From NCBI RefSeq assembly GCF_008271745.1, contig NZ_VKKZ01000024.1, positions 124,001-188,000 on the forward strand: DNA of 64,000 nt, written 5' to 3'. Both the position numbers and the translations under genes were made by a program. The notes beneath the pieces are model-generated. The model saw nothing but the letters and a program-made list of their open reading frames with translations. It was not told the origin of the DNA and did not search any database. Source of the stretch: Rufibacter glacialis (GTDB taxonomy: Bacteria > Bacteroidota > Bacteroidia > Cytophagales > Hymenobacteraceae). This document shows positions 1 to 64,000 of the stretch, one piece after another (the stretch's first letter is position 1; each line of letters starts with the position of its first letter).

Positions 1-137
1 CGGCTTTTGGTCCTACCACCGCCCAGGCTGTGCGTGATGCCGGGTTAGAGCTTGACATTGAAGCCCCTATGCCCAATGCTCCTTCTATGACCGGGGCCAT
101 TGAGGTTTATATCCAACAACATTCTAAGAAAAAGTAA
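1..137 (+). CDS. hemD: Uroporphyrinogen-III synthase, C-terminal fragment
   Basis: Only the last 44 codons are present, read in the frame that starts at base 3 and ends at the TAA at 135-137. The peptide carries FGPTTAQAVRDAGL followed by IEAPMPNAPSMTGAIE, which is the typical C-terminal signature of HemD from Bacteroidota. HemD cyclises hydroxymethylbilane to uroporphyrinogen III in tetrapyrrole (haem) synthesis in the cytoplasm. The rest of the gene lies upstream of the window. The assignment rests on the recognisable tail only. Confidence 0.8.
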   Translation, partial: AFGPTTAQAVRDAGLELDIEAPMPNAPSMTGAIEVYIQQHSKKK

Positions 138-268
138 ACCTCAGCGTTACTTTTCCTTTATTTGTGCGTAGCAGGGCTAGGGTTGGTGAATTAACGTTAA
201 CTATTGGTAGTTAATAGATAATTTGTTAGCTTTTGCCAAAAGGCTCTTGAAGATCAAGGGACGGTTTA

Positions 269-1246
269 ATGCTGTACATGATGCGCAAATTTGGTTTCCT
301 GATATTCTTATTAGGGCTTTCTCTTCCCTTTGTGGGGCTGGCACAGCAGCTGCCGCAGTTTAGTCATTATGGTTTCAATGGGCAGTTCATAAGCCCGGCC
401 TACGCAGGAATAAAGGGCCAGACCGAACTGAACGTGTTGTACAGGTACCAGTGGTTGGGCTATAACGCTACCTTTGATACCGGAGGCTCCCCTCGTACGG
501 CATTGTTCACGGTTTCAGCGCCCGTGAGTTTCCTCAAAGGCGGGTTAGGGCTGGTGGTGATGAAAGATGAGATTGGGCCGGTAGATGTCTTCCATGCGCA
601 ATTAGCCTACTCCTATCACCTGGCTCTGGCGGGTGGTATCTTGGGTATCGGCCTGCAGGGAAATCTGACCAACATGAGCAAAGGAAGTTACCGGCCTAAT
701 GAGCCGGGTGACCCGAAGGTGCCCTTCAACAGCTCTGACCGTAAGTTTGACATGGGGGCAGGTTTGTGGTATCAGCATGAGAATTGGTACGCGGGTGCAG
801 GTGTCACCAACCTGTTAGGGGCGGCTTACCAATTTGAGAGCGAAACCAAAGATCTTGGCTACGGCACCGTCACTGCCGAGAAGCACCTGATGGTGACGGG
901 GGGGTACAACCTGGAACTTTCTGATGCCATAGACGTTACACCAACGGTATTACTAAAACAGGATTTAAATGCGGGGGTTACCTCTTTGGAAACAGGGGCA
1001 CGGGCAACGTTCAATGATAAATTTTGGGGTGGGGCCGGCTATCGTTTCGGCGAGGCCGTTACCGGGCTGTTGGGCGTTTACCTGTTAAAAGACAATGCCT
1101 TGAGTTTTGGGTACGCCTTTGACTATACCGCCGTAGGCACGCAGGCTAAAAGTGCCACCTCCCATGAGGTTATGCTAGGATACAAGTTGCCAAAACCTAG
1201 AAATAATACAAAGCCACCTATCAGAACCCCCCGCTACTTTTTCTAA
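269..1246 (+). CDS. PorP/SprF family type IX secretion membrane protein
   Basis: A 325-residue outer-membrane barrel protein. A signal peptide covers about residues 5-26 (FGFLIFLLGLSLPFVGLAQQ), followed by the family's opening LPQFSHYGFNGQFISPAYAG, close to the hallmark N-terminus of PorP/SprF. The C-terminus ends in an aromatic residue (RTPRYFF), as is usual for these proteins. Family knowledge: PorP/SprF proteins work with the T9SS and with surface substrates that carry type B sorting domains. It lies directly upstream of gldKLMN, as in many Bacteroidota, so it is probably the core PorP-type component. ATG codons at 269, 278 and 281 are all possible starts; the one at 281 gives the most compact signal peptide. 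A second family member lies at 52919-53872. Confidence 0.88.
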   Translation: MLYMMRKFGFLIFLLGLSLPFVGLAQQLPQFSHYGFNGQFISPAYAGIKGQTELNVLYRYQWLGYNATFDTGGSPRTALFTVSAPVSFLKGGLGLVVMKDEIGPVDVFHAQLAYSYHLALAGGILGIGLQGNLTNMSKGSYRPNEPGDPKVPFNSSDRKFDMGAGLWYQHENWYAGAGVTNLLGAAYQFESETKDLGYGTVTAEKHLMVTGGYNLELSDAIDVTPTVLLKQDLNAGVTSLETGARATFNDKFWGGAGYRFGEAVTGLLGVYLLKDNALSFGYAFDYTAVGTQAKSATSHEVMLGYKLPKPRNNTKPPIRTPRYFF

Positions 1247-1334
1247 ATCCCTACTTTTGAGTAATATGCATATGGCTAGCTTTGAGGGAATTGTTATCAA
1301 AATAAAATATTATTTTCTTTGGCTCGTTAGCTTA

Positions 1335-1363
1335 TTGATCTTCAAGAAAAAACACTAGTTTTG
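1335..1363 (+). promoter_or_regulatory. Candidate Bacteroidota promoter for gldKLMN
   Basis: A -7 type box TAGTTTTG (1356-1363) matches TAnnTTTG, with a TTG at 1335-1337 as a possible -33 element 18 bases upstream. It would give a leader of roughly 70 nt before gldK. This is a motif match only. Confidence 0.4.
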
Positions 1364-1443
1364 TTTTTTGAATAAGGACTTAACGTTACTATCTTCAAAA
1401 TTATACATGCTAAGCGGGAACGCTACTTTTTTCAATCAAGAAT

Positions 1444-2466
1444 ATGATTAAGTTTTTACAGTTTTCTGCCATTGCTCTAAGCGTAGTCTTGATGGCAGGT
1501 TGTGGTATGGGTAGAGATTCACAGGGTGATGTGATCGGGGCAGAAGACCGCCCAGAATTCAATCCTCAGGAAATTCCTTATGGAATGGTGGCCTGCCCAG
1601 GTGGTACTTTTCATATGGGGCAGACGGATCAAGATATCGCCGCCAGCATGTCTAACATGAACAAGCAGGTAACCATTGGTGGGTTCTACATGGATGAGAC
1701 GGAGATCACCAACAATGAATACCGTCAGTTCGTGGATGCGATCCGTCAGGACTCACTGGATATTCTGGGCGAGGAGTTTGTCATGACCCAACTGTATCCA
1801 GATACCACCGTTTGGGTGAAGGACTTCACCTACCACATGGGTGATCCTCTGATGGAGTATTACTTCTCCCATCCGGCGTTTGATGACTTCCCCGTAGTAG
1901 GGGTTGACTGGTTTGCCGCCAAGTACTTCAACAACTGGAGAACCAAGCATAAGAATAACTACAATGTAGAAAGCGGCATGGCGCCAATGCCTAGCTTCCG
2001 GTTGCCTTCTGAGGCTGAGTGGGAGTATGCAGCCCGTGGCGGCCGTGACCTGGCAACCTATCCTTGGGGTGGCCCTTACCTGCGTAACGCCAAAGGTTGT
2101 ATGCTGGCTAACTTCAAGCCAGGCCGTGGTGACTACTACAGCGACGGTTTCACATATACTGCCCCAGTAGGACAATATTATCCTAATGATTTTGGTTTAT
2201 ATGATATGGCCGGAAACGTGGCTGAGTGGTGTGAAGACGCTTATTCAGAGGCTACTGTGCCATTGGTGTGGGACTTGAACCCTACCTACTATAATGACAA
2301 TGAGCCCCGCAAGATTGTTCGTGGTGGATCTTGGAAAGACATCGCCCACTTCCTGGAGACGGGGGTGCGTAACTTTGAATACCAAGATTCTGCCCGCTCC
2401 TTCATCGGTTTCCGTAGCGCCATGATTTACATTGGACGTTCTTCTGACTTTGACTTAGGAAGATAG
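1444..2466 (+). CDS. gldK: Gliding motility / T9SS lipoprotein GldK (PorK)
   Basis: A 340-residue lipoprotein. Its signal peptide ends in the lipobox LMAGC with the acylated cysteine at residue 20. The body is a formylglycine-generating-enzyme/sulfatase-modifying (FGE) fold, seen in GGTFHMGQT, DETEITNNEYRQFV, RLPSEAEWEYAARGG, the WGG and GNVAEWCEDAY motifs and IVRGGSWKD near the C-terminus. In the T9SS, GldK/PorK forms a periplasmic ring with GldN under the outer membrane; the FGE fold is structural rather than catalytic. It is the first gene of gldK-gldL-gldM-gldN, 79 nt upstream of gldL. At 340 residues it is shorter than some GldK proteins, but the fold motifs run to the end, so it looks intact. 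Confidence 0.95.
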   Translation: MIKFLQFSAIALSVVLMAGCGMGRDSQGDVIGAEDRPEFNPQEIPYGMVACPGGTFHMGQTDQDIAASMSNMNKQVTIGGFYMDETEITNNEYRQFVDAIRQDSLDILGEEFVMTQLYPDTTVWVKDFTYHMGDPLMEYYFSHPAFDDFPVVGVDWFAAKYFNNWRTKHKNNYNVESGMAPMPSFRLPSEAEWEYAARGGRDLATYPWGGPYLRNAKGCMLANFKPGRGDYYSDGFTYTAPVGQYYPNDFGLYDMAGNVAEWCEDAYSEATVPLVWDLNPTYYNDNEPRKIVRGGSWKDIAHFLETGVRNFEYQDSARSFIGFRSAMIYIGRSSDFDLGR

Positions 2467-2545
2467 TCTTTTGATAATATTTAATTAGTGCTATATTGAA
2501 TTTATTTCTGAACCCAAATACTTACAAACTAAATCCTTCCAAAAA

Positions 2546-3343
2546 ATGAGTAAATCTAGAGGCAACTTCTTCTACGATAAGGTGATGCCAAAAATCTATG
2601 GTATTGGTGCTGCAGTAGTGATTGTAGGAGCTTTGTTTAAAATACTCCACTTGAACGGTGCCAACGAGATGCTGATTGTGGGTCTCGGAACAGAAGCCAT
2701 TATCTTTTTCCTGAGTGCGTTCCAGCCTAACCCTCCGCATGAGCCAGAGTGGGAGCGGGTATATCCTCAATTGCGTGATGACTACAACGGTCCGCTTCCT
2801 ACCGTGCCTGCCGCTGCCGCTGGTCCTTCTATCACCGGTGACTTAGATAAAATGCTGCGTGACGCCAACGTGACGCCAGCCACTATCAGTTCTTTGGGCC
2901 AAGGCTTGAACAGATTGAGCGAGACCACTGCCCAGATCTCTGATTTGACAGACGCAACCGTTGCCACCAAAGAGTATGCAGCGCGTGTAAGAACCGCTAC
3001 CGGTTCCCTTGACAAGATCAACGAAGCCTATGGAACTACCTTGCAGGTGGTGTCACAGATGGCAAACGCCACGGCAGATACCCAGGCCTACAATGCCCAG
3101 GTACAGCAGGTAACCAAGAACTTAGGCGCTTTGAACGCTGTCTATGAAATGGAGCTTCAGGATGCCAACAACCACCTGAAATCTATCAACAAGTTCTACG
3201 GCAGCATCACCAACGCTATGGAGAACCTGACCCAGGCCAGCCGTGAAACTGAACAATTCAAAGAAGAGGTAACCAACCTAACTAAGAATCTCCATTCATT
3301 AAACAACGTGTATGGCAACATGTTAAATGCCATGAGAGGATAA
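2546..3343 (+). CDS. gldL: Gliding motility / T9SS motor protein GldL
   Basis: A 265-residue inner-membrane protein. Two transmembrane helices occur near the N-terminus (about 16-36 and 42-60), followed by a long cytoplasmic region rich in repeated helical segments (LNAVYEMELQ, LNSVYG-like repeats). GldL and GldM form the proton-driven motor of the T9SS and of gliding. Glu50, in GTEAIIFFLSAF of the second helix, corresponds to the conserved membrane glutamate implicated in proton coupling in F. johnsoniae GldL. The conserved repeats ending near MLNAMRG argue that the C-terminus is complete. It lies 59 nt upstream of gldM. Confidence 0.96.
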   Translation: MSKSRGNFFYDKVMPKIYGIGAAVVIVGALFKILHLNGANEMLIVGLGTEAIIFFLSAFQPNPPHEPEWERVYPQLRDDYNGPLPTVPAAAAGPSITGDLDKMLRDANVTPATISSLGQGLNRLSETTAQISDLTDATVATKEYAARVRTATGSLDKINEAYGTTLQVVSQMANATADTQAYNAQVQQVTKNLGALNAVYEMELQDANNHLKSINKFYGSITNAMENLTQASRETEQFKEEVTNLTKNLHSLNNVYGNMLNAMRG

Positions 3344-3402
3344 TCTCTGCCAATCCTCTATTTAATTAAGGTTAACTAATAAAGTAAACACTATAGGATA
3401 TT

Positions 3403-4992
3403 ATGGCTGGAGGAAAAGAGACGCCACGGCAAAAGATGATCGGGATGATGTATCTCGTTCTGACGGCGCTGTTGGCATTGAACGTAAGCTCTGCAATACT
3501 TTTAAAATTTCAGTTTATTGACGCCAGCTTAATGGAGGTGAACAATAAAACTGTTTCAGATAACAAAGGAGCGGTAAAAGGTATTCAAGCAGCGGTAGCG
3601 GAAGGTGCCAGCACTGCCAAAGACAAGCAGGTAGTGGAGCAAGCACAGCAAGTAAGTGCTAAAACCGCTGAAATGGTCGCGTTCATCCGTGGATTGCGCA
3701 CTGAATTGGAACAAGCTACTGGTGGAAAAGACGAAGAAGGAAACTATAAGAAACCAGAAGCCAACGAGATTGTAAACGAAGTAATGATTGGCGGCCTGAA
3801 AAAAGGCAAAGGGTATGAATTAGAAGCAAAACTGAACCAGTACGCTGAATTTTTACGCCCGTTCAACCCTAAAATGCCTCAGAAGCTGGCCATGAGCGGC
3901 TCTGAAGACCCACGAGTAGCCAACAACAAAGACCAACGCAGAAAGAACTTCGCGCAGTTGAACTTTGAAGAAACCCCTATGGTAGCCGCTTTGGCTACCT
4001 TGGCTCAGAAAGAGTCTGAAGTGCTGAAGTATGAAGCAGAGACCTTATCATTACTGGCTCAGAAAGTAGGGGCAGATATCATCAAGTTTGAGAACATCTT
4101 CGCTATGGCCAGTGCTGAGTCTAAGACGGTAGCGGCTGGTACTAAATACAGAGCAGAAATGTTCCTGGCTGCCTCTTCAGATGCGGTGACTCCTACTATG
4201 TCTGTTGACGGAAGATCTATTCCGGTAAAAGGCGGAAAAGGTACCATTGAGTTCACGGCTACTGCTGGTAACTATGACTCTGAAGGAAACGCGAAGAAGA
4301 CTTGGAGAGGCCAGGTGCGTTTCCGTCAGGCAAGCGGCCGTGATACCACCTTTACCGTGACCCAAGATTACGTAGTGGCAAAGCCGGTAATGCAGATCCA
4401 GTCTGCCTCTATCAACTCTTTGTACTTCAACTGCGGAAACGAACTGAGTGTTCAGGTGCCGGCCTTAGGTGCGGTGTATGATCCTTCTTTCTCTGCCTCA
4501 GGGGCAACCGTGGTAAAAGGAGCTAAGAAAGGATTCTTAACCCTTATTCCTACGTCAAGACAAGTAAGACTGAACGTAAGCAGCGGTGGAAACGCCATTG
4601 GTTCACAGGAGTTCACCGTGAAACTGGTCCCAAGACCAAGGGTGGTTGCCTATGCCAATGGCCGTCCGGTTGATGTGGTGAAAGGAATGGCAGCACCAGG
4701 ACCACGTGTGTTGGAAGTGAGAGCCGTTGCAGACGAAAGTTTTAAAAACCAATTGCCTAAGGATGCCCGTTACAGAGTAACCCAATATACGGTTTACCTG
4801 GTGCGTGGTAGCCGCCCCGTAGGCTCAGTAGCAGGCAACGGCCCAACTGTAAGCTTGGGTAACCTAGCTGCTCAGGCCCGTCCGGGAGACCGGATTGCCG
4901 TAGACGTTAAAGAAATACGTAGAATGAACTATCGTGATCAGCAGGAAGTTGTACCTTCTGATAACTCTAGTATCAACATTCAGCTTAACTAG
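3403..4992 (+). CDS. gldM: Gliding motility / T9SS motor protein GldM
   Basis: A 529-residue protein with one N-terminal transmembrane helix (about 12-35, MIGMMYLVLTALLALNVSSA) and a large periplasmic region. The N-terminus AGGKETPRQKMIGMMYLVLTALLALNVS is strongly characteristic of GldM. Arg9 lies just before the helix at the position of the conserved arginine that faces the GldL helices. The periplasmic part should form the four-domain rod that reaches the GldK-GldN ring. The length fits the family. It ends 22 nt before gldN, consistent with cotranscription. Confidence 0.96.
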   Translation: MAGGKETPRQKMIGMMYLVLTALLALNVSSAILLKFQFIDASLMEVNNKTVSDNKGAVKGIQAAVAEGASTAKDKQVVEQAQQVSAKTAEMVAFIRGLRTELEQATGGKDEEGNYKKPEANEIVNEVMIGGLKKGKGYELEAKLNQYAEFLRPFNPKMPQKLAMSGSEDPRVANNKDQRRKNFAQLNFEETPMVAALATLAQKESEVLKYEAETLSLLAQKVGADIIKFENIFAMASAESKTVAAGTKYRAEMFLAASSDAVTPTMSVDGRSIPVKGGKGTIEFTATAGNYDSEGNAKKTWRGQVRFRQASGRDTTFTVTQDYVVAKPVMQIQSASINSLYFNCGNELSVQVPALGAVYDPSFSASGATVVKGAKKGFLTLIPTSRQVRLNVSSGGNAIGSQEFTVKLVPRPRVVAYANGRPVDVVKGMAAPGPRVLEVRAVADESFKNQLPKDARYRVTQYTVYLVRGSRPVGSVAGNGPTVSLGNLAAQARPGDRIAVDVKEIRRMNYRDQQEVVPSDNSSINIQLN

Positions 4993-5014
4993 TAAGAATA
5001 TTTTTCTTAGTATC

Positions 5015-6052
5015 ATGAAGAAATTAATTGTGTTGGGTTTAGCGGGTTTGCTTAGCATGCCGGTTGTTAGTATGGCGCAAAAGCGTACTACTAAGAAGTC
5101 AACTACTTCTGCGCAGAAAGCACAGCAAAGTGCGGCCGCTCAGGCTGCGGCTGAGAAAAAACGCCAGGAAGAGTTAGCTATGCAACAAGAAATGCAGAAG
5201 CAAGCTGAGATGGTACAGGCAAGAATGGACAGCTCTCTGGCTGCCCCTGCGTCGGCTAGACCTATCCCGGCCTCTGATGTGATGTTCAAGAAAACGGTTT
5301 GGAGAGCGGTGGATTTGCGCGAGAAGCAAAACCGCCCTATGTTCTCTAACGGGAAACAAATCACTAAACTGATCACAGAAGCGGTAAAAAGAGGTGAGTT
5401 ACAAGCCTACCGGTCAGACACCCTGAACACGCCAATTCCTGCCCAGGAGTTCTTTGCGAACATGACCCCCGCTGAAACCAGCGGCGGGTTAACGGAGGCA
5501 GAGAAAGCAGCCGGTTTTGATACCCCTGCGGCAGTAGAGGATGATGGTTGGGGAACACCTGCTCCGGCAAAGAAACCCGCCGCTACTACCAAGAAAACAG
5601 GTACTGCTGCTCCAGCTGTAGCCGTGACTTCTGGTAATGAGCTTCTTCCTAATGAGCTTTATAAATTAGAGATCAAAGAAGACGTGATATTTGATAAGAA
5701 ACGTTCAAGACTTTATCATGATATCCAGGCTATTACCTTGGTGATGCCAGCAAAATACAACAGCCTTGGGTTTGAGAAACCAATTGCTTCTTTCAAATAC
5801 AGCGATTTAGCCAGGGTTTTCAGAGCCCATCCAGAGGAGGCAATTTGGTTCAACGCGCAGAATGATGCGCAGCACAAGAACCTGGCAGACGCCTTTGACC
5901 TGTGGTTGTTCAGCTCTTACATCACCAAAGTATCTAATGTCAATGATGCTCGTTTAGAGGAGCAATATGGTGCTGGCAAAAAAGGCTTATTAGCTGCCCA
6001 GCAAGCCATGGAAGAACTCATTGAGTTTGAGTACAGCTTGTGGAGCTACTAG
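5015..6052 (+). CDS. gldN: Gliding motility / T9SS protein GldN (PorN)
   Basis: A 345-residue periplasmic protein that forms the ring complex with GldK. I chose the ATG at 5015 because it starts a clean signal peptide (KKLIVLGLAGLLSMPVVSMAQ); an in-frame extension back to 4934 would overlap gldM and has no signal-like start. An Ala/Gln/Lys-rich coiled segment follows (about 25-65). The family core starts at about SARPIPASDVMFKKTVWRAVDLREKQN and holds the motif NELYKLEIKEDVIFDKKRSRL. A low-complexity Ala/Pro/Thr insert lies at about residues 165-205 (PAPAKKPAATTKKTGTAAPA). It is the last gene of the gld operon and is followed by a terminator. Confidence 0.94.
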   Translation: MKKLIVLGLAGLLSMPVVSMAQKRTTKKSTTSAQKAQQSAAAQAAAEKKRQEELAMQQEMQKQAEMVQARMDSSLAAPASARPIPASDVMFKKTVWRAVDLREKQNRPMFSNGKQITKLITEAVKRGELQAYRSDTLNTPIPAQEFFANMTPAETSGGLTEAEKAAGFDTPAAVEDDGWGTPAPAKKPAATTKKTGTAAPAVAVTSGNELLPNELYKLEIKEDVIFDKKRSRLYHDIQAITLVMPAKYNSLGFEKPIASFKYSDLARVFRAHPEEAIWFNAQNDAQHKNLADAFDLWLFSSYITKVSNVNDARLEEQYGAGKKGLLAAQQAMEELIEFEYSLWSY

Positions 6053-6070
6053 TAGTTTTAAGCATACAAT

Positions 6071-6104
6071 AAAAAAAGGAGGTCCTAAACGGCCTCCTTT
6101 TTTT
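6071..6104 (+). terminator. Rho-independent terminator after gldN
   Basis: The stem GGAGGTC/GGCCTCC with loop CTAAAC is flanked by a 7-base A run on the left and a T run on the right, so it could work in both directions. It lies 19 nt after the gldN stop. Confidence 0.85.
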
Positions 6105-6397
6105 GTGCCCCTTGGTTTGGTGAAAGGCGATTATTGAAATTCAGGCAGAACAGATTCTTATAGGGGTAATCCCTTGTGGTTGCCCCTTCTGCGCACCATC
6201 AAGAGCAATCAGAAGGGATTGCCCCCACACCTGAAAAACCTCTAGAAAAGTCAAAAGGAATTCCCCATTTAAAGCCTGTTTTTGGAAAAGCAACCTTTAA
6301 ATAGAAGGTAATGCTCGTGAGTAGAAGCAGAAAAGTGAAGGGACGATTTATTGTTTAGGGGGCGTTTTCAGAAAAACAGAACCAAATTAGCTGGTTT
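6105..6397. other. Intergenic region between convergent gldN and uvrC
   Basis: I see no gene here. The region holds one copy of the 36-bp palindromic repeat family (6267-6302), listed separately. Confidence 0.6.
6267..6302 (+). repeat. 36-bp palindromic repeat, copy 1
   Basis: It has perfect 8-bp terminal arms ATTTAAAG/CTTTAAAT and the family core CCTGTTTTTGGAAAA. It lies between the convergent genes gldN and uvrC, 96 bp beyond the uvrC stop. Confidence 0.7.
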
Positions 6398-8203
6398 CTA
6401 TTTAGCGGTCTGGCCGAAGTACTCCATCAACAGGCGGGTCTTGCTTTTGCCTATCTCCTGTTCCAGTTCCTGCTGCGAAAGCTCCGCGATCTTTTTGACT
6501 GATTTGAACTTGCTAAGCAGTTTCTCTGCGGTGGCTGGTCCTAAGCCTTTGACTTTGGTGAGCTCGGTCTGCAGGGTGCCCGCGTCCCGCAGGGAACGGT
6601 GGAACGTAATCCCGAACCGGTGGGCCTCGTTGCGGAGGCGCTGGATGAGCTTGAGGGTCTCAGACTTTTTATCAATGTAGAGCGGAAGCGTATCACCAGG
6701 GTAGAAGATCTCCTCCAGGCGTTTGGCAATACTGACAATGGCTACCTGACCGTAGATGCCCAGGTCTTTCAGGGCTTTCACGGCCATGCCTAGCTGCCCC
6801 TTGCCCCCGTCAATGATAATGAGTTGGGGCAGTGAGGCCCCTTCTTCTATAAGCCGACGGTACCGGCGGGTCACTACCTCATACATAGAGGCAAAATCAT
6901 CTGGGCCCACTACCGTCTTGATATGGAAGTGGCGGTAATCTTTCTTAGAAGGCTTGGCGTTGCGGAAACATACCATAGAGGCCACCGGGTTGTCTCCCTG
7001 AAAGTTGGAGTTGTCAAAGCACTCAATGTGTTTGGGTAGCTCCGTGAGGCGCAGATCGCGTTTCATGGTTTCCATGATCCTGACCTCATTGCTGTCTTTG
7101 GATTTGTCCTGCATGCTTTCTTTCTCTTTCCGCAGGTAGAGGGCGTTCTTGAGGGAAAGGTTCAGCAGTTTCCGTTTGTCGCCAATCTGGGGCACGGCAA
7201 TGGTGATGTTTTCCAGGGGAAGGGTGAGGCCTTCAATGTTCACCAAAATCTCCTTGGAGTTGCTTTCAAAATCCTGGCGCAGTTGCATGATCATAGACGC
7301 CAGAATCTCCTGGTCCGTCTCTTCCAGTTTCTTCTGCAGTTCCAGCGACTGGGTGCCAATCACTGAGCCGTTCATCACCTTCAGGTAATTGATAAAGGCG
7401 CACTTCTCATTGGAGGTGATGGTGAACACATCAATGTTGGTCAAGGTGTGGCTCACCACCGTAGACTTGGCCTGGAAGTCATCCAGCAGGTCCAGCTTCT
7501 GTTTGAACTGGTGGGCTAACTCATACTGGTAATCAGCGGCGGCGGCAGACATGGCCTCCTTGAAGTAGTTCTTAGCTACCGCCAGGTTTCCTGAAAGGAT
7601 GTTCCTTATCTGCTGAATGTGTTCATTGTATTGGCTCTCGTCATACAAGCCTTCACAAGGGCCTTTGCAGTTGCCAATGTGGTACTCCAGGCACACCTTG
7701 AATTTACCGGCCTCTATATTCGTTTGGCTCAGGTTATAGCTGCAGGTACGCAGAGGGTATAAAGTCCTGATCAGCTCCAGTACCACGTACATGCTGGTGC
7801 CACTGGGGTAAGGTCCAAAGTAGCGGGAACCATCATTAAGCTTATTGCGGGTACTGAGCACCCTAGGGAACCGCTCATTGGTGATGCACAGGTACGGGTA
7901 CGTTTTACCATCCTTTAAAAGGATGTTGTATTTAGGCTGATGCTGCTTGATGAGGTTGTTCTCCAGCAAGAAAGCATCAGCCTCACTGTCTACAATGGTA
8001 AACTCAATGCGCTTGATCTGCGAGATGAGCTTAAGCGTCTTCTTGTTGTGCTGCTTAGAGGAATTGAAATAAGAGCTTACCCGTTTCCGGATGTCAATGG
8101 CCTTGCCCACATAGATGATGCCCTTGTCATCATAGTACTTATAGATGCCCGGGCGATGGGGCAAGTGCTTTAGTTGCTCTCTGATTGTTTCCTCCACAGC
8201 CAT
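6398..8203 (-). CDS. uvrC: Excinuclease ABC subunit C
   Basis: A 601-residue nucleotide excision repair nuclease, the dual-incision subunit that acts with UvrA and UvrB. Domains in order: GIY-YIG nuclease (about 15-95, with PGIYKYYDDKGIIYVGKA), a cysteine-containing segment (CSYNLSQTNIEAGKFKVCLEYHIGNCKGPC), a UVR/UvrB-binding region, the RNase H-like endonuclease half (ECFDNSNFQGDNPVASMVCF, then IIDGGKGQLGMAVKAL and HRFGITFHR) and a C-terminal helix-hairpin-helix pair (VKGLGPATAEKLLSKF). Length and motif order are normal. It begins with ATG, 15 nt downstream of the penicillin-binding protein gene, and is probably cotranscribed with it. Confidence 0.97.
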   Translation of the reverse strand: MAVEETIREQLKHLPHRPGIYKYYDDKGIIYVGKAIDIRKRVSSYFNSSKQHNKKTLKLISQIKRIEFTIVDSEADAFLLENNLIKQHQPKYNILLKDGKTYPYLCITNERFPRVLSTRNKLNDGSRYFGPYPSGTSMYVVLELIRTLYPLRTCSYNLSQTNIEAGKFKVCLEYHIGNCKGPCEGLYDESQYNEHIQQIRNILSGNLAVAKNYFKEAMSAAAADYQYELAHQFKQKLDLLDDFQAKSTVVSHTLTNIDVFTITSNEKCAFINYLKVMNGSVIGTQSLELQKKLEETDQEILASMIMQLRQDFESNSKEILVNIEGLTLPLENITIAVPQIGDKRKLLNLSLKNALYLRKEKESMQDKSKDSNEVRIMETMKRDLRLTELPKHIECFDNSNFQGDNPVASMVCFRNAKPSKKDYRHFHIKTVVGPDDFASMYEVVTRRYRRLIEEGASLPQLIIIDGGKGQLGMAVKALKDLGIYGQVAIVSIAKRLEEIFYPGDTLPLYIDKKSETLKLIQRLRNEAHRFGITFHRSLRDAGTLQTELTKVKGLGPATAEKLLSKFKSVKKIAELSQQELEQEIGKSKTRLLMEYFGQTAK

Positions 8204-8218
8204 AACAATTCTTCTTCC

Positions 8219-10516
8219 TTAGAACGTCTCTTCCTCTACGGTTTGGGGTAGGGTTAGTGTTTGCTCTTGTTTTACGGAATCAGACACGGTAGGTACGGGA
8301 GCGGAATACCCACAATTGATGGAAGTAGATAGCGGTTCTGCCGGTTTAGGGAAAGGCGCCTTTGATACGTTCAACGATTTATCGGCGTACACCTTCTTCA
8401 TGAACAAGGCGTAGATCGGCATGGCCAGTTTATTCCCTTGTCCGTAGGCAGCGCTCCGGAAGTGGATGCTTCGGTCTTCGCCCCCAACCCAAACACCTGC
8501 CGCCAGATCTGGGGTAATCCCCATAAACCAGGCATCAGAATAGTTAGAGGTAGTTCCGGTTTTGGCCCCTATCTCGTTCTTGAGTCCGTAGCGGTGGCGT
8601 AAGCCATAGTAGGCGGTACCACCGCGTACATCCGCGGAGCCTTGCAGCATGTGCACCATCAGGTAGGCTACTTCCTCACTAAGGGCTTCAATGGTCTTGG
8701 GCACGAACTCATGTAACACCGTCCCGTTCTTGTCTTCAATGCGCAGCAGGTACTGCGGCTGGTTCCAGACTCCCTTGTTCACGAACGTGCCATAGGCGCC
8801 TACCATGTCATACAGGGTCACGTCACTGGAACCAAGGCCCAACGCCGGAACAGGATCCAGAGGCGTAGTGATGCCTAACCGTTTAGCGGTAGAAACCACC
8901 ACTTCCGGACCAAGCTTCTTCATGAGGTACGTGGTAATGGTGTTCACCGAGAAAGCCAGGGCCTCCCGTAGGGTGTACCTCCGTCCAGAGTACTTGCCGT
9001 CGCTGTTTTTAGGGGTATAGGGTTTGCCGTCGCCGGTGATGATGGTGACAGGGGCATCTACTACCTCATAGCAGGGAGAATAGCCTTGCTCAATCGCCGC
9101 GGCGTACACAAAGGGTTTGAAGACCGAACCCGGCTGGCGAGCCCCTTGTTTCACGTGGTCATACTTGAAGTACTTGTAGTTGGTACCGCCCACCCAAGCC
9201 TTCACCCTGCCGGTAAGCGGGTCCATGGCCATAAAGCCAGCTTGCAGGTAATGCTTGTAATAGCGCAGAGAATCCATAGGGCTCATGATGGTGTCTCTTT
9301 CCCCTTTCCAGGAGAAGATGCGCATAGGAATCTTATGGTTGAGGTGGTATTTGATGGAGTCTTCGTTGCTGCCATACTGCTCCACCAGGCTTCTGTAGCG
9401 GGCAGTGGTCTTCATCCTTTCCATCAGGAAGCCTTTGATTTCTTTCCCGTTGTCATTAACCCAGGGGTTACGGCCTTTCCATTGCTGGAAGAACTCTTTC
9501 TGCATCACCTTCATGTGTTGCTCCAGAGCCGCCTCCGCGTGTTGCTGCATGCGGGAGTCAATGGTGGTGTAGATTTTGAGGCCGTCTGAATACAGGTCAT
9601 AGCCATTGTCGCGGCACCACTGGGCCAGCGACTTGCCAATCTCCGTCCGGAAATAAGGGGCCAGGCCTTTGTTCTGGTTCTCCACGTTAAAATCCAGCTT
9701 GATGGGCTTCACGCTGGCCGTCTGGAAGGTAGGCTCATCAATGAAGTCATACTTGAGCATCTGGCCCAGCACCGTGTTGCGCCGGTCTTTAGACCGCTCT
9801 GCGCGGGTGACCGGGCTGTAGAAAGAAGGCCCTTTCAAGACACCTACCAGGGTAGCGCCTTCTTCCAGGGTCAATTGCTCAGGGGCTTTGTTGAAGAAGG
9901 TTTTGGCGGCTACCTTAATCCCGTAGGCATTGCTCCCGAAGTCAACGGTGTTCAGGTACATGAGCAGGATCTCCTTCTTGGTGTAAGACCGCTCCAGTTT
10001 CACAGACATGATCCACTCCTTTGTCTTGATGATGAGCATGCGCAGGCCAGGCACATCACTGAGCAGGCCGTTGTTCAAATCATCACGGGTGCGAAACAGG
10101 TTACGGGCCAGCTGTTGGGTCAGCGTACTGGAGCCCCGGTCTTGTTTACCGGTAAGCTTATAGTAAGGAACGGCCAGGGTGCCCTTGAAGTCAATGCCAG
10201 AGTGCTCCTCAAACCGGATGTCTTCTGTGGCGATGAGTGCGTCTACCAGAGATTTAGGCAGTTGCTCATACGTAACGGGGCTGCGGTTCTCACGGAAGTA
10301 CTTTCCTAAGAGCTGGCCATCTTCTGAATACACCTCAGAGGCAAGTTCGCTTTTGGGGTTCTCCAGGGTTTTGAGGTCTGGTAAGTCTCCGAAAAGGTTA
10401 AGGAAGTTGATGCTGACGGCAAAGACGTACAGCAGGAAGAACACAAACCCTCCGGCAAAGAGCAGCCAGAGTGCCGAAATGATTTTCCGGAACCTGGTAT
10501 CAGGCATAGACGACAT
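8219..10516 (-). CDS. Class A penicillin-binding protein (transglycosylase/transpeptidase)
   Basis: About 765 residues. One N-terminal membrane anchor (about 12-37) is followed by a GT51 glycosyltransferase domain with ATEDIRFEEHSGID (catalytic Glu), RGSSTLTQQLARN and the KEILLMYLN segment, then a transpeptidase domain with PGSVFKPFVYAAA (SxxK serine), FSVNT (SxN) and GAKTGTTSNYSDAWFMG (KTG). It polymerises and cross-links peptidoglycan on the periplasmic face, as PBP1A (MrcA-like) enzymes do. I chose the ATG at 10516, one base after the stop of the upstream sprE gene; a TTG at 10537 would overlap that gene. The tail is Pro/Thr/Glu-rich. The link with sprE may reflect envelope assembly. Confidence 0.94.
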   Translation of the reverse strand: MSSMPDTRFRKIISALWLLFAGGFVFFLLYVFAVSINFLNLFGDLPDLKTLENPKSELASEVYSEDGQLLGKYFRENRSPVTYEQLPKSLVDALIATEDIRFEEHSGIDFKGTLAVPYYKLTGKQDRGSSTLTQQLARNLFRTRDDLNNGLLSDVPGLRMLIIKTKEWIMSVKLERSYTKKEILLMYLNTVDFGSNAYGIKVAAKTFFNKAPEQLTLEEGATLVGVLKGPSFYSPVTRAERSKDRRNTVLGQMLKYDFIDEPTFQTASVKPIKLDFNVENQNKGLAPYFRTEIGKSLAQWCRDNGYDLYSDGLKIYTTIDSRMQQHAEAALEQHMKVMQKEFFQQWKGRNPWVNDNGKEIKGFLMERMKTTARYRSLVEQYGSNEDSIKYHLNHKIPMRIFSWKGERDTIMSPMDSLRYYKHYLQAGFMAMDPLTGRVKAWVGGTNYKYFKYDHVKQGARQPGSVFKPFVYAAAIEQGYSPCYEVVDAPVTIITGDGKPYTPKNSDGKYSGRRYTLREALAFSVNTITTYLMKKLGPEVVVSTAKRLGITTPLDPVPALGLGSSDVTLYDMVGAYGTFVNKGVWNQPQYLLRIEDKNGTVLHEFVPKTIEALSEEVAYLMVHMLQGSADVRGGTAYYGLRHRYGLKNEIGAKTGTTSNYSDAWFMGITPDLAAGVWVGGEDRSIHFRSAAYGQGNKLAMPIYALFMKKVYADKSLNVSKAPFPKPAEPLSTSINCGYSAPVPTVSDSVKQEQTLTLPQTVEEETF

Positions 10517-10517
10517 G

Positions 10518-13097
10518 CTATTGGTAATTTTTTTCAAAGAAATCTACGTACTGCGCGATATCTCCTAACTTTCTAAGTAAAGTCAAGTTAGCTTCAGTTA
10601 TCACAAAGGTAGCAAATTTCGGGCCTTTTAAATTGGCTAAAGGAGAAGTGCGGGAAGCTTGTAGTTTGGCGTACTGTTGGGCAGACTGGAAATCGGGCAG
10701 CGCCCGCACCAGCAGCAGACTGGTACTGTCTTTAAAGGCCACCCGGTCCAGGGTAAGGTTCTTTTTAGGGTGGAAACGTTGGTTATACGTACCGTAAGCG
10801 GTCATGAGCTGGCGCAGAGGCAGGCTGTCACCAGTATGTACCACCACAAACAGGTGGGGTTTGTTGCGTTCAGTCTTGTAAGTGGGGGCTTCTTCGGGGC
10901 GCACCACGGGGGCAGCCGGTGCAGGCGCTTTGGCCAGTTCCCCGGATTCATAGCGCAGGTACAGGTTCATGAACTCACGAGCCTGGGGTTGCAAGGGGCT
11001 CTCTGGGTACTGGATCAGGAATTTCTCCATAGCCGCCCTAAACACCGCCGGCGACTGGGTGCGCCCGGTCACCAAAGCCCTAAGGAAAGCGCTTTGGTCC
11101 TGGATGTCGTTTTGGGGGTATTTTTGGGAAAGGGAGGCCAAAACGGCTAGCGTCTCTGGGTACTTCTCTTTTTCATACAGGGCATACGCAGAATCATACA
11201 GCGCATGGGCCGCCTTGTTTTCTACCGAGTAGGTCCGCAGAAAATCAGGCTGGTCAATAAGGCGGCTGTATTTAGAAGTAGGGAACCGCTGTTTCAGCGT
11301 CTGGGCATAAGTGCCCGCCTTGTCTGATTGCTGTTGGGCCTGGGCCATCACGTACAGGCTGTAGTACACTTCGGAGGCATGGGCAGAGGCAGGGAACCGC
11401 TCCAGGAGCTGTTGGAATGTTTCAGCGGCTTTCTGCGGCTCCCGCAGCCGCTGCTGGTAAATGTTGCCTAAGGTGAACAGCGCTTCCTCAATGCGTTTGT
11501 CTGAGGCCTGCTTTTGGGCCGGGGTCACCGGAATAGCGGCTAAATATTCTGCCTGCTTTTGGGCGGTGGCCGCGGCCTGGGCGCTGCTGTCTACGGTAGT
11601 GCCGGTTACCAAACCAGCCGTAAGCGGGGTAGCGCCAGAAGTGGTGGTGATTCGGCGCCAGTTGTCTTGCAGGGGACGTTCGCCCCAGGTGCGCAAGAAG
11701 TCATTGCGGGCGGTGGAGAGGGCGGCCGGGTTGTCAAAGTACCAGGTACTGCCTTGGGTGGCGCTGCCCCCTATGGGAAGCGTGGCGGTCTGGGTGCGGG
11801 GGCCAGCGGTAGCGTTGGCGGCAGCCAGCACAGCGGCGGCGGCTTGTTCCTTCTCCCGGTTAATCTGCTCGGCTACCCGTTGGGCACGCTCGGCAGCCCC
11901 TAATTTGGCGAGGGCCTGTAAACTGTCTTCAGACCGGATGATCTCTATTTGTTGGGTGAAGGCGGTCAGTACGGTGCGCCGGTCTGCCAGTTCTTCATAC
12001 CCCAGGGTAGTAGGCGGCAGGAATTGGAGGGTGCTGTCATAATAGGCCTGGGCCAGTTTGTACTGCTGCAGGTTCTCATAATAGATCTGACCGGCCAACA
12101 GATAAGAATAGGCTTTCTGGGCCCGGTTAGTGCTGGAAGCCGCCGCAGATTTCTGAAGTAGGGCCAGCGCCTCTGGGTACTCCTTCTGCCGAAGCTCCAG
12201 TTTAGCCAGGTCATAGTAGATCTTGTCCAGGTACTCCCGGTTTTTATCGTCGCGGGTGAGTTTGAGCAGGAACTCCTCTACCTTCTGCTGATCCTCTACG
12301 TCTTTCAGTTCAGTGACCTGGGCCTGGTTCAGGTGGGCGTAGAAGCCCAATTCATAGGGAGGGCGCTTCTTGAGCACTTTGGCAAACTGGGTATAAGCCT
12401 TGGCGTCTTGGTTCGTGGCCTGGTACAATTGCCCCAGGATGAACCGCAACCTGGCTTCCCGGTCTCTTTCATCTGTGAAGGGAATGGCCTTTTCCAGGTT
12501 CTCTATCACCAGGGGCAGGTTGTTCTGGATTTGGGCCAGTTGGGCGCGGGTCAGCAGCAGTTCACGGCCATTGGTCTCGTTCATGCGCTCCTTCCGGAAC
12601 TGTTCTGAGATGGAGAAGGCCTGGTCATAGTCTTTCTGCCGCATGGCCAGGCGCATCATCCAGATCATGGCCTCATGGCGGGCGTGGCGGTCTGGGCTGG
12701 TGGACTGCACAAACCGGAAGGTCTTGGCGGCCTCGGCGTCTTCTCCCTGGTAGTAACGGGCCTTGCCGATGAGTACGTAACAATCATCTATCCACCGTGA
12801 TTTTGGGTGGCGCGCGATAGGGAAAGAGGCCCGCTTGATCACTTCATCCAGATCAGGCGCCAGGCTTCTCAACAGCGTGGTGTCCAGCGGCGGCAGAATG
12901 TCCAGAATGCGGTTGTAGTCATACACGTGGGCGGCTTCCAGGCGGGCCTCTACGGCCTCCATTTTCGCACGCGCCAGAAAATACCCGTTGAAGCGGGCGT
13001 TTACGTTGCGGTACGCCCGGCCCAAAGGCTTGTCAGGAGCGCAACCGGCTATGGTGCCCAGAAAGAGGAGGAACAGAAGAAATCGTGTCAGCTTCAA
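10518..13097 (-). CDS. sprE: T9SS/gliding tetratricopeptide lipoprotein SprE (PorW)
   Basis: An 859-residue lipoprotein with a signal peptide and the lipobox TIAGC (Cys19). It opens with YRNVNARFNGYFLARAKME, the N-terminal motif of SprE/PorW. Multiple tetratricopeptide repeats follow through residues 100-400 and again at about 530-760, separated by an Ala/Thr/Gln-rich low-complexity linker at about 400-530. SprE/PorW is required for type IX secretion and is thought to link the outer-membrane translocon with the periplasmic machinery. The start is a TTG, chosen because it gives the full lipoprotein signal; I see no in-frame ATG near it. It is the first gene of a minus-strand operon with the penicillin-binding protein and uvrC. 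Confidence 0.9.
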   Translation of the reverse strand: MKLTRFLLFLLFLGTIAGCAPDKPLGRAYRNVNARFNGYFLARAKMEAVEARLEAAHVYDYNRILDILPPLDTTLLRSLAPDLDEVIKRASFPIARHPKSRWIDDCYVLIGKARYYQGEDAEAAKTFRFVQSTSPDRHARHEAMIWMMRLAMRQKDYDQAFSISEQFRKERMNETNGRELLLTRAQLAQIQNNLPLVIENLEKAIPFTDERDREARLRFILGQLYQATNQDAKAYTQFAKVLKKRPPYELGFYAHLNQAQVTELKDVEDQQKVEEFLLKLTRDDKNREYLDKIYYDLAKLELRQKEYPEALALLQKSAAASSTNRAQKAYSYLLAGQIYYENLQQYKLAQAYYDSTLQFLPPTTLGYEELADRRTVLTAFTQQIEIIRSEDSLQALAKLGAAERAQRVAEQINREKEQAAAAVLAAANATAGPRTQTATLPIGGSATQGSTWYFDNPAALSTARNDFLRTWGERPLQDNWRRITTTSGATPLTAGLVTGTTVDSSAQAAATAQKQAEYLAAIPVTPAQKQASDKRIEEALFTLGNIYQQRLREPQKAAETFQQLLERFPASAHASEVYYSLYVMAQAQQQSDKAGTYAQTLKQRFPTSKYSRLIDQPDFLRTYSVENKAAHALYDSAYALYEKEKYPETLAVLASLSQKYPQNDIQDQSAFLRALVTGRTQSPAVFRAAMEKFLIQYPESPLQPQAREFMNLYLRYESGELAKAPAPAAPVVRPEEAPTYKTERNKPHLFVVVHTGDSLPLRQLMTAYGTYNQRFHPKKNLTLDRVAFKDSTSLLLVRALPDFQSAQQYAKLQASRTSPLANLKGPKFATFVITEANLTLLRKLGDIAQYVDFFEKNYQ

Positions 13098-13227
13098 CGT
13101 TGAGTCAGAAAGTTGGAATATGAGTAGAACTGCGCGCCGCCCATTTTATTTCATGCCGCTTTTTCTTAAAACGAACCATAAACGGGAAAGCGCGTACCAA
13201 GTGCTTTGGCCTTTGGCTGGGTAAAAA

Positions 13228-13235
13228 CAAATTTA
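13228..13235 (-). promoter_or_regulatory. Candidate -7 box for sprE
   Basis: Read on the minus strand, TAAATTTG matches the Bacteroidota TAnnTTTG box and faces sprE. No clear -33 TTG is visible. It would give a leader of about 130 nt. Confidence 0.35.
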
Positions 13236-13281
13236 CACCATTTTACGGTTTGTTACGCAGTACGCAAGGGCCAGGCTTATG

Positions 13282-13315
13282 GTAGTCACCAGCGCCTCGT
13301 TTTTTTGGTGACTAC
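13282..13315. repeat. 9-bp inverted repeat upstream of the atp operon
   Basis: The perfect arms GTAGTCACC and GGTGACTAC are separated by 16 bases that include seven T. It lies about 100 bp upstream of the atp -7 box and could be an operator or the remnant of a hairpin. Confidence 0.5.
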
Positions 13316-13413
13316 TTTGCGATTTGGACCCGTTTTGGTGAAAATACGCGAAAAACGGCGGAAACTATTCTATATAAAGCAAATCTTTCTGCCCAAGGTG
13401 CGCTGCCGTTTAG

Positions 13414-13421
13414 TACCTTTG
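13414..13421 (+). promoter_or_regulatory. Candidate -7 box for the atp operon
   Basis: TACCTTTG is a clean match to the Bacteroidota TAnnTTTG box and lies 22 bases upstream of the first ATG of the operon. The -33 region is not obvious. Confidence 0.5.
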
Positions 13422-13443
13422 CAGAAACAGGGGATAAACGCGC

Positions 13444-13680
13444 ATGGAACCAACCCAACCGCCAACCGGGCCAAAGAAGAATTCCCAGGTGAAGCCGTAC
13501 CTGAAGTACTCAGGGCTGGCCTTTCAGATGATTGCCGTTATTACCTTGGCGGCCGTTGGCGGACGCAAGTTAGATGCCCATTTTCAGAATGAGACGCCTT
13601 GGTGGACACTTGGGTTGCTTATAGTGGCGGTGTTTGCCTCTGTGTATTCAGTCATAGTGTCCCTTACCCGAAAGAATTAA
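13444..13680 (+). CDS. AtpZ/AtpI-family small membrane protein
   Basis: A 78-residue protein with a short Pro/Lys-rich cytoplasmic N-terminus and two transmembrane helices (about 22-41 and 52-73). The motif GLAFQMIAVITLAAVGGRKLDAHF resembles the AtpZ/AtpI family (putative F0F1-ATPase accessory subunit), which has been linked to Mg2+/Ca2+ transport and c-ring assembly. It is first in the atp operon, 6 nt before the next gene, which supports the assignment. Confidence 0.75.
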   Translation: MEPTQPPTGPKKNSQVKPYLKYSGLAFQMIAVITLAAVGGRKLDAHFQNETPWWTLGLLIVAVFASVYSVIVSLTRKN

Positions 13681-13686
13681 AAGCTG

Positions 13687-14070
13687 GTGAAGTTTTTCAG
13701 AGGCATGCTGTTGCTCACTGGGTTGCTGGTGCTGCTAGTGACGGTACTGGTGGCCACTACCGGAGAGCAATTGGTTCATTCCTATGTCTGGTACATGCTG
13801 GGCTTCTTTGTGTTTGTGACCAGTTTCACGCATTATATTGGCCATCTGGGCCTAAAACATGATGCCGGGAACCTGCACGCCTACTTCTATGCCTCCATGG
13901 GGGTGCGCATGGTGTTCGCTATAATAGTAATTTTTGTATATAGATATTTTCATGACGAAAAGATAGTCCAATTCGTGATCAACTTTTTCGCCCTGTATTT
14001 TATTTATGCCGGATTTGAAATCTACGCATTGTTGAGTAACTTGCGCCAAAATTCAAAAAAGCATGCCTAG
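13687..14070 (+). CDS. Membrane protein at the AtpI position of the ATP synthase operon
   Basis: A 127-residue protein with four predicted transmembrane helices (about 6-26, 34-54, 69-88 and 98-117). The start is a GTG six bases after the preceding gene. No catalytic motif is visible. Its place between the AtpZ-like gene and atpB and its four-helix topology are those of AtpI-type assembly factors, but sequence similarity to classical AtpI is weak by eye, so the role in c-ring assembly is inference from position. Confidence 0.6.
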   Translation: MKFFRGMLLLTGLLVLLVTVLVATTGEQLVHSYVWYMLGFFVFVTSFTHYIGHLGLKHDAGNLHAYFYASMGVRMVFAIIVIFVYRYFHDEKIVQFVINFFALYFIYAGFEIYALLSNLRQNSKKHA

Positions 14071-14114
14071 GGCAATGGGGTTGCATAAAAATCATTGCTT
14101 TTAATTAGCTCTTA

Positions 14115-15200
14115 ATGAAGAAGATACTCGTTTACCTGCTTACTGTACTTACTTTTTCAGCCCAAGCGGCAGAATCACCCGAGGGAGGTAAATTCAGTCC
14201 CGGAGACATGATCATGCACCACATTGGTGATGATTACACCTGGCACTTCGCTGACGGGTTGGTCTTGCCATTGCCGGTTATATTATACGGGGAAAAGGGC
14301 TTAGATGTATTTTCTGCCTCTAACTTCTACAATGCCCAGCATGAAGTGCAGCCGTACAACGGGTATGTGATGGACCACGGGCATATCTATTATGCCAACC
14401 AAGATGGTACTCCCCGCACCCAGGTGAACGCGGAAGGCGTGGAAGAGCCCGTAGGGCCTTTGGATTTCTCCATCACCAAGAACGTGGCTTCCATGTTTGT
14501 GAGTGTGCTTCTGCTGTTCCTGGTGTTTATGACCATTGCCGGGGCGTACAAGAAGAACCGCGGCCGGGCGCCAAGAGGCATCCAGTCTTTCTTTGAGCCC
14601 ATTATCCTCTTTGTCAGAGACGATATTGCCAAGACCAACATTGGCCCTAAGTACCAGCGCTTCATGCCGTACCTGCTCACGGTATTCTTCTTTATCTGGT
14701 TCAACAACCTGTTAGGCCTAGTGCCCGGCGGGGCCAACCTGACCGGAAACATTGCGGTAACCCTGGTGCTGGCGCTGATGACCTTGTTGATCACCGTGTT
14801 CAGCGGAAACAAATCGTACTGGGGGCACATCTTCAATACCCCGGGCGTTCCGTGGTGGTTGAAGTGGGGTATTCCTATCATGCCTTTGGTAGAGGTGATC
14901 GGGATTTTCACCAAGCCTTTCTCTTTGATGGTCCGGTTGTTTGCCAACATCACGGCAGGCCACATCATCATCCTGAGTTTGTTCAGCTTGATCTTCATCT
15001 TTGAAAGCATTGCCATTGGTCCGTTGAGTGTTGCCTTTGCGGTCTTCATGAACTTCCTGGAGTTGTTTGTGGCCCTGCTGCAGGCGTACATTTTCACCTT
15101 GCTTTCTGCCATGTATTTTGGCGGTGCGGTGGAAGAACATGACCACCACCCTGACTTAGGGCACGGTGATGCGCCCCACGCTGTGGCAGCAGCCCATTAA
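14115..15200 (+). CDS. atpB: ATP synthase F0 subunit a
   Basis: A 361-residue subunit of the proton channel. A signal peptide (KKILVYLLTVLTFSAQAA) and an approximately 110-residue periplasmic N-terminal domain precede the usual membrane core; such an extension is common in Bacteroidota. The core carries the essential arginine in LMVRLFANITAGHIIILSL and the FMNFLELFVALLQAYIFTLLSAMYF segment. The C-terminal tail is rich in His and Asp (EEHDHHPDLGHGDAPH). With the c ring it converts the proton gradient into rotation. It lies 44 nt after the AtpI-position gene and 37 nt before atpE. Confidence 0.95.
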   Translation: MKKILVYLLTVLTFSAQAAESPEGGKFSPGDMIMHHIGDDYTWHFADGLVLPLPVILYGEKGLDVFSASNFYNAQHEVQPYNGYVMDHGHIYYANQDGTPRTQVNAEGVEEPVGPLDFSITKNVASMFVSVLLLFLVFMTIAGAYKKNRGRAPRGIQSFFEPIILFVRDDIAKTNIGPKYQRFMPYLLTVFFFIWFNNLLGLVPGGANLTGNIAVTLVLALMTLLITVFSGNKSYWGHIFNTPGVPWWLKWGIPIMPLVEVIGIFTKPFSLMVRLFANITAGHIIILSLFSLIFIFESIAIGPLSVAFAVFMNFLELFVALLQAYIFTLLSAMYFGGAVEEHDHHPDLGHGDAPHAVAAAH

Positions 15201-15237
15201 TCTGAATTCTTTTTTTTTTAACTATATATATACTACT

Positions 15238-15492
15238 ATGTTAGGATTATTGCTTGCATTGTCTCTTGGCTCAGGCTACGCGATCATGGGTGCCGGTATC
15301 GGTGCTGGTTTAGTGGCGCTTGGTGCCGGTTTGGGTATCGGTAGAATTGGTGGCTCTGCCATGGAATCTATCGCCAGACAACCAGAGGCTGGTGGACAGA
15401 TCCAGACTGCGATGATTATCGCATCTGCCCTTATTGAAGGTGTTGCCCTCTTCGGGGTGGTAGTTTGCCTTCTGATCTCGTTCATCGACTAG
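15238..15492 (+). CDS. atpE: ATP synthase F0 subunit c
   Basis: An 84-residue hairpin of two transmembrane helices. Glycine-rich helix 1 (GAGIGAGLVALGAGLGIG), the polar loop with ARQPEA and helix 2 with the ion-binding Glu67 (SALIEGVALFG) are all present. The residues around Glu67 lack the Ser/Thr pattern of sodium-binding c subunits, so proton coupling is expected. I chose the ATG at 15238; an upstream in-frame extension to 15166 would overlap atpB and has no subunit-c character. Confidence 0.96.
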   Translation: MLGLLLALSLGSGYAIMGAGIGAGLVALGAGLGIGRIGGSAMESIARQPEAGGQIQTAMIIASALIEGVALFGVVVCLLISFID

Positions 15493-15508
15493 ATGAAATT
15501 ATCGCCTC

Positions 15509-15537
15509 GCCCGTCCTGACGATTGGTCTGGACGGGC
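15509..15537 (+). promoter_or_regulatory. GC-rich hairpin between atpE and atpF
   Basis: The perfect 8-bp stem GCCCGTCC/GGACGGGC with a 13-base loop lies 17 nt after the atpE stop. No T run follows at once, so it is more likely an mRNA-processing or stability element, possibly raising expression of the multicopy c subunit, than a terminator. Confidence 0.5.
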
Positions 15538-15605
15538 CGGGGGGATAAAGAGCCGGTAGTATATACGTTGAGAAAAAAAGTACTTTCGTTAAATAATCAT
15601 ACAAG

Positions 15606-16103
15606 ATGAATCCATTAGTAACCCCAAGTTTCGGATTACTTTTCTGGCAGGTGGTCACCTTTTTGGTGGTTCTTTTGCTGTTGTCTAAGTTTGCCTGGAA
15701 GCCGATCATGGCGGCCCTGCGTGAGCGGGAAGAAAACATTGACGCAGCATTAAGCATGGCCGAGAAAGCCAAGCTGGAAATGCAGGCCTTGAAAGCCGAC
15801 AACGAGCGCTTGCTGAATGAGGCGCGCGCTGAGCGGGAGCGTATCTTGAAAGAAGCCACTGAAGCAGCGAACCACTTAGTGGAAAGTGCCCGTGCCAAAG
15901 CCACCGAGGAAGGCCAGCGCATGATTGAGCAAGCCCGCGTTTCTATCGTGAATGAGAAAAAGGCAGCTTTAACCGAGGTGAAGAACCTGGCGGCTACCTT
16001 GTCTATTGATATTGCCGAGAAGCTGATCAGACGGGAGTTGCAAGATGAGCAGGCGCAACGCGCCCTGGTACAAAGCTATCTGCAGGAAACCCACCTGAGC
16101 TAA
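15606..16103 (+). CDS. atpF: ATP synthase F0 subunit b
   Basis: A 165-residue stator subunit. One N-terminal transmembrane helix (about 6-28, FGLLFWQVVTFLVVLLLLSKFAWKP) is followed by a long charged helix (ALREREENIDAALSMAEKAKLEMQ onward) that dimerises as the peripheral stalk. The motif KFAWKPIMAALREREENI is typical of AtpF. It is separated by 113 nt from atpE, a gap that contains a hairpin, and by 69 nt from atpH. Confidence 0.95.
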   Translation: MNPLVTPSFGLLFWQVVTFLVVLLLLSKFAWKPIMAALREREENIDAALSMAEKAKLEMQALKADNERLLNEARAERERILKEATEAANHLVESARAKATEEGQRMIEQARVSIVNEKKAALTEVKNLAATLSIDIAEKLIRRELQDEQAQRALVQSYLQETHLS

Positions 16104-16172
16104 GAACGCACGGCGAGCTGCTTCCCGCCCCGGAAAAGGAAGCGAATCGTTTTAAACACGCAAGAGAAAAAA

Positions 16173-16730
16173 ATGTCAGACGAAAGAGTTGCCTCCCGGT
16201 ACGCCAAGTCTCTGCTGGAGTTGTCTCAAGAGCAAGGTTCACTGGAGAAAGTATACGCCGATATGCTTTCCTTCACCAAGGTCTTGAGCGAGAGCCGTGA
16301 CCTAAGCCTAGCACTGCGCAACCCGATTATAAAGCATGATAAAAAGCTGGCCATCCTTACCGCCATTTTTGGAGGTAACATGACCGAGCTGACCATGGCT
16401 TTTTTCCGGATTATCACCCAGAAGAACCGTGAGGCTGTTCTGGAGTCTGTGGCACGCGAGTTTGTGACGCAGTACAACCTGCTTACCGGAATCCAGAAAG
16501 CCACGGTAACCACGGCCGTGCCTCTTACCCCGGAATTACGGGCTACTTTCCAGCAAATGGTGGTAGAACGCACCGGCATGAAGGTAGAGCTCAAAGAAGT
16601 GGTAGACCCCGCCGTAGTAGGCGGGTATGTATTGCGCATTGGTGATCAGCAAATAGATAACACCTTGAGAACCAGCGTGCAGAAACTGAAAAATAAGTTT
16701 AAAGAAAATCCATACATTACTAAACTATAA
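16173..16730 (+). CDS. atpH: ATP synthase F1 subunit delta
   Basis: A 185-residue OSCP/delta subunit that joins the b stalk to the top of F1. The N-terminal six-helix domain starts [21 protein letters not shown]; the C-terminal domain carries the family motif [27 protein letters not shown]. It ends two bases before the atpA start, so translation of the two is probably coupled. Confidence 0.95.
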
Positions 16731-16732
16731 TC

Positions 16733-18313
16733 ATGGCAGAAGTTAGACCTGATGAAGTATCAGCGATTTTAAGAGAACAGCTGTCAAACTTCAGAACAGA
16801 AGCTGAACTAGAAGAAGTTGGTACGGTTCTGCAAGTGGGTGACGGTGTTGCTCGTATCTACGGCTTATCCAAGGCACAGTCTGGTGAGTTGTTAGAGTTC
16901 GAAAATGGTCTGCAAGCCCTTGTTCTTAACCTAGAGGAAGACAATGTGGGTGCGGTATTGTTGGGTGACTGGAGCGACATCAAAGAAGGCGACACAGTTA
17001 AGAAAACAAATAAAATTGCCTCCGTTCGCGTAGGTGATGGTATGGTAGGCCGTGTGGTGAACACCCTTGGTCAGCCAATTGACGGCAAAGGCCCGTTAGT
17101 GGGTGAGCTGTACGAAATGCCAATTGAAAGAAAAGCACCAGGCGTTATCTACCGTCAGCCGGTAAATGAGCCTATGCAAACCGGTATCAAAGCCATTGAC
17201 TCCATGATTCCGATTGGCCGTGGCCAGCGGGAATTGATCATTGGTGACCGCCAGACAGGTAAAACTGCCGTGGCCATTGACACCATCATCAACCAGGGGG
17301 AGTTCTTTGACCGTGGTGAGCCAGTTTTCTGTATCTACGTAGCCATTGGCCAGAAAGCCTCTACCGTAGCGCAGATCGTGAATGCTCTGGAAGCGGGTGG
17401 CGCCATGCGTTACACCGTGGTAGTAGCCGCTCCGGCTGCTGACCCTGCTCCTATGCAGTTCTACGCGCCCTTCACCGGGGCCGCTATCGGGGAGTTCTTC
17501 CGTGACACCGGCCGCCCTGCGCTGGTAGTGTATGATGACTTGTCTAAGCAAGCGGTAGCCTACCGTGAAGTGTCTCTGTTGCTTCGTCGTCCTCCAGGAC
17601 GTGAGGCCTACCCAGGTGACGTATTCTATCTGCACTCCCGTTTATTGGAGCGTGCGGCTAAGATCAACGCTTCTGACTCTATTGCGCAAGACATGAACGA
17701 CTTGCCTGAGTCTATCAAGCACCTGGTGAAAGGTGGTGGTTCTTTGACCGCTCTTCCTATCATTGAGACGCAGGCTGGTGACGTTTCTGCCTATATCCCA
17801 ACCAACGTGATCTCCATCACAGACGGTCAGATCTTTTTGGAAACCAACTTGTTCAACTCTGGTATCCGTCCGGCCATTAACGTAGGTATCTCGGTATCGC
17901 GTGTGGGTGGTAACGCGCAGATCAAGTCAATGAAGAAAGTGGCTGGTACCTTGAAACTGGATCAGGCGCAGTTCCGTGAACTGGAAGCCTTCGCTAAATT
18001 CGGGTCTGACCTGGATGCCTCTACCAAACTGACCATTGAGCGGGGCCGTAGAAACCTGGAAGTATTGAAGCAACCACAGTTCTCTCCGGTAGCGGTAGAA
18101 GACCAGGTAGCCATGATTTACTGCTGTACCAACGGTCTTATTGATGATGTGCCGGTAAACGAGGTGCGTGCATTTGAGAAAGACTTTACCATGACCTTGA
18201 ACGCGCAGCACCGTCCGGTTCTGGATGCGTTGAGAGCCGGTAAAATTGATGATAATGTGACTAACACGCTCAAGCAAGTAGCGCGTGACCTCACCGCCAG
18301 ATATCGTAATTAA
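16733..18313 (+). CDS. atpA: ATP synthase F1 subunit alpha
   Basis: A 526-residue non-catalytic nucleotide-binding subunit of F1. It has the N-terminal beta-barrel, the Walker A motif [15 protein letters not shown] at about residues 169-183, the Walker B region [16 protein letters not shown], the conserved [29 protein letters not shown] and the C-terminal helical domain. The length is normal for Bacteroidota. The catalytic beta and the epsilon subunits (atpD, atpC) are not next to it; in Bacteroidota they often form a separate locus. Confidence 0.98.
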
Positions 18314-18326
18314 TTAAACCAACAGG

Positions 18327-18359
18327 AGAAGAGCATGCCGGTAAACCGCGTGCTCTTCT
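18327..18359 (+). terminator. Hairpin between atpA and atpG
   Basis: The perfect 9-bp arms AGAAGAGCA/TGCTCTTCT enclose a second short stem CGG/CCG. It is followed by TTCTCTG, a weak T-rich tract. It could attenuate transcription or set an mRNA end between atpA and atpG. Confidence 0.5.
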
Positions 18360-18387
18360 TTCTCTGTTCATATTTGACTAACTATTA

Positions 18388-19281
18388 ATGGCTAGTTTAA
18401 AAGAAGTACGTAACCGCATTGTCTCTGTAGGTTCTACGCAGCAAATCACCAAAGCCATGAAAATGGTGGCGGCGGCCAAACTGCGCCGGGCCCAAGACAA
18501 TATCCTGCGCATGCGTCCGTACGCGCAGCGCCTGAACAGCATTCTGTCTAATTTGTCCAATGTAAGAGACGAAGACGGCGGCAATGTGTATGCTCAGAAG
18601 CGCGAGGTGCAGCGGGTGCTCATCATTGCCGTTACCTCAGACAGAGGGTTGTGCGGCGCTTTCAACAGTAACGTGATGAAGGCGGTGAACAACCTGATCA
18701 ATGAGCGGTATTCTGCCCAGGCAGCAGCCGGTAACATTGAGGTCATGGCTATCGGAAAGAAAGGCCATGAGTACTTCCACAAGCGCAACATGCCCTTGGC
18801 CGGAGACTATACTGCCGTTTTTGGTAAATTGTCTTTTGAAACCGTTCGGGTAGCTGCTGAAGAAGCCATGGAAGGGTTCAGAACCGGTTTGTATGACCAA
18901 GTGGACTTGGTGTACAACGAGTTCAAAAACGTAGCCACTCAGATTGTGCGCACAGAGCAGTTCCTGCCCATTCAGGAAAGCGAAGGCACTCAGGCGGCCG
19001 CTACTCCGGTAGAGTCTGACTACATCTTTGAACCTTCCAAAGAGGAGATCCTGGAGCAGTTGATTCCAAAGTCTCTGAAGATCCAGGTGTACAAAGCCGT
19101 ATTGGAATCCAATGCCTCTGAGCACGGTGCCCGTATGACCGCCATGGACAAAGCCACTGAGAACGCCGGTGAGTTGTTGAAACAACTGAAACTTACCTAT
19201 AACCGGACCAGACAGGCCGCCATTACCACTGAGATCCTTGAGATTGTGGGTGGTGCCGAGGCGCTGGCAGCCAGTAGATAA
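18388..19281 (+). CDS. atpG: ATP synthase F1 subunit gamma
   Basis: A 297-residue central rotor shaft. The N-terminal coiled-coil helix begins SLKEVRNRIVSVGSTQQITKAMKMVAAAKLRRAQ, the middle Rossmann-like part contains VLIIAVTSDRGLCGAFNSNV, and the C-terminal helix has SEHGARMTAMDKATENAGEL and LTYNRTRQAAITTEILEIVGGAEAL. All are highly conserved gamma-subunit motifs. It is the last gene of the operon and is followed by a very strong terminator. Confidence 0.97.
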   Translation: MASLKEVRNRIVSVGSTQQITKAMKMVAAAKLRRAQDNILRMRPYAQRLNSILSNLSNVRDEDGGNVYAQKREVQRVLIIAVTSDRGLCGAFNSNVMKAVNNLINERYSAQAAAGNIEVMAIGKKGHEYFHKRNMPLAGDYTAVFGKLSFETVRVAAEEAMEGFRTGLYDQVDLVYNEFKNVATQIVRTEQFLPIQESEGTQAAATPVESDYIFEPSKEEILEQLIPKSLKIQVYKAVLESNASEHGARMTAMDKATENAGELLKQLKLTYNRTRQAAITTEILEIVGGAEALAASR

Positions 19282-19296
19282 GGTTAGGCTACCACA

Positions 19297-19342
19297 TACA
19301 AAAACAAAGCGCCCATTCTTCAATGGGCGCTTTGTTTTTGTA
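19297..19342 (+). terminator. Very long perfect terminator after atpG
   Basis: A 46-bp element with perfect 21-bp arms (TACAAAAACAAAGCGCCCATT and its complement) and a 4-base loop. The A-rich 5' flank pairs with the T-rich 3' flank. It lies 15 nt after the atpG stop. Confidence 0.92.
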
Positions 19343-19370
19343 TGGCTACATTACCGGTAGATTATATTTG
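19337..19370 (+). promoter_or_regulatory. Candidate promoter for pafA
   Basis: A TATATTTG box (19363-19370) matches TAnnTTTG, and TTTG at 19337-19340 lies 22 bases upstream as a possible -33 element. The latter overlaps the end of the atpG terminator. The leader before pafA would be about 105 nt. Confidence 0.4.
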
Positions 19371-19424
19371 GGGTGGTCTTTGAAGAAACGGAAATAGCAA
19401 AGTATCTTGTCCTGAAAATTTTAC

Positions 19425-19460
19425 GTTTTGCCGCCCTTTTTAATAAAAGGGTGGCAAAAC
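19425..19460 (+). repeat. 36-bp palindrome in the pafA leader
   Basis: The arms GTTTTGCCGCCCTTTT and AAAAGGGTGGCAAAAC form a 16-bp stem with one G-U pair and the loop TAAT. It starts GTTT, ends AAAC and is exactly 36 bp, so I place it tentatively in the dispersed repeat family although its inner bases differ. It ends 21 nt before the pafA start. Confidence 0.6.
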
Positions 19461-19481
19461 AAATGAAGTAAACATAAAGGA

Positions 19482-21149
19482 ATGACAAAAAGCGTACGTG
19501 AGGTTTGCCTAACCCTATTGATGTTGCTGATGGTGTTTTCCCCCGCCATGGCCCAAAAGAAAAAATCAAAGAACAAAACCCCAGATAAGCCCAAACTAGT
19601 CATTGGCATAGTGGTAGACCAGATGCGCTATGACTACCTCTACCGGTATTGGGACAAGTATTCTGCCAACGGGTTCAAGCGCCTTCTAGCAGAGGGCTTC
19701 AACTTCCGGAACAACCACTACAACTACGTGCCTACTTATACCGGCCCCGGGCACGCCTCCATCTATACCGGCACCACTCCTTCCATGCACGGCATTGTGG
19801 GCAATGACTGGTACAACCGCACCACGGGCCGGAACATCTACTGCGCCGAGGATAAATCAGTGGCTACCGTAGGGAGTTCTTCCAAAGCGGGTGAAATGTC
19901 GCCGGTGAACATGATCGCCTCTACCATCACCGATGAACTGAAACTGGCCACGAACCAGAAAAGCAAGGTCATCGGCTTGAGCCTGAAAGACCGGGGGGCT
20001 ATTTTACCGGCCGGCCACGCCGCCAATGCCGCCTATTGGTTTGATGGTAGTAACGGCAACATGATCACCAGCACCTACTACATGAAAGAATTACCGGCGT
20101 GGGTGCAGGCCTTCAACAACCAGAAATTACCAGACCAGTACCTGAGCCAGCCCTGGAACACGCTGCTGCCCATTGACCAATACACAGAAAGCGCCGCTGA
20201 TGACCAAACGTACGAAGGTACGTTTGCGGGCGAAGCCAAACCGGTGTTCCCGCACAACATCCCCGCCTACCGGGGGAAGACCTTTGACCTGTTGCGCTCT
20301 ATCCCGGCGGGTAACACCTATACCAAGGATTTTGCGAAAGAGGCGATCAAAGGAGAAAACCTGGGCAAGAACAACGTCACCGATTTTCTGGCCGTCAGCT
20401 TCTCTACCCCAGATTACATAGGTCACCAGTTTGGCCCAAATTCCATAGAAGTACAGGATAATTACCTGCGCCTGGACCTTGATTTGGCAGACCTGCTGAA
20501 GTTCATTGATGAGCAGTTAGGGAAAGAAAACGTGCTCGTTTTTCTTACCGCCGACCACGGTGCCGCCCATAACCCAACTTATCTGCAGCAACTGCGTATT
20601 CCGGCAGGTACCACCAACAACAGCATCATGGTGGACTCCCTTAAAAAGCACCTTAATCAGAAATTCGGGAAGGCAGACTGGGTCATCAAATTCATGAACC
20701 AGCAAATTTACTTGGACCACGCGCTAATTGAGAAAAAACAAGTTAATCTGGTAGATTTGCAGGAGGAATGTGCCCGCTTTGTGCAGCGTTTCCCCGGAGT
20801 GCTGCGCTCGATGACCGCCGATGCCCTCATGCGCTCCAACTGGCAGAGAGGAGTGGGCATGTTGATGGAGAACGGGTACATGGCCCATCGGTCCGGAGAC
20901 GTGCTGGTGGCACTGCAACCGGGTTGGTATGAGAACTACGGGCGGGCTCAGGTGAAAGGAACCTCCCATGGCAGTTCCTGGACCTATGATACCCACATCC
21001 CGTTGCTGTGGTACGGCTGGCAGATTCCGGCCGGAGAATCATCAGTGAAGACTGAAATCATTGACATTGCCCCCAGCCTGGCCGCGTGGTTACGCATACA
21101 GGAACCCAATGGAAACATGGGGCGGGCTTTGTTAGAATACGTGCGGTAG
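19482..21149 (+). CDS. pafA: PafA-type alkaline phosphatase
   Basis: A 555-residue secreted phosphomonoesterase of the alkaline phosphatase superfamily. A signal peptide (about 1-25) is followed by the metal-binding VVDQMRYDYLYRY (Asp46), the nucleophile threonine in NYVPTYTGPGHASIYTG (about residues 85-87) and SLKDRGAILPAGHAA, whose Lys169 and Arg171 match the K-x-R pair typical of PafA rather than PhoA. Further metal ligands lie in STPDYIGHQFGP and FLTADHGAAHNP. It would release phosphate from organic phosphates in the periplasm. Its leader holds a strong hairpin, and inorganic pyrophosphatase lies 48 nt downstream, probably in the same transcript. Confidence 0.92.
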   Translation: MTKSVREVCLTLLMLLMVFSPAMAQKKKSKNKTPDKPKLVIGIVVDQMRYDYLYRYWDKYSANGFKRLLAEGFNFRNNHYNYVPTYTGPGHASIYTGTTPSMHGIVGNDWYNRTTGRNIYCAEDKSVATVGSSSKAGEMSPVNMIASTITDELKLATNQKSKVIGLSLKDRGAILPAGHAANAAYWFDGSNGNMITSTYYMKELPAWVQAFNNQKLPDQYLSQPWNTLLPIDQYTESAADDQTYEGTFAGEAKPVFPHNIPAYRGKTFDLLRSIPAGNTYTKDFAKEAIKGENLGKNNVTDFLAVSFSTPDYIGHQFGPNSIEVQDNYLRLDLDLADLLKFIDEQLGKENVLVFLTADHGAAHNPTYLQQLRIPAGTTNNSIMVDSLKKHLNQKFGKADWVIKFMNQQIYLDHALIEKKQVNLVDLQEECARFVQRFPGVLRSMTADALMRSNWQRGVGMLMENGYMAHRSGDVLVALQPGWYENYGRAQVKGTSHGSSWTYDTHIPLLWYGWQIPAGESSVKTEIIDIAPSLAAWLRIQEPNGNMGRALLEYVR

Positions 21150-21197
21150 CCACTCCGCCAATACGTGAATAGATAGAGATAGAAAGCGAAAAGAAAG

Positions 21198-21758
21198 ATG
21201 TTAGAAACAACCAAAAACGCCAGCAACCCTTGGCATGATGTAAGCTACGGCGAAGAAGCCCCCCAGATTGTGACCGGGATCATTGAGATTCCCAAGGGCT
21301 CAAAAGCCAAATATGAGTTAGACAAGGACAGCGGATTGCTGAAACTGGACCGCGTTTTGTTTTCGGCGGTGCATTACCCAGCTAATTACGGCTTCATTCC
21401 ACAGACCTACTGTGACGACAAAGATCCTCTGGATATTCTGGTGCTTTGCTCTATTGATGTGGCCCCTATGTGCCTGATTGATGCCAAAGTGATTGGGGTG
21501 ATGCAGATGATTGACAACAACGAGGAAGATGACAAGATCATCGCCGTGGCTGCCAATGACATGTCTGTGAAGCACATCAATGACATCTCTGAATTGCCGC
21601 CGCACACCCTGCTGGAGATCCAACGTTTCTTTGAAGACTATAAGAAACTGGAGAACAAAGAGGTGATCGTGGAGAATTTCCTGGGCCGTGAAGACGCGCA
21701 CCGTATCATTGAGCAGAGCATTGAATTGTATAACACCACGTTCCGGGGCGAAAACTAG
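21198..21758 (+). CDS. ppa: Inorganic pyrophosphatase (family I)
   Basis: A 186-residue soluble enzyme that hydrolyses pyrophosphate in the cytoplasm and so drives biosynthetic reactions. The family motifs are present: [42 protein letters not shown] (with the D-x-D-P-x-D-x-L metal site) and [13 protein letters not shown]-like acidic residues in the second metal site. It shares the strand of pafA and follows it by 48 nt, which suggests linked expression in phosphate metabolism. A terminator follows. Confidence 0.96.
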
Positions 21759-21783
21759 AAAACACCCCAGAAACAGGTCTACA

Positions 21784-21818
21784 AGCGCCGCTCCCCTTCA
21801 AAGGGGGCGGCGCTTTTT
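21784..21818 (+). terminator. Terminator after ppa
   Basis: The stem AGCGCCGC/GCGGCGCT is extended by CCCC/GGGG pairing with a short loop and followed by TTTTTCTTTTT. It lies 25 nt after the ppa stop. Confidence 0.9.
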
Positions 21819-21935
21819 CTTTTTATGCTTAATGCGCAAAACGCCGCAGAAACAGAAGAATAGTGTTGCACCTATGTTGTTAGGGAACGTACTTTGTCAG
21901 GGAAACGGTGACGAAGCCGTAGACCCTGACAACGC

Positions 21936-22790
21936 ATGAGGACTCCCCTGGCCATCTTGAATTTTATTCTGTACAGCAACGTGTTTATCTCACTCTGTGC
22001 CATGGCTTTGGTGTGGGAAACCTATCTGCTCACCGGAATCCCTATCTCTTTGCGCCTGGGCGGGATCGTATTCTTCGCTACCCTTTTCGTGTACAACGCA
22101 GACAGCCTGCTGCCCTACAAATTCAACCAGGAACTTGCCCCTTCGCCCCGCACCAAATGGATTCAGGAAAACAGGCTGGAATTGACCTTTATGGCGGTGG
22201 GCAGCGCCATGTGCGCCATCTTTCTCTACTGGACGGCCATCTTTGACCTTAGCTTCTGGTTTTTGCTGCACCTGTTTGTGGTGGCGGGCCTGTACTCCGT
22301 ACCGATAGTGCCAGAAGGCGAGCGCTACATTCCGCTGCGCGATATCCCTTTCCTGAAGGTATTTCTCATTGCTTACGTGTGGTCTGCCATCACCGTGCAG
22401 CTGCCCCTCATGGAGGTGGACCGGGACCTGTTTTCGTCTGACAACCTGATCCTTTTCCTGCGGCGTTTCCTGTTCCTGTTCTCCCTTACCCTGGTGTTTG
22501 ACATACGCGACATCTACAAAGACAAGCTGACCAACACCGTGACCTTTCCAACCCACTGGGGAGTACAGAATACCAAAAAGCTAGCGCTGGTAGCCCTGTT
22601 TATTTACGCCCTGCTGCTACCGGCCGGTACAGAGCCGTTTATGCGGGTGGCTTTAGCCTTGGCGGGACTTGGAGCTGCCGCGGTGGTCTGGAAAGCGCAT
22701 GAATACCGCTCCCAATACTACTTCCTGATGCTGGCAGATGGCATGATGCTGGTTCAGTTTCTCCTGGTCTGGCTCCTGACGGAAATCTGA
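21936..22790 (+). CDS. UbiA-like polytopic membrane protein
   Basis: A 284-residue protein with about eight hydrophobic helices. The spacing of helices and the second acidic motif LVFDIRDIYKDK recall the UbiA prenyltransferase superfamily, in which two Asp-rich motifs bind Mg2+ and prenyl diphosphate. The first motif is only partly kept (FVYNADSLLPYKFNQE), so catalytic activity is uncertain. Related proteins of unknown role are common in Cytophagales. The gene stands alone after the ppa terminator. The substrate is unknown. Confidence 0.6.
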   Translation: MRTPLAILNFILYSNVFISLCAMALVWETYLLTGIPISLRLGGIVFFATLFVYNADSLLPYKFNQELAPSPRTKWIQENRLELTFMAVGSAMCAIFLYWTAIFDLSFWFLLHLFVVAGLYSVPIVPEGERYIPLRDIPFLKVFLIAYVWSAITVQLPLMEVDRDLFSSDNLILFLRRFLFLFSLTLVFDIRDIYKDKLTNTVTFPTHWGVQNTKKLALVALFIYALLLPAGTEPFMRVALALAGLGAAAVVWKAHEYRSQYYFLMLADGMMLVQFLLVWLLTEI

Positions 22791-23100
22791 TTTTTCAGGG
22801 CAGCACCTGTTCCGCTATAGCACAGAGAGGTAAAGTAAGTAGTAGCGGAGAATGCGGTTAGGGCTTGTTCTTGCCTAAAGAATGAATCGTTTTTGAGTTC
22901 GCTTGCTGTTGCGGCGGCGAAAGCAGGGTTGCGGTGTCCGGGTCAGGAAGCTTCCAACTTATGGATACTATAGGTCTGCGTTGAAAACTTGGATCAACTT
23001 TTAATAAGCGCACTATTCTGTCCAGCCTTTCCCTAAGAGGCTTTTTAGCCTCAATTTTACAAATCAACCCGGAAATAGTTTATTGGAGGGAGTGGCCAAG
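22791..23100. other. Intergenic region before nnr (convergent ends)
   Basis: 310 bp without a confident gene. A 69-codon open frame on the minus strand (22858-23067) has no signal peptide, recognisable domain or upstream box. I do not call it. Confidence 0.5.
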
Positions 23101-24615
23101 TTAGGGGTTTTGGCTTAATTTCTTGAGAGCGGCTCCTAAATACCGGTACACATCTGAAGCTACTAAAGAGGCTTCCCCTAGGGCCTCTGCTGCCAGGTCG
23201 CCGGCTAGGCCATGCAGATACACACCCAGTTGGCATGCTTCCAAAGCAGAATAGCCTTGCGCCCGTAAACCCGTCAAAATACCCGTGAGCACATCGCCGG
23301 TGCCGCCGGTGGCCATGCCGGGGTTGCCGGTGGTGTTAAAGTAGAAGTCGCCGGTGGGGGTTCCAATGCAGGTGTGGGCGCCTTTCAACACCACGTAGCA
23401 GTCATGTTCAGCACAGAAGCTTTGCAACAGCTGTAAACGGTGGTCATCTGAGGTGGCTGGTCCGGTGAGCCGTTCAAATTCTTTGGGATGGGGGGTGAGA
23501 ATACTGCCGGGGGGAAGGTGCTGGCGCAGCTGGCGGTTAGAGGCCACCAGATTCAGCGCGTCGGCGTCTAAGACCAGGGGCGGTAGCTTCTGCCGGAATA
23601 GGTTCTCCAGGGCCAAGCCAGAAGCTTCGGCCTGTCCCAGGCCAGGGCCTATGCCTATACATTGGTAGCGGCTGAGATCTTCCGGGAACTGGGTAAGGTA
23701 GTCTGCCTGCTCATCGGTGAGCACCATGGCCTCGGGCACGGCCGTCTGGAGAATGTTGTAGCCTACCTGCGGTACCTGCACCGTCAAAAGTCCTACCCCG
23801 GCCCGTAAGGCGGCCTGGGAACTCATGGTAATGGCGCCCATCTTTCCGTAGCTCCCGCCTGCCAGTAAGGCATGGCCAAACGTGCCTTTGTGCGAGAACT
23901 TGGCGCGCGGCCGCAGCAGCTTTTTTACATTTTCCGGCACCAGCAACTGGTACGGTGAAGTCACTTGCGCCAGAAAATCCGGGTGCAGCCCAATGGGGAG
24001 TACGTGCCATTCGCCCACATTAGGGCCAGAGGAAGGCAGCACAAAGGCCAGTTTAGGCTGTTCAAAGGTGAGGGTGATGTCGGCCTGTACCACGGTGGAC
24101 CCGGCGGGGGTGGCGGCATCCGTGAACAAGCCCGAGGGCACATCTACCGAAACCAGGGGAACGGGTTGCTGATTCAGGTAGTCTACCACCTGCGCGAACG
24201 GCCCTTCCAGCGCCCGTGTGAGCCCCGTACCCAACAGCGCATCCAAGGCTACTGCCTGCTGAGGCAAGGCCGTGGGCAGCTCTGAGGCGCTGGTGACTGG
24301 GGTGACCGGAATCTCCTGGGGCAGGCGGTTCAGGTTCTGCGTGAAATCTGAAGACTGTTTCGGTCCTGCTCCTACTAAAAACACGTGCAAGTCATAGCCA
24401 CGTTGGTGCAGGAGGCGGGCCACCGCCAGACCATCGCCACCGTTGTTGCCGGGGCCGCAGAAAACGAAGAACGGGGTTTCTGAGCCGTGCCGTTGGGTAA
24501 GCCAGGCCACCACCGCGTTGGCCGCCCGTTCCATCAGATCCAAAGAAGAAATAGGTTCCTGGGCAATGGTGAAGGCATCGGCGGCACGAATCTGGGCGGC
24601 GGTCAGGATCTTCAT
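23101..24615 (-). CDS. nnr: Bifunctional NAD(P)H-hydrate epimerase / ADP-dependent dehydratase
   Basis: A 504-residue metabolite-repair enzyme that reverses hydration of NADH and NADPH. The N-terminal half (about 1-215) is the YjeF_N epimerase with the CGPGNNGGDGLAVARLL motif. The C-terminal half (about 225-500) is the ribokinase-like dehydratase with SHKGTFGHALLAGGSYGKMGA, SILTPHPKEFERLTG and NPGMATGGTGDVLTG. Both active-site regions look intact and the fusion order is that of YjeF/Nnr. The next minus-strand gene upstream (PAP2) is separated by 165 bp containing an inverted repeat. Confidence 0.96.
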   Translation of the reverse strand: MKILTAAQIRAADAFTIAQEPISSLDLMERAANAVVAWLTQRHGSETPFFVFCGPGNNGGDGLAVARLLHQRGYDLHVFLVGAGPKQSSDFTQNLNRLPQEIPVTPVTSASELPTALPQQAVALDALLGTGLTRALEGPFAQVVDYLNQQPVPLVSVDVPSGLFTDAATPAGSTVVQADITLTFEQPKLAFVLPSSGPNVGEWHVLPIGLHPDFLAQVTSPYQLLVPENVKKLLRPRAKFSHKGTFGHALLAGGSYGKMGAITMSSQAALRAGVGLLTVQVPQVGYNILQTAVPEAMVLTDEQADYLTQFPEDLSRYQCIGIGPGLGQAEASGLALENLFRQKLPPLVLDADALNLVASNRQLRQHLPPGSILTPHPKEFERLTGPATSDDHRLQLLQSFCAEHDCYVVLKGAHTCIGTPTGDFYFNTTGNPGMATGGTGDVLTGILTGLRAQGYSALEACQLGVYLHGLAGDLAAEALGEASLVASDVYRYLGAALKKLSQNP

Positions 24616-24631
24616 TTTCTTTATATGCTTG

Positions 24632-24757
24632 ATTGCTGGTTGTTGATTGTTCCCGAATAGAGGTTATGTATAAAGATATAACTATCCTATAAAGCGAGTT
24701 TCCTTTTTATACGCTGTTTTCAGGCCACTTTCCCAAAAACAACTAACAATCAACAAC
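24632..24757. repeat. Inverted repeat flanking the nnr upstream region
   Basis: TGGTTGTTGATTGTT at about 24636-24650 is matched on the other strand by AACAATCAACAACCA at about 24743-24757. Further CAACAACCAAC copies follow directly, giving a short direct-repeat patch up to about 24777. Confidence 0.45.
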
Positions 24758-24780
24758 CAACTATCAACAACCAACCAGCC

Positions 24781-25575
24781 TTAGAACTGCAAACCGAAGC
24801 CCATGCCCAATTGCCCGTTAGGGAGCACGGTGGGCGACAAGCTGGCGTTCAGGCCTTTGTTGCGCAGGAGGCGGTCATGCAGGAAATAGACGGAATTCAC
24901 CGAGAGAATCCCAATCCCGGCACCGGCCAGAACATCGGCCATCCAGTGCTCGTTGTTCAGGACCCGCATCACGCCCGTGGCCGAGGCTACGGTATAACTG
25001 CCAATGCTGATCCACTTGCTTTTGCCTCTGAACTCTTTGTCTACCAGGGTGGCAATGGTGAAAGCGTAGGCCGTATGGCCCGAGGGAAACGCCCGGGGCA
25101 AGCCATTGGGCCGCTCCTGTCCTGTCAAGATCTTGGTTGGGTAGACCACCAAGGTAGTCAACACCCCAGAGGCCAGCAGAAGGCCCGTCTGCCGCCTGAT
25201 GTCATGCTTGTTCTGCGAGGAGAAAAGGTTGAAGCCGTATAGCCCCACAATGGGCACAAAGAAGAGATAGTCATCTATCTTGGTGCTGAAGTTAGGAAAC
25301 GTACCACGGGCATCATTGCGGGCATCATAGCTGCTGTAGAGGCCGTTGTCTTTGATGGTAGAGAGGCCGGCCGCAAGTAAGACCGCAGACGGAAGCACCG
25401 CGCGCTTCAGGAAATGGCTTGTTTTCGGTTTTTCATCCGCCTGCAAAGCAGGTGCAAGTGGGGCGGTAACCGAACGGGTAAGGCTGGTGTCTGAGGCAAC
25501 CGGAGATTGGGCAACAACTCCCGTAGCCATAGAAAGCCAAAGGAGGGAGGTTGTCAGATAAAGTTTGAAAGTCAA
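24781..25575 (-). CDS. PAP2-family lipid phosphatase
   Basis: A 264-residue envelope protein with a signal peptide (LYLTTSLLWLSMATGVVAQ). The three phosphatase motifs of the PAP2/vanadium haloperoxidase superfamily are present: KILTGQERPNG, FPSGHTAYAF and GVMRVLNNEHWMADVLAG with the catalytic His. It probably dephosphorylates a lipid phosphate or undecaprenyl pyrophosphate on the periplasmic side; the substrate cannot be read from the sequence. The start is a TTG, chosen for the signal peptide. It is followed by nnr on the same strand. Confidence 0.85.
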   Translation of the reverse strand: MTFKLYLTTSLLWLSMATGVVAQSPVASDTSLTRSVTAPLAPALQADEKPKTSHFLKRAVLPSAVLLAAGLSTIKDNGLYSSYDARNDARGTFPNFSTKIDDYLFFVPIVGLYGFNLFSSQNKHDIRRQTGLLLASGVLTTLVVYPTKILTGQERPNGLPRAFPSGHTAYAFTIATLVDKEFRGKSKWISIGSYTVASATGVMRVLNNEHWMADVLAGAGIGILSVNSVYFLHDRLLRNKGLNASLSPTVLPNGQLGMGFGLQF

Positions 25576-25898
25576 GTGGCGTAAAGTTTATGTGATAGAA
25601 AACGGATTACAAGTGATACCAATAGCAAAAAGTCCCTACAAAAATGAATCGTAGCCCACCTTTGGGCCACGCCGAATCGCCAAAAATAAACTATAAAACG
25701 AAAGCAACGGCCAGAAGTTTTCTGAGCGGTGGTGCCTCTTCCTGAAGCGGCTGGGGTGCCTGTAGAATGAAAATTGGTGCTGTTGCCAGAAAAACACCGC
25801 TTTTGCGCCGCCTTGCCCGTATACCCGCGGGGAATAACCCCGGGCAGGAGCCTGAAAAGTTTCTTTATTGTTTTACTTACCCCTACTCACCTACCCTT
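25576..25898. other. Divergent region between PAP2 and the NHL-repeat gene
   Basis: 323 bp. An in-frame extension of the downstream gene reaches back to 25767, but its sequence is Arg/Pro-rich and unlike the family, so I treat it as noncoding. No clear promoter box is seen. Confidence 0.45.
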
Positions 25899-27347
25899 AT
25901 GCTTACCGGACGTGTCAACGCCCCAGAGATAAATACCCGCCACGGCTGGCTCAATACAGACCGGTCCTATTGCCTCAAAGACTTCCGGGGGAAGATCGTG
26001 TTGCTGGATTTCTGGACCTTCGGCTGCATCAATTGCCAGCACCTGCTGCCCGACCTGAAGCGCTTGGAAGAAGAGTTTCCCCAGGAACTGGTGGTCATTG
26101 GGGTGCACTCGGCCAAGTTTGAGGCGGAAAAGCAGACCAACGCCATCCGGCAGGCCATTCTCAAGTTCGGGATCACGCACCCGGTGGTGAACGACGCTGA
26201 TTTCCAGGTTTGGAAGCAGTACGCCGTAAATGCCTGGCCCACGGTGGCGCTCATTGACCCAGAGGGCAAGGTGGTAGGGCAGCGGTCCGGCGAAGGGATC
26301 TATGACATCATCAAACCGCACATAGAAGACCTCATCCAAACCTTCGGGGACCGAATTGAGCGGAAGCGTTTTCCGTTCAAGTCCGAGTTCGGCGAAGCCG
26401 GAGTGCTGAGGTTCCCTTCCAAGCTGATCGCTGATGACCAGGGCCACCTCTTCCTCTCTGACAGCGGGAACAACCGGATTCTGCAGCTCAATTCCCAGGG
26501 CCAGGTGCTGGAGGTGTTTGGGAGCGGGCAGGAAGGCTTCACCGATGGGCCTGCGGCCGAGGCCACTTTCCAGGCGCCCCACGGCCTGGCCCTCCACAAC
26601 GGGTGCCTGTACGTGGCAGATGCCGGAAACAACGCCCTGCGCAAAGTGCATCTGAGTACCAAAGACGTTACCACCGTGGCCGGTACCGGAGAGTTAAGCT
26701 ATTACTTCTTTGACGAGGCCGTAGGCGTGCCCGTGCTGCCCAACAGTCCCTGGGACCTGGCTATCGCTGAAAACCAACTCTACCTTGCCAGTGCCGGCAA
26801 CCACCAGATCCTGCGCATGGATCTGCAATCTGAAAAGGTATACCGCTTTGCGGGCACCGGGCGCGAGGCGCTGGCAGATGGCAAATTGCCGGAGGCAGCC
26901 TTCAACCAACCCAGCGGACTGGCCCTGCTGGGGCGCACGCTCTACGTGGCAGACCCGGAAGCCAGCGCCATCAGGGCGGTGGAATTAGACAAAGGAACCG
27001 TCACCACGCTGGTGGGCTGGGGGCTCTTTGAGTTCGGGGACGAAGACGGGGACTTTGACCAGGCCTACTTGCAGCATTGTGCGGGGCTTACGGCACATGA
27101 CGGCAAGCTCTACGTGGCAGATACCTACAACGGAAAGATAAAAGTCATGGACCTGGCCCAGGAACGCATCAAGACGGTGGTGGCCGGGCTAAACGAGCCC
27201 AATGACGTGCTCTTCCACCAAGGGTTCCTCTGGATCACGAACACCAACGCCCACCAACTCTGGAAAGTGAACCTGGAGACCGGTGAGCAGGAGGTGGTTC
27301 TCATCCAAGAAAGCAGAGGGAGCCAAGGAACGGATTCTGCCGAGTAA
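25899..27347 (+). CDS. NHLRC2-like protein: thioredoxin domain plus NHL beta-propeller
   Basis: A 482-residue protein without a signal peptide. The N-terminal thioredoxin-like domain (about 5-165) has FWTFGCINCQHLLPDL with Cys43 and Cys46 as the C-x-x-C pair and VNAWPTVALIDPEG with the cis-proline. NHL repeats follow (about 180-470), with blades such as LFLSDSGNNRILQLN, LYVADAGNNALRKV and LYVADTYNGKIKVMD. This architecture is that of animal NHLRC2 and its bacterial homologues, whose reaction is not settled. A thiol-redox or scaffold role in the cytoplasm is plausible. The ATG at 25899 starts the conserved region; a longer form from 25767 is less likely. Confidence 0.82.
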   Translation: MLTGRVNAPEINTRHGWLNTDRSYCLKDFRGKIVLLDFWTFGCINCQHLLPDLKRLEEEFPQELVVIGVHSAKFEAEKQTNAIRQAILKFGITHPVVNDADFQVWKQYAVNAWPTVALIDPEGKVVGQRSGEGIYDIIKPHIEDLIQTFGDRIERKRFPFKSEFGEAGVLRFPSKLIADDQGHLFLSDSGNNRILQLNSQGQVLEVFGSGQEGFTDGPAAEATFQAPHGLALHNGCLYVADAGNNALRKVHLSTKDVTTVAGTGELSYYFFDEAVGVPVLPNSPWDLAIAENQLYLASAGNHQILRMDLQSEKVYRFAGTGREALADGKLPEAAFNQPSGLALLGRTLYVADPEASAIRAVELDKGTVTTLVGWGLFEFGDEDGDFDQAYLQHCAGLTAHDGKLYVADTYNGKIKVMDLAQERIKTVVAGLNEPNDVLFHQGFLWITNTNAHQLWKVNLETGEQEVVLIQESRGSQGTDSAE

Positions 27348-27447
27348 TCCCAAAGCAGCCAAACAAGGATTCCGTGTTTCCCCGGAGGCAGAGGAGAAAG
27401 GAAATCTGCCTCCGGCGAGACTTGCCCTCCTTTACCTGTTGCCTGTC

Positions 27448-27483
27448 GTTTCCTGCCTGTTTTCAGGAAAAGGAAGCGTTTAC
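27448..27483 (+). repeat. 36-bp palindromic repeat, tandem copy a
   Basis: It starts GTTTCC and contains CCTGTTTTCAGGAAAA; the inner arms CGTTTCCT/AGGAAGCG pair imperfectly. Copy b follows after 12 bases. Confidence 0.6.
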
Positions 27484-27495
27484 TCAGGTCATCCT

Positions 27496-27531
27496 GCTTT
27501 AGGGCTGGTTTTCTGGAAATTGGCTTAAAAC
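27496..27531 (+). repeat. 36-bp palindromic repeat, tandem copy b
   Basis: It has TTTAGGGCTGGTTTTCTGGAAA in two parts, with the core GGTTTTCTGGAAA, and ends GGCTTAAAAC. Confidence 0.6.
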
Positions 27532-27705
27532 GCGCCTTCGCCAGTGGCTAGCCTTTTTGTCTTCCCAGGGAAGGGGATAGCTGGATTGTCTTTTCTTTCC
27601 CGTAATTTTAAAGGCTGAACCCTTCACAAATCTCCTTTTTACGTAGATAGGAAGGTGTTCTGTCAAAAGAAAACCACGTTGCTGCACTAGAAGAAGAAAA
27701 CTGAT

Positions 27706-28611
27706 ATGTCGTTACTGTTTAATGATTTTGCGAGTTGGGAAAAGCATTGCCAGGCTACCGGTGAACCCCTGTACCAGGCGGTGTTGGCGTATGAGGTAGA
27801 ACAGAAAGGCCGTTCTGAAGAAGATATCTGGGCGGGTTTGCAGCGGGCGTATGAAGTCATGTGTGACGCCGTGAAAACCGGCCTTACCCAAGACATGACG
27901 TCCCGCTCCGGCATGGTGAACAATGGCGCTAAGAAAGTGGCCGGGGCACCAGTAACGGTCCTTTCTCCAGAGTTTCAGCAACTCATTAGCCGGGCCCTGG
28001 GCGCCAAGGAAGTGAATTCCTGCATGGGGCGCGTGGTGGCGGCCCCTACCGCGGGGGCCTCTGGTATCTTGCCCGGAATTCTCACCACCATCCAGGAACT
28101 ACACGGCCTGGATGACCGCAAAATCCATGAAGGATTATTGGTGGCGGCCGGTATTGCCCTCATCATTGAAACCAACGCCTCATTGGCTGGGGCCGTGGGC
28201 GGTTGTCAGGCAGAGACCGGAAGCGCCGCCGCCATGGGTGCCGGCGCCATTGTGTATTGCCTGGGCGGAACGGTAGAGCAGACGTTCGCGGCGGTGGCCA
28301 TCACCATCCAGTGCATGCTGGGCCTCATCTGTGACCCGGTGGCCGGGCTGGTGGAAGTTCCCTGTATTGTGCGCAATGCTAGTGCGGCCGCCATTGCTTT
28401 CTCCAGTGCGCAGATTGCCATTGCCGGCGTTAACCCGGTGATACCGGTAGACCAATGCGTGATGGCGCTGGGCGAAGTGGGCCAGAGCATGGAAACCCGC
28501 TACAAAGAAACCGCCCTGGGTGGCCTGGCCAATACCCCCAGAGGACGGGAAATAGAAAAACTGGTCTTGGTGCAGGACGTGGAAATCCTACCCGACGAAG
28601 ACAGTGAGTAG
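27706..28611 (+). CDS. sdaAA: L-serine dehydratase, iron-sulfur-dependent, alpha subunit
   Basis: A 301-residue enzyme that deaminates L-serine to pyruvate and ammonia using a [4Fe-4S] cluster. The family motifs SRSGMVNNGAKKV, VVAAPTAGASGILPG and ETNASLAGAVGGCQAETGSA are present, and the likely cluster cysteines are Cys167, Cys209 (GLICDP) and Cys220 (VEVPC). No beta-subunit domain is fused and no sdaAB gene is adjacent, so the beta subunit must lie elsewhere if it is needed. Serine biosynthesis genes lie 6 kb downstream. Confidence 0.9.
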   Translation: MSLLFNDFASWEKHCQATGEPLYQAVLAYEVEQKGRSEEDIWAGLQRAYEVMCDAVKTGLTQDMTSRSGMVNNGAKKVAGAPVTVLSPEFQQLISRALGAKEVNSCMGRVVAAPTAGASGILPGILTTIQELHGLDDRKIHEGLLVAAGIALIIETNASLAGAVGGCQAETGSAAAMGAGAIVYCLGGTVEQTFAAVAITIQCMLGLICDPVAGLVEVPCIVRNASAAAIAFSSAQIAIAGVNPVIPVDQCVMALGEVGQSMETRYKETALGGLANTPRGREIEKLVLVQDVEILPDEDSE

Positions 28612-28623
28612 ACCATAGGCTTC

Positions 28624-28659
28624 TATTTCAGGCCTGTTTTAAAGGAAAACGCCTTAAAC
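28624..28659 (+). repeat. 36-bp palindromic repeat downstream of sdaAA
   Basis: It begins TATTTC, holds GGCCTGTTTTAAAGGAAAAC and ends GCCTTAAAC. It starts 13 nt after the sdaAA stop. Confidence 0.65.
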
Positions 28660-28683
28660 AGACCTTTACAACCAGAAGCTTTC

Positions 28684-28730
28684 AGGCAGGCACGCCACTA
28701 CAATAATCTATTGCGGTGGCGGGTCTGCCT
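28684..28730. terminator. Terminator between convergent genes
   Basis: The 15-base arms AGGCAGGCACGCCAC and GTGGCGGGTCTGCCT pair with two mismatches and a 17-base loop, and are followed by TTCCTTTT. It lies between sdaAA (plus) and the minus-strand hypothetical gene. Confidence 0.6.
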
Positions 28731-28764
28731 TTCCTTTTAAAAAGTTTTCATCTCTACCAAACCT

Positions 28765-29310
28765 TCAATGCCCTTGCCGCCCTTTTGCGTGGGTGACAAT
28801 GTTGAGGAACTGTTCATTTTCATCCCAACTGAGCCTTGAGGGAACAGTTTTGTCTTGGGTAATGACTTCTATCTTCATAATCCATTGAAGGTCGGCTAGA
28901 AAACGGTCTGCGTTGACGAGCTGTTTGTTCACCAGCACCCGTAACTGCCGTTGGTCCGCCGGAACTTCAAAATGGTCCAGCACATCTGCCAGTTTCAGGA
29001 GCGTTTTCTTGTTTTTGAGCTCAATCGCGATGACTCCGTTTTTTGCTTTAGGGCCTAATGGCGCCAGAATAGCCGAGTCTCGGTAAATCTGGGTGGGAAT
29101 GATTTCCTTTGGGTCTACCAGCAGAGAAGAGTAATCAGTCTCAAAGGAGCCTAAGAGCAGCAAAGGGGCTGAAGATGCAATTTTCACGACTCCCAACTGC
29201 TTGGGAGGCCGCATTTCAGAAGGAAACGCGGATAGGCCCGGAGCAGATTGGCTCCAGGCAGAACCTCCCCAACCCAAGGCAAAAATGAAAACGGTGGCTA
29301 GTTTCTTCAT
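28765..29310 (-). CDS. Secreted protein with a TonB-plug-like segment
   Basis: A 181-residue protein starting at the ATG at 29310 with a signal peptide (KKLATVFIFALGWGGSAWSQ). I do not recognise a full family. The middle, LVDPKEIIPTQIYRDSAILAPLGPKAKNGVI read in parts, resembles the end of TonB-dependent receptor plug domains (alternating decision about I.V.KD...A..YG.K..NGVI), but no barrel follows. It may be a plug-derived periplasmic protein. The last third is a small alpha/beta stretch without motifs. It is convergent with sdaAA and downstream of the antiporter on the same strand. Confidence 0.5.
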   Translation of the reverse strand: MKKLATVFIFALGWGGSAWSQSAPGLSAFPSEMRPPKQLGVVKIASSAPLLLLGSFETDYSSLLVDPKEIIPTQIYRDSAILAPLGPKAKNGVIAIELKNKKTLLKLADVLDHFEVPADQRQLRVLVNKQLVNADRFLADLQWIMKIEVITQDKTVPSRLSWDENEQFLNIVTHAKGRQGH

Positions 29311-29412
29311 AAGCACAAGGTACTGATTCTTATCAAGGAACCGCCTGGAAACGACAAGGTCTTCCCGGGGCTCCTTCCCCAGACGGCTAAAGGAGAAAGA
29401 TGCCTTTTTCGA

Positions 29413-30609
29413 TCAATAATCTGGTATATCTTTCACGCTGTTGCGGGTAAGCAGCAAGCCCACCATCATGAGCAGGCTAGAGAGCAGCACCACAAAGAAA
29501 AGCACGCTCTCGTTCATGCCCTCAATGCTGTATTGCGCCGGAATACTGTAGAAAAGCAGGATGGTGATAAGGCCGCGCGGAGCGATGAAAAGTTCTGGGA
29601 TGAGCGGCACCCGGGCCACATACTGCAGGTAGGCAAACCGTACCAACAGAATGATGCTGAAAATAGTAAAGCCCATGACCCATACATTCAATTGGTACAG
29701 CTCCTCCAGGTTGATGGAGAACCCGAAGAGCAAGAAAAAGAAGGTCCTGATCACGAAGGCACTTTCCCCGTTGATCTGTTTCAACTGCACAATCTCAGAC
29801 TGCAGCGTTTGCACGTTGATGTATTTGCCCAGCCGGTCCTTGATGAAGAGCGCCGCGTTGTTCAGCATGAGCCCAAAGCACAGCACCATGAGCAGCGACG
29901 ACAAGTGCAGCTTCTTGCCAATAGAGTAAAGCAATATCAAGATGGCAATGATCAGGAAGAACTTGATGTGGGTCTTGATCTTGTCTACAAAGAACAGCAG
30001 CACCAGGCAGCAGACAATAGAAATCAGGAAGATGCTGACCAGGTCCACGGCCAGGGTCACAAAGGAGCCCACGCCCACCTGCTCGTTCTGCACCGCGAAG
30101 TTGAAGGCCACAATTCCGATGATGTCTGAGAAAGTAGCCTCATAGACAATGAATTCGCGTTTTTCTGGCGTCAGGTTGGTTACGCTGGGGATGGCAATGG
30201 CACTGCTGATCACCGCCAGCGGAATGGCGTTGACAATGGCGATCTGGTACGGGACCTGCAGCCAGAAATTCACAAACCAGGCAATAAGCGCGGCCGTGAT
30301 CAGCAGGGTAGCCGTAGCGGTGAGCAAGGTTTTCCTGATAAGCGGCAATTTCTCCCGGCTCAGTTCCAGGTCCAGCGCCCCTTCCAGTACAATCAAGATC
30401 AGGCCAATGATGCCGAACAGTTCCAAGATGTTGCGCAGGCCGGGTAGCGTGACGTTGAAATACGTGGCGGCCAGCTGCAGAAGAATACCTGTGCCCAGCA
30501 AAAGAATCACCGATGGGATCTTAGAGCGTTTGGCGGCTATGTCAAATACATAAGACAGAACAATCAGACTGCTGAGGATTATCAGGAAGGTATAGGCATC
30601 TAAGATCAT
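29413..30609 (-). CDS. CPA-family cation:proton antiporter
   Basis: A 398-residue inner-membrane protein with about 12 transmembrane helices and no C-terminal regulatory domain. It belongs to the Na+/H+ exchanger fold (PF00999 type): LIVLEGALDLELSRE matches the helix-3 region, AIPLAVISSAIAIPSV the discontinuous helix and TFSDIIGIVAFNFA the ion-binding helix. At the ion site the usual Asn-Asp or Asp-Asp pair reads Ser-Asp. It probably exchanges Na+ or K+ for protons; the ion is not determined by the sequence. Confidence 0.85.
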   Translation of the reverse strand: MILDAYTFLIILSSLIVLSYVFDIAAKRSKIPSVILLLGTGILLQLAATYFNVTLPGLRNILELFGIIGLILIVLEGALDLELSREKLPLIRKTLLTATATLLITAALIAWFVNFWLQVPYQIAIVNAIPLAVISSAIAIPSVTNLTPEKREFIVYEATFSDIIGIVAFNFAVQNEQVGVGSFVTLAVDLVSIFLISIVCCLVLLFFVDKIKTHIKFFLIIAILILLYSIGKKLHLSSLLMVLCFGLMLNNAALFIKDRLGKYINVQTLQSEIVQLKQINGESAFVIRTFFFLLFGFSINLEELYQLNVWVMGFTIFSIILLVRFAYLQYVARVPLIPELFIAPRGLITILLFYSIPAQYSIEGMNESVLFFVVLLSSLLMMVGLLLTRNSVKDIPDY

Positions 30610-30963
30610 GCTTCAGGGGTTGGTGAACATTCATTCCACGACCAAGCGCTGCACACGGAAAAGAAGGGCCTGGGCGCGGTTTCCGCAGAAATCAGAAGCA
30701 CCTTATAGGGGTAAATGTTTTCCGGCTGGTCTTTTCTTCATGACTAAGATAGGTAAGTTTTTTTAGCCGGATCGTGTTTTCTACCAGTGCAGACTGGTTT
30801 TGCCCTCCCTGGAATCAGGTAAAGCTGGATTTCCAAGGCTTTTGAAGCCGCGGATAAACGTCCTGGTGGTAAGGGTCTTGCGGTAAGATGGACTCTCCGG
30901 GCCTCGGCTGTAAAGAGTAGCAAGGTCAGTCTTTCAAAAAAACTGGTTTAGCGTTTTTTTTCC
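30610..30963. other. Divergent intergenic region
   Basis: 354 bp between the divergent antiporter gene and the lipoprotein gene. I see no gene, no clear TAnnTTTG box and no member of the repeat family. Confidence 0.5.
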
Positions 30964-31707
30964 ATGAATCGTATGAAAACCTTTCTCCTTCCCATAGTAG
31001 CCTCTGTTCTGTTAGGCGCGGCTGCCTGCTCTGTTCCAGACCTGAACGTGAGCGAAGGCCTACAACAGGATGCCACCGTCATGCCGGTGGTGGGCCGCTC
31101 GGCCTTCAGGCTCTCTGTAGGCAAAGAAAAAGGCTTCGGGTTTGGGCCCTTCCAGTTGCAAGACATACAAAGAGGCTGGACCCGCCGCACCGGCACCGGC
31201 GAAAGGAGCCCCCTGCAGGTGGCAGAAGCGTATCAGAAATACAGTTTCAGCCTAGTAGACACCGTGCAACACCAGAAGGTGCCGGTTCAGGCAGCGGCCC
31301 TGCTTAACGCTACCTCTTTGCAGGCCGGTGGCGTATCTGTGGCCCTTGACAAGCAGCGGGAGTTTTTGCACGTGGCGTTCCCTTCCCCGGAGGGCGGTGA
31401 GTGGCGGCTATCGCTGGCAGACCCGGGCAACTTCATGGAGCGCAAGAATTTCCTGGGTAAACTCAGCAACGGTACCTTAGAGATAGAAGTGTACCCGCTG
31501 TACCGGTGGCAGGGCAAGACGATTCCGTCTGGTACGGCGCTGGGGTATGAGTTCTCCCGGGAAGGGCACGTGCTGGCCACTGTGCAAACCATGAACAATG
31601 GGAAAGTGTGGCTGAAAAATTCGTTGAGCCCAGACCTGCGCCTGGCTTTGGCGGGAGCCTGCGGCGCCTTGCTGTTGTACAACCAACTGGACCAGGACAA
31701 CCCATAG
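30964..31707 (+). CDS. Hypothetical lipoprotein
   Basis: A 247-residue protein with a lipoprotein signal (FLLPIVASVLLGAAAC, Cys22). I do not recognise the family. The mature part is mostly beta-rich, with a hydrophobic C-terminal segment (DLRLALAGACGALLLYNQL, about 222-240) that could be a membrane helix. No catalytic motif is visible. It faces the glycerophosphodiesterase gene tail to tail, with a 36-bp repeat between them. Confidence 0.55.
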   Translation: MNRMKTFLLPIVASVLLGAAACSVPDLNVSEGLQQDATVMPVVGRSAFRLSVGKEKGFGFGPFQLQDIQRGWTRRTGTGERSPLQVAEAYQKYSFSLVDTVQHQKVPVQAAALLNATSLQAGGVSVALDKQREFLHVAFPSPEGGEWRLSLADPGNFMERKNFLGKLSNGTLEIEVYPLYRWQGKTIPSGTALGYEFSREGHVLATVQTMNNGKVWLKNSLSPDLRLALAGACGALLLYNQLDQDNP

Positions 31708-31769
31708 CTCTCTGGAAGCCTCACCTTGCAGGAGTAGCGGTTTTGTCAAGACCTCCTTATAAGGTGGGC

Positions 31770-31805
31770 GTTCACCGGGTGTTTTCTGGAAAAGGCGCTT
31801 GAAAC
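31770..31805 (+). repeat. 36-bp palindromic repeat between convergent genes
   Basis: It begins GTTCACC, holds GGTGTTTTCTGGAAAAGGC and ends CTTGAAAC. It ends 3 bp before the stop of the convergent gene at 31809. Confidence 0.65.
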
Positions 31806-31808
31806 AGG

Positions 31809-32690
31809 CTAAGGGCGTTTAATTAACTCTGGGTAGTCTGTCATGACGCCGTCAGCACCCAGCTCAAACAGCCGGACAATGTTCTGGGGTTTGTTCTCGG
31901 TGTAGATAAAGGTTTTGAAGCCCTGGTTGTGCAGCGAGCTGATGAAGGCCTTGGAGGCGAAGTACCGGTGGATGTTGATGGCGGTGGCTTCTGAATAGCG
32001 GTCAAAGCCGCCGAATTTCAGCTCATGGTCAATGTAGATGGGCAGGAATGGGATTTTCCCCAGCATGAGCTTGTGCGTGGGAATCACGAAATCGGTTTTC
32101 CAGATACGCTCCAGAATAGGGTCATGGAAAGACTGGAGCACGCACCACTCCTCGGCCCGGTTCTCCCGTATGGTTTTGAGGGTGTTTTCTTCTAAACCCT
32201 GGTAATACTCCTCCTGGCCCTTCTTAAGTTCTATGAGCAGTTTCTTCTTGCCTTTCACGGTGCGGAGTACCTGGGCCAGGGTGGGAATGCGTTCGCCGGC
32301 AAAGGCAGAGTCATGTTTGATGCCCGCATCAAGGGCTTGCAGCTGGGCCAGGGTAAGGTCTGCCACGCGGCCGGTACCGGTGGTGGTGCGGTCAACGGTG
32401 GGGTCATGGATCACCACCACCTGGCCGTCTTTGCTCTGGTGAACGTCTATCTCTATGTAGTCGCAGGAAGTGTCAAGGGCTTTCTTTACGGCGGCCAGCG
32501 TGTTTTCAGGGGCTTGGCCAGAAGCGCCGCGGTGCGCGATCAGGCTGACTTTTCTGGCCTGTTTTTTCAGAACCACCCCTTTTTCAGGGGCGCCGGAACT
32601 GCCACAGGCATATAATGACAACAGCAGGACCGGCAGCGTGACCCACCTCCACCACCTTTGATGCGTACTTGTGCCCGTTCTTTCGTTCAT
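31809..32690 (-). CDS. Glycerophosphodiester phosphodiesterase lipoprotein
   Basis: A 293-residue lipoprotein (LLLSLYAC, Cys29) of the GDPD TIM-barrel family. The motifs SLIAHRGASGQAPENT, YIEIDVHQSKDGQVVVIHDPTVDRTT and LLIELK carry the catalytic histidines and the metal-binding Glu/Asp. It hydrolyses glycerophosphodiesters to sn-glycerol 3-phosphate and an alcohol, here in the periplasm or at a membrane surface. Length and motifs are complete. Confidence 0.9.
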   Translation of the reverse strand: MNERTGTSTHQRWWRWVTLPVLLLSLYACGSSGAPEKGVVLKKQARKVSLIAHRGASGQAPENTLAAVKKALDTSCDYIEIDVHQSKDGQVVVIHDPTVDRTTTGTGRVADLTLAQLQALDAGIKHDSAFAGERIPTLAQVLRTVKGKKKLLIELKKGQEEYYQGLEENTLKTIRENRAEEWCVLQSFHDPILERIWKTDFVIPTHKLMLGKIPFLPIYIDHELKFGGFDRYSEATAINIHRYFASKAFISSLHNQGFKTFIYTENKPQNIVRLFELGADGVMTDYPELIKRP

Positions 32691-32781
32691 ACACGCGCTG
32701 GCCTATCCAGAGACTTCAGCGGGGAAAGTTACTACAGATTTTGATGACGCCCAACGGTCTTCGCCAGGCAATGCCCAGACG

Positions 32782-33246
32782 TTAGAGGATGTCTACCTGG
32801 CGGGTAATGCTTTCTTCCAGAGAGATGAATGTCTCGGTGCGTTCAACCCCTTCAATGGCCTGTATTTTCTCGTTCAGAACCTCGCGCAGGTGCAGGGTGT
32901 CCCGGCAGATGATCTTGGCAAACATGCTCCATTGCCCCGTGGTATAGTGCATTTCCACAATCTCAGGCACTTGCCGCATGGAGGTAACGGCGCTTTGGTA
33001 CGCTGAGCCTTTCTCCAGGTAAATACCAATGAAGGCGCAGATGTCATACCCAACGGCATTGGGGTTGATGAAGAGGTGCGATCCTTTGATCACCCCTAAA
33101 TCCTCCAATTTCTTCATGCGCACGTGTACAGTACCCCCAGAAACTTGTAATTCTTTGGCGATGTCTGTGTAGGCTCTGGTAGCATCTAACATCAGCATGG
33201 AAAGAATTCTTCTGTCAAGATTATCAATTTCTGAAACTTGGGCCAT
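32782..33246 (-). CDS. Lrp/AsnC-family transcriptional regulator
   Basis: A 154-residue regulator. The N-terminal winged helix-turn-helix (about 5-55) has IDNLDRRILSMLMLDATRAYTDIAKELQVSGGTVHVRMKKLE in parts, and the C-terminal RAM/ACT-like domain starts near YDICAFIGIYLEKGS. Such proteins form octamers that sense amino acids. The ATG at 33246 is preferred over a TTG four codons upstream. It is divergent from the serine biosynthesis locus across a long, AT-rich gap, so control of that locus is a reasonable inference. Confidence 0.9.
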   Translation of the reverse strand: MAQVSEIDNLDRRILSMLMLDATRAYTDIAKELQVSGGTVHVRMKKLEDLGVIKGSHLFINPNAVGYDICAFIGIYLEKGSAYQSAVTSMRQVPEIVEMHYTTGQWSMFAKIICRDTLHLREVLNEKIQAIEGVERTETFISLEESITRQVDIL

Positions 33247-34138
33247 TTTATAGTTCAATTGTTAGCAATTCTACAACGAATATTATCTCTTTTTAAAGAT
33301 GTGCTAAGATACAAAAAATATATTTACTAATTTCTTAATTTATTTGCTTGGTTATTGTATTGTTAGCATATTTGAAATTGTTATTTTATCAAATTCGTAA
33401 AAATTTATTTACGGGGGTAGATACTTAGAGGGGAAGGGCAAAGATAGTGCATATGTCATACCAATGCTACTGCCCCGGTGGTACTCTTTTGACATAGCGG
33501 GCATTTGGTAGTAGTCAGAGGCTCCTACATCCTGATCGTGAGGTGGCTGAAGCAGGAGTAAGTGCAAGTTTTGTCGTTTTTGCCTGCAGTGCATACGTTC
33601 TTTGGACAATTACTGGTAAAACCTTCTCAAAGGCAGCGTGAGCGCCTTAAGAGTTGGCTGAATCCTTGTTAGTGGGTGTTTCTCCCTTGCCTTACTCTTA
33701 GTGGGTAACTACCGCCTATTCCCTTCCAGCCTTGACTAAGCAGAATAAACTGCCAGAGTGTACGGCTCAGAAGTATATTGAGTTCATACCAGCAGGAAAG
33801 TTGCCAGGGTAATAACGGCGTTTGGGCACGCTTCTTCTGAAAGAAGCCAAAAATATTCTCATGGGCCTTAGGCTGCCCTGGCTGGTGTCTTGGCCCCAGG
33901 TGATTGGCAGAGAATAATCTGTGGCTAAAAGGCTTTTACAGGTTTTACTTTGCTAAAAAATAGATACGATCATTACTAGATAAGAAGGTTTTACACCGGT
34001 TTTGTTAAAACGCTGATAAAACGCTTTTCATTTAACCATACCTCCCCGATATTGGGACGCCGTTCCTAAGTGGGGCGGCCCTACAGTAACAGAGGCTATG
34101 GCGGCCCTTGCTTGCCTGGCTTCGCAACCCTATTCTTC
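33247..34138. other. 892-bp gene-free region between lrp and serB-serA
   Basis: The first 170 bp are very AT-rich (promoter-like for lrp). The rest has no gene I can support. The minus strand has an open stretch of about 88 codons without a proper start around 33675-33940, and another short frame at 33409-33609 with clustered charged and aromatic residues. These could be decayed coding sequence. A candidate 35-bp repeat lies at 33988-34022. Confidence 0.4.
33988..34022 (+). repeat. Possible member of the 36-bp repeat family
   Basis: 35 bp, starting GTTTTACACC and ending GATAAAAC, with the inner pair GGTTTTGTTAAAAC. It is more diverged than the other copies. Confidence 0.4.
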
Positions 34139-36031
34139 ATGAGTACGCACAAGCACTTCATCATTGACTTTGACAGTACCTTCACCAAGGTGGAAGCCCT
34201 GGACGAACTTTGTGCCATCTGTTACCCAGACCCGGCCCGCCGGCAGAAGGTGCTTTCTGAGATCCAGCGCATCACCGACCTGGGCATGGAGGGCGAGATT
34301 CCGCTGGTAGATTCGTTGGACCAGCGGCTGGCCTTGTTGCAGGCCAACCGCGAGCATCTGGGCACCCTTATTGAGCACCTGCGAGGCCAGATCTCAGAGT
34401 CCTTCAAGCATAACAAAGCTTTTTTTGAGGCCTTCAAAGATGACATCTACATCATCTCCAACGGGTTCAAAGAGTTCATTGTGCCTATTGTGCAGGAACT
34501 GGGCGTGAAGCCCGAGAATGTGTTCGCCAACAGCTTCACCTATGATGCAGCGGGCAACATCACCGGTTTTGACCGCGACAACGTGCTTACCCAGAACCAA
34601 GGCAAGGCCAAGCAGATAAAATCCTTGGATTTGCCCGGCGAGGTCTACGTCATAGGCGACGGCTACACCGACTGGGAGATAAAGGAAGCCGGCATAGCCG
34701 ATAAATTCTACGCCTTCACTGAGAACGTGAGCCGTGACAGCGTGGTAGACAAGGCAGACCATGTAACGCCCAGCTTAGATGAGTTCCTGTACGTGAACAA
34801 ACTTCCCAGCGCCCTGTCTTACCCCAAGAACCGCATCAAGGTGCTGGTGCTGGAAGGAATCCATGAGCGGGCCATCAACATGTTCCGGCAGGAAGGCTAC
34901 CAAGTAGAGGTGATCGCCGGAGCCCTGGAAGAAGAAGAGCTGTGTGCCCAACTGCATGATGTGGCCATCCTCTGCATCAGGTCTAAAACCCAGGTGACTG
35001 CCAAGGCCCTGGAGCACGCCCCGCGCCTCATGGCTATTGGAGCCTTCTGCATTGGTACGAACCAGATTGATCTGCAAACCTGCACGGAACGGGGCGTGGT
35101 GGTGTTCAATGCGCCCTACAGCAACACGCGCAGTGTGGTGGAGATGGCCATTGGCGAAATCATCATGCTCTCAAGAGGCATTGTGGAGAAAAGCAACCGC
35201 ATGCACGTAGGCGAGTGGGATAAATCTGCTAAAGGCTCCAATGAGATACGCGGCAAGAAGCTGGGTATCATTGGGTACGGCAACATCGGCTCGCAGCTTT
35301 CTGTGCTAGCCGAAGGCCTGGGCATGGAGGTCTATTTCTATGATGTGGTAGACAAGCTGGCCCTGGGCAACGCCAAAGTATGCCATTCCCTGGCGGAACT
35401 GCTGGCCCTGGCTGATATTGTGACCCTGCACGTAGACGGCCGCGCCAGCAATGAGAACCTCATCGGGGAGAAAGAGTTCGCCATGATGAAACCTGGCGTG
35501 CTGTTCCTGAACCTGGCCCGTGGACACGTGGTGGAGATTGAGGCCTTGGCGCAGAACATCAAAAGCGGCAAGATCAGAGGCTGCGCGGTTGACGTGTTCC
35601 CGTATGAGCCCAAGAACAACCAGGAGCAGTTTGAATCGGCGCTCCGCGGATTGCCCAACACGTTGCTTTCCCCGCACATTGGCGGCAGCACCGAGGAGGC
35701 CCAGGAGAATATTGCACAGTACGTGCCGTCTAAAATGATCGACTACATCAACACGGGCGGCTCTTACAACAGCGTGAATTTCCCTAACCTGCAGTTACCG
35801 GCCTTGCGCAACGCGCACCGGCTTATCCATATTCACCGCAACGTGCCGGGTATCCTGGCCAAGATCAATAACGTGTTGGCCGAGCACCAGATCAACATTC
35901 TGGGCCAGTACCTCAAAACGAATGAGACCATTGGCTACGTGATCACCGACGTGGACACCAAATATGACCGTTCGGTGATCAAGCAGCTGAAGCAGATCCA
36001 GGATACTATCAAATCCCGCACGCTGTATTAG
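34139..36031 (+). CDS. serA: Fused phosphoserine phosphatase / 3-phosphoglycerate dehydrogenase (SerB-SerA)
   Basis: A 630-residue fusion. Residues 1-220 form a HAD phosphatase with DFDST (10-14), SNGF (108-110 region) and VIGDGYTDWE (171-180), as in phosphoserine phosphatase. Residues 232-540 form D-3-phosphoglycerate dehydrogenase with the NAD motif GIIGYGNIG (376-384), NLARGHVV (catalytic Arg) and LSPHIGGSTEEA (catalytic His). A C-terminal ACT domain (about 555-630) could bind serine for feedback control. The protein would thus hold the first and last steps of serine synthesis, with the middle aminotransferase encoded 129 nt downstream. An in-frame extension to 34070 is Gly/Pro-rich and lacks family similarity; the ATG at 34139 begins the conserved HAD strand. 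Confidence 0.93.
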   Translation: MSTHKHFIIDFDSTFTKVEALDELCAICYPDPARRQKVLSEIQRITDLGMEGEIPLVDSLDQRLALLQANREHLGTLIEHLRGQISESFKHNKAFFEAFKDDIYIISNGFKEFIVPIVQELGVKPENVFANSFTYDAAGNITGFDRDNVLTQNQGKAKQIKSLDLPGEVYVIGDGYTDWEIKEAGIADKFYAFTENVSRDSVVDKADHVTPSLDEFLYVNKLPSALSYPKNRIKVLVLEGIHERAINMFRQEGYQVEVIAGALEEEELCAQLHDVAILCIRSKTQVTAKALEHAPRLMAIGAFCIGTNQIDLQTCTERGVVVFNAPYSNTRSVVEMAIGEIIMLSRGIVEKSNRMHVGEWDKSAKGSNEIRGKKLGIIGYGNIGSQLSVLAEGLGMEVYFYDVVDKLALGNAKVCHSLAELLALADIVTLHVDGRASNENLIGEKEFAMMKPGVLFLNLARGHVVEIEALAQNIKSGKIRGCAVDVFPYEPKNNQEQFESALRGLPNTLLSPHIGGSTEEAQENIAQYVPSKMIDYINTGGSYNSVNFPNLQLPALRNAHRLIHIHRNVPGILAKINNVLAEHQINILGQYLKTNETIGYVITDVDTKYDRSVIKQLKQIQDTIKSRTLY

Positions 36032-36069
36032 GATCATGTAGCAAGTATCATGTAGTAAGTACTTTTAAG

Positions 36070-36113
36070 AGCTGTTTTTGGCCTGTTTCTTCCGGAATGG
36101 GTTAAAAACAGCT
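36070..36113 (+). repeat. 36-bp palindromic repeat with extended stem after serB-serA
   Basis: The 36-bp core at 36074-36109 (GTTTTTGGCC ... GTTAAAAAC) lies in a perfect 10-bp outer stem AGCTGTTTTT/AAAAACAGCT. It is followed by TCTTTTA, so it may also terminate the serB-serA transcript. Confidence 0.65.
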
Positions 36114-36160
36114 TCTTTTATTCACTCAATCATTCCACCACTCCTTTATTCCATCAAAAA

Positions 36161-37237
36161 ATGGCTCCTGTTTACTTCACTCCCGGCCCGGCGCAACTGT
36201 ACCCCACGGTGGCTGGGCACCTGCAGACGGCATTAGACAAACAAGTATTTTCCCAGTCGCACCGGAGCCAGGCGTTCAAAGACCTGTACCAGCGGGCAGA
36301 CGAGGGGCTTCGGGCGCTTTTTCAACTGCCCCAGGACTATGCCATCTATTTTACCGGTTCGGCCACGGAGATCTGGGAGCGCAGCCTGCAAAGCCTCACG
36401 GCACAGCACACGTTCCACCTGGTCAACGGGTCTTTCTCCAAGAAATACCTGGACCATGCCAAATGGCTGGGCCGCCAGGCGCAGGTGCTGCAAAAGCCGT
36501 TCGGGCAGGGTTTTTCGCTGGCAGAGATTCAGGTGCCGACCGGTACAGAACTGCTGACCATCACCCAGAATGAAACCAGTTCCGGCGTGTGCATGCCCGT
36601 AGGGGATATCCATGCGCTGCGGAGTCTGTTTCCTGAGCCCTTGGTGTCGGTGGACATGGTGTCTGGGGCACCTTATGCGGCCCTTGATTTCTCACAGGTA
36701 GACATGGCCTTTTTCTCTGTGCAGAAGGGCTTCGGCTTGCCGGCGGGGCTGGGGGTGTGGTTGGTGAATGAACGCTGCCGCGAAGTGGCCGCTACGTTAG
36801 AAGGGCAGCAGTACACCGGCGGGCATTACAGCATTGCCTCCCTCCACGACCAATACCAGCAGTTTCAGACGCCTTGCACCCCTAACGTATTGGATATTTA
36901 CCTGCTCACCCACGTGGTGGAAGACATGCTGGCCAAAGGCATAGACACCATCCGGCAGGAAACCGAGGCGAAGGCCCAGCAGGTGTATGCGTTTCTGGAG
37001 GAAAGCGCGCTTTTTGCCCCCTTTGTGCAGGAGAAGGCGCACAGGTCGCCAACAGTACTGGTGGCCGAGGTAATGGAGAAACCCGCGGCCGAGGTAATCT
37101 CGCATTTAAAGGCGCAGGGCCTGGTGGTGGGCAGCGGCTACGGGGCCTTCAAAGAAAAACAAATCCGGATCGCTAATTTTCCGGCGGTCACAGAGCAGGA
37201 AATAGACCGTCTGGTGCAGGCAATGCGTCCTATTTAA
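36161..37237 (+). CDS. serC: Class V aminotransferase, phosphoserine aminotransferase type
   Basis: A 358-residue PLP enzyme. The N-terminus VYFTPGPAQLYPTV is typical of the aminotransferase class V (SerC/AGT) group. The PLP lysine lies in DMAFFSVQKGFGLPAGLGVWL and the phosphate-binding segment is in IYFTGSATEIWERSL. With the fused SerB-SerA upstream it completes the phosphorylated serine pathway: phosphoglycerate to phosphohydroxypyruvate, then phosphoserine, then serine. It is more diverged than classical SerC, so the name rests partly on context. Confidence 0.82.
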   Translation: MAPVYFTPGPAQLYPTVAGHLQTALDKQVFSQSHRSQAFKDLYQRADEGLRALFQLPQDYAIYFTGSATEIWERSLQSLTAQHTFHLVNGSFSKKYLDHAKWLGRQAQVLQKPFGQGFSLAEIQVPTGTELLTITQNETSSGVCMPVGDIHALRSLFPEPLVSVDMVSGAPYAALDFSQVDMAFFSVQKGFGLPAGLGVWLVNERCREVAATLEGQQYTGGHYSIASLHDQYQQFQTPCTPNVLDIYLLTHVVEDMLAKGIDTIRQETEAKAQQVYAFLEESALFAPFVQEKAHRSPTVLVAEVMEKPAAEVISHLKAQGLVVGSGYGAFKEKQIRIANFPAVTEQEIDRLVQAMRPI

Positions 37238-37278
37238 AGAGCCATAATCCTAAAAATTCTGGGTAGTGCAAAAAATAG

Positions 37279-37310
37279 TTTGATATATTAAACCTAAATA
37301 CCTACTTTTG
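37279..37310 (+). promoter_or_regulatory. Candidate promoter for the small lysine-rich protein gene
   Basis: The TACTTTTG box (37303-37310) and a TTG at 37279-37281, 21 bases apart, match the Bacteroidota -33/-7 pattern. The leader would be about 36 nt. Confidence 0.5.
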
Positions 37311-37352
37311 GGTATATATAGTAATTAATATAACAAAACTCATACTACCCAA

Positions 37353-37586
37353 ATGAAAAAACATCTACTTACTGTGCTACTTTGCGCTTATGCTATCTCT
37401 TTTGCTCCTTTCGCAGCAGCTGCCTCTGAAACAGTTTCTGTGGAAACCGTGAAAGAAGAACTGCCCTTCTTCAAAAAGAAAAAAGGCTCTAAGGCGAGGT
37501 ATATTCAGTTGAAGAGAAACAACGGGACTTACGTGAAGAAACGCACCAGCAATAAAAAGAAGTCTTTTTTAGGATCAAGCCGTTAA
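37353..37586 (+). CDS. Small secreted lysine-rich protein
   Basis: A 77-residue protein with a clear signal peptide (HLLTVLLCAYAISFAPFAAAA). The mature peptide is very basic, with LPFFKKKKGSKARY and TSNKKKSFLGSSR. I do not recognise the family and no function can be read. It has a candidate promoter of its own and a strong terminator, which supports a real gene. The FFKKK motif recurs in the unrelated small lipoprotein at 47127-47411. Confidence 0.65.
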   Translation: MKKHLLTVLLCAYAISFAPFAAAASETVSVETVKEELPFFKKKKGSKARYIQLKRNNGTYVKKRTSNKKKSFLGSSR

Positions 37587-37640
37587 TTTCAAGCTTGTAT
37601 TCTGCAGGTAGTCAGAAAACCTGTTTTCATTCTTCCTGTT

Positions 37641-37685
37641 AGAGCACAAAAAAGCCTTCTGTATAAGAAGGCTTTTTTGTGCTCT
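37641..37685. terminator. Perfect bidirectional terminator
   Basis: Perfect 20-bp arms (AGAGCACAAAAAAGCCTTCT and its complement) with loop GTATA. It lies between the small secreted protein gene (plus) and lutB (minus), and its right arm overlaps the lutB stop codon. Confidence 0.92.
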
Positions 37686-39066
37686 ACCGTTTTTTGCGCT
37701 GTTTTCGCCACATCTCATTGAAAGAAAGTGGGGCGGCCACCAACGGCTCACGACGTTTGTTCCAGGCTTCTTTTTGCACGTGCCCCAGCACGAAGTTCTT
37801 GACAGCGGCCGGCGCCAGGTTCAGCAACCGGCGGTTCTGCATGCCCTTGGCCCAGAATTTGAAGGCCAGCTTCTCGTTTTTGTCTACCAAACCTTCTTCC
37901 ACACTCTGTCGCCGGTTCACCAGAAGCAGGTTGTGCAGGTTGATCTTGACCGGACACACGCTGGTACAGGCGCCGCACAGAGAACTAGCGTAGCTCAGGT
38001 GTTTGTGTTCTTCCATGCCCGCCAGGTGCGGCGTGATCACCGATCCTATAGGGCCGCTGTAGGTGGTCTCATAGGTGTGCCCCCCAATGTTCTTGTACAC
38101 CGGGCACACGTTCAGGCAGGCCCCGCACCGGATGCAGTTCAACGCCTCGCGCTGCTCTGGCTGGGCCAGAAGGTTGGTGCGACCGTTGTCCAGCAGTACC
38201 ACGTACATCTCCTCAGGGCCGTCTTTCTCGGTGGGCTGCCGCGGACCGGTTAAAATGGTGTTGTAGATGGTCATGTTCTGGCCGGTTCCGCTGGTGCTCA
38301 GCAAAGGCCAGAACAGGTCCAGGTCCAGCATGGAAGGGATCAGTTTCTCAATGCCCACTACCGCAATGTGCGTTTTAGGGAAAGTGGTGGATAAACGGGC
38401 ATTGCCTTCGTTCTCAGTGATGGCCACGCCGCCAATATCTGCTACCAGGAAATTGCCGCCGCTCACGCCTACCTCGGCACTGGTGTATTTCTCCCGCAGC
38501 AGGTTGCGGGCCGTCAATACCAGTTGCTGCGCGTCATCTGTGAGGGGAATGCCCAGTTTCTGGTGGAACAGCTCGGCAATGTCTTTCTTGGACATGTGCA
38601 TGGCTGGGGTCACAATATGGTAGGGGCGCTGGTCGGCGAGCTGCACAATGTACTCGCCCAAATCCGTTTCTACCGTCTCAATGCCATTCTTCTCCAAATA
38701 ATCGTTCAGGTGGATCTCCTCGGTGCTCATGGACTTGGATTTCACCACCGACTTGGCGCGCTTGCGTTTCATGATGGCGCCAATCTCCCGCAGGGCTTCC
38801 TCAGCGTTCTGCGCCCAGATCACCTTGCCGCCCCGTTTGGTGAAGTTGTTCTCAAACTCCACCAGGTATTTGTCCAGGTTGTTGATGACCTGGGTCTTGA
38901 GGAAAGAGGCGCGTTCGCGGGCCAGCTCATGGTGCTCATAGGCCGCCATGCCGTTCTGGACCGCCGCGTTGTATTTGCCAATGTTGAAGCGGATTTTCCT
39001 GCGGTGCTCCAGGTCAAAGGCTTTATTCTCTGCGTCTAGCAGAAACTGTTTCAGTTTAGTGCTCAA
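37684..39066 (-). CDS. lutB: LutB-type iron-sulfur protein for lactate utilisation
   Basis: A 460-residue protein of the LutB/YkgF family. The N-terminal part (about 60-290) is the LUD domain. Two 4Fe-4S sites follow: CIRCGACLNVCP (Cys311, 314, 317, 321) and CGACTSVCP (Cys364, 367, 371). With LutA and LutC it oxidises L-lactate to pyruvate, but neither partner gene is adjacent, so they must lie elsewhere or the role differs. The start is a TTG preceded by AGGAG at a good distance, one of the few clear Shine-Dalgarno sequences here, and an in-frame stop lies just upstream. Confidence 0.9.
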   Translation of the reverse strand: MSTKLKQFLLDAENKAFDLEHRRKIRFNIGKYNAAVQNGMAAYEHHELARERASFLKTQVINNLDKYLVEFENNFTKRGGKVIWAQNAEEALREIGAIMKRKRAKSVVKSKSMSTEEIHLNDYLEKNGIETVETDLGEYIVQLADQRPYHIVTPAMHMSKKDIAELFHQKLGIPLTDDAQQLVLTARNLLREKYTSAEVGVSGGNFLVADIGGVAITENEGNARLSTTFPKTHIAVVGIEKLIPSMLDLDLFWPLLSTSGTGQNMTIYNTILTGPRQPTEKDGPEEMYVVLLDNGRTNLLAQPEQREALNCIRCGACLNVCPVYKNIGGHTYETTYSGPIGSVITPHLAGMEEHKHLSYASSLCGACTSVCPVKINLHNLLLVNRRQSVEEGLVDKNEKLAFKFWAKGMQNRRLLNLAPAAVKNFVLGHVQKEAWNKRREPLVAAPLSFNEMWRKQRKKR

Positions 39067-39128
39067 GTTTTTCTCCTGCTATAAAATGAGAAACGATCTC
39101 TCCAATCTATGGATAAATAAGAACTGTG

Positions 39129-39162
39129 CAAAAGTAAAGAACCTTTGGCGCAATTAGGCAAA
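39129..39162 (-). promoter_or_regulatory. Candidate promoter for lutB
   Basis: Read on the minus strand, TTTG (39159-39162) is followed 22 bases later by TACTTTTG (39129-39136), matching the Bacteroidota promoter pattern about 60 nt before the lutB start. Confidence 0.5.
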
Positions 39163-39248
39163 CGTACGTAAAATGTCAGGCTTTGTCTTGGGGCTTGGTT
39201 CTGGCTATCTCTGGTAAAACGGAGTGGTGGCCGGTACAGTACTTTTGG

Positions 39249-39284
39249 GTTTAAACGCCTTTTCCTGAAAAATAGCCCTTAAAC
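39249..39284 (-). repeat. 36-bp palindromic repeat, reverse orientation
   Basis: It starts GTTTAA and ends TTAAAC, and on the minus strand it reads GGGCTATTTTTCAGGAAAAG in its core. It lies between lutB and the thioredoxin-fold gene. Confidence 0.65.
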
Positions 39285-39362
39285 ACCAATGGAGGCCTTG
39301 TGAATTGAAAACCGAAGCGGGGGAGGTGATGAAAGAGAGGATTCCTGCCGAGGGTTGGCGGG

Positions 39363-40580
39363 CTATTTCTTAAGGGTCTGTTTCAGTTCAGTTAGCAACG
39401 CCTGCGCCTGACGGGCGTCTTCCCCAGTGGCGTTGGCCGCTTCTACTGCTGCTTTGGCTGCTTTATAAGCTGACTGATTTTTTCCGGTTGCGTGCAGGAG
39501 CTGAGCATACAGGGAGAGGTTTTCGGGGTCCCGGTGCAGCTTAAGGACTTTTTTCATGATCTGTACGCCCATTTTCAGGGTTTCTTTCTCTTTGGCAAAA
39601 GCGTTAAGGTACATGCCTGTCTCGTAGAGCGTTCGCCAATCGTTTACGGCTTTGGATTTGCTGTACGCGAGCGTCTCTTTGGCGTACCTGTGCCAATCCT
39701 GCTGCCCGGCGTAGAAGTAGATCATGGTCAAGGCGGCCAGCCGTTCAGCCTCTTTGAAGTTGGCGGCAGCGGCTTGCTGCACGTCTTTAAGCAAGACCAG
39801 GTTATTTTCTGACCCCGCTGCCTGGGCGGTTCTGGTGATGATTCTTTCTGCTCTTCTTTTTACCTCCTCTTCCTTAAACAAAGGCGAAAACTTCTGCTGG
39901 TTCTGGAGCAGATACTGGGTGGCAGGCGAGTGGAAGGCTAAATACCTGGAGAAGATGAAATTCAGGTTTTCCTCAGATTCCAGTTGCGGTGGCGTTTGAG
40001 TGGCCAAATACTCTTCCACTACTTTCTCCTCCGGACTGTCGGCTTGCCGGTAGAAACCCAGGGCTTGGCTGTATTGCAAAAGAAAAGAAGGAGACCGTTC
40101 CCCGGTGTCATACCTTTTCTTCAGCGTAAACAAGGCTTTTTCTGGGTTCAGCGCATTTTTGCCGTCTTCTATGAATTCTTCGGCAGACTTGCCGGCACCG
40201 CTCTGGTGCAGGAGTTCCGCCTCTTGGTCAAAGTACAGATAAGAAGGAAAGCTGGTGATGCCGTATTTTTTGGCAAGCGCCTCGCCCTCTCCCTTGTCTT
40301 CCATGTTAATTTGAAAGCTCACAAAGCGGGTGTTGTAGAAATCACTGACGGCTGCCATGGGGAACACTTCTTTCTCCATCTGCCGGCAGTAGCGGCAGCC
40401 GGGGGTGGAAGCGTACAAGAAGATGGCTTTCCCTTCTCGCTTTGCGGTGTGGAGTACCTGTTCCCAGGACGAAGCGGCAAAGTTGATGCCTGTTTTCTCC
40501 TGCGCCCTTGCCGGCCTGAAGGCGATGAACAGAAGAAGCGCGGTAAGGAGGTTGAAGGAGATTTTTGAGGGTACAGGCAT
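39363..40580 (-). CDS. Secreted thioredoxin-fold protein
   Basis: About 405 residues from the ATG at 40580, which starts a signal peptide (ISFNLLTALLLFIAFRPARAQ). A thioredoxin domain (about 27-140) has STPGCRYCRQMEKEVFP, with C-R-Y-C as the redox pair, and a conserved YGITSFPSYLYFD with the cis-Pro. The rest (about 150-400) is helical and resembles tetratricopeptide-like repeats. It is probably a periplasmic thiol-disulfide protein. A longer frame starts at 40820, but that part contains the terminator of the neighbouring gene, so it is not coding. Confidence 0.8.
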   Translation of the reverse strand: MPVPSKISFNLLTALLLFIAFRPARAQEKTGINFAASSWEQVLHTAKREGKAIFLYASTPGCRYCRQMEKEVFPMAAVSDFYNTRFVSFQINMEDKGEGEALAKKYGITSFPSYLYFDQEAELLHQSGAGKSAEEFIEDGKNALNPEKALFTLKKRYDTGERSPSFLLQYSQALGFYRQADSPEEKVVEEYLATQTPPQLESEENLNFIFSRYLAFHSPATQYLLQNQQKFSPLFKEEEVKRRAERIITRTAQAAGSENNLVLLKDVQQAAAANFKEAERLAALTMIYFYAGQQDWHRYAKETLAYSKSKAVNDWRTLYETGMYLNAFAKEKETLKMGVQIMKKVLKLHRDPENLSLYAQLLHATGKNQSAYKAAKAAVEAANATGEDARQAQALLTELKQTLKK

Positions 40581-40764
40581 ATCTGTTCTAATGCTGCCGT
40601 CCAACCAACCAGTGTGGCTCAGAGGCGTTCTTTTATTGTAAGAAGCTAAGGAATTCCACTGCAGCTTCATATTGGTAGGTAAATTCTGTTTAGCAGGTGT
40701 ATTTGGGAAAACGCCCACGAAACCAATGCTGTACGGAAGATAAAGAATCCCGCCGCCAGTAACA

Positions 40765-40795
40765 AAAAAAGGAGAGGCCTGGCCTCTCCTTTTTT
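40765..40795 (-). terminator. Terminator after the M28 peptidase gene
   Basis: The arms AAAAAAGGAGAGGCC and GGCCTCTCCTTTTTT are complementary with one base between them. It lies about 60 nt beyond the minus-strand stop at 40854. Confidence 0.88.
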
Positions 40796-40853
40796 CTGAG
40801 GTTATGAGAAATAGACTCAAGACTCAGAACTCAGAACTAGAAATAAGCTCCGC

Positions 40854-42482
40854 TTATTTCTTATTGCTGTCTACTTTGATGCGCTCCGTGCGGTTGGCCA
40901 GGTCCCAGGCAGTGTAGAAGACCAGACGAGATACCTTCTCGGCGCTCGGGAAGTTGATCTTGTCTACATCATCAGTGGGCTGGTGGTAGTCTTCGTGCAC
41001 CCCGTTGAAGTAAAAGGCAATGGGAATGTTGTTCTTGGCGAAGTTATAGTGGTCTGAACGGTAATAGAACCGGTTCGGGTCGTTCGGATCATCATAGGTG
41101 TAGTCCAGGTTCAGGTTCGTGTACGTTTTGTTCGCGTTTTCTGAAATGGCGTGCAATTCTGAGGAAAGTTTATCAGAGCCGATCACGTAGATGTAATCTG
41201 GTTTGCCTTCGTGCTCTTTGTCGTGGCGGCCAATCATGTCAATGTTCAGGTTAGCTACAGTGTTCTCCAGCGGGAAGATCGGGTTCTCAGTGTAGTACTC
41301 AGAGCCCAACAGGCCTTTCTCCTCGGCGGTTACGGCCAGAAACAGGATGCTGCGGCGCGGGCCGTGTCCGTTTTTCTTGGCCTGGGCAAACGCCTGGGCT
41401 AATTCCATCACAGCCACGGTGCCGGAACCATCATCATTGGCGCCGTTGTACACCACGCCGTTCTTGATGCCTTCGTGGTCATAGTGCGCGCTGATCACAA
41501 TGAGTTGGTCTTTCAGGTCTGATCCTTCCAGGTAACCCAACACGTTCTCGGTGGGCAGCGGCTGCCGGTTACGGGCTGTTTTGATTTTCACGTTGGTCGC
41601 CACCTTGTAGGGAGAAGCCACCGCTTTGCCGGCTTTGGACACCGATGCGCCGTAGGTAGCCAACTGCTCTGGCTTGGTGTTCAACAGGGCGGCTGCCATG
41701 GAAGGGGAAACATAGATGTTAGCGGCCCGGGGCTGCGCGGTAGTGGTGCCAAACCCAATAGAGGGGCGGGTAAGCATGTTGACGTAACGGGCAGTGAGTT
41801 GCTGAAACTCCGCGTCAGAAGTGCCCATGACCACCAGTACGCTTTTGGCGCCTTTCTTAGTGGCGGCGGCGGCTTTGGTGCGGACGTCCTGTGACCAGGT
41901 GCTCATTTTGTCTGAACCGCTGATGAGGTATTTGCCATCGGCTTTCTTAGGCTCGCCGGCTAACACTACCACGGCTTTGCCGTTCACGTCCAGGTTGGTG
42001 TAGTCTGAGTAGGCTGGATCTTCAATGCCGTAACCGGCAAACACCACTTGGGCGGTCTCCTCGTTCTGGTACGGGGAGGCACCCAGCACAAAAAAGTCTT
42101 TGCCCATGGTGAACTTCTTGGTTCCTACGGTCACGTAGCCTTCGCCCCAGCTGCTTTTCTCCAGGTCAAAGGCCTGATAGTAGGGATTGGAACCGGTTTT
42201 CACCGGACCTGCTAAGCCATTGGCTTTGAAATGGTTGGCGATATACTCCGCCGCCATCTTCTGCCCGCGCTCACCGGTTTCACGGCCTTCCAGGGAATCA
42301 GAGGCTAAAACGCGCAGGTATTTCTCCAGATCCGCGGCGGTGATGGTGTTGGCGTATTGGGTGGGGGTGGCCGCCGTGCTGGTAGCCGTTCCCGCTGCGG
42401 TAGAGGCCGAAGGGGTCTGGGACGAAGAGCACGCCGACAGGAATGCGGCCGCCATGCCCAGCGTGTACAAATGCTTTTTCAT
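40854..42482 (-). CDS. M28-family metallopeptidase lipoprotein
   Basis: A 542-residue lipoprotein (FLSAC, Cys18). A Ser/Thr/Ala linker is followed by an M28 peptidase with an inserted PA domain (about 120-270). Zinc ligands and catalytic residues are visible: SAHYDHEG (His), GANDDGSG (bridging Asp), AVTAEEKGLLGS (catalytic and binding Glu), NLNIDMIGRHD (Asp) and YRSDHYNF (His). It is probably an exported aminopeptidase; the substrate range is not determined. Its start is 71 bp from a 36-bp repeat. Confidence 0.92.
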   Translation of the reverse strand: MKKHLYTLGMAAAFLSACSSSQTPSASTAAGTATSTAATPTQYANTITAADLEKYLRVLASDSLEGRETGERGQKMAAEYIANHFKANGLAGPVKTGSNPYYQAFDLEKSSWGEGYVTVGTKKFTMGKDFFVLGASPYQNEETAQVVFAGYGIEDPAYSDYTNLDVNGKAVVVLAGEPKKADGKYLISGSDKMSTWSQDVRTKAAAATKKGAKSVLVVMGTSDAEFQQLTARYVNMLTRPSIGFGTTTAQPRAANIYVSPSMAAALLNTKPEQLATYGASVSKAGKAVASPYKVATNVKIKTARNRQPLPTENVLGYLEGSDLKDQLIVISAHYDHEGIKNGVVYNGANDDGSGTVAVMELAQAFAQAKKNGHGPRRSILFLAVTAEEKGLLGSEYYTENPIFPLENTVANLNIDMIGRHDKEHEGKPDYIYVIGSDKLSSELHAISENANKTYTNLNLDYTYDDPNDPNRFYYRSDHYNFAKNNIPIAFYFNGVHEDYHQPTDDVDKINFPSAEKVSRLVFYTAWDLANRTERIKVDSNKK

Positions 42483-42553
42483 GTATGTTAGGTGTGGTGC
42501 TGATTTCAGACCTTAATGCTACTGATTTTTGGGGGAATGAACAAACGATCGTT

Positions 42554-42589
42554 GTTTTTCGCCTGTTTTTGCCAAAAGTCAGGCAAAAC
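42554..42589 (+). repeat. 36-bp palindromic repeat downstream of ispF
   Basis: It starts GTTTTTCGCCTG and ends CAGGCAAAAC, so the outer arms pair, with the core TTTTTGCCAAAAGT. It lies 12 bp beyond the ispF stop. Confidence 0.7.
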
Positions 42590-42601
42590 GGCCTGCCTTG
42601 G

Positions 42602-43093
42602 TTAGCCGTTGGTCTTGTAGATCAGCACGGTGGCATAGGCCGCCACGCCTTCCTTTTTCCCCACAAAGCCCAACTGCTCAGTAGTGGTGGCCTTGATAGA
42701 AAGGTCGTCTTCTGAAATCCCCATCACCTGGGTCAGGCACGTTTTCATGGCCGGAATGTGCGGGTTCACCTTAGGTTCCTGCAAGCAGACTGTTGAATCA
42801 ATGTTGCCTACCTCAAAGCCTTTTTCCCTGATCAATTTCATGACCTCGCGCAGCAGGATCTTGCTGTCAATGCCTTTGTACTGCGGGTCTTTGTCAGAGA
42901 AATGAAACCCGATGTCGCGGAGGTTGGCCGCGCCCAGCAAGGCGTCACAGATCACGTGGACCAAGACATCTGCGTCTGAGTGGCCCAGGGCGCCGTGGGT
43001 ATGGGGTACTTTGATGCCGCCCAGCCAAAAATCAAGTCCCTCTTGCAGTTGGTGCACGTCATAGCCGAAGCCGGTTCTAATGTTAAAGCTCAT
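42602..43093 (-). CDS. ispF: 2-C-methyl-D-erythritol 2,4-cyclodiphosphate synthase
   Basis: A 163-residue cyclase of the MEP isoprenoid pathway that converts the CDP-methylerythritol phosphate derivative to the cyclic diphosphate. The motifs GFGYDVHQLQEG (zinc-binding Asp and His), HSDADVLVHVICDALLGAANLRDIG and the C-terminal KATTTEQLGFVGKKEGVAAYA are complete. It acts as a trimer in the cytoplasm. No other MEP gene is adjacent. Confidence 0.97.
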   Translation of the reverse strand: MSFNIRTGFGYDVHQLQEGLDFWLGGIKVPHTHGALGHSDADVLVHVICDALLGAANLRDIGFHFSDKDPQYKGIDSKILLREVMKLIREKGFEVGNIDSTVCLQEPKVNPHIPAMKTCLTQVMGISEDDLSIKATTTEQLGFVGKKEGVAAYATVLIYKTNG

Positions 43094-43184
43094 AATTCTA
43101 ATATGGATGCCGGCATCTGGAGGGTAGATGCCGGGCTTATTCAGGTTGCGTTATTTCAGTGAAAGGTGGTCATGCCTTTTATTT

Positions 43185-43277
43185 CCACTCCTCTTAATGA
43201 CCTCTCTTGTTACCATTCCTCTTGTCGTAACTCCTCTTGTTGCCATTTCTTCTGTTCCACTTCTTCCTCTGTCATCC
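43185..43277. repeat. Degenerate 15-bp pyrimidine-rich tandem repeat
   Basis: Successive units include CCTCTTGTCGTAACT, CCTCTTGTTGCCATT, TCTTCTGTTCCACTT and CTTCCTCTGTCATCC at 43218-43277, with looser units before them. The strand asymmetry (C/T-rich on plus) is strong. Confidence 0.55.
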
Positions 43278-43359
43278 TGAAAGGATCTTGTGGGCCAGCT
43301 AGATGGACAGTTGTGTTAGCAAAGTTACCGTTCGCCAACAAGATCCTTTCAGGATGACA
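43270..43359. repeat. REP-like inverted repeat
   Basis: Perfect 22-bp arms lie at 43270-43291 and 43338-43359. They contain ATCCTGAAAGGATCTTG and its complement, which itself holds the partial palindrome ATCCTGAAAGGAT, around a 46-bp centre. The structure resembles REP/BIME elements mobilised by RAYT transposases. Confidence 0.7.
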
Positions 43360-43504
43360 AAAGAGAGAGAAACGGTAAGAAAAAGCGTTGTAGGTAGAGG
43401 GCCAAGTGTTAAGGACACTGCCTTTCTTATGGACGTTGCCCCATATTTAAGCACCTACCTTTTAGAGCACCTACCTTCCCGTCAGTCAGTTTGCCAAGGC
43501 AATC

Positions 43505-43544
43505 CTATTTAGGGCCTGTTTTTCAGGAAGCAGGCCCTAAATAG
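43505..43544 (+). repeat. 36-bp palindromic repeat with the best stem (40 bp)
   Basis: Perfect 14-bp arms CTATTTAGGGCCTG/CAGGCCCTAAATAG surround TTTTTCAGGAAG. The 36-bp core is 43507-43542. It ends 1 bp before the stop codon of the M16 peptidase gene. Confidence 0.85.
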
Positions 43545-43545
43545 A

Positions 43546-44829
43546 TTATTCCTCTTCCAGGGCCTCTACCAGTTCCTCCTGTGTCTCATTGCCAGGGGCG
43601 GCTTTGTAGAACAGGGTGGAGCAGTTCTCGGGGCGAAGGATGTTCTGGGCCTGCCGGTGGATGTCCTCGGAGGTGACCGCCTGGATCATAGCGCCTTCTT
43701 CGTTGACCAGGTTGGGGTTGTCCATGAGCTTGCCCACGGCCAGGTTCAGGGCCCGGTTCAGCAGTTCTATCTCAGAGAAGACAATAGAGGTTTCGGCCTG
43801 GTTTTTTACCTTCTGCAGTTCTTCCTCGCTGATGTGCTCGGCCTTGATCTGCTCTACAATGGCTTCTACGGCGGCATTGGCCACGTGGGGGTCTACGCCC
43901 AGGTTCAGCTTGCCCTGGATCACCAGCAGGCCGGGTTCCATAGAGCCGGTAGGGAACGCCGAGATGGAGTTGAACAGCTTCTGCTCTTTCACCAGCTCAT
44001 TGTACAGCCGTGAAGAATCGCCGCGGCCCAGCACGTCGCCCAGCAGATCGGCGGCGTAATAGTCGGGGCTGGTGCGGGCGGGCATGTGGTAGGCTTTGTA
44101 GATCGCCGTCAAGGGGACTTCGGCCTCCACTTCCAGGAAACGAGCCTGGGTCTGCGGGGGCTCCACGGGCAGGTTGCGCTCGTATTTCACCCCGCCGGGT
44201 ATAGGCCCGAACCATTTCTGGGTCAGTTCCTGGGCGCGCTCAAAGGTGATGTTGCCGGCCACTACCAGAATGGCGTTGGCCGGGGAATAATGCTTCTTGA
44301 AGAAAGCCCGCACGTCATCCATCACGGCATTCTCAATGTGGCTTACCTCTTTGCCAATGGTAGCCCACTGGTAAGGGTGCTTCTGGTAGGCCAGGGGTCT
44401 CAACTTGAGCCAGATATCGCCGTAGGGTTGGTTAAGGTAATTCTGCTTGAATTCCTCTACCACCACCTTGCGCTGCACCTCCAGGCCGTTCTCGCTGAAG
44501 GCCAGGTCCAGCATGCGGTCAGATTCCAGCCAGAAGCCGGTTTCAATGTTCTGGGCCGGTACGGTCAGGTAGTAATTGGTGATATCAGGCGAGGTGAAAG
44601 CGTTGTTCTCGCCGCCGGCCTGTTGCAGGGGCTCGTCATAGTTGGGAACGTTGGCCGAGCCGCTGAACATGAGGTGCTCAAACAGGTGGGCAAAACCGGT
44701 GTGCTGTTCGTCCTCGTCGCGGGAGCCTACGTTGTAGAGCACGTTCAGCAACGCCAGGGGCGTGGTGGTGTCTTCATGCACAAGGCAGCGCAGGCCGTTA
44801 TCTAAGGTGAATTCTTTGAATTGAATCAT
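43546..44829 (-). CDS. M16-family metallopeptidase (HXXEH)
   Basis: A 427-residue zinc peptidase of the pitrilysin family. The inverted zinc motif HLFEH lies in GFAHLFEHLMFSGS, with the third ligand Glu in KVVVEEFKQN. The first half carries the active site; the second half, starting near residue 215, is the non-catalytic M16 repeat (LTAIYKAYHMPAR). It has no signal peptide, so it acts in the cytoplasm or needs another route. The ATG at 44829 begins the conserved region; a longer frame to 44883 is less likely. Confidence 0.92.
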   Translation of the reverse strand: MIQFKEFTLDNGLRCLVHEDTTTPLALLNVLYNVGSRDEDEQHTGFAHLFEHLMFSGSANVPNYDEPLQQAGGENNAFTSPDITNYYLTVPAQNIETGFWLESDRMLDLAFSENGLEVQRKVVVEEFKQNYLNQPYGDIWLKLRPLAYQKHPYQWATIGKEVSHIENAVMDDVRAFFKKHYSPANAILVVAGNITFERAQELTQKWFGPIPGGVKYERNLPVEPPQTQARFLEVEAEVPLTAIYKAYHMPARTSPDYYAADLLGDVLGRGDSSRLYNELVKEQKLFNSISAFPTGSMEPGLLVIQGKLNLGVDPHVANAAVEAIVEQIKAEHISEEELQKVKNQAETSIVFSEIELLNRALNLAVGKLMDNPNLVNEEGAMIQAVTSEDIHRQAQNILRPENCSTLFYKAAPGNETQEELVEALEEE

Positions 44830-44922
44830 AAGGCTACTTTCTGGTAAAGATGCTCCTCCTAAAAGGTACCTTACTAACGCCAACAGGAGGGCGGTGTTGC
44901 AGGTGCCTTTCCAGGGGCTTGG

Positions 44923-44958
44923 GTTTAGGGCCTGATTTCTGGAAATCTGACGCTAAAC
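44923..44958 (+). repeat. 36-bp palindromic repeat in the M16 leader region
   Basis: It starts GTTTAGGGCCTG and ends GACGCTAAAC, with the core ATTTCTGGAAAT. It lies between the divergent M16 and E1 genes, just inside the candidate M16 promoter. Confidence 0.7.
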
Positions 44959-44960
44959 AA

Positions 44961-44968
44961 CAAAAGTA
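44961..44968 (-). promoter_or_regulatory. Candidate -7 box for the M16 peptidase gene
   Basis: Read on the minus strand, TACTTTTG matches TAnnTTTG. No -33 TTG is clear. The leader would contain the 36-bp repeat. Confidence 0.4.
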
Positions 44969-45041
44969 AAAATAACTAGGCTACTATTTCGCCCCTTCAT
45001 TGATTGCTGTAAATTTACGCGTTGCAGAAACTGCGAAAACC

Positions 45042-47021
45042 ATGAAATTCAACAGAAAAGACTATACAGACGACGATCTGCTGCACTTGTACCGGGGCAT
45101 TCTCAAACCGCGCATGATTGAGGAGAAAATGCTCATTCTGCTGCGCCAGGGCAAGGTGAGCAAGTGGTTCTCAGGCATTGGGCAGGAAGCCATCTCGGTG
45201 GGTTCTACCTTGGCCCTGGACCCAGACGAGTATATTTTACCCCTGCACCGCAACCTGGGCGTCTTCACCTGCCGTGACATTCCATTGGACCGGCTGTTTG
45301 CGCAGTTCCAGGGCAAGAGAACCGGCTTTACCAAGGGCAGAGACCGTTCTTTCCACTTCGGCACCAACGAGCACCACATTGTGGGCATGATCTCGCACCT
45401 GGGCCCGCAGTTGGCCGTGGCCGACGGCATTGCGCTGGCCGATATGCTGGAAAAACGCGAGAAAGTGACCCTGGTGTACAGCGGTGACGGCGGCGCCAGC
45501 GAAGGAGACTTCCATGAGGCGCTCAACGTGGCGGCCGTCTGGAGCCTGCCTGTGATCTTCATCATTGAGAACAACGGCTACGGCCTCTCCACGCCCAGCA
45601 ACGAGCAGTTCAAGTGCCAGTACTTCATTGACAAAGGCCCCGCCTACGGCATAGACGCGCTGCAGATTGACGGCAACAACGTGCTGGAAGTCTATGACAC
45701 CGTGCGCCAGGCCGCCTACAGTATCCGGAAGAACCCCCGCCCCATGTTGATTGAGGCCATGACCTTCCGGATGCGCGGGCACGAGGAGGCCTCGGGCACC
45801 AAGTACGTGCCGCAGGAACTCTTTGAGCGCTGGAGCAAGAAAGACCCGGTGGAGAACTTCGAGAAATACCTGCTGGACGAGAAAGTGCTCACCCCCAAAT
45901 TATTGGCCGCCATCAGAGAAGAGTTCCGGGAGGAAATTGAGCGCGGGCTGGAAGTGGCACACAACACGCCCATGCCCACCGCGGATGTGAAGGAAGAGAT
46001 CGCGGATATGTACCACCCGTTCATCCAGAACGTGATCACGCCCCGCGACAGCGCTCGTTCTGAGCGTCGTTTCGTGGATGCCATCTCAGATTCCCTGCGC
46101 CAGAGCCTGGAACGTTACCCAGAACTGGTGATCATGGGCCAGGACATTGCCGAGTACGGCGGCGTCTTCAAAGTGACCGAGGGCTTTGTGGAGAAGTTCG
46201 GGAAAGAGCGTATCCGCAACACGCCTTTGTGCGAGAGCGCCATCCTGGGCATTGGTTTGGGGATGTCCATCCGGAAGAAAAAGTCAGTGGTGGAGATGCA
46301 GTTCGCTGATTTCGTGAGTGCCGGGTTTAGCCAGATTGTGAATAACCTGGCCAAAAGCCATTACCGCTGGGGCCAGAACGCCGATGTGGTGGTGCGCATG
46401 CCTACGGGTGCGGGGGCGGCCGCCGGTCCGTTCCACTCACAGAGCAACGAGGCCTGGTTTTTCCACACGCCCGGCCTCAAGATCGTGTACCCATCCACAC
46501 CCTATGACGCCAAAGGCCTGCTGAATGCCGCCATTGAAGACCCTAACCCTGTTATGTTCTTTGAGCACAAACTGCTGTACCGCGCCCTCTCAGAAGCCAT
46601 TCCAGACGATTATTACACCGTGGAAATCGGGCGCGCCCGTTTGGCCCAGGAAGGCACTGACTTCTCCATCATCACCTACGGCATGGGCGTGCACTGGGCC
46701 AAGCAGCTCCTGAACACCATGCCAGAAGTGTCCGCGGATATCCTGGACCTGCGTTCCCTGCTGCCTTGGGACAAGGAAGCCGTACGGCAAACCGTGACCA
46801 AAACCGGCCGCGTGATTGTCTTGCATGAAGATACCTTGACCGGTGGTATTGGCGCCGAGATTGCCGCCTGGATTTCAGAAAACTGCTTCACGCACTTAGA
46901 CGGGCCGGTGGGGCGCGTGGGTAGCCTGGATACCGCCGTTCCGTTTGCCCCGCCGCTGGAGCAGGAGTTCCTGCCGGTGAAGCGGCTGCGCGAAAAGGTA
47001 GAGGCCCTGTTGAGCTTCTAA
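45042..47021 (+). CDS. Fused E1 alpha-beta 2-oxoacid dehydrogenase (2-oxoisovalerate type)
   Basis: A 659-residue fusion of both E1 subunits. Residues 1-330 form the alpha part with the ThDP motif GDGGASEGDFHEALNVAA through IIENNGYGLSTP (GDG...NN). Residues 345-659 form the beta part with MGQDIAEYGGVFKVTEG and GGIGAEIAAWI. E1 decarboxylates a 2-oxoacid with thiamine diphosphate and passes the acyl group to the lipoyl E2; branched-chain oxoacids are the likely substrates by similarity. The ATG at 45042 is preferred over an in-frame TTG at 45000. No E2 or E3 gene is adjacent. Confidence 0.9.
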   Translation: MKFNRKDYTDDDLLHLYRGILKPRMIEEKMLILLRQGKVSKWFSGIGQEAISVGSTLALDPDEYILPLHRNLGVFTCRDIPLDRLFAQFQGKRTGFTKGRDRSFHFGTNEHHIVGMISHLGPQLAVADGIALADMLEKREKVTLVYSGDGGASEGDFHEALNVAAVWSLPVIFIIENNGYGLSTPSNEQFKCQYFIDKGPAYGIDALQIDGNNVLEVYDTVRQAAYSIRKNPRPMLIEAMTFRMRGHEEASGTKYVPQELFERWSKKDPVENFEKYLLDEKVLTPKLLAAIREEFREEIERGLEVAHNTPMPTADVKEEIADMYHPFIQNVITPRDSARSERRFVDAISDSLRQSLERYPELVIMGQDIAEYGGVFKVTEGFVEKFGKERIRNTPLCESAILGIGLGMSIRKKKSVVEMQFADFVSAGFSQIVNNLAKSHYRWGQNADVVVRMPTGAGAAAGPFHSQSNEAWFFHTPGLKIVYPSTPYDAKGLLNAAIEDPNPVMFFEHKLLYRALSEAIPDDYYTVEIGRARLAQEGTDFSIITYGMGVHWAKQLLNTMPEVSADILDLRSLLPWDKEAVRQTVTKTGRVIVLHEDTLTGGIGAEIAAWISENCFTHLDGPVGRVGSLDTAVPFAPPLEQEFLPVKRLREKVEALLSF

Positions 47022-47030
47022 AACGGCAGG

Positions 47031-47077
47031 TTTGCGCTTTGGGGCTATTTTAGGTAAAACAGCCCCAAAGCGCAAAC
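47031..47077 (+). repeat. Long-stem repeat-family element after the E1 gene
   Basis: The arms GTTTGCGCTTGGGGCT and AGCCCCAAAGCGCAAAC pair over 16 bp with one bulged base. The inner 36 bp (47036-47071) fits the repeat family, with GGCTATTTTAGGTAAAAC as core. It starts 9 nt after the E1 stop and could end the transcript. Confidence 0.65.
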
Positions 47078-47126
47078 CCAGCCAAGGTGCCCTGCGGCAC
47101 GTATAACGTAACGTTTGATCAGAAAC

Positions 47127-47411
47127 ATGAAAAAGGCACGCGTAGTAGCAGGATTGGTTCTTTTGTGCATGGGGCTGGCATTGGGAGGCTGTAATTCCAA
47201 CCGGATCGCTTGCCCTGATGTCTCTGGCAAGAAGAAATTCTCCTTCTTCAAGAAGAAAGAGATCACCCAGGAAGACCAGGCCAACGAAGGCCGTGATTAC
47301 GGCGGCCGCGATATGGAGTATGACAAACAAGGATTGCTCAAAAAGAAGAAGACCCGTATTCCTACCCCTAAACGGAAGAAAAGCGTCTTGGAAAAAGTTG
47401 GATTAGGATGA
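47127..47411 (+). CDS. Small lysine-rich lipoprotein
   Basis: A 94-residue lipoprotein with the lipobox ALGGC (Cys22). The mature part is strongly basic (KKKFSFFKKKE, KKKKTRIPTPKRKK). I do not recognise the family. It overlaps the next gene by four bases (ATGA), so the two are probably translated together. The ATG at 47127 starts the signal; a TTG at 47115 is less likely. Confidence 0.6.
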   Translation: MKKARVVAGLVLLCMGLALGGCNSNRIACPDVSGKKKFSFFKKKEITQEDQANEGRDYGGRDMEYDKQGLLKKKKTRIPTPKRKKSVLEKVGLG

Positions 47412-47743
47412 AACACCCGCTACACACTGTCTTTTTATGCGCCTGTCTGGGCCTTGTCCTGGGCGTTTTTCAGCCAGCCTCGGCCCAAACGGCCCATACT
47501 ACGCCCGGGCAGCAGAAGCGGGAGCTCCGCCACAGCCTGAAGGAGGCAAAAAAGCTGGAGACTGATTTCAATGAATCACATCTGAACGTAGACGCGTACA
47601 ACCACCGGAAGGGCGAAACTGGCCGGAAACTGAAAAAGCGGAAGAAAAAAGACCTGCTGCCCATCAGGGAAGACGGGACCGCAGATGTGAAGGCCAGAAT
47701 ATTGCCTAAAAAGACCGCCTCTGGCAAGTCCAGAAAAAGCTGA
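47408..47743 (+). CDS. Small secreted basic protein
   Basis: A 111-residue protein with a signal peptide (HTVFLCACLGLVLGVFQPASAQ). The mature region is rich in Lys and Arg, with LRHSLKEAKKLETDFNES and KLKKRKKKDLL. No known domain is visible. The four-base overlap with the upstream lipoprotein gene suggests a two-gene unit of joint function. Confidence 0.6.
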   Translation: MKHPLHTVFLCACLGLVLGVFQPASAQTAHTTPGQQKRELRHSLKEAKKLETDFNESHLNVDAYNHRKGETGRKLKKRKKKDLLPIREDGTADVKARILPKKTASGKSRKS

Positions 47744-47779
47744 GGCGGTTATCGTATTACCACCTATCGTTTTAAAATT

Positions 47780-48118
47780 ATGCAGTGGCATCCTATCACC
47801 AGTACAGAGCAAATTGAGCAGATCAGGGAAGAATCAAAAGGACAACCGGTGGTTATCTTCAAGCACAGCACCTCGTGCTCCATCAGTGCCACGGCCAAAA
47901 GCCGGTTAGAGCGCCAATGGGACACCGCCGGGCTTGACCAGGTGAAGTCGTACTACCTTGACCTTTTGAGCTACCGGCCTGTCTCCAACCAGATAGCCCA
48001 ATCGTTTGAGGTAAAGCATGAGTCGCCGCAGTTGCTGTTCATCAAAGACGGGCAGTGTCAATACCATGGTTCGCATTTGGGCATCAGCTTACAGGAAGTA
48101 AAGAAGCTGGTTTCCTAA
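47780..48118 (+). CDS. ytxJ: YtxJ-type monothiol bacilliredoxin
   Basis: A 112-residue thioredoxin-fold protein of the YtxJ (BrxC) family. The motif VVIFKHSTSCSISATAKSRLE carries a single cysteine (Cys33) in a T-S-C-S-I-S site. SPQLLFIKDGQ supplies the cis-Pro region. In Firmicutes such proteins remove bacillithiol from proteins, and many Bacteroidota make bacillithiol, so a similar role is likely. It has its own terminator. Confidence 0.88.
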   Translation: MQWHPITSTEQIEQIREESKGQPVVIFKHSTSCSISATAKSRLERQWDTAGLDQVKSYYLDLLSYRPVSNQIAQSFEVKHESPQLLFIKDGQCQYHGSHLGISLQEVKKLVS

Positions 48119-48129
48119 AAATAGCCCGG

Positions 48130-48174
48130 AAATCCCGCAGAAGGTGAAGCAAGAATCCTTTTGCGGGATTTTTT
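48130..48174 (+). terminator. Terminator after ytxJ
   Basis: The arms AAATCCCGCAGAAGG and CCTTTTGCGGGATTT pair with one mismatch around a 12-base loop, and are followed by TTTAT. It lies 11 nt after the ytxJ stop. Confidence 0.88.
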
Positions 48175-48192
48175 ATATCTATTTGTAGGCGT

Positions 48193-48228
48193 GTTTCGTT
48201 TTATATTATTGAAAAACAGGCCATAAAC
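48193..48228 (-). repeat. 36-bp palindromic repeat, reverse orientation, diverged
   Basis: On the minus strand it starts GTTTATGGCCTGTTTTTC and ends AAAACGAAAC. One arm is well kept and the other has drifted. Confidence 0.55.
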
Positions 48229-48499
48229 CGGCTGCGGGAGGGGTGCTGGGTACAAGGCCTTTCAGGTTGAAACCTTAGGCAAGATGCCTTGTTATCCCCT
48301 TATGCATCAGGCACGGAAGGGCTGGTTAGTGGAAAGGCAAGCCTTGACAACCTGAAGTGGTACCACCCGCCTGGGCAGGTGGCTTTCCGGTGGGATGGGT
48401 CAGGATAAACCAGCTTTTTTGCGGGCAGGACAAATCTAGGATTGACTTGCAGGTGCCTGTAAAGTTCGTTACATTTAAACAAACTTAGTCTTTTACTCT

Positions 48500-49273
48500 G
48501 TGCGCAGATTTCTACTCGTGCTTGTAATCATCTCCCTTTTTCCGGTTGGTTTGGCTTGGGCCCAATCAGGGGAAGAAGAGGAAAACTATACCCGTGAATT
48601 CACCTACGGGATCAACTTCAACTCCAACGGCGGCCTTCTGGGCGGCGCCATGATCAAGCAGGTCTACCACCTGAATGATAAATGGTACCATTTCTGGGCC
48701 TTGGAAGGGGTAGAGGTAAAGCACCCCAAAGAAACCCGCCTGCAGAACCTGCAGAACGGGGCTTCTTTTGTGCGGGGCAAAAGCAATTACCTGTTTGTGT
48801 TAAGGCCTCAGTATGGGCGGGAATACACCTTCTTCAAGAAAGCGGCCGAGTCTGGCGTGCAGGTGAATGGCATTTTGGCCGCTGGGCCCTCTATTGGCAT
48901 TCTGGCCCCGTACTTTATTGAGTATGACCGCAGCAATTACGTGCTAGATCCCAGAACGCAGATTTACAACAGAGTGGGCCCCGTGCTTATCTCTACAGAG
49001 CAGTATGACCCCAAGGTGCATACCAATGACGGGCTTATTGTGGGGGCGCCCGGTGTGTTCAAAGGGCTGAGTGAACCCGCCTTCAGGGTAGGGGCTAACG
49101 CCAAAGCAGGGGTTTCCTTTGAGTATGGGCGGTATATGGAGAGCGTGACGGGGATTGAGGTAGGCATGATGGTAGAGGCATTTGCCGGAGATATGACCAT
49201 GGTGCCCGATGCTCCCAAGCGTAATATCTTCAGGTCTGTCTACCTCACCCTGTATTACGGGCGCCGCCGTTGA
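48500..49273 (+). CDS. Conserved hypothetical outer-membrane-type protein
   Basis: A 257-residue secreted protein with a signal peptide (FLLVLVIISLFPVGLAWAQ). The mature part is rich in alternating beta segments and Gly/Tyr, and it ends SVYLTLYYGRRR, suggesting a small beta barrel. I recall similar proteins in Cytophagales beside lipA, but no function is known. The start is a GTG; a lipA gene follows after 60 bp on the same strand. Confidence 0.6.
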   Translation: MRRFLLVLVIISLFPVGLAWAQSGEEEENYTREFTYGINFNSNGGLLGGAMIKQVYHLNDKWYHFWALEGVEVKHPKETRLQNLQNGASFVRGKSNYLFVLRPQYGREYTFFKKAAESGVQVNGILAAGPSIGILAPYFIEYDRSNYVLDPRTQIYNRVGPVLISTEQYDPKVHTNDGLIVGAPGVFKGLSEPAFRVGANAKAGVSFEYGRYMESVTGIEVGMMVEAFAGDMTMVPDAPKRNIFRSVYLTLYYGRRR

Positions 49274-49297
49274 ACGATCCTACCTAATTGGCTGTTT

Positions 49298-49329
49298 TTT
49301 GCCTATCCGCTCCTCACTTAGTACCTTTG
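49298..49329 (+). promoter_or_regulatory. Candidate promoter for lipA
   Basis: TTTG at 49298-49301 and TACCTTTG at 49322-49329 are separated by 20 bases, an excellent Bacteroidota promoter match. The ATG of lipA lies five bases after the -7 box, so the mRNA may have almost no leader. Confidence 0.6.
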
Positions 49330-49333
49330 TACC

Positions 49334-50227
49334 ATGGATCAATTGATTGCGTTGCCGGTTATTCAACCAGCTGAAGCTCAAACTAAACCCCGCAAGCCAG
49401 ACTGGCTGCGTGTGAAACTGCCGGTAGGCAAGGAATACGCTAAAGTCAGACAACTGGTAGACACCTATAAACTACATACCATCTGCGAAAGCGGAAACTG
49501 TCCAAACATGGGAGAGTGCTGGGGAGCCGGCACGGCTACCTTCATGATTCTGGGCAACGTATGTACCCGCTCTTGCTCTTTCTGCGCCGTAGCTACCGGC
49601 CGCCCCAATGAATATGATCTGGATGAACCTCGCCGCGTGGCGGAGGCCATTCATCTTATGGGGGTGAAGCACGCGGTGATCACCTCGGTGAACCGTGACG
49701 AACTGAAAGACCGTGGCGCCAGTGTATGGCATGAAACCATTGTACAGATCAAGAAGCTTTCTCCTGAAACTACCATTGAAACGCTCATCCCAGACGTGAA
49801 AGCAAACTGGGAAGCGCTGGAGACCATGATCTCTGCCGGTCAGGAGGTAGTGTCCCATAACGTGGAGACGGTGAAAAGCCTCTACCGCCAGGTGCGGCCG
49901 CAGGCCAAGTATGACCGCAGCCTGGAGCAGATCCGGCGCATCAAAGAATACGGCAAGCGTACCAAGACCGGTATCATGCTTGGGCTGGGAGAAACCCAGG
50001 AGCAAGTATATGAGGCCATGGATGACTTGGCTGCCAACGGCCTTGATATCCTGACGTTGGGCCAGTACCTGCAGCCTACCAAAATGCACCTGGAGGTGGC
50101 GGAGTTTATCCACCCAGATATGTTTGCCCACTACCGGGAAGAAGGACTGCGCCGAGGCTTGAAATATGTAGAGTCTGGCCCGCTGGTTAGGTCTTCTTAT
50201 CACGCTGAACGGCACGTACACGTATAG
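49334..50227 (+). CDS. lipA: Lipoyl synthase
   Basis: A 297-residue radical-SAM enzyme that inserts two sulfur atoms into octanoyl groups on lipoyl domains. The auxiliary cluster cysteines lie in [12 protein letters not shown] and the radical-SAM cluster in [10 protein letters not shown]. The product is needed by 2-oxoacid dehydrogenase E2 subunits and the glycine cleavage H protein, fitting the E1 and GcvP genes nearby. Length and motifs are normal. A very strong terminator follows. Confidence 0.97.
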
Positions 50228-50245
50228 GTATTTTCAGTCATTCTC

Positions 50246-50301
50246 AAATAGTCCATAAAAAAAGCCCTGCTGATCAGCAGGGCTTTTTTTATGGACTATT
50301 T
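50246..50301. terminator. 56-bp perfect palindrome terminator after lipA
   Basis: Perfect 28-bp arms centred at TGATCA, with GCCCTGCTGATCAGCAGGGC in the middle and a 7-base A run facing a 7-base T run. It lies 18 nt after the lipA stop. Confidence 0.92.
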
Positions 50302-50691
50302 TTAGTGGTTTATTCACTAGTATAACTTAATCAAGATGCAGGAGAGGTTGCAAGGATTTGTATAAAAATAATAAAATGTATTTCCTGACATATAGATGGG
50401 TTTTAGCCGCCAAGGGGAAAATAAAGATTTCTTTCCTAGTATTAGTACTTACCTTGCGGAGATATTTACCTATTTACGCTGCAAAAAAAGAATTTTCCTG
50501 AACTGTAAACTCTATTGAAAGAGCAAGTGGCCATGCTACTTAAGGAAAACCAAATTCTGCCCTGGAACCCCGTATTGCATCTTTTTTATAAGTCAAAACC
50601 TTTATAGGAAAGCACAGTACATGCAGTGGTTCTATTCAAATATATGAATATCTAATAGCAGCTAGTACCATAACATCCTTTAGTAGATCAC
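50302..50691. other. Intergenic region upstream of the surface cassette
   Basis: 390 AT-rich bases with no gene. It should hold the promoter of the ice-binding adhesin gene, but I see no clear TAnnTTTG box close to the start. Confidence 0.5.
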
Positions 50692-52884
50692 ATGAAGAAA
50701 ATTTTACTTTTGATAGCAGCGTTGTTTGCTATTTTCTCCCCTTCCCATGCGCAAACCCAAAGTAGCCCTACTTTTGGGGCAGCGCGTGAATTTGCAGTAT
50801 TAGGGAGCGGCTCTGTTACCAGTACGGGTAGCAGTGTGCTGTACGGAGATGCAGGCACCTCTCCAGGAACAGTAGTGACCGTGCTTCCCCTAGGAAAAGT
50901 ACTAGGCGATGTGGAGGCGGGTACTGCCATTGCCGCCGCCGCGAAAACAGACGTGGTGCGGGTATACAATGAGTTAGGCCGGTTTGCCTCTACCAGTAAC
51001 CTTACTGGGCAGACCTTGGGCGAAGGCTTCAACCCAGGTGCGGCCGCAGTGCGCGGAACGACAATCACCAGAGGGGTCTACAAATTTGATGGCGACGCTC
51101 GCATCAGTGGCCGCCTGAAGTTTGACGGACAAGGCAACCCTAATTCTCTGTTCATCATTCAGGTAAACGGTGACTTGGTGATTGATCCAGGCTCCGCTAT
51201 CAATATCTTCAATGCCAGCCCCAATAATATCTTCTTTTGGGTAACCGGCAAGGTCACGGTAGGTACCGGAGGTATGACCGGGACCCCTTCGGCGTTAACG
51301 GGTAACTTCATTGTTCAGAATGACGCCACCCTTAGCCTGAACACCACCCTGGTGGGCCGGGTACTGTCTACCAATGGCAATATCTTCCTGAACAACAATA
51401 ATATCTCCTTGCCTGAACCTGTCACCACCGGTGGTGGAAGCGATGGCGGCGGCGGCCCTGGCGGAGGAACCGGTAGCCCTAACCTGCGGATCACCAAAGC
51501 CGTGAACGGTACTACCTTTACTATTGGCGACAATGTGACCTACACCATCCAGGTAAGCAACTCCGGCTCTGGAGATGCCAACAACGTGACCGTTACAGAT
51601 CAACTACCGGCAGGTCTGGAGTTAGTGCCACCCGTGGAGACTGACAAAGGAACCTTTAACGCTACTACCGGCATCTGGACCATCGGGACCTTACCGGCCA
51701 ACCAGACGGCAACGTTGCGCATCACAGCCAAGACAACGGCTATTGGTGAAATCACTAACGTGGCGGTACTAGGGAACGGCGGCGGTTCAGACGAAGCCGT
51801 CATCTGCGTGCGCCCTGCCCGACCAAACGTGGTGGGCCTGCAGGAAGTGTGCGTGGGAGGTACTGCTACCTATACTGTCAATAACATTTCTCCGGGTGTG
51901 ACCAGGCTTGCTATCCTGGCGCCGGAAACCAATGGCATCACCATTGAGGCACAGACCTTGACTTCGTTCACATTACGGGTGAGCGCTACTACCGCGCCGG
52001 GTACATACCCTGTCACAGTAGTGGCAGTGGCTACCGGGAACTGCCTCAACAGCCAGGAGTTCCCTATTGAATTAGTAGTAAGAGCCGCCCCGATTGCCCC
52101 TGCCATCACGAGTCCGCAAGGGGCCTTGTGCGCCGGAACCACCTACCAGTACAGCATCAGCCAGCCAGTGGCAGGCATTACCTATACCTGGAGCGTTTCT
52201 GGTCCTGGTTGGGATAGAATCAGTGCCGCTACCGGTACGCAAGTGCAGGTAAAAGCAGGCACCGGTCCTGGAAGAGTGACCGTTGTGGCCTCTAACGGTT
52301 GCGGTACGGCTACCACTTCTACGCCAGAGGTAATCCCAGGCATTGCCCCTGCCACCCCAATTATCCTGGATAACAGCGGCCTGTGTACCGGTTTGGCCTA
52401 TGCCATCTCTAACCCAGTGGCTGGTGTTACCTATACCTGGACTGCCCCGGCAGGTTTCACCTTCGCAGATAACAACACGACGGCTACAGGTACTTCAGTA
52501 AATCTGAAGGCTTCCAACCCTAATGCCGTAGGTACCCTCACGGTGACCGCCACCAACTCTACCGGATCTGCCTGCGCCAGCAATGCAGCCTCTGTAGAAG
52601 TTAGAGCCGCTGATGCCGGATCAGAGATTGTGCCTCCTACGGTGTTCAGCCCGAATGGAGACGGGATCAATGATACCTGGGTGATCCGGAACTTGGTGAA
52701 CTACCCAGAAAACGACCTCACCATCTACAACCGTTGGGGCAACGAGATCTTTAAATCCAAAAACTACAAGAATGACTGGCGTGCCACCGGGCTCGAAGAA
52801 GCCACCTATTTCTACGTGCTGCGCGTGCGAGGCTGTGACGGCAAGGATCAGGTATTCAGAGGACCGGTACAAGTAGTGCGCTAG
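50692..52884 (+). CDS. DUF3494 ice-binding-domain protein with a T9SS type B sorting domain
   Basis: A 730-residue exported protein. Signal peptide 1-21; DUF3494 ice-binding beta-solenoid (about 25-240), with FAVLGSGSVTSTGSSVLYGD, GVYKFDGDARISGRL and the GRVLSTNGNIFLNNNNI end; a Gly/Ser-rich linker (about 242-262); a DUF11 repeat (about 263-365, LRITKAVNGTTFTIGDNVTY); Ig/PKD-like domains (about 370-640); and the gliding-motility-associated type B C-terminal domain (about 645-730, PTVFSPNGDGINDTWVI and IYNRWGNEIFKS). The T9SS should export it and hold it at the cell surface. Binding to ice or to a surface is inferred from DUF3494 alone. SprF- and PorE-like genes follow at once. Confidence 0.92.
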   Translation: MKKILLLIAALFAIFSPSHAQTQSSPTFGAAREFAVLGSGSVTSTGSSVLYGDAGTSPGTVVTVLPLGKVLGDVEAGTAIAAAAKTDVVRVYNELGRFASTSNLTGQTLGEGFNPGAAAVRGTTITRGVYKFDGDARISGRLKFDGQGNPNSLFIIQVNGDLVIDPGSAINIFNASPNNIFFWVTGKVTVGTGGMTGTPSALTGNFIVQNDATLSLNTTLVGRVLSTNGNIFLNNNNISLPEPVTTGGGSDGGGGPGGGTGSPNLRITKAVNGTTFTIGDNVTYTIQVSNSGSGDANNVTVTDQLPAGLELVPPVETDKGTFNATTGIWTIGTLPANQTATLRITAKTTAIGEITNVAVLGNGGGSDEAVICVRPARPNVVGLQEVCVGGTATYTVNNISPGVTRLAILAPETNGITIEAQTLTSFTLRVSATTAPGTYPVTVVAVATGNCLNSQEFPIELVVRAAPIAPAITSPQGALCAGTTYQYSISQPVAGITYTWSVSGPGWDRISAATGTQVQVKAGTGPGRVTVVASNGCGTATTSTPEVIPGIAPATPIILDNSGLCTGLAYAISNPVAGVTYTWTAPAGFTFADNNTTATGTSVNLKASNPNAVGTLTVTATNSTGSACASNAASVEVRAADAGSEIVPPTVFSPNGDGINDTWVIRNLVNYPENDLTIYNRWGNEIFKSKNYKNDWRATGLEEATYFYVLRVRGCDGKDQVFRGPVQVVR

Positions 52885-52918
52885 CCGCAGGCATCCAGAA
52901 CATTAATTCACCTTATCA

Positions 52919-53872
52919 ATGAAAAGATTAGTTATCATATTGATCACTATGTTCACCGCAGGCAGCGGTTGGGCACAGCACCGGTCACAATTCTCCCAGT
53001 ACATCTTCAACCAGCTGGTGATCAACCCTGCCTATGCGGGTAGTAAAGAAACGCTTACCCTCAACGCCTTCCACCGCACCCAGTGGGTAGGCTTGAGGGG
53101 AGCACCCAATACGCAGACCTTCAGCATAGACGGACTTACCAGGAACAAACACCTGGGCCTAGGCTTCCATGCCACCCGTGATGAGATCTTCGCCCAGAAC
53201 CGCAAGAACATTGAGGTAGACGCGGCCGTGAAACTGCCAGTGAGCGAGACCGGGGTTCTTTCCTTCGGTTTGGCAGCGGGGGTGTCCCACTTTGCGGTGA
53301 ACGGCTCCAAGCTCATCACCGGGAACGACCAGGAAGACCCAGCCGTGATCTCGGCCCAAAAGGAGACCACCTGGAGCCCCAGCTTGAAAGCGGGTATCTT
53401 CTTCCACACAGAGCGCTTCTACGCCGGGGTTTCCGTGACTGACCTCTTGGGCATTGACAAAGACATCAACTATGACCCGGAGCGCCATTACTTCTTTAAC
53501 GTGGGGTATGTGGCAGACATCAGCCACAACATCAAGGTAAAGCCCAGCATCATGCTGAAGGAGAATTTTGACGGCCCTACCAACGTAGACTTCAATGCTT
53601 TCTTTCTGTTTGGGGAGCGCATCTGGTTAGGCGCCAGTTACCGCACGGCCATGAACATCTTCAAGAATGACTTTGAAGCCAAAGGCCTTTCCGCTAAAGA
53701 TGCCGTGGTAGCCATGGCAGACCTGTACGTGACCAAGCGGTTGCGCCTGGGGTATGCCCATGACTTCACGCTGCACAGCAACATGAATGATTTGAGCACC
53801 CATGAGATATCTGTTGGGTATAGCTTCCTGAGAAAGGAACCTACCAAAATGGTAACCCCCCGGTATTTCTAA
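52919..53872 (+). CDS. PorP/SprF family membrane protein
   Basis: A 317-residue outer-membrane protein with a signal peptide and the family hallmark HRSQFSQYIFNQLVINPAYAGSKE. It ends in TPRYF, with a C-terminal aromatic residue. In F. johnsoniae, SprF is needed for secretion of the type B substrate SprB. Its place 34 nt after the type B adhesin suggests it is the dedicated partner of that protein. It precedes the PorE-like gene by 18 nt, so the three genes form a probable operon. Confidence 0.9.
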   Translation: MKRLVIILITMFTAGSGWAQHRSQFSQYIFNQLVINPAYAGSKETLTLNAFHRTQWVGLRGAPNTQTFSIDGLTRNKHLGLGFHATRDEIFAQNRKNIEVDAAVKLPVSETGVLSFGLAAGVSHFAVNGSKLITGNDQEDPAVISAQKETTWSPSLKAGIFFHTERFYAGVSVTDLLGIDKDINYDPERHYFFNVGYVADISHNIKVKPSIMLKENFDGPTNVDFNAFFLFGERIWLGASYRTAMNIFKNDFEAKGLSAKDAVVAMADLYVTKRLRLGYAHDFTLHSNMNDLSTHEISVGYSFLRKEPTKMVTPRYF

Positions 53873-53890
53873 TTTTAAACAGACGCTTCT

Positions 53891-55876
53891 ATGTATAAAA
53901 TATACAAACCACTTCTCCTTTCCTTCTTAATTGGCAGTATGGCCCTGGGCGGCTGCCAAACCACTCGCAAGGCTGACCGGCTGTACGAGAACTTTGATTA
54001 CACCTTAGCCATTGAAGAGTACCAGGAGGTTTTCGCCAAAAAAGACGCTGACCTGCAGGGAGCCCAACGCCTCGCTGATTCTTACCGCCTGACAGGCCGC
54101 ACCAATGAGGCCGAGCAGTGGTACGCCAAAGTGGTGGCCATGCCCGAGGCCGATCCTATCAACACCTATTACTTCGCTGAGGCCCTTAGAAGCAACGGCA
54201 AGTACTTTGAGGCGAAAACGCAGTACCAGAACTACGCCATGAAAGTGCCCGCCGAGGCCGCCAAAGCCAACGCCAAGGCTCAGGCCTGTGATGCGGCCCT
54301 GAAACTGATGGAAGAGCCGCCTTCGGCCATTGTGGTCAATGAGACGGCCATCAACTCCGGCAACGCTGACTTCAGCCCCACGGTGTATGGCAACGGCATC
54401 TTGTTCGCCTCTGACCGGGGCGGCAACGTGAGCAACGCCAAAGATAAAGATGCCGGTACCTATGGCTGGACAGGCAGACCTTATCTGCAGATGTTCTATG
54501 CCCAGCGCAACCAGGACAGCACCTGGCAAATGCCCGCCATTGCCGGCAGCACCCTCAACTCTGCGTACCATGACGGCCCGGCCGTTTTAGATACTGCCCA
54601 AACCACCCTGTATTTCACCCGCACCAACATGGTGGAGAAAAAGGAGAAAGACGTCAACGTGGACCCTACCAGTTGGGTGAAGAAGCCGCTCTCCAGTGGC
54701 TATGTGAACCGGTTAGAGATCTTCTCGGCCCGCCGCAACGGCTCTAGCTGGGCAGATGTGAAGCCCTTTGCCCATAACAAGGTGGAAGAATACAGCGTGG
54801 GCCACCCGGCCATCTCCCCAGACGGGCAGGTACTGTACTTTGTGTCTGACAAACCCGGCGGCTACGGCGAGACGGATATCTACTACTCAGAACTGCAGGC
54901 AGACGGCACGTGGGGGCAACCCATGAACGCTGGCAACATGATCAATACGGCCGGTAAGGAAATGTTCCCGGGCTTTGACCAGTCTGGCAACCTGTACTTC
55001 TCCTCAGACACGCACACTGGTTTTGGTGGTTTGGACGTGTTCAAGACCAAAGGCAGCCGCGCTACCTGGGCCAAGCCAGAGAACCTGCGCGCGCCGGTGA
55101 ACTCGCCCAAAGATGATTTCGGGATGGTGTTCATGCGGGGTGCCGCCAACGCACAGGTAGGATACCTTTCCTCTAACCGTGACAGCAACAACGGCACAGA
55201 TGATATCTACTCCTTTAAGCTGTTGAGCAACGCCATCTTGTTTGTGACTACCCTGGAGCGGGTGCAGGTGAAAGGCAAGCGTGCCATCAACCAACCGCTG
55301 GCCGATGTTCGTCTGAAGCTGACTCCCAAAGAAACCAACGATTCTGTGGTGGCCTTCTCAGACCGCAACGGCGAGTATAAGTTTGGTGTCATGAAAGGTA
55401 CCACCTATGACCTGATAGGCGATAAATTCGGGTACCTGACCCAGTCTGCCCTGGTAGCCATTGATACCGTGAAGCTGGCAGATACCACCCGAGTTACGCT
55501 TATCTTTGACAAAAGCCAGAAAAACCAGGCCATCGCCATTGAGAACATCTACTATGACCTTGACAAATGGAACATCCGGCCAGATGCCGCGGTGGAGTTA
55601 GACAAGGTGGTACAGATGCTCAAAGACAACCCCAGCATCAAGATTGAGCTAGGTTCCCACACAGATAGCCGCGAAGGCCACGGGTACAACCAGTTGCTGT
55701 CTGAGCGCAGAGCACAGTCAGCGGTGGAGTACCTGGTGAGCAAGGGCATTGCCCGTAACCGGCTTACCTGGAAAGGCTACGGCGAAACCATGCTGATCAA
55801 CGGCTGCGCCGACGGCGTGGAATGTACCGAAGACCAGCACCAGCTGAACCGTAGAACCGAGTTCAAGATCAAGTAA
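53891..55876 (+). CDS. PorE-like OmpA-family lipoprotein
   Basis: A 661-residue lipoprotein (MALGGC, Cys22). Domain order: N-terminal tetratricopeptide-like repeats (about 25-140), a PD40/WD40-type beta-propeller (about 150-440, with FSPTVYGNGILFASDRGG and HPAISPDGQVLYFVSDKPGGYGETDIY), a carboxypeptidase-regulatory-like domain (about 450-540) and an OmpA peptidoglycan-binding domain (about 545-661, NIYYDLDKWNIRPDAAVELDKV and ELGSHTDSREGHGYNQLLSERRA). This is the architecture of P. gingivalis PorE, which anchors T9SS parts to peptidoglycan. Bacteroidota often carry several such paralogues, so this may be cassette-specific. Confidence 0.9.
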   Translation: MYKIYKPLLLSFLIGSMALGGCQTTRKADRLYENFDYTLAIEEYQEVFAKKDADLQGAQRLADSYRLTGRTNEAEQWYAKVVAMPEADPINTYYFAEALRSNGKYFEAKTQYQNYAMKVPAEAAKANAKAQACDAALKLMEEPPSAIVVNETAINSGNADFSPTVYGNGILFASDRGGNVSNAKDKDAGTYGWTGRPYLQMFYAQRNQDSTWQMPAIAGSTLNSAYHDGPAVLDTAQTTLYFTRTNMVEKKEKDVNVDPTSWVKKPLSSGYVNRLEIFSARRNGSSWADVKPFAHNKVEEYSVGHPAISPDGQVLYFVSDKPGGYGETDIYYSELQADGTWGQPMNAGNMINTAGKEMFPGFDQSGNLYFSSDTHTGFGGLDVFKTKGSRATWAKPENLRAPVNSPKDDFGMVFMRGAANAQVGYLSSNRDSNNGTDDIYSFKLLSNAILFVTTLERVQVKGKRAINQPLADVRLKLTPKETNDSVVAFSDRNGEYKFGVMKGTTYDLIGDKFGYLTQSALVAIDTVKLADTTRVTLIFDKSQKNQAIAIENIYYDLDKWNIRPDAAVELDKVVQMLKDNPSIKIELGSHTDSREGHGYNQLLSERRAQSAVEYLVSKGIARNRLTWKGYGETMLINGCADGVECTEDQHQLNRRTEFKIK

Positions 55877-55898
55877 CCTGTTTCTACCCTACTTCTAT

Positions 55899-55929
55899 AA
55901 AAGAGCCGCCTCTACAGGGCGGCTCTTTT
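55899..55929 (+). terminator. Terminator after the PorE-like gene
   Basis: The 12-bp arms AAAAGAGCCGCC and GGCGGCTCTTTT, with a 7-base loop and a trailing T run, lie 22 nt after the stop. Confidence 0.9.
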
Positions 55930-55945
55930 TGTTTGCCGGCTCTCG

Positions 55946-55980
55946 GTTTAAGTCCTGTTTCAAGAAAAGGGCCTTGAAAC
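55946..55980 (+). repeat. 36-bp-family palindromic repeat (35 bp)
   Basis: It starts GTTTAAGTCCTG, holds TTTCAAGAAAAGG and ends GCCTTGAAAC. It lies 17 bp after the terminator of the surface cassette. Confidence 0.65.
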
Positions 55981-56039
55981 AGGTTGAAAGCCAGAAAGGG
56001 TTTAGCAGCGTACATATAATATACTAACGTTCCAGTCCC

Positions 56040-57110
56040 ATGCAGCCCAATGATGCCAACGCCGCCTTGCCCGTAGACCAGCGCCCCTTCCGGGTACTGC
56101 TGATTGCGGGCTCTAACCGCCGCCAGTACAACTGCCCCGGCGTAGACTCCAAAGCCCGGGCCCTCATGCTGAGAATGGCCGAACAACTGCCGCCTCAATG
56201 GGAGATTGACATTGAAGACATAGGCAACGTGTATGGGCGTGCGCGCATCCAGAGTTGCAATGCCTGCGTGAGTACCAGCATGGCGCTGTGCGTGTGGCCC
56301 TGCAACTGCTACCAGAAGAATGATGCTGCTGAGCCAGACCTCCTGTGGGATCTGGATATGTACGCCCGCCTGGACATGGCCGATGCCTGGGCGATTATAG
56401 GCCCCATTAACTGGTACGCCCCTAGCGCTAACCTCAAGCTCATGTTTGACCGCCTGGTGTGCATGAACGGCGGCAACCCCAAAGAAGGTCTTATTGAGCA
56501 CAAGAACCCAGAGATAGCCGCCAAGCTGGAGCATTCTGAACAATGGCAGGAACTCAGCCAGAACCACCTGGAAGGCCGCACCGCGGCTTTCTTCTGCTAC
56601 GGTGACGCCGGGGGCGATGAATTGGATGAAGCCGGAAAACCTAAGATCCTGCGGCACAAACAGTATTTCAACCCCGAGGAAGAGCCTTTTGAGAACAACC
56701 GCGACGCCTACGCCCCCTTGGTGTGGCAATGCCGGTACGGCGGCGTGGAAGTGCCAGACTCTTTGTGGCGGTATGAGGAGTTTGGCGTAGACGAGAAATA
56801 CTCAGACAACCAGGCGGAGCACCTGGTGGAGCGAAAAGAGGTGATGCAGCATTTTGACAACTGGGTACAGGAATTCGCCACGTTTGTGGAGGCGAAGGGC
56901 AAGGTATTGCCCGGGAAATACCGGGCCTATGGGTATGAGCCGCCCAAGAACCGGTGGCATGAACTGAAAAGCGCCTTTAGGGACGCCCGTATGCGGGTGG
57001 GCTTGCCGCCCAAAGGCTCCTCGCCAGATCTGCAGCAGCAACAGGGCATCAACCAGGATGTGACCCTCAGGCCCGGCAAATCTGAGCGGGACCAAGGGCA
57101 CGATCTATAA
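56040..57110 (+). CDS. NAD(P)H-dependent FMN reductase-like protein
   Basis: A 356-residue flavodoxin-fold protein. The N-terminal FRVLLIAGSNRRQYNCPGVDSKARAL resembles the FMN-phosphate loop of NADPH-dependent FMN reductases. CNACVSTSMALCVWPCNCY is an unusual cysteine cluster (six Cys in about 20 residues), and IIGPINWYAPSANLKLMFDRLVC is the second flavin-site segment. A C-terminal extension of about 150 residues (YGYEPPKNRWHELKSAFRDAR) is longer than in simple FMN reductases. The substrate is unknown. Confidence 0.75.
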   Translation: MQPNDANAALPVDQRPFRVLLIAGSNRRQYNCPGVDSKARALMLRMAEQLPPQWEIDIEDIGNVYGRARIQSCNACVSTSMALCVWPCNCYQKNDAAEPDLLWDLDMYARLDMADAWAIIGPINWYAPSANLKLMFDRLVCMNGGNPKEGLIEHKNPEIAAKLEHSEQWQELSQNHLEGRTAAFFCYGDAGGDELDEAGKPKILRHKQYFNPEEEPFENNRDAYAPLVWQCRYGGVEVPDSLWRYEEFGVDEKYSDNQAEHLVERKEVMQHFDNWVQEFATFVEAKGKVLPGKYRAYGYEPPKNRWHELKSAFRDARMRVGLPPKGSSPDLQQQQGINQDVTLRPGKSERDQGHDL

Positions 57111-57111
57111 A

Positions 57112-57141
57112 AAAAGGCCTCTGCACACGCAGAGGCCTTTT
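57112..57141. terminator. Bidirectional terminator
   Basis: Perfect 13-bp arms AAAAGGCCTCTGC/GCAGAGGCCTTTT with loop ACAC, placed between convergent genes. It starts 1 nt after the stop at 57110. Confidence 0.92.
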
Positions 57142-57172
57142 CAAGGCTATTTTCTGAAAAAAGGCTGAAAAC
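57137..57172 (+). repeat. 36-bp-family palindromic repeat beside a terminator
   Basis: It starts CTTTTCAAGGCTATTTTC and ends GGCTGAAAAC. It shares its first bases with the terminator and its last base with the stop codon of the DUF4136 gene. Confidence 0.5.
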
Positions 57173-57795
57173 TACCGGCGGGCGGTGGCTCTCTCGTCAG
57201 TTTGAGGCGGGAACTTGGCCAGGATGCTGGAAACGATCAGCTGTACTTTCTCATCGGTCAGGGATCTTTCGGTGGCGGCGGTTTCACTGCTTCCGCGCCA
57301 GATCAGTTCATTGGATTTGGCATCTACCACATCCAGAATCAAGGTGCCTTGCTGGTAATCCTGTAGCGTGGTGGTATTGTAGAGGCGGTTGTAGGTATAA
57401 GCGTAGCGGTAGCCGTACCAGTACCCGAAGCCAATAGAAGGAACGCTCACAAAATCAGGGCGCAGGCGTTGCTGGTTCTCCACGGTAAAATCATACGCCA
57501 GCAGCATGTCTGGCTTCTCAGAAGCCGCTGCTTTCTGGAAACCCCGGCGCTGCATCTCGGTCTCTACCGCGTTTTTGACCCGTTTATCTAAAAACGTAGT
57601 ATATCTGCGGTTTGTAGAGTCTTTGGCTACCGGTTGGTCCTGGTACCAGCGCCAGGTCTTGTAGGCTTGGAAATTAGTGCTCTTGTCAAAGTCGGTGGCC
57701 GCGTTGTAGGTAGTGGCGCACCCCGAGAAACCTATCACCAGTAACCCCATCATGGCCCTCGTTACCCACTTCGCTATCTTATTGAATGGTCTCAT
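57172..57795 (-). CDS. DUF4136-type lipoprotein
   Basis: A 207-residue lipoprotein from the ATG at 57795, with the lipobox GFSGC (Cys26). The start of the mature part, TTYNAATDFDKSTNFQAYKTWRWY, and the end DVVDAKSNELIWRGSSETAATE are typical of DUF4136 lipoproteins, common in Bacteroidota and of unknown function. An upstream in-frame extension to 57918 lacks a signal peptide and is not supported. Confidence 0.82.
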   Translation of the reverse strand: MRPFNKIAKWVTRAMMGLLVIGFSGCATTYNAATDFDKSTNFQAYKTWRWYQDQPVAKDSTNRRYTTFLDKRVKNAVETEMQRRGFQKAAASEKPDMLLAYDFTVENQQRLRPDFVSVPSIGFGYWYGYRYAYTYNRLYNTTTLQDYQQGTLILDVVDAKSNELIWRGSSETAATERSLTDEKVQLIVSSILAKFPPQTDERATARR

Positions 57796-57994
57796 TAGTT
57801 TGTAAAGTTTAAGTGTAGTTGAAGAATGAGAAAGAACCTCCTCTTCAGGGTCTCCTTTGCCTTTTGAACTACCTGAACAGCTGAAAGGAATGTTCCTGAA
57901 GATGTTGCTTTCGTGCAAGAAGAACGCAAAAACTATGCCTTAATTATACCGTTTGGTTTATTTCAAGCTGAATCTGAAAAACATTTTTTACTCC

Positions 57995-58030
57995 GTTTTC
58001 AGAGGTTTTTTGAGAAAAGAGGGGAAAAAC
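57995..58030 (+). repeat. 36-bp-family palindromic repeat, diverged
   Basis: It starts GTTTTCAGAGGTTTTTTG and ends AGGGGAAAAAC, exactly 36 bp. It lies between the DUF4136 gene start and the gcvP terminator. Confidence 0.5.
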
Positions 58031-58031
58031 A

Positions 58032-58062
58032 AAAACGCCTGTGGAAGCTCCACAGGCGTTTT
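58032..58062 (-). terminator. Terminator after gcvP
   Basis: Perfect 14-bp arms AAAACGCCTGTGGA/TCCACAGGCGTTTT with a 3-base loop. On the minus strand a T run follows the stem. It lies 23 nt beyond the gcvP stop. Confidence 0.9.
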
Positions 58063-58085
58063 CTAAACAGGATTATCGTGTTCGC

Positions 58086-61004
58086 TTAAACGGCTTTCAT
58101 CTCTTCACCTTGCTCATTATAAGCTTCAATAGGGGCGCAGCTGCATACCAGGTTACGGTCACCGTAGGCGCTGTCAATCCGACTCACGGTTGGCCAGAAC
58201 TTGGCGGTGCGGGTATACGGCATTGGGTACACAGCCCGCTCGCGGGAGTAAGGCAACGTCCATTCTTCAATCAATACCACGTGCGCTGGGTGCGGCGCGT
58301 TTTTGAGCAGGTTGTTTTTCTGATCAGCGGCACCTTCCTCAATCTCCCGGATTTCCTCCCGGATAGAGATCATGGCATCGCAGAAACGGTCCAGCTCTTC
58401 TTTGCTCTCGCTCTCCGTGGGCTCCACCATCAAGGTGCCCGCCACTGGGAATGATACGGTAGGCGCATGGAAACCATAGTCCATCAAACGCTTCGCGATG
58501 TCTTCTACTTCTACGCCGGCCTTTTTGAAAGAGCGGCAGTCTAAGATCATCTCATGGGCGCAGCGGCCTTTGGAACCAACGTACAACACCGGGTAATGGG
58601 CTTCCAGACGCGCCTTGATGTAGTTCGCGTTCAGGATCGCCATTTTAGTGGCCTCGGTCAAGCCTTCGCCGCCCATCATGTTGATGTAAGCGTAAGAGAT
58701 TGGCAGAATGCTGGCGCTACCCCAAGGAGCCGCCGATACCGCGTTGATCGCCTGAGGGCGCTCTAAGTCTACTACCGCGTGGCCGGGCAGGAAAGGAGCC
58801 AGGTCCGCTACTACACCAATGGGACCAACGCCTGGTCCACCGCCGCCGTGCGGGATACAGAAGGTCTTGTGCAGGTTCAGGTGGCACACGTCCGCGCCAA
58901 TGTTGGCCGGGGAAGTCAGGCCTACCTGGGCGTTCATGTTGGCACCGTCCATGTAGACACGGCCGCCGTTCTGGTGAATGATCTCGCAGATCTCAATGAT
59001 GCTTTCCTCGTACACGCCATGGGTAGACGGATACGTCACCATGAGGCAAGACAGGTCATCTTTGTGCTGCTCGGCTTTCGCTCTCAGGTCCGCTACGTCA
59101 ATGTTTCCTTTCTCATCGCACTTCACAATCACCACTTTCATACCGGCCATCACCGCGGAGGCAGGGTTGGTGCCGTGCGCCGAAGACGGGATCAGAGAGA
59201 TGTTACGGTGATGGTCGCCGCGCGATTCGTGGTAGGCTCTGATCACCATCAGACCCGCGTATTCGCCTTGGGCGCCGGAATTAGGCTGCAAGCTCATGGC
59301 GGCAAAACCCGTCACCTCGCATAACCATGCTTCCAGGTCCTGGAAGATCTGGGCGTAGCCTTGGGCCTGGTCTGCCGGAGCGAAGGGGTGCATTTGCCCA
59401 ATCTCTGGCCAGGTCACCGGAATCATCTCAGCGGTGGCATTCAGCTTCATGGTGCAGGAACCCAATGGAATCATGCCGTGGGTCAAAGAGAAGTCTTTGT
59501 TTTCTAAGTACTTCATGTAGCGCAGGATCTCGCTCTCTGAGTGGTACTTGTTGAACACCTCGTGCTGCAGGTAAGGAGACGTCCGGATCAAGGCTTCTGG
59601 CCAAGTGATCTCGGTTTCTTCCGGAATGGTGTCCAGTTCCAGCGTGGCATCCGGTTTACCGGCTACTTTCGCGAAAACGGCCAGGATATCCTTCACCTCG
59701 TCCAGATCGGTGTTCTGGTTCAGGGAAATCCCGATGTTGTGGTTTTCTCCGAAATAACGGAAGTTGATCTGAGCGGCTTCGGCTTCCTGACGGATGGCTT
59801 GCTGCAACTCAGCGCTCTCGATGCGGAGGTTCAGCGTATCAAAGTAATTCTCGTTCAATTGCTCAAAGCCTAAACGCTCCAGGCCTTTCTCCAGAATCTG
59901 AGTCAGGCTGTGGATGTTCAGGCCGATGTACTTCAGGCGGCGCGGTCCATGATACACGGCATACATACCGGCCATCACGGCCAGCAATACCTGCGCGGTA
60001 CAGATGTTGGAAGTCGCTTTCTCTCTCCGGATGTGCTGCTCACGCGTCTGCAGAGCCATACGGTAGGCTTTCTGCCCAAAGGCATCCTGAGACAACCCGA
60101 TGATGCGGCCTGGGATTGAGCGCTTGTACTCGTCTTTGGTGGCGAAGAAACCGGCGTGCGGTCCGCCGTAGCCCATGGGCACGCCAAAGCGCTGCGAAGA
60201 ACCCACCACTACGTCGGCCCCCATCTCACCCGGTGATTTCAACAGGGTCAAGCTAAGCAGGTCGGCAGCCACGGCCACCGGTACACCCGCCTCATGGGCC
60301 TGGGAGATAAAGTCTGTGTAGTCAAACACCTCACCGTCGGCGGCCGGGTATTGCACCAGGGCCCCGAACAGGGTGTCGTCTTGGCGGTCCATCTGGCGGT
60401 GATCACCTACTACCAGTTCAATGCCCAGGGGCGTGGCGCGGGAAACCAACACGTCAAGGGTTTGCGGCAGAATCTGGTCAGACATATAGTAGCGGTTGGC
60501 GTTTTTGCGGGCGCCTTTGCGCAAAGAGTATTGCAGGTTCATGGCCTCCGCGGCAGCGGTGGCTTCATCCAGCAGAGAAGCGTTGGCGATGGCCATGCCG
60601 GTGAGGTCAATGATCACGGTCTGGTAGTTGATCAACGCCTCTAGACGGCCCTGGGCAATCTCGGCCTGGTACGGCGTGTATGCGGTATACCAGCCGGGGT
60701 TCTCAAAGATGTTGCGCTGGATCACCGGGGGCAGAATGGTGTCATGGTACCCCAGCCCGATGTAGGATTTATAGAGTTTGTTCTGCTTGGCGATCTTGGC
60801 GAATTTCCGGAGGAAATCACGTTCCGTCAAGGCGGCCGGCAGGTTCAGGGGTTTCTTGAGGCGGATAGCCGGCGGAACCGTCTCATCTATCAATTGGTCT
60901 AAAGACGCTGCCCCAATGGTTTGCAGCATTTCCTGCATCTGCTCCTTGACAGGGCCATTGTGGCGCTCCTTGAAGATATCGGCAGGTTTGGTTTTAAAGA
61001 TCAT
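58086..61004 (-). CDS. gcvP: Glycine dehydrogenase (decarboxylating), P protein
   Basis: A 972-residue PLP enzyme of the glycine cleavage system; the two ancestral halves are joined in one chain. N-terminal half: [21 protein letters not shown] and [19 protein letters not shown]-terminal half: [31 protein letters not shown] and the PLP lysine in [19 protein letters not shown]. It decarboxylates glycine and passes the aminomethyl group to lipoylated H protein. The gcvT and gcvH genes are not adjacent. No glycine riboswitch is seen upstream. Confidence 0.98.
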
Positions 61005-61072
61005 TTATCGCTGAGATTAAGGTAGATAAGTTTCTTTTGTCTGTGAACAAACGTTAGAAGCAAATGATTTAA

Positions 61073-61080
61073 CAAAAGTA
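61073..61080 (-). promoter_or_regulatory. Candidate -7 box for gcvP
   Basis: On the minus strand TACTTTTG matches TAnnTTTG, about 70 nt before the gcvP start. The -33 element is not clear. Confidence 0.4.
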
Positions 61081-61145
61081 CAGGTTAAAATTCACTAATT
61101 ACAGGGGCAGCCCTTAAATTGCGCCACAGGCTGTGGAGAGTTATG

Positions 61146-61181
61146 GTTTTTGCCTTGTTTTGGGAAAAACAGCCGTGAAAC
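61146..61181 (+). repeat. 36-bp palindromic repeat between divergent genes
   Basis: It starts GTTTTTGCCTTGTTTTGG, continues GAAAAACAGCC and ends GTGAAAC. It lies 25 bp before the start of the oxidoreductase gene. Confidence 0.65.
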
Positions 61182-61206
61182 AATGCTCAAAGGTTAGATC
61201 TGCTCT

Positions 61207-62451
61207 ATGAAGAAGCTTAAGATTGGTGTGTTGCGTGAAGGCAAGGTGCCGGTAGACAAACGGGTGCCGCTTACCCCTAAGAAGTGCCTGGAGGTGCTGC
61301 AGACGTTCCCCTGGGTCCAGTTGGTGGTGCAGCCCAGCCCCATCCGGTGCTTCTCAGACAAGGAGTATGCAGAACTGGGCATTCCCCTGCAGGAGGACCT
61401 GAGTACCTGTGACGTGCTGTTTGGCGTGAAAGAGGTGCCGGTAGACCAGTTGATTTCTAACAAGACGTACTTCTTCTTTTCGCACACGATCAAGAAACAA
61501 GCCCATAATCAGAAACTGCTGCAGGCTATTCTGGCCAAGAAGATTACCATGATTGACTACGAGACCATCACCAACGCCAAAGGCGAGCGGGAAGTGGCCT
61601 TTGGCCGATGGGCGGGCATTGTGGGAGCCTACAACGGCTTGCTGACCTACGGGCGCAAATGGAACCTGTACTACCTCAAGCCTGCCCATGAGTGCCAGGA
61701 CATGGATGACATGCTGGAGGAGTTCTTCAAGGTCAAGACCTTGCCTAGCATCAAGATTGCCGTGACCGGTGGCGGGCGCGTGACCCAGGGGGCGCTGGAG
61801 GTACTAACCAAGATGGGCCTTAGGCAGGTGTCAGCGTTTGATTTCCTCTATAAAGAGTTCGCGGAGCCGGTGTTTGCCCAGTTACGCTCCTCTGATTACC
61901 ATGTGCGGCCCGATGTGGAGGTATGGGACTCCAAAGACTTTTACCAGAACCCGCACCTGTATAAATCCACGTTCAAGAAATTCTACCGGGTAACCGACCT
62001 GCTCATGGCCTGCGCTTACTGGAACCCGGCGGCGCCCGTGCTCTTCACCCAGCAAGACATGCAAGAGCCAGACTTCAAGATCAATACGATTGCTGATATC
62101 ACCTGTGACGTGGATGGGTCTATTCCCTGCACCAAGCGGGTGTCTACCATTGCCGAGCCGGCCTTTGACTATAACCCCTGGACAGATGAATTAGAGGAGG
62201 CGTATTCCTCTGAGAAGAACATCACCGTGATGGCGGTAGACAACCTGCCGTGTGAACTGCCCCGCAACGCTTCCCGTGATTTCAGCCGGCAGATCATTGA
62301 CAAGATCATGCCCCATCTGTTCAACGGAGACCAGGAAAAAGTATTGGCCCATGCGACCATTGCCCAAGATGGCGCCCTTTGTGAAAGATATAGGTATCTG
62401 GAAGACTATGCCTACCCCGTGGGGCAGGTTCCGGGGGAGAGGGCTTCTTAG
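61207..62451 (+). CDS. NAD(P)-dependent oxidoreductase, saccharopine/alanine dehydrogenase-like
   Basis: A 414-residue enzyme. KIGVLREGKVPVDKRVPLTPKKC matches the N-terminal domain shared by alanine dehydrogenase, transhydrogenase and NAD-dependent saccharopine dehydrogenase; FFSHTIKKQAHNQKLLQAIL and the nucleotide-binding KIAVTGGGRVTQGALEVL follow. The substrate is not fixed by the sequence. Such genes are common in Bacteroidota and annotated variously. Its last four bases overlap the end of the next minus-strand gene. Confidence 0.75.
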   Translation: MKKLKIGVLREGKVPVDKRVPLTPKKCLEVLQTFPWVQLVVQPSPIRCFSDKEYAELGIPLQEDLSTCDVLFGVKEVPVDQLISNKTYFFFSHTIKKQAHNQKLLQAILAKKITMIDYETITNAKGEREVAFGRWAGIVGAYNGLLTYGRKWNLYYLKPAHECQDMDDMLEEFFKVKTLPSIKIAVTGGGRVTQGALEVLTKMGLRQVSAFDFLYKEFAEPVFAQLRSSDYHVRPDVEVWDSKDFYQNPHLYKSTFKKFYRVTDLLMACAYWNPAAPVLFTQQDMQEPDFKINTIADITCDVDGSIPCTKRVSTIAEPAFDYNPWTDELEEAYSSEKNITVMAVDNLPCELPRNASRDFSRQIIDKIMPHLFNGDQEKVLAHATIAQDGALCERYRYLEDYAYPVGQVPGERAS

Positions 62452-62927
62452 GAAAGGAGTTGCCGGTGGAGGCTTGCTGAGACGGCAGAGGGTTGCTGGG
62501 CAACGCCTACTTCTTCTTTGGCCGCTTTGCCGGTGGCAATCCATTCCAAGGCAGAAGAGACCTCCCCGAAGTACTGCATCTCAAAGGGCATGAAAAAGTG
62601 ATTGGAGTACACCATGTGGTTCAGGTTGAGCGTGTCTGCCCCGGTAGAGGGTTCCACTACTGCTACCCTGCGCAGCTGTGATTTCAGGAGCAAGGGCAAG
62701 GCCTCGTCAAAAAACCAATCCTGGTCCTGAGGCGGAAGACTCCTCATGCGGCGGCTATCATAGATGGCGGCTGTGATTCCTTTGGCTTTGATGAATTCTA
62801 TTACATTGAGAATAGATTGCCTGAATACACTGCTGGGTACAAACCCTTCTAGGGCTAAGTGCACGACTTGGGCACCCAGATTGGTGTAGATATAGGTATA
62901 GGGCAAGTTTTTGCAAGGTAAATCCAC
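62448..62927 (-). CDS. Hypothetical STAS-like protein
   Basis: A 159-residue cytoplasmic protein without signal peptide or membrane helix. The pattern of strands and helices (LGAQVVHLALEGFVPSSVFR, ITAAIYDSRRMRSL, LRRVAVVEPSTG, FFMPFEMQYFGEVSSALEWI) resembles the SpoIIAA/STAS-like fold found in many Cytophagales hypothetical proteins, but this is weak. The start is a GTG at 62927; no nearer ATG fits. The C-terminal tail (about 135-159) is low in structure. Confidence 0.55.
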   Translation of the reverse strand: MDLPCKNLPYTYIYTNLGAQVVHLALEGFVPSSVFRQSILNVIEFIKAKGITAAIYDSRRMRSLPPQDQDWFFDEALPLLLKSQLRRVAVVEPSTGADTLNLNHMVYSNHFFMPFEMQYFGEVSSALEWIATGKAAKEEVGVAQQPSAVSASLHRQLLS

Positions 62928-63023
62928 AAGGCAGGGCTTTAATAACTATTACCGGGGAACGGGATTACAAATATAGAGCCTTATAGATAAGTTATATCAT
63001 TTTGAAAGAAAAAAATTGAATAA

Positions 63024-63049
63024 TTTTATCAACATGCCTGTTGATAAAA
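63024..63049 (-). terminator. Hairpin downstream of the small lipoprotein gene
   Basis: Perfect 11-bp arms TTTTATCAACA/TGTTGATAAAA with a 4-base loop. It lies about 65 nt beyond the minus-strand stop at 63115. The stem is AT-rich. Confidence 0.5.
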
Positions 63050-63114
63050 ATCCGTTGGCCACCAGGCAGGGCTGACAGCCAACAGATTTATTACTACTTA
63101 ATATAAGAGTATTT

Positions 63115-63336
63115 CTACTGATTCTCGGTCTTGTCTGCCACGCCATCATTGACTGGGCGGTCTTTTACGGTGATGGTATCAGTAGGGGAAAGAGCAGAAT
63201 CAGCTTCCGCTTCAATCTCATCAGCGGCTGTTTCTGCGCTATTTTCAACGTTTTGGGCTGTTTTAGATTCACAAGAGGCAAATCCGAAGGCAAGAGCCAT
63301 TGCAGCCACTGCCATAACCTTAGGTGCTTTTTTCAT
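63115..63336 (-). CDS. Small acidic lipoprotein
   Basis: A 73-residue lipoprotein with the lipobox FASC (Cys22). The mature part is acidic and unstructured in look (ESKTAQNVENSAETAADEIE, then SALSPTDTITVKDRP). I do not recognise the family. Small acidic lipoproteins of this kind are common in Bacteroidota. A TATTTTTG box lies about 110 nt upstream. Confidence 0.6.
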   Translation of the reverse strand: MKKAPKVMAVAAMALAFGFASCESKTAQNVENSAETAADEIEAEADSALSPTDTITVKDRPVNDGVADKTENQ

Positions 63337-63871
63337 AGTTTTGATAGTTTAGTTCTATTGGAGAGGGTATACGGTAAATACAGACAATTAGATTAACTTC
63401 TTGAGATAAACCACATTGCCATTTCAGGTGGTAAGGCCCTTCCGGCAAAAATACGTATTTGAATTTTTATGAATATTTAAATAAAAAAATAAATTAATAA
63501 TGTCTTTAACTCATCAGCTACTTGAAATATGTAAACCTAAATGGGTAAAATAAAGAAGTGTTGAAGCCAAAGGAAATGCGGGAAAGTAGAGCAGTCAATT
63601 GTAAGGGTTTTCAAAAAATTAAGCAGAAAATAGGCCAAGCAGGAATGCGTATTAATACCTGATTTTAGGGCGCTAATAGAAACGGAATTTGAAAGCAATT
63701 GATTATAGACTAGGCTCTAAGTGGCTGCAGCACAGAAAAATATGTGGGAAATTTGATTTTTTAATACCTGTATTTTGCTAATAAGAATTAGGGATAAACC
63801 TTGTCCGAAATAAAGTGGCGGTCGTTTAGGAAGTGGGTATATCATGTTTAATTCACTAACTATAATAGCCC
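63337..63871. other. AT-rich divergent region before the manganese catalase gene
   Basis: 535 bp with no gene I support. The middle (about 63460-63560) is very AT-rich. The region should hold the promoters of the small lipoprotein gene and of the catalase gene. Confidence 0.5.
63446..63453 (-). promoter_or_regulatory. Candidate -7 box for the small lipoprotein gene
   Basis: On the minus strand TATTTTTG matches TAnnTTTG, with a leader of about 105 nt to the ATG at 63336. No -33 TTG is clear. Confidence 0.3.
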
Positions 63872-64000
63872 ATGTTCTTTCATGATCGCAGATTACAGTA
63901 CAAAGTAAGGGTAGATAAACCCAATCCGGCATTTGCCCGAATGTTGCAGCAGGCCATTGGGGGTATTGAGGGAGAAATAAGGGTATGCTTGCAATACCTG
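63872..64000 (+). CDS. Manganese catalase, N-terminal fragment
   Basis: The first 43 codons of a gene that runs off the window. The peptide has FFHDRRLQYKVRVDKPNPAF and ARMLQQAIGGIEGEIRVCLQYL, closely matching the N-terminus of non-haem manganese catalases. Glu35, in GGIEGEIR, is at the position of the first manganese ligand of the family. The enzyme disproportionates hydrogen peroxide. The rest of the fold cannot be seen here. Confidence 0.85.
   Translation, partial: MFFHDRRLQYKVRVDKPNPAFARMLQQAIGGIEGEIRVCLQYL

Follow-up and report, generated by a model that had tools for sequence, protein, structure and literature searches.

When a palindrome is abundant in a bacterial genome, the usual explanation is a selfish REP, a terminator, or an uptake tag. 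Fis sites, matS, and Noc sites, which are bound by nucleoid-associated or chromosome-organizing proteins, are dispersed double-stranded protein sites. The uptake sequences of Neisseria (DUS) and Haemophilus (USS) form clade-specific dialects and are scarce in foreign DNA. The palindrome family described here from Rufibacter resembles DUS and USS in its approximately 2,000 copies, but each site is a dyad of about 44 bp that lies mostly outside genes, and lone half-sites are near background in two of four genomes. Among Fis, matS, and Noc sites, the abundant ones are shorter and less specific than the Rufibacter site, which occurs in thousands of copies, usually one per gap.

REP sequences, which carry GTAG or CGTC tags, and REPtrons are described in excerpts of PMC8266576 and PMC3733652 as short palindromes that number hundreds to thousands in a genome and lie mostly outside genes, frequently downstream of them, with some intragenic copies. 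The Rufibacter sites are likewise short, abundant, mostly extragenic palindromes with some intragenic copies, but they have 16-bp symmetric arms with sequence-fixed boxes and no unpaired tag, are mostly fixed at orthologous positions, usually one per gap, are base constrained within ORFs, and are apparently not tied to RAYT. HIP1 of cyanobacteria, a very abundant dispersed palindrome, is an 8-mer of unsettled function that is discussed together with orphan methyltransferases (excerpt of PMC4390886), whereas the Rufibacter site is about 44 bp long and its center and stem bases vary. For uptake sequences, even spacing has been both claimed and disputed (excerpt of PMC1939737). The Rufibacter family is largely frozen in place genus-wide, with single-base constraint even inside genes and approximately one copy per occupied gap.

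The palindrome family in the window and across the genus

The window is a 64,000-nucleotide stretch of the Rufibacter glacialis genome. The initial annotation had listed 18 palindromes in it. Each of these was present at its position, and all 18 scored at least 17 with a profile whose training DNA came from this genome, including the window, and from the relative G006; three of them (28625, 33987, and 55945) fit the profile better one base away from the earlier position. The count of about 18 was too low for the window as a whole, which held 33 sites with a score of at least 16, although several of the additional 15 were weak. Similarly, the statement that all copies lie outside genes was correct for the listed 18 but not for the family, as the site at 11109-11144 (score 33.8) is within an 859-aa gene. 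No Rfam matches at the gathering score were found within the window. Individual sites of the window are as follows (window coordinates, no strand assigned).

6267..6302: listed copy, score 32.0, 13/16 arm pairs
6353..6388: additional copy, score 30.7, 9 pairs
11109..11144: coding copy in 859-aa TPR protein (ORF 10518-13097, minus strand), score 33.8, same codons in 15/16 genus genomes
13148..13183: additional copy, score 24.5
13321..13356: additional copy, score 32.8
19425..19460: listed copy, score 27.7, 15 pairs
24716..24751: additional copy, score 22.8
27448..27483: listed copy, weak, score 19.3, offset kept in 0/5 orthologous gaps
27496..27531: listed copy, score 32.2, offset kept in 5/5 orthologous gaps
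28625..28660: listed copy (earlier given as 28624), score 24.4, offset kept 5/5
31770..31805: listed copy, score 27.5, offset kept 3/3
33987..34022: listed copy (earlier given as 33988), score 18.8, offset kept 5/5
36074..36109: listed copy, score 26.4, offset kept 4/5
39249..39284: listed copy, score 32.2, offset kept 1/1
40688..40723: additional copy, score 26.5, offset kept in 0/1 orthologous gap
42554..42589: listed copy, score 28.1, offset kept 4/4
43507..43542: listed copy, score 33.9, offset kept 7/7
44923..44958: listed copy in divergent gap, score 31.2, offset kept 10/10
47036..47071: listed copy, score 36.3, 15/16 pairs with pairing that extends into the flanks, offset kept 10/10
48098..48133: additional copy overlapping the end of ORF 47780-48118, score 23.6
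48193..48228: listed copy, weak, score 17.0, offset kept 0/14
55945..55980: listed copy (earlier given as 55946), score 28.0
57137..57172: listed copy in convergent gap, score 26.0
57995..58030: listed copy adjoining a separate terminator-like hairpin, score 26.3, offset kept 11/12
59654..59689: weak site in gcvP coding sequence, score 22.1
61146..61181: listed copy 25 bp upstream of the start codon of an alanine-dehydrogenase-family ORF, score 37.6, offset kept 13/15

Labeling some copies as reverse, as had been done, carries little meaning because the site is a dyad; copies in tandem gaps showed no clear orientation preference (43:37 and 59:52).

At a score of at least 16, 262 sites were found in 464 kb of this genome versus 2.0 in dinucleotide-shuffled DNA, and 153 were found in 400 kb of G006 versus 0.0, the profiles in both comparisons having been trained on the DNA that they then scanned. 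Site density in the 464 kb was 483 per Mb, which extrapolates to about 2,500 copies per genome; overall, Rufibacter genomes appear to carry about 2,000 to 2,500 copies of this 36- to 44-base palindrome. The palindromes were found in all 16 genomes of the genus (nine of the sixteen species were sampled by 20 to 40 kb only), and one of these, G007, had 511 forward and 523 reverse pattern matches. Outside the genus, skeleton matches were at chance level, with 0 to 1 in each of 41 other genomes of the taxonomic family. In the outgroup negative control, matches with a score of at least 16 were found in 2 of 23 loci (116 kb), namely, L010 and L011, which had been fetched for matching the pattern. 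No sites were present in a 62-kb stretch that carries transfer and phage genes and is a probable mobile island; site-free stretches of about 10 kb were also found in native-looking DNA of G014 and G007.

The family is mostly intergenic, with 81 of 1,106 copies deep within confident genes; the genes were called with our own crude codon-usage caller, and thus gene starts are rough. Deep-coding matches numbered 72 in 1,328 kb of six genomes, compared to 0.7 after codon shuffling.

Architecture, conservation, and arm symmetry of the site

The skeleton GTTT-N9-TTT-N4-AAA-N9-AAAC had 269 exact matches in this genome and a control skeleton two bases longer had none, indicating that the length is specific. 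A 4-nt center was present in 159/165 joint hits in G006 and 187/196 in G014, and the center was looser in G000 (152/196) and G011 (141/172). Forms of 35 bp, with a 3-nt center, were a real minority (32/196 joint hits here and 3/165 in G006). Lone strong half-sites numbered 15, 15, 26, and 38 in G006, G014, G011, and G000, respectively, versus 12, 8, 16, and 12 in shuffled DNA. The information content was 28 to 52 bits, depending on the species. By our own arithmetic, about 2,500 sites would need 11 to 12 bits, and the surplus makes another constraint or a shared origin likely. The flank logo contained only a weak symmetric TTCY/RGAA signal, with no GTAG-like tag and no T-run (U-tract) after the hairpin.

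The same offset was kept in 78 of 107 orthologous gaps. When the sister species G007 and G014 were compared, positions 2-6, 11, 14-15, 21-23, 26, and 31-35 differed in 0 to 7% of pairs, positions 8 and 29 in 7 to 9%, stem positions 7, 9, 10, 12, 13, 16, 24, 25, 27, 28, and 30 in 12 to 26%, and the flanks in 22%; this comparison favors the element over the flanks, since 57 of 79 mapped pairs were used (the other 22, either gapped or differing at more than 12 positions, were left out) and the flanks had no such filter. The inner box was only partly conserved, with differences in 18 to 25% at positions 12, 13, and 16, and we have no explanation for the asymmetry between position 16 (23%) and its mirror position 21 (4%). 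No precise empty site was found among the 79 mapped G014-G007 sites (100 tried, 21 unmapped), one of which was strongly diverged; two rows had large gaps in poorly aligned flanks. As the unit of the family, we propose a rigid, roughly 44-bp dyad with four CYGTTTT-like boxes, in which each arm would carry two direct repeats with an 11-bp period, or one helical turn, and the arms would face each other across 4 bp.

It had been suggested that the symmetry of the copies reflects selection on structure. This was half right: imperfect copies show little arm covariation (an approximate statement, as conditioning on imperfect copies itself slightly lowers the counts). Among 483 copies, 39 were perfect versus 0.4 expected, and pairing in perfect copies runs about 8 to 10 bp into the unconserved flanks, which is what template switching predicts. 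Template-switch perfection of quasipalindromes is a documented mechanism (excerpt of PMC8794818). Covariation over all copies (for example, 0.46 versus 0.29 at pair 6-31) came mainly from the perfect class; none was seen among copies with 12 or fewer pairs, and in G000 copies with 13 or fewer pairs some was left at pair 5 (0.50 versus 0.40). The perfect class was inflated in one covariation analysis that took in loci fetched by perfect-pattern match; later analyses omitted those loci. Arm covariation was discarded as proof that a stem forms in RNA, as both the within-genome covariation and the compensatory-looking changes between orthologs come mainly from this discrete class. The G:U over A:C comparison was rejected as an RNA test as well; the excess in 3'-proximal copies was weak (334:265, P = 0.005, uncorrected), species differ, and transcription-linked mutation is a confounder. 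The excess does leave some room for an effect at the RNA level. The symmetry is better explained by sequence-conserved boxes plus template-switch correction.

Placement in gaps and copies inside coding sequence

Convergent gaps with zero, one, and two or more copies numbered 27, 82, and 18, respectively, versus 55, 41, and 31 in simulations, and a one-copy excess was likewise observed in tandem and divergent gaps. Copy density was higher near stop codons and in convergent gaps. Of 162 divergent gaps that were 100 to 400 bp long, 65 contained a copy. The coefficient of variation of the spacing was 0.85 in G014 and 0.80 in G007, compared to 1.24 and 1.22 for random intergenic placement, which amounts to one observation because corresponding regions of sister species were compared. 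The window showed a weak tendency of the same kind, and spacing was irregular in two stretches of G011. Classical terminators, identified with a crude finder, were at least as frequent in gaps with a copy as in gaps without one, a comparison that is confounded because copy-less gaps include short operon gaps. Coding copies kept a greater distance from other copies than did random positions in coding sequence (P ≤ 0.004 at three thresholds, with spans over 9 kb removed, a cutoff chosen after seeing those spans); a first test on means gave no signal because of site-free stretches.

Three coding copies were followed up, and all had the same codons in 15 to 16 of 16 species; they represent 3 of 15 copies with a score of at least 30 and are not a random sample. 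In the case of the window copy at 11109, the third bases at site positions 3, 15, and 33 were identical in 15/15 and that at position 36 in 14/15, while invariant codons made up 5% of the 859-aa gene and 1 of 917 codon windows equaled the pattern of the site. Comparison with outgroups revealed no protein insertion at this site. In the two further cases, present in 16/16 species, third bases at positions 1, 4, 16, 22, and 34 were kept in 15 to 16 of 16, and invariance outside the site was 8% and 0%. In the GH77 case, conservation extended to nearly all third bases within the site, critical and noncritical. The gcvP site at 59654 scored 20.9 to 27.6 at the equivalent location in 12 of 16 species; it is possibly coincidental, because synonymous variation was not reduced there.

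Candidate functions of the site

The palindrome is probably the recognition site of a putative sequence-specific double-stranded-DNA-binding protein of Rufibacter. A nucleoid or protein binding site had been among the roles suggested in the initial annotation, and contact-pattern conservation, the mostly fixed geometry, and wobble-position constraint in coding copies support it. From the observed sequence, conservation, placement, geometry, and constraint, we infer protein binding, an oligomeric state, and an architectural role. Specifically, the binder would be a tetramer or dimer of dimers that sits mostly at gene boundaries, and the function is most likely architectural or boundary; the protein may organize the nucleoid or limit the spread of supercoils or transcription. 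The array of about 2,000 to 2,500 sites per chromosome, usually no more than one per intergenic gap and with sites in coding sequence lying away from other sites, would be older than the genus radiation and maintained by purifying selection on the contact bases. The perfect hairpin symmetry of some copies would result largely as a by-product when replication switches template from one arm to the other.

Self-recognition in natural transformation, in which molecular drive spreads a kin-DNA mark, as it does in Neisseria and Haemophilus, is unlikely. One known case has a similar copy number (1,965; excerpt of PMC1939737), and the genus restriction, lineage dialects in the consensus, copies in coding sequence, the probable acquired island without sites, and the G000 half-site excess would all fit. 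However, that excerpt describes uptake sequences as short and nonpalindromic, with about 10% present as inverted repeats and 35 to 65% inside ORFs, whereas few of our copies are deep in confident genes, the center is mostly fixed, and G006 and G014 have nearly as few lone half-sites as shuffled DNA. ComEC-family matches in 16/16 genus genomes are uninformative here because outgroups have ComEC too (6/7). An RNA-level hairpin that acts as a terminator, mRNA 3'-end stabilizer, or 5'-UTR stabilizer is improbable. The bias toward stop codons and convergent gaps, the excess of perfect 16-bp arms, and the G:U excess, which transcription-linked mutation would also give, point toward it, but the absence of a U-tract, the separate terminator beside the copy at 57995, the classical terminators that are not replaced, and the occupied divergent gaps argue against the terminator role that had been proposed. 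Conserved copies within ORFs, little covariation in imperfect copies, and the mostly fixed center also speak against an RNA hairpin.

The earlier proposal of a REP-type mobile element, here dispersed by RAYT (Y1) transposases, is very improbable. The family is REP-like in its copy number and its bias toward intergenic DNA, and 15 of 16 genus genomes have Y1_Tnp (PF01797) matches, many in ORFs of about 180 to 200 aa. Copies lie within 121 bp on both sides at 2 of 20 Y1 loci (similar proteins in G006 and G014) and within 170 bp at 4 of 20, which is a weak flanking signal. On the other hand, G007 has no Y1 match at an E value of 0.001 yet has 511 forward and 523 reverse pattern matches, the flanks are symmetric and free of a REP tag, 152 of 153 G006 copies are distinct, most copies are inherited at fixed offsets, the 79 mapped G014-G007 sites include no precise empty site, and the coding copy is conserved without a protein insertion. 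A purely mutational origin, in which functionless quasipalindromes are perfected by template switching, is the least probable. The perfect class, its pairing into the flanks, and the documented mechanism make template-switch perfection likely as part of the explanation, but coding-site constraint speaks against it as the whole, and it leaves box conservation, frozen wobble positions, and one-per-gap placement unexplained.

If a protein reads the sites, as we favor, Rufibacter would be a tractable system for asking if bacterial chromosomes are divided by regularly built boundaries, and in each species the sites could be located from the sequence. The family is also a natural collection in which to study how template switching perfects palindromes. 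A more tentative proposal, plausible rather than probable, is that the sites belong to a dedicated chromosome-organizing system. A genus-specific protein would occupy about 2,500 rigid four-box dyads, on average one every 2 kb and as a rule a single one at each gene boundary, coding sequence would be shaped to carry sites where gaps are missing, and the whole would form an insulator- or nucleosome-like array. We know of no array of this kind from bacteria. Sites and binder would co-evolve in such a system, and a dialect shift is seen in the G007/G014 lineage, where position 6 is T in 94% (G014) and 91% (G007) of copies, compared to five other species in which no base exceeds 46% at that position.

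Number, geometry and distribution of the palindrome

All 18 palindromes listed in the initial annotation were found at their places in the window. A profile that started from their consensus, with the R. glacialis genome and G006, another Rufibacter-genus genome, as training data, recovered all 18 and identified 15 further copies there at a score of at least 16. A comparison with shuffled DNA, of the kind that the annotation had proposed, supported the family, as R. glacialis contained 262 sites at this cut-off versus 2.0 after shuffling (464 kb, made up of the window and 20 sampled stretches). The corresponding figures for 400 kb of G006 were 153 and 0.0, and intermediate scores were nearly absent there. 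The profile found 400-520 copies per Mb where 100 kb or more had been sampled (seven genomes) and 300-600 per Mb where the sample was 20-40 kb (nine genomes), a total of 1,106 copies over about 2.46 Mb; extrapolation from density puts the R. glacialis genome at roughly 2,500 copies. Rfam had no match within the 64-kb window.

The length of the palindrome is fixed, as had been claimed: the 36-base skeleton (GTTT-N9-TTT-N4-AAA-N9-AAAC) had 269 exact matches in R. glacialis and 1,134 in G006, versus 0 and 1 for a control skeleton lengthened by two bases. With flank statistics taken into account, the dyad widened to roughly 44 bp, wTTCY-GTTTTnGGCCTGTTTT-nnnn-AAAACAGGCCnAAAAC-RGAAw, and each arm can be read as C-Y-G-T-T-T-T repeated directly at a distance of eleven bases. 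The preferred bases in G006 were C63 T49 G93 T93 T99 T98 T85 at positions -1 to 5 (outer repeat) and C80 T70 G83 T90 T99 T99 T98 at matching positions 10 to 16 (inner repeat). Among joint hits, the centre was 4 nt long in 159/165 cases in G006, 187/196 in G014, 141/172 in G011 and 152/196 in G000 (all genus genomes), the chief minority centre being 3 nt. Unpartnered strong half-sites numbered 15, 15, 26 and 38 in the same genomes versus 12, 8, 16 and 12 in shuffled DNA; the geometry was therefore tight in the first two of these genomes and looser in the last two. Position 6 was T in 94% of copies in G014 and 91% in its sister species G007, and no base exceeded 46% there in five other species.

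With up to three mismatches allowed, a stricter pattern matched all 16 genomes of the genus, with between 14 and 978 forward matches per genome (counts that vary because consensus sharpness varies). Of 23 genomes from elsewhere in the order, 5 were hit: G025 had 11 matches and the remaining four had one each. Extending the scan to relatives, as the annotation had suggested, gave 186 to 1,134 matches to the general skeleton in four genus genomes and 0 or 1 per genome in 41 other Hymenobacteraceae genomes. An exact scan of named records returned at least 120 stretches, and among the matches listed all were from Rufibacter species or Sabulibacter ruber. A literature search confined to open-access papers, judged by title and abstract opening, found no account of these palindromes. 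In G025, which belongs to another family, L009 and ten other places carried 11 near-alike 35-mers of the type GTTTTTAGCCTATTTTGTCAAAAAACTGGTAAAAC; 10 of the 11 were in one orientation, and their box layout was common with that of the Rufibacter palindrome. The genome G133, from another family of the order, had 15 skeleton matches versus 8 control matches, several with a GTTTTGGGCAnnTTTTGCCCAAAAC-like repeat, and these are probably a separate palindrome family.

Positions between and within genes

Palindrome positions were mostly fixed across species of the genus. Orthologous gaps were compared in up to 15 species between 24 and 64 kb of the window (16 copies, 107 gaps). In 78/107 a copy lay no more than 20 bp from the corresponding offset, and any copy was present in 94/107; where the R. 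glacialis counterpart was copy-free, 10/63 gaps had a copy. The copies at 27448, 33819, 40688 and 48193 were absent at the same offset elsewhere, and these misses are included in the 78/107. Between G007 and G014, 79 of 100 G014 sites were mappable and the palindrome was recognisable in nearly all; one was strongly diverged, two rows had large gaps in poorly aligned flanks, and no precise empty site occurred among the 79. At L222 in G010, also of the genus, the gap between gcvP and an alanine-dehydrogenase-family gene contained an insertion of about 230 bp that the 15 other aligned species lacked and that carried a CCTGTGAGGTC hairpin as well as a second palindrome, which was perfect.

Exactly one copy per gap of 100-400 bp was much commoner than chance in all three gap types. 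Because many gaps were copy-free, the rule was not more than one, rather than always one.

Gaps of 100-400 bp with none/one/two or more copies, observed and simulated
Convergent: 27/82/18 observed; 55/41/31 simulated
Tandem: 215/258/26 observed; 278/153/68 simulated
Divergent: 97/65/0 observed; 109/42/11 simulated

Where tandem gaps were 150 bp or longer, copies leaned stop-ward and avoided the last tenth before the start codon (2/383 copies). The coefficient of variation (CV) of spacing in contiguous regions was 0.85 in G014 and 0.80 in G007, and random placement in intergenic DNA gave 1.24 and 1.22; the two results count as one observation because the regions correspond in these sister species. 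The window tended weakly in the same direction (1.03 versus 1.26 +- 0.18), and two G011 stretches were irregular (1.56 versus 1.49; 2.98 versus 1.48 with an island included).

The statement that all copies lie outside genes failed as a family rule, since 72 sites of score at least 16 lay deep inside confident genes (six genomes, 1,328 kb), 15 of them at 30 or more, versus 0.7 and 0 after codon shuffling. The 41 deep-coding copies of score at least 20 were more widely separated from other copies than were randomly drawn coding positions (mean 1,456 versus 1,088 bp; 0/500 draws as large, with spans over 9 kb removed after inspection). Four coding sites were examined:

59654, gcvP: weak site, synonymous variation not reduced
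11109-11144, gene for an 859-aa TPR protein: same codons in 15/16 genus genomes, scores 22.6-35.0
Glycoside-hydrolase-77 (GH77) gene: present in 16/16, scores 22.5-36.2
1,150-aa gene without a Pfam match: present in 16/16, scores 26.2-45.1

The three conserved sites, picked among 15 copies of score at least 30, demonstrated that such constraint exists and do not imply its frequency. Only G013 among the 16 genus genomes lacked the TPR-gene site, and eight outgroup homologs aligned without gaps there and had no site. The third base was identical in 15/15 at positions 3, 15 and 33, even across Leu/Ile and Gln/Gly changes, and in 14/15 at position 36, while third bases at 6, 12, 18 and 30 varied; 5% of the codons in this gene had an invariant third base, and the pattern was unique (1/917 windows). 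In the GH77 and 1,150-aa genes, third bases at 1, 4, 16, 22 and 34 were the same in 15-16/16, and invariant third positions just outside the site amounted to 8% and 0%, respectively. The remaining third bases within the site varied in the 1,150-aa gene (6 to 14 of 16), as expected; most were conserved too in the GH77 gene, making that case less specific.

Base-level constraint, arm symmetry and possible function

Constraint was measured in ortholog pairs from G007 and G014; of the 79 mapped, 22 contained gaps or more than 12 differences and were excluded, leaving 57 ungapped pairs. Among these, positions 2-6, 11, 14-15, 21-23, 26 and 31-35 differed in 0-7% of pairs, positions 8 and 29 in 7-9%, positions 9, 10, 27 and 28 in 12-19%, and positions 7, 12, 13, 16, 18, 19, 24, 25 and 30 in 16-30%, a contrast independent of the filtering; the contrast with the unfiltered flanks (22%) depends partly on it. 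Position 16 differed in 23% and its mirror position 21 in 4%. Constraint fell more on the putative contact bases than on base pairs.

Selection on structure, as first proposed, was half right. Copies with 12 or fewer pairs had no more arm complementarity than column composition predicts, and the excess was limited to perfect palindromes, a discrete class (39 versus 0.4 expected among 483 copies at loci not chosen by pattern, with 28 versus 3.6 for 15/16-pair copies). Observed and expected perfect copies were 27/1.8 in G006, 11/0.1 in G011, 13/3.4 in G014 and 2/0 in R. glacialis. In 69 perfect copies, pairing ran into unconserved flanks and faded gradually (0.72 versus 0.28 expected at the fourth flanking base, 0.45 versus 0.26 at the eighth). 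Template switching between arms, a mechanism treated in PMC8794818, predicts such local, locus-specific arm extension. Together with box conservation, the flank-running perfect class indicated that symmetry was partly written by mutation and the boxes were held by selection.

A fixed centre is easier to reconcile with a putative protein clamp on double-stranded DNA than with the loop of a hairpin, which favours the nucleoid or protein binding site among the roles initially offered. The four boxes of the dyad, their helical phasing and its largely constant geometry suggest that the putative binder would be a dimer of dimers, and the lineage-wide shift at position 6 in G014 and G007 would fit co-evolution with it. 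An architectural or boundary role would fit the placement, with at most one copy per gap and coding sequence used between sites, better than a regulon. Alternatively, the palindromes may be DNA uptake sequences, with which they have many traits in common; in contrast to them, known uptake sequences are short and not palindromic, about 10% of them form inverted repeats and 35-65% fall within ORFs (PMC1939737). A terminator role was disfavoured, as an alignment covering 57981-58090 placed a separate terminator-like hairpin 1-3 bases away from the palindrome in the 10 species shown, and classical terminators, detected with a crude finder, were no rarer in gaps with a palindrome than in gaps without (convergent, 80/166 versus 25/64; tandem, 94/409 versus 52/499). 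A REP-type mobile element was likewise disfavoured: neither a tag nor dispersal signs were found in flanks, copies or mapped G007/G014 sites, and G007 retained 511 forward and 523 reverse pattern matches despite having no match to PF01797 (Y1 transposase) at E 0.001. RAYT-like Y1 genes, which the annotation had suggested looking for, matched in 15 of 16 genus genomes, and the association of palindromes with their flanks was weak. In the RNA test of mismatch types, a G:U lean appeared only in 3'-proximal tandem copies (334:265; elsewhere 292:275).

The terminator-like hairpin at 58032-58062 of the window, which adjoins the palindrome, had A- and T-runs and was kept in 10 species with compensatory-looking changes. 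The Y1 genes (L185-L204) were scattered singly in Rufibacter genomes, were of several divergent types, and many encoded 181-183 aa.

Site-free stretches

One 62-kb stretch of contig C24 in G011 (L271:17364 to L274:19522, about 257-320 kb) contained no site at all. Three of nine proteins tested there were clearly of mobile type (a conjugative T4SS coupling protein, a phage tape measure and a baseplate J protein); the others were a Toprim protein, a helicase, a SusC/SusD-like pair, an Omp85 protein and one matchless protein. The stretch is probably one or more integrated mobile elements, and therefore acquired DNA probably lacks the array, with the caveat that sites were also missing from two stretches, about 10 kb each, of native-looking DNA in G014 and G007. 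On the same contig, 23.7 kb from L262:10561 to L263:14228 was site-free, with 40% G+C inside a 51% G+C region, and is perhaps another acquired island.
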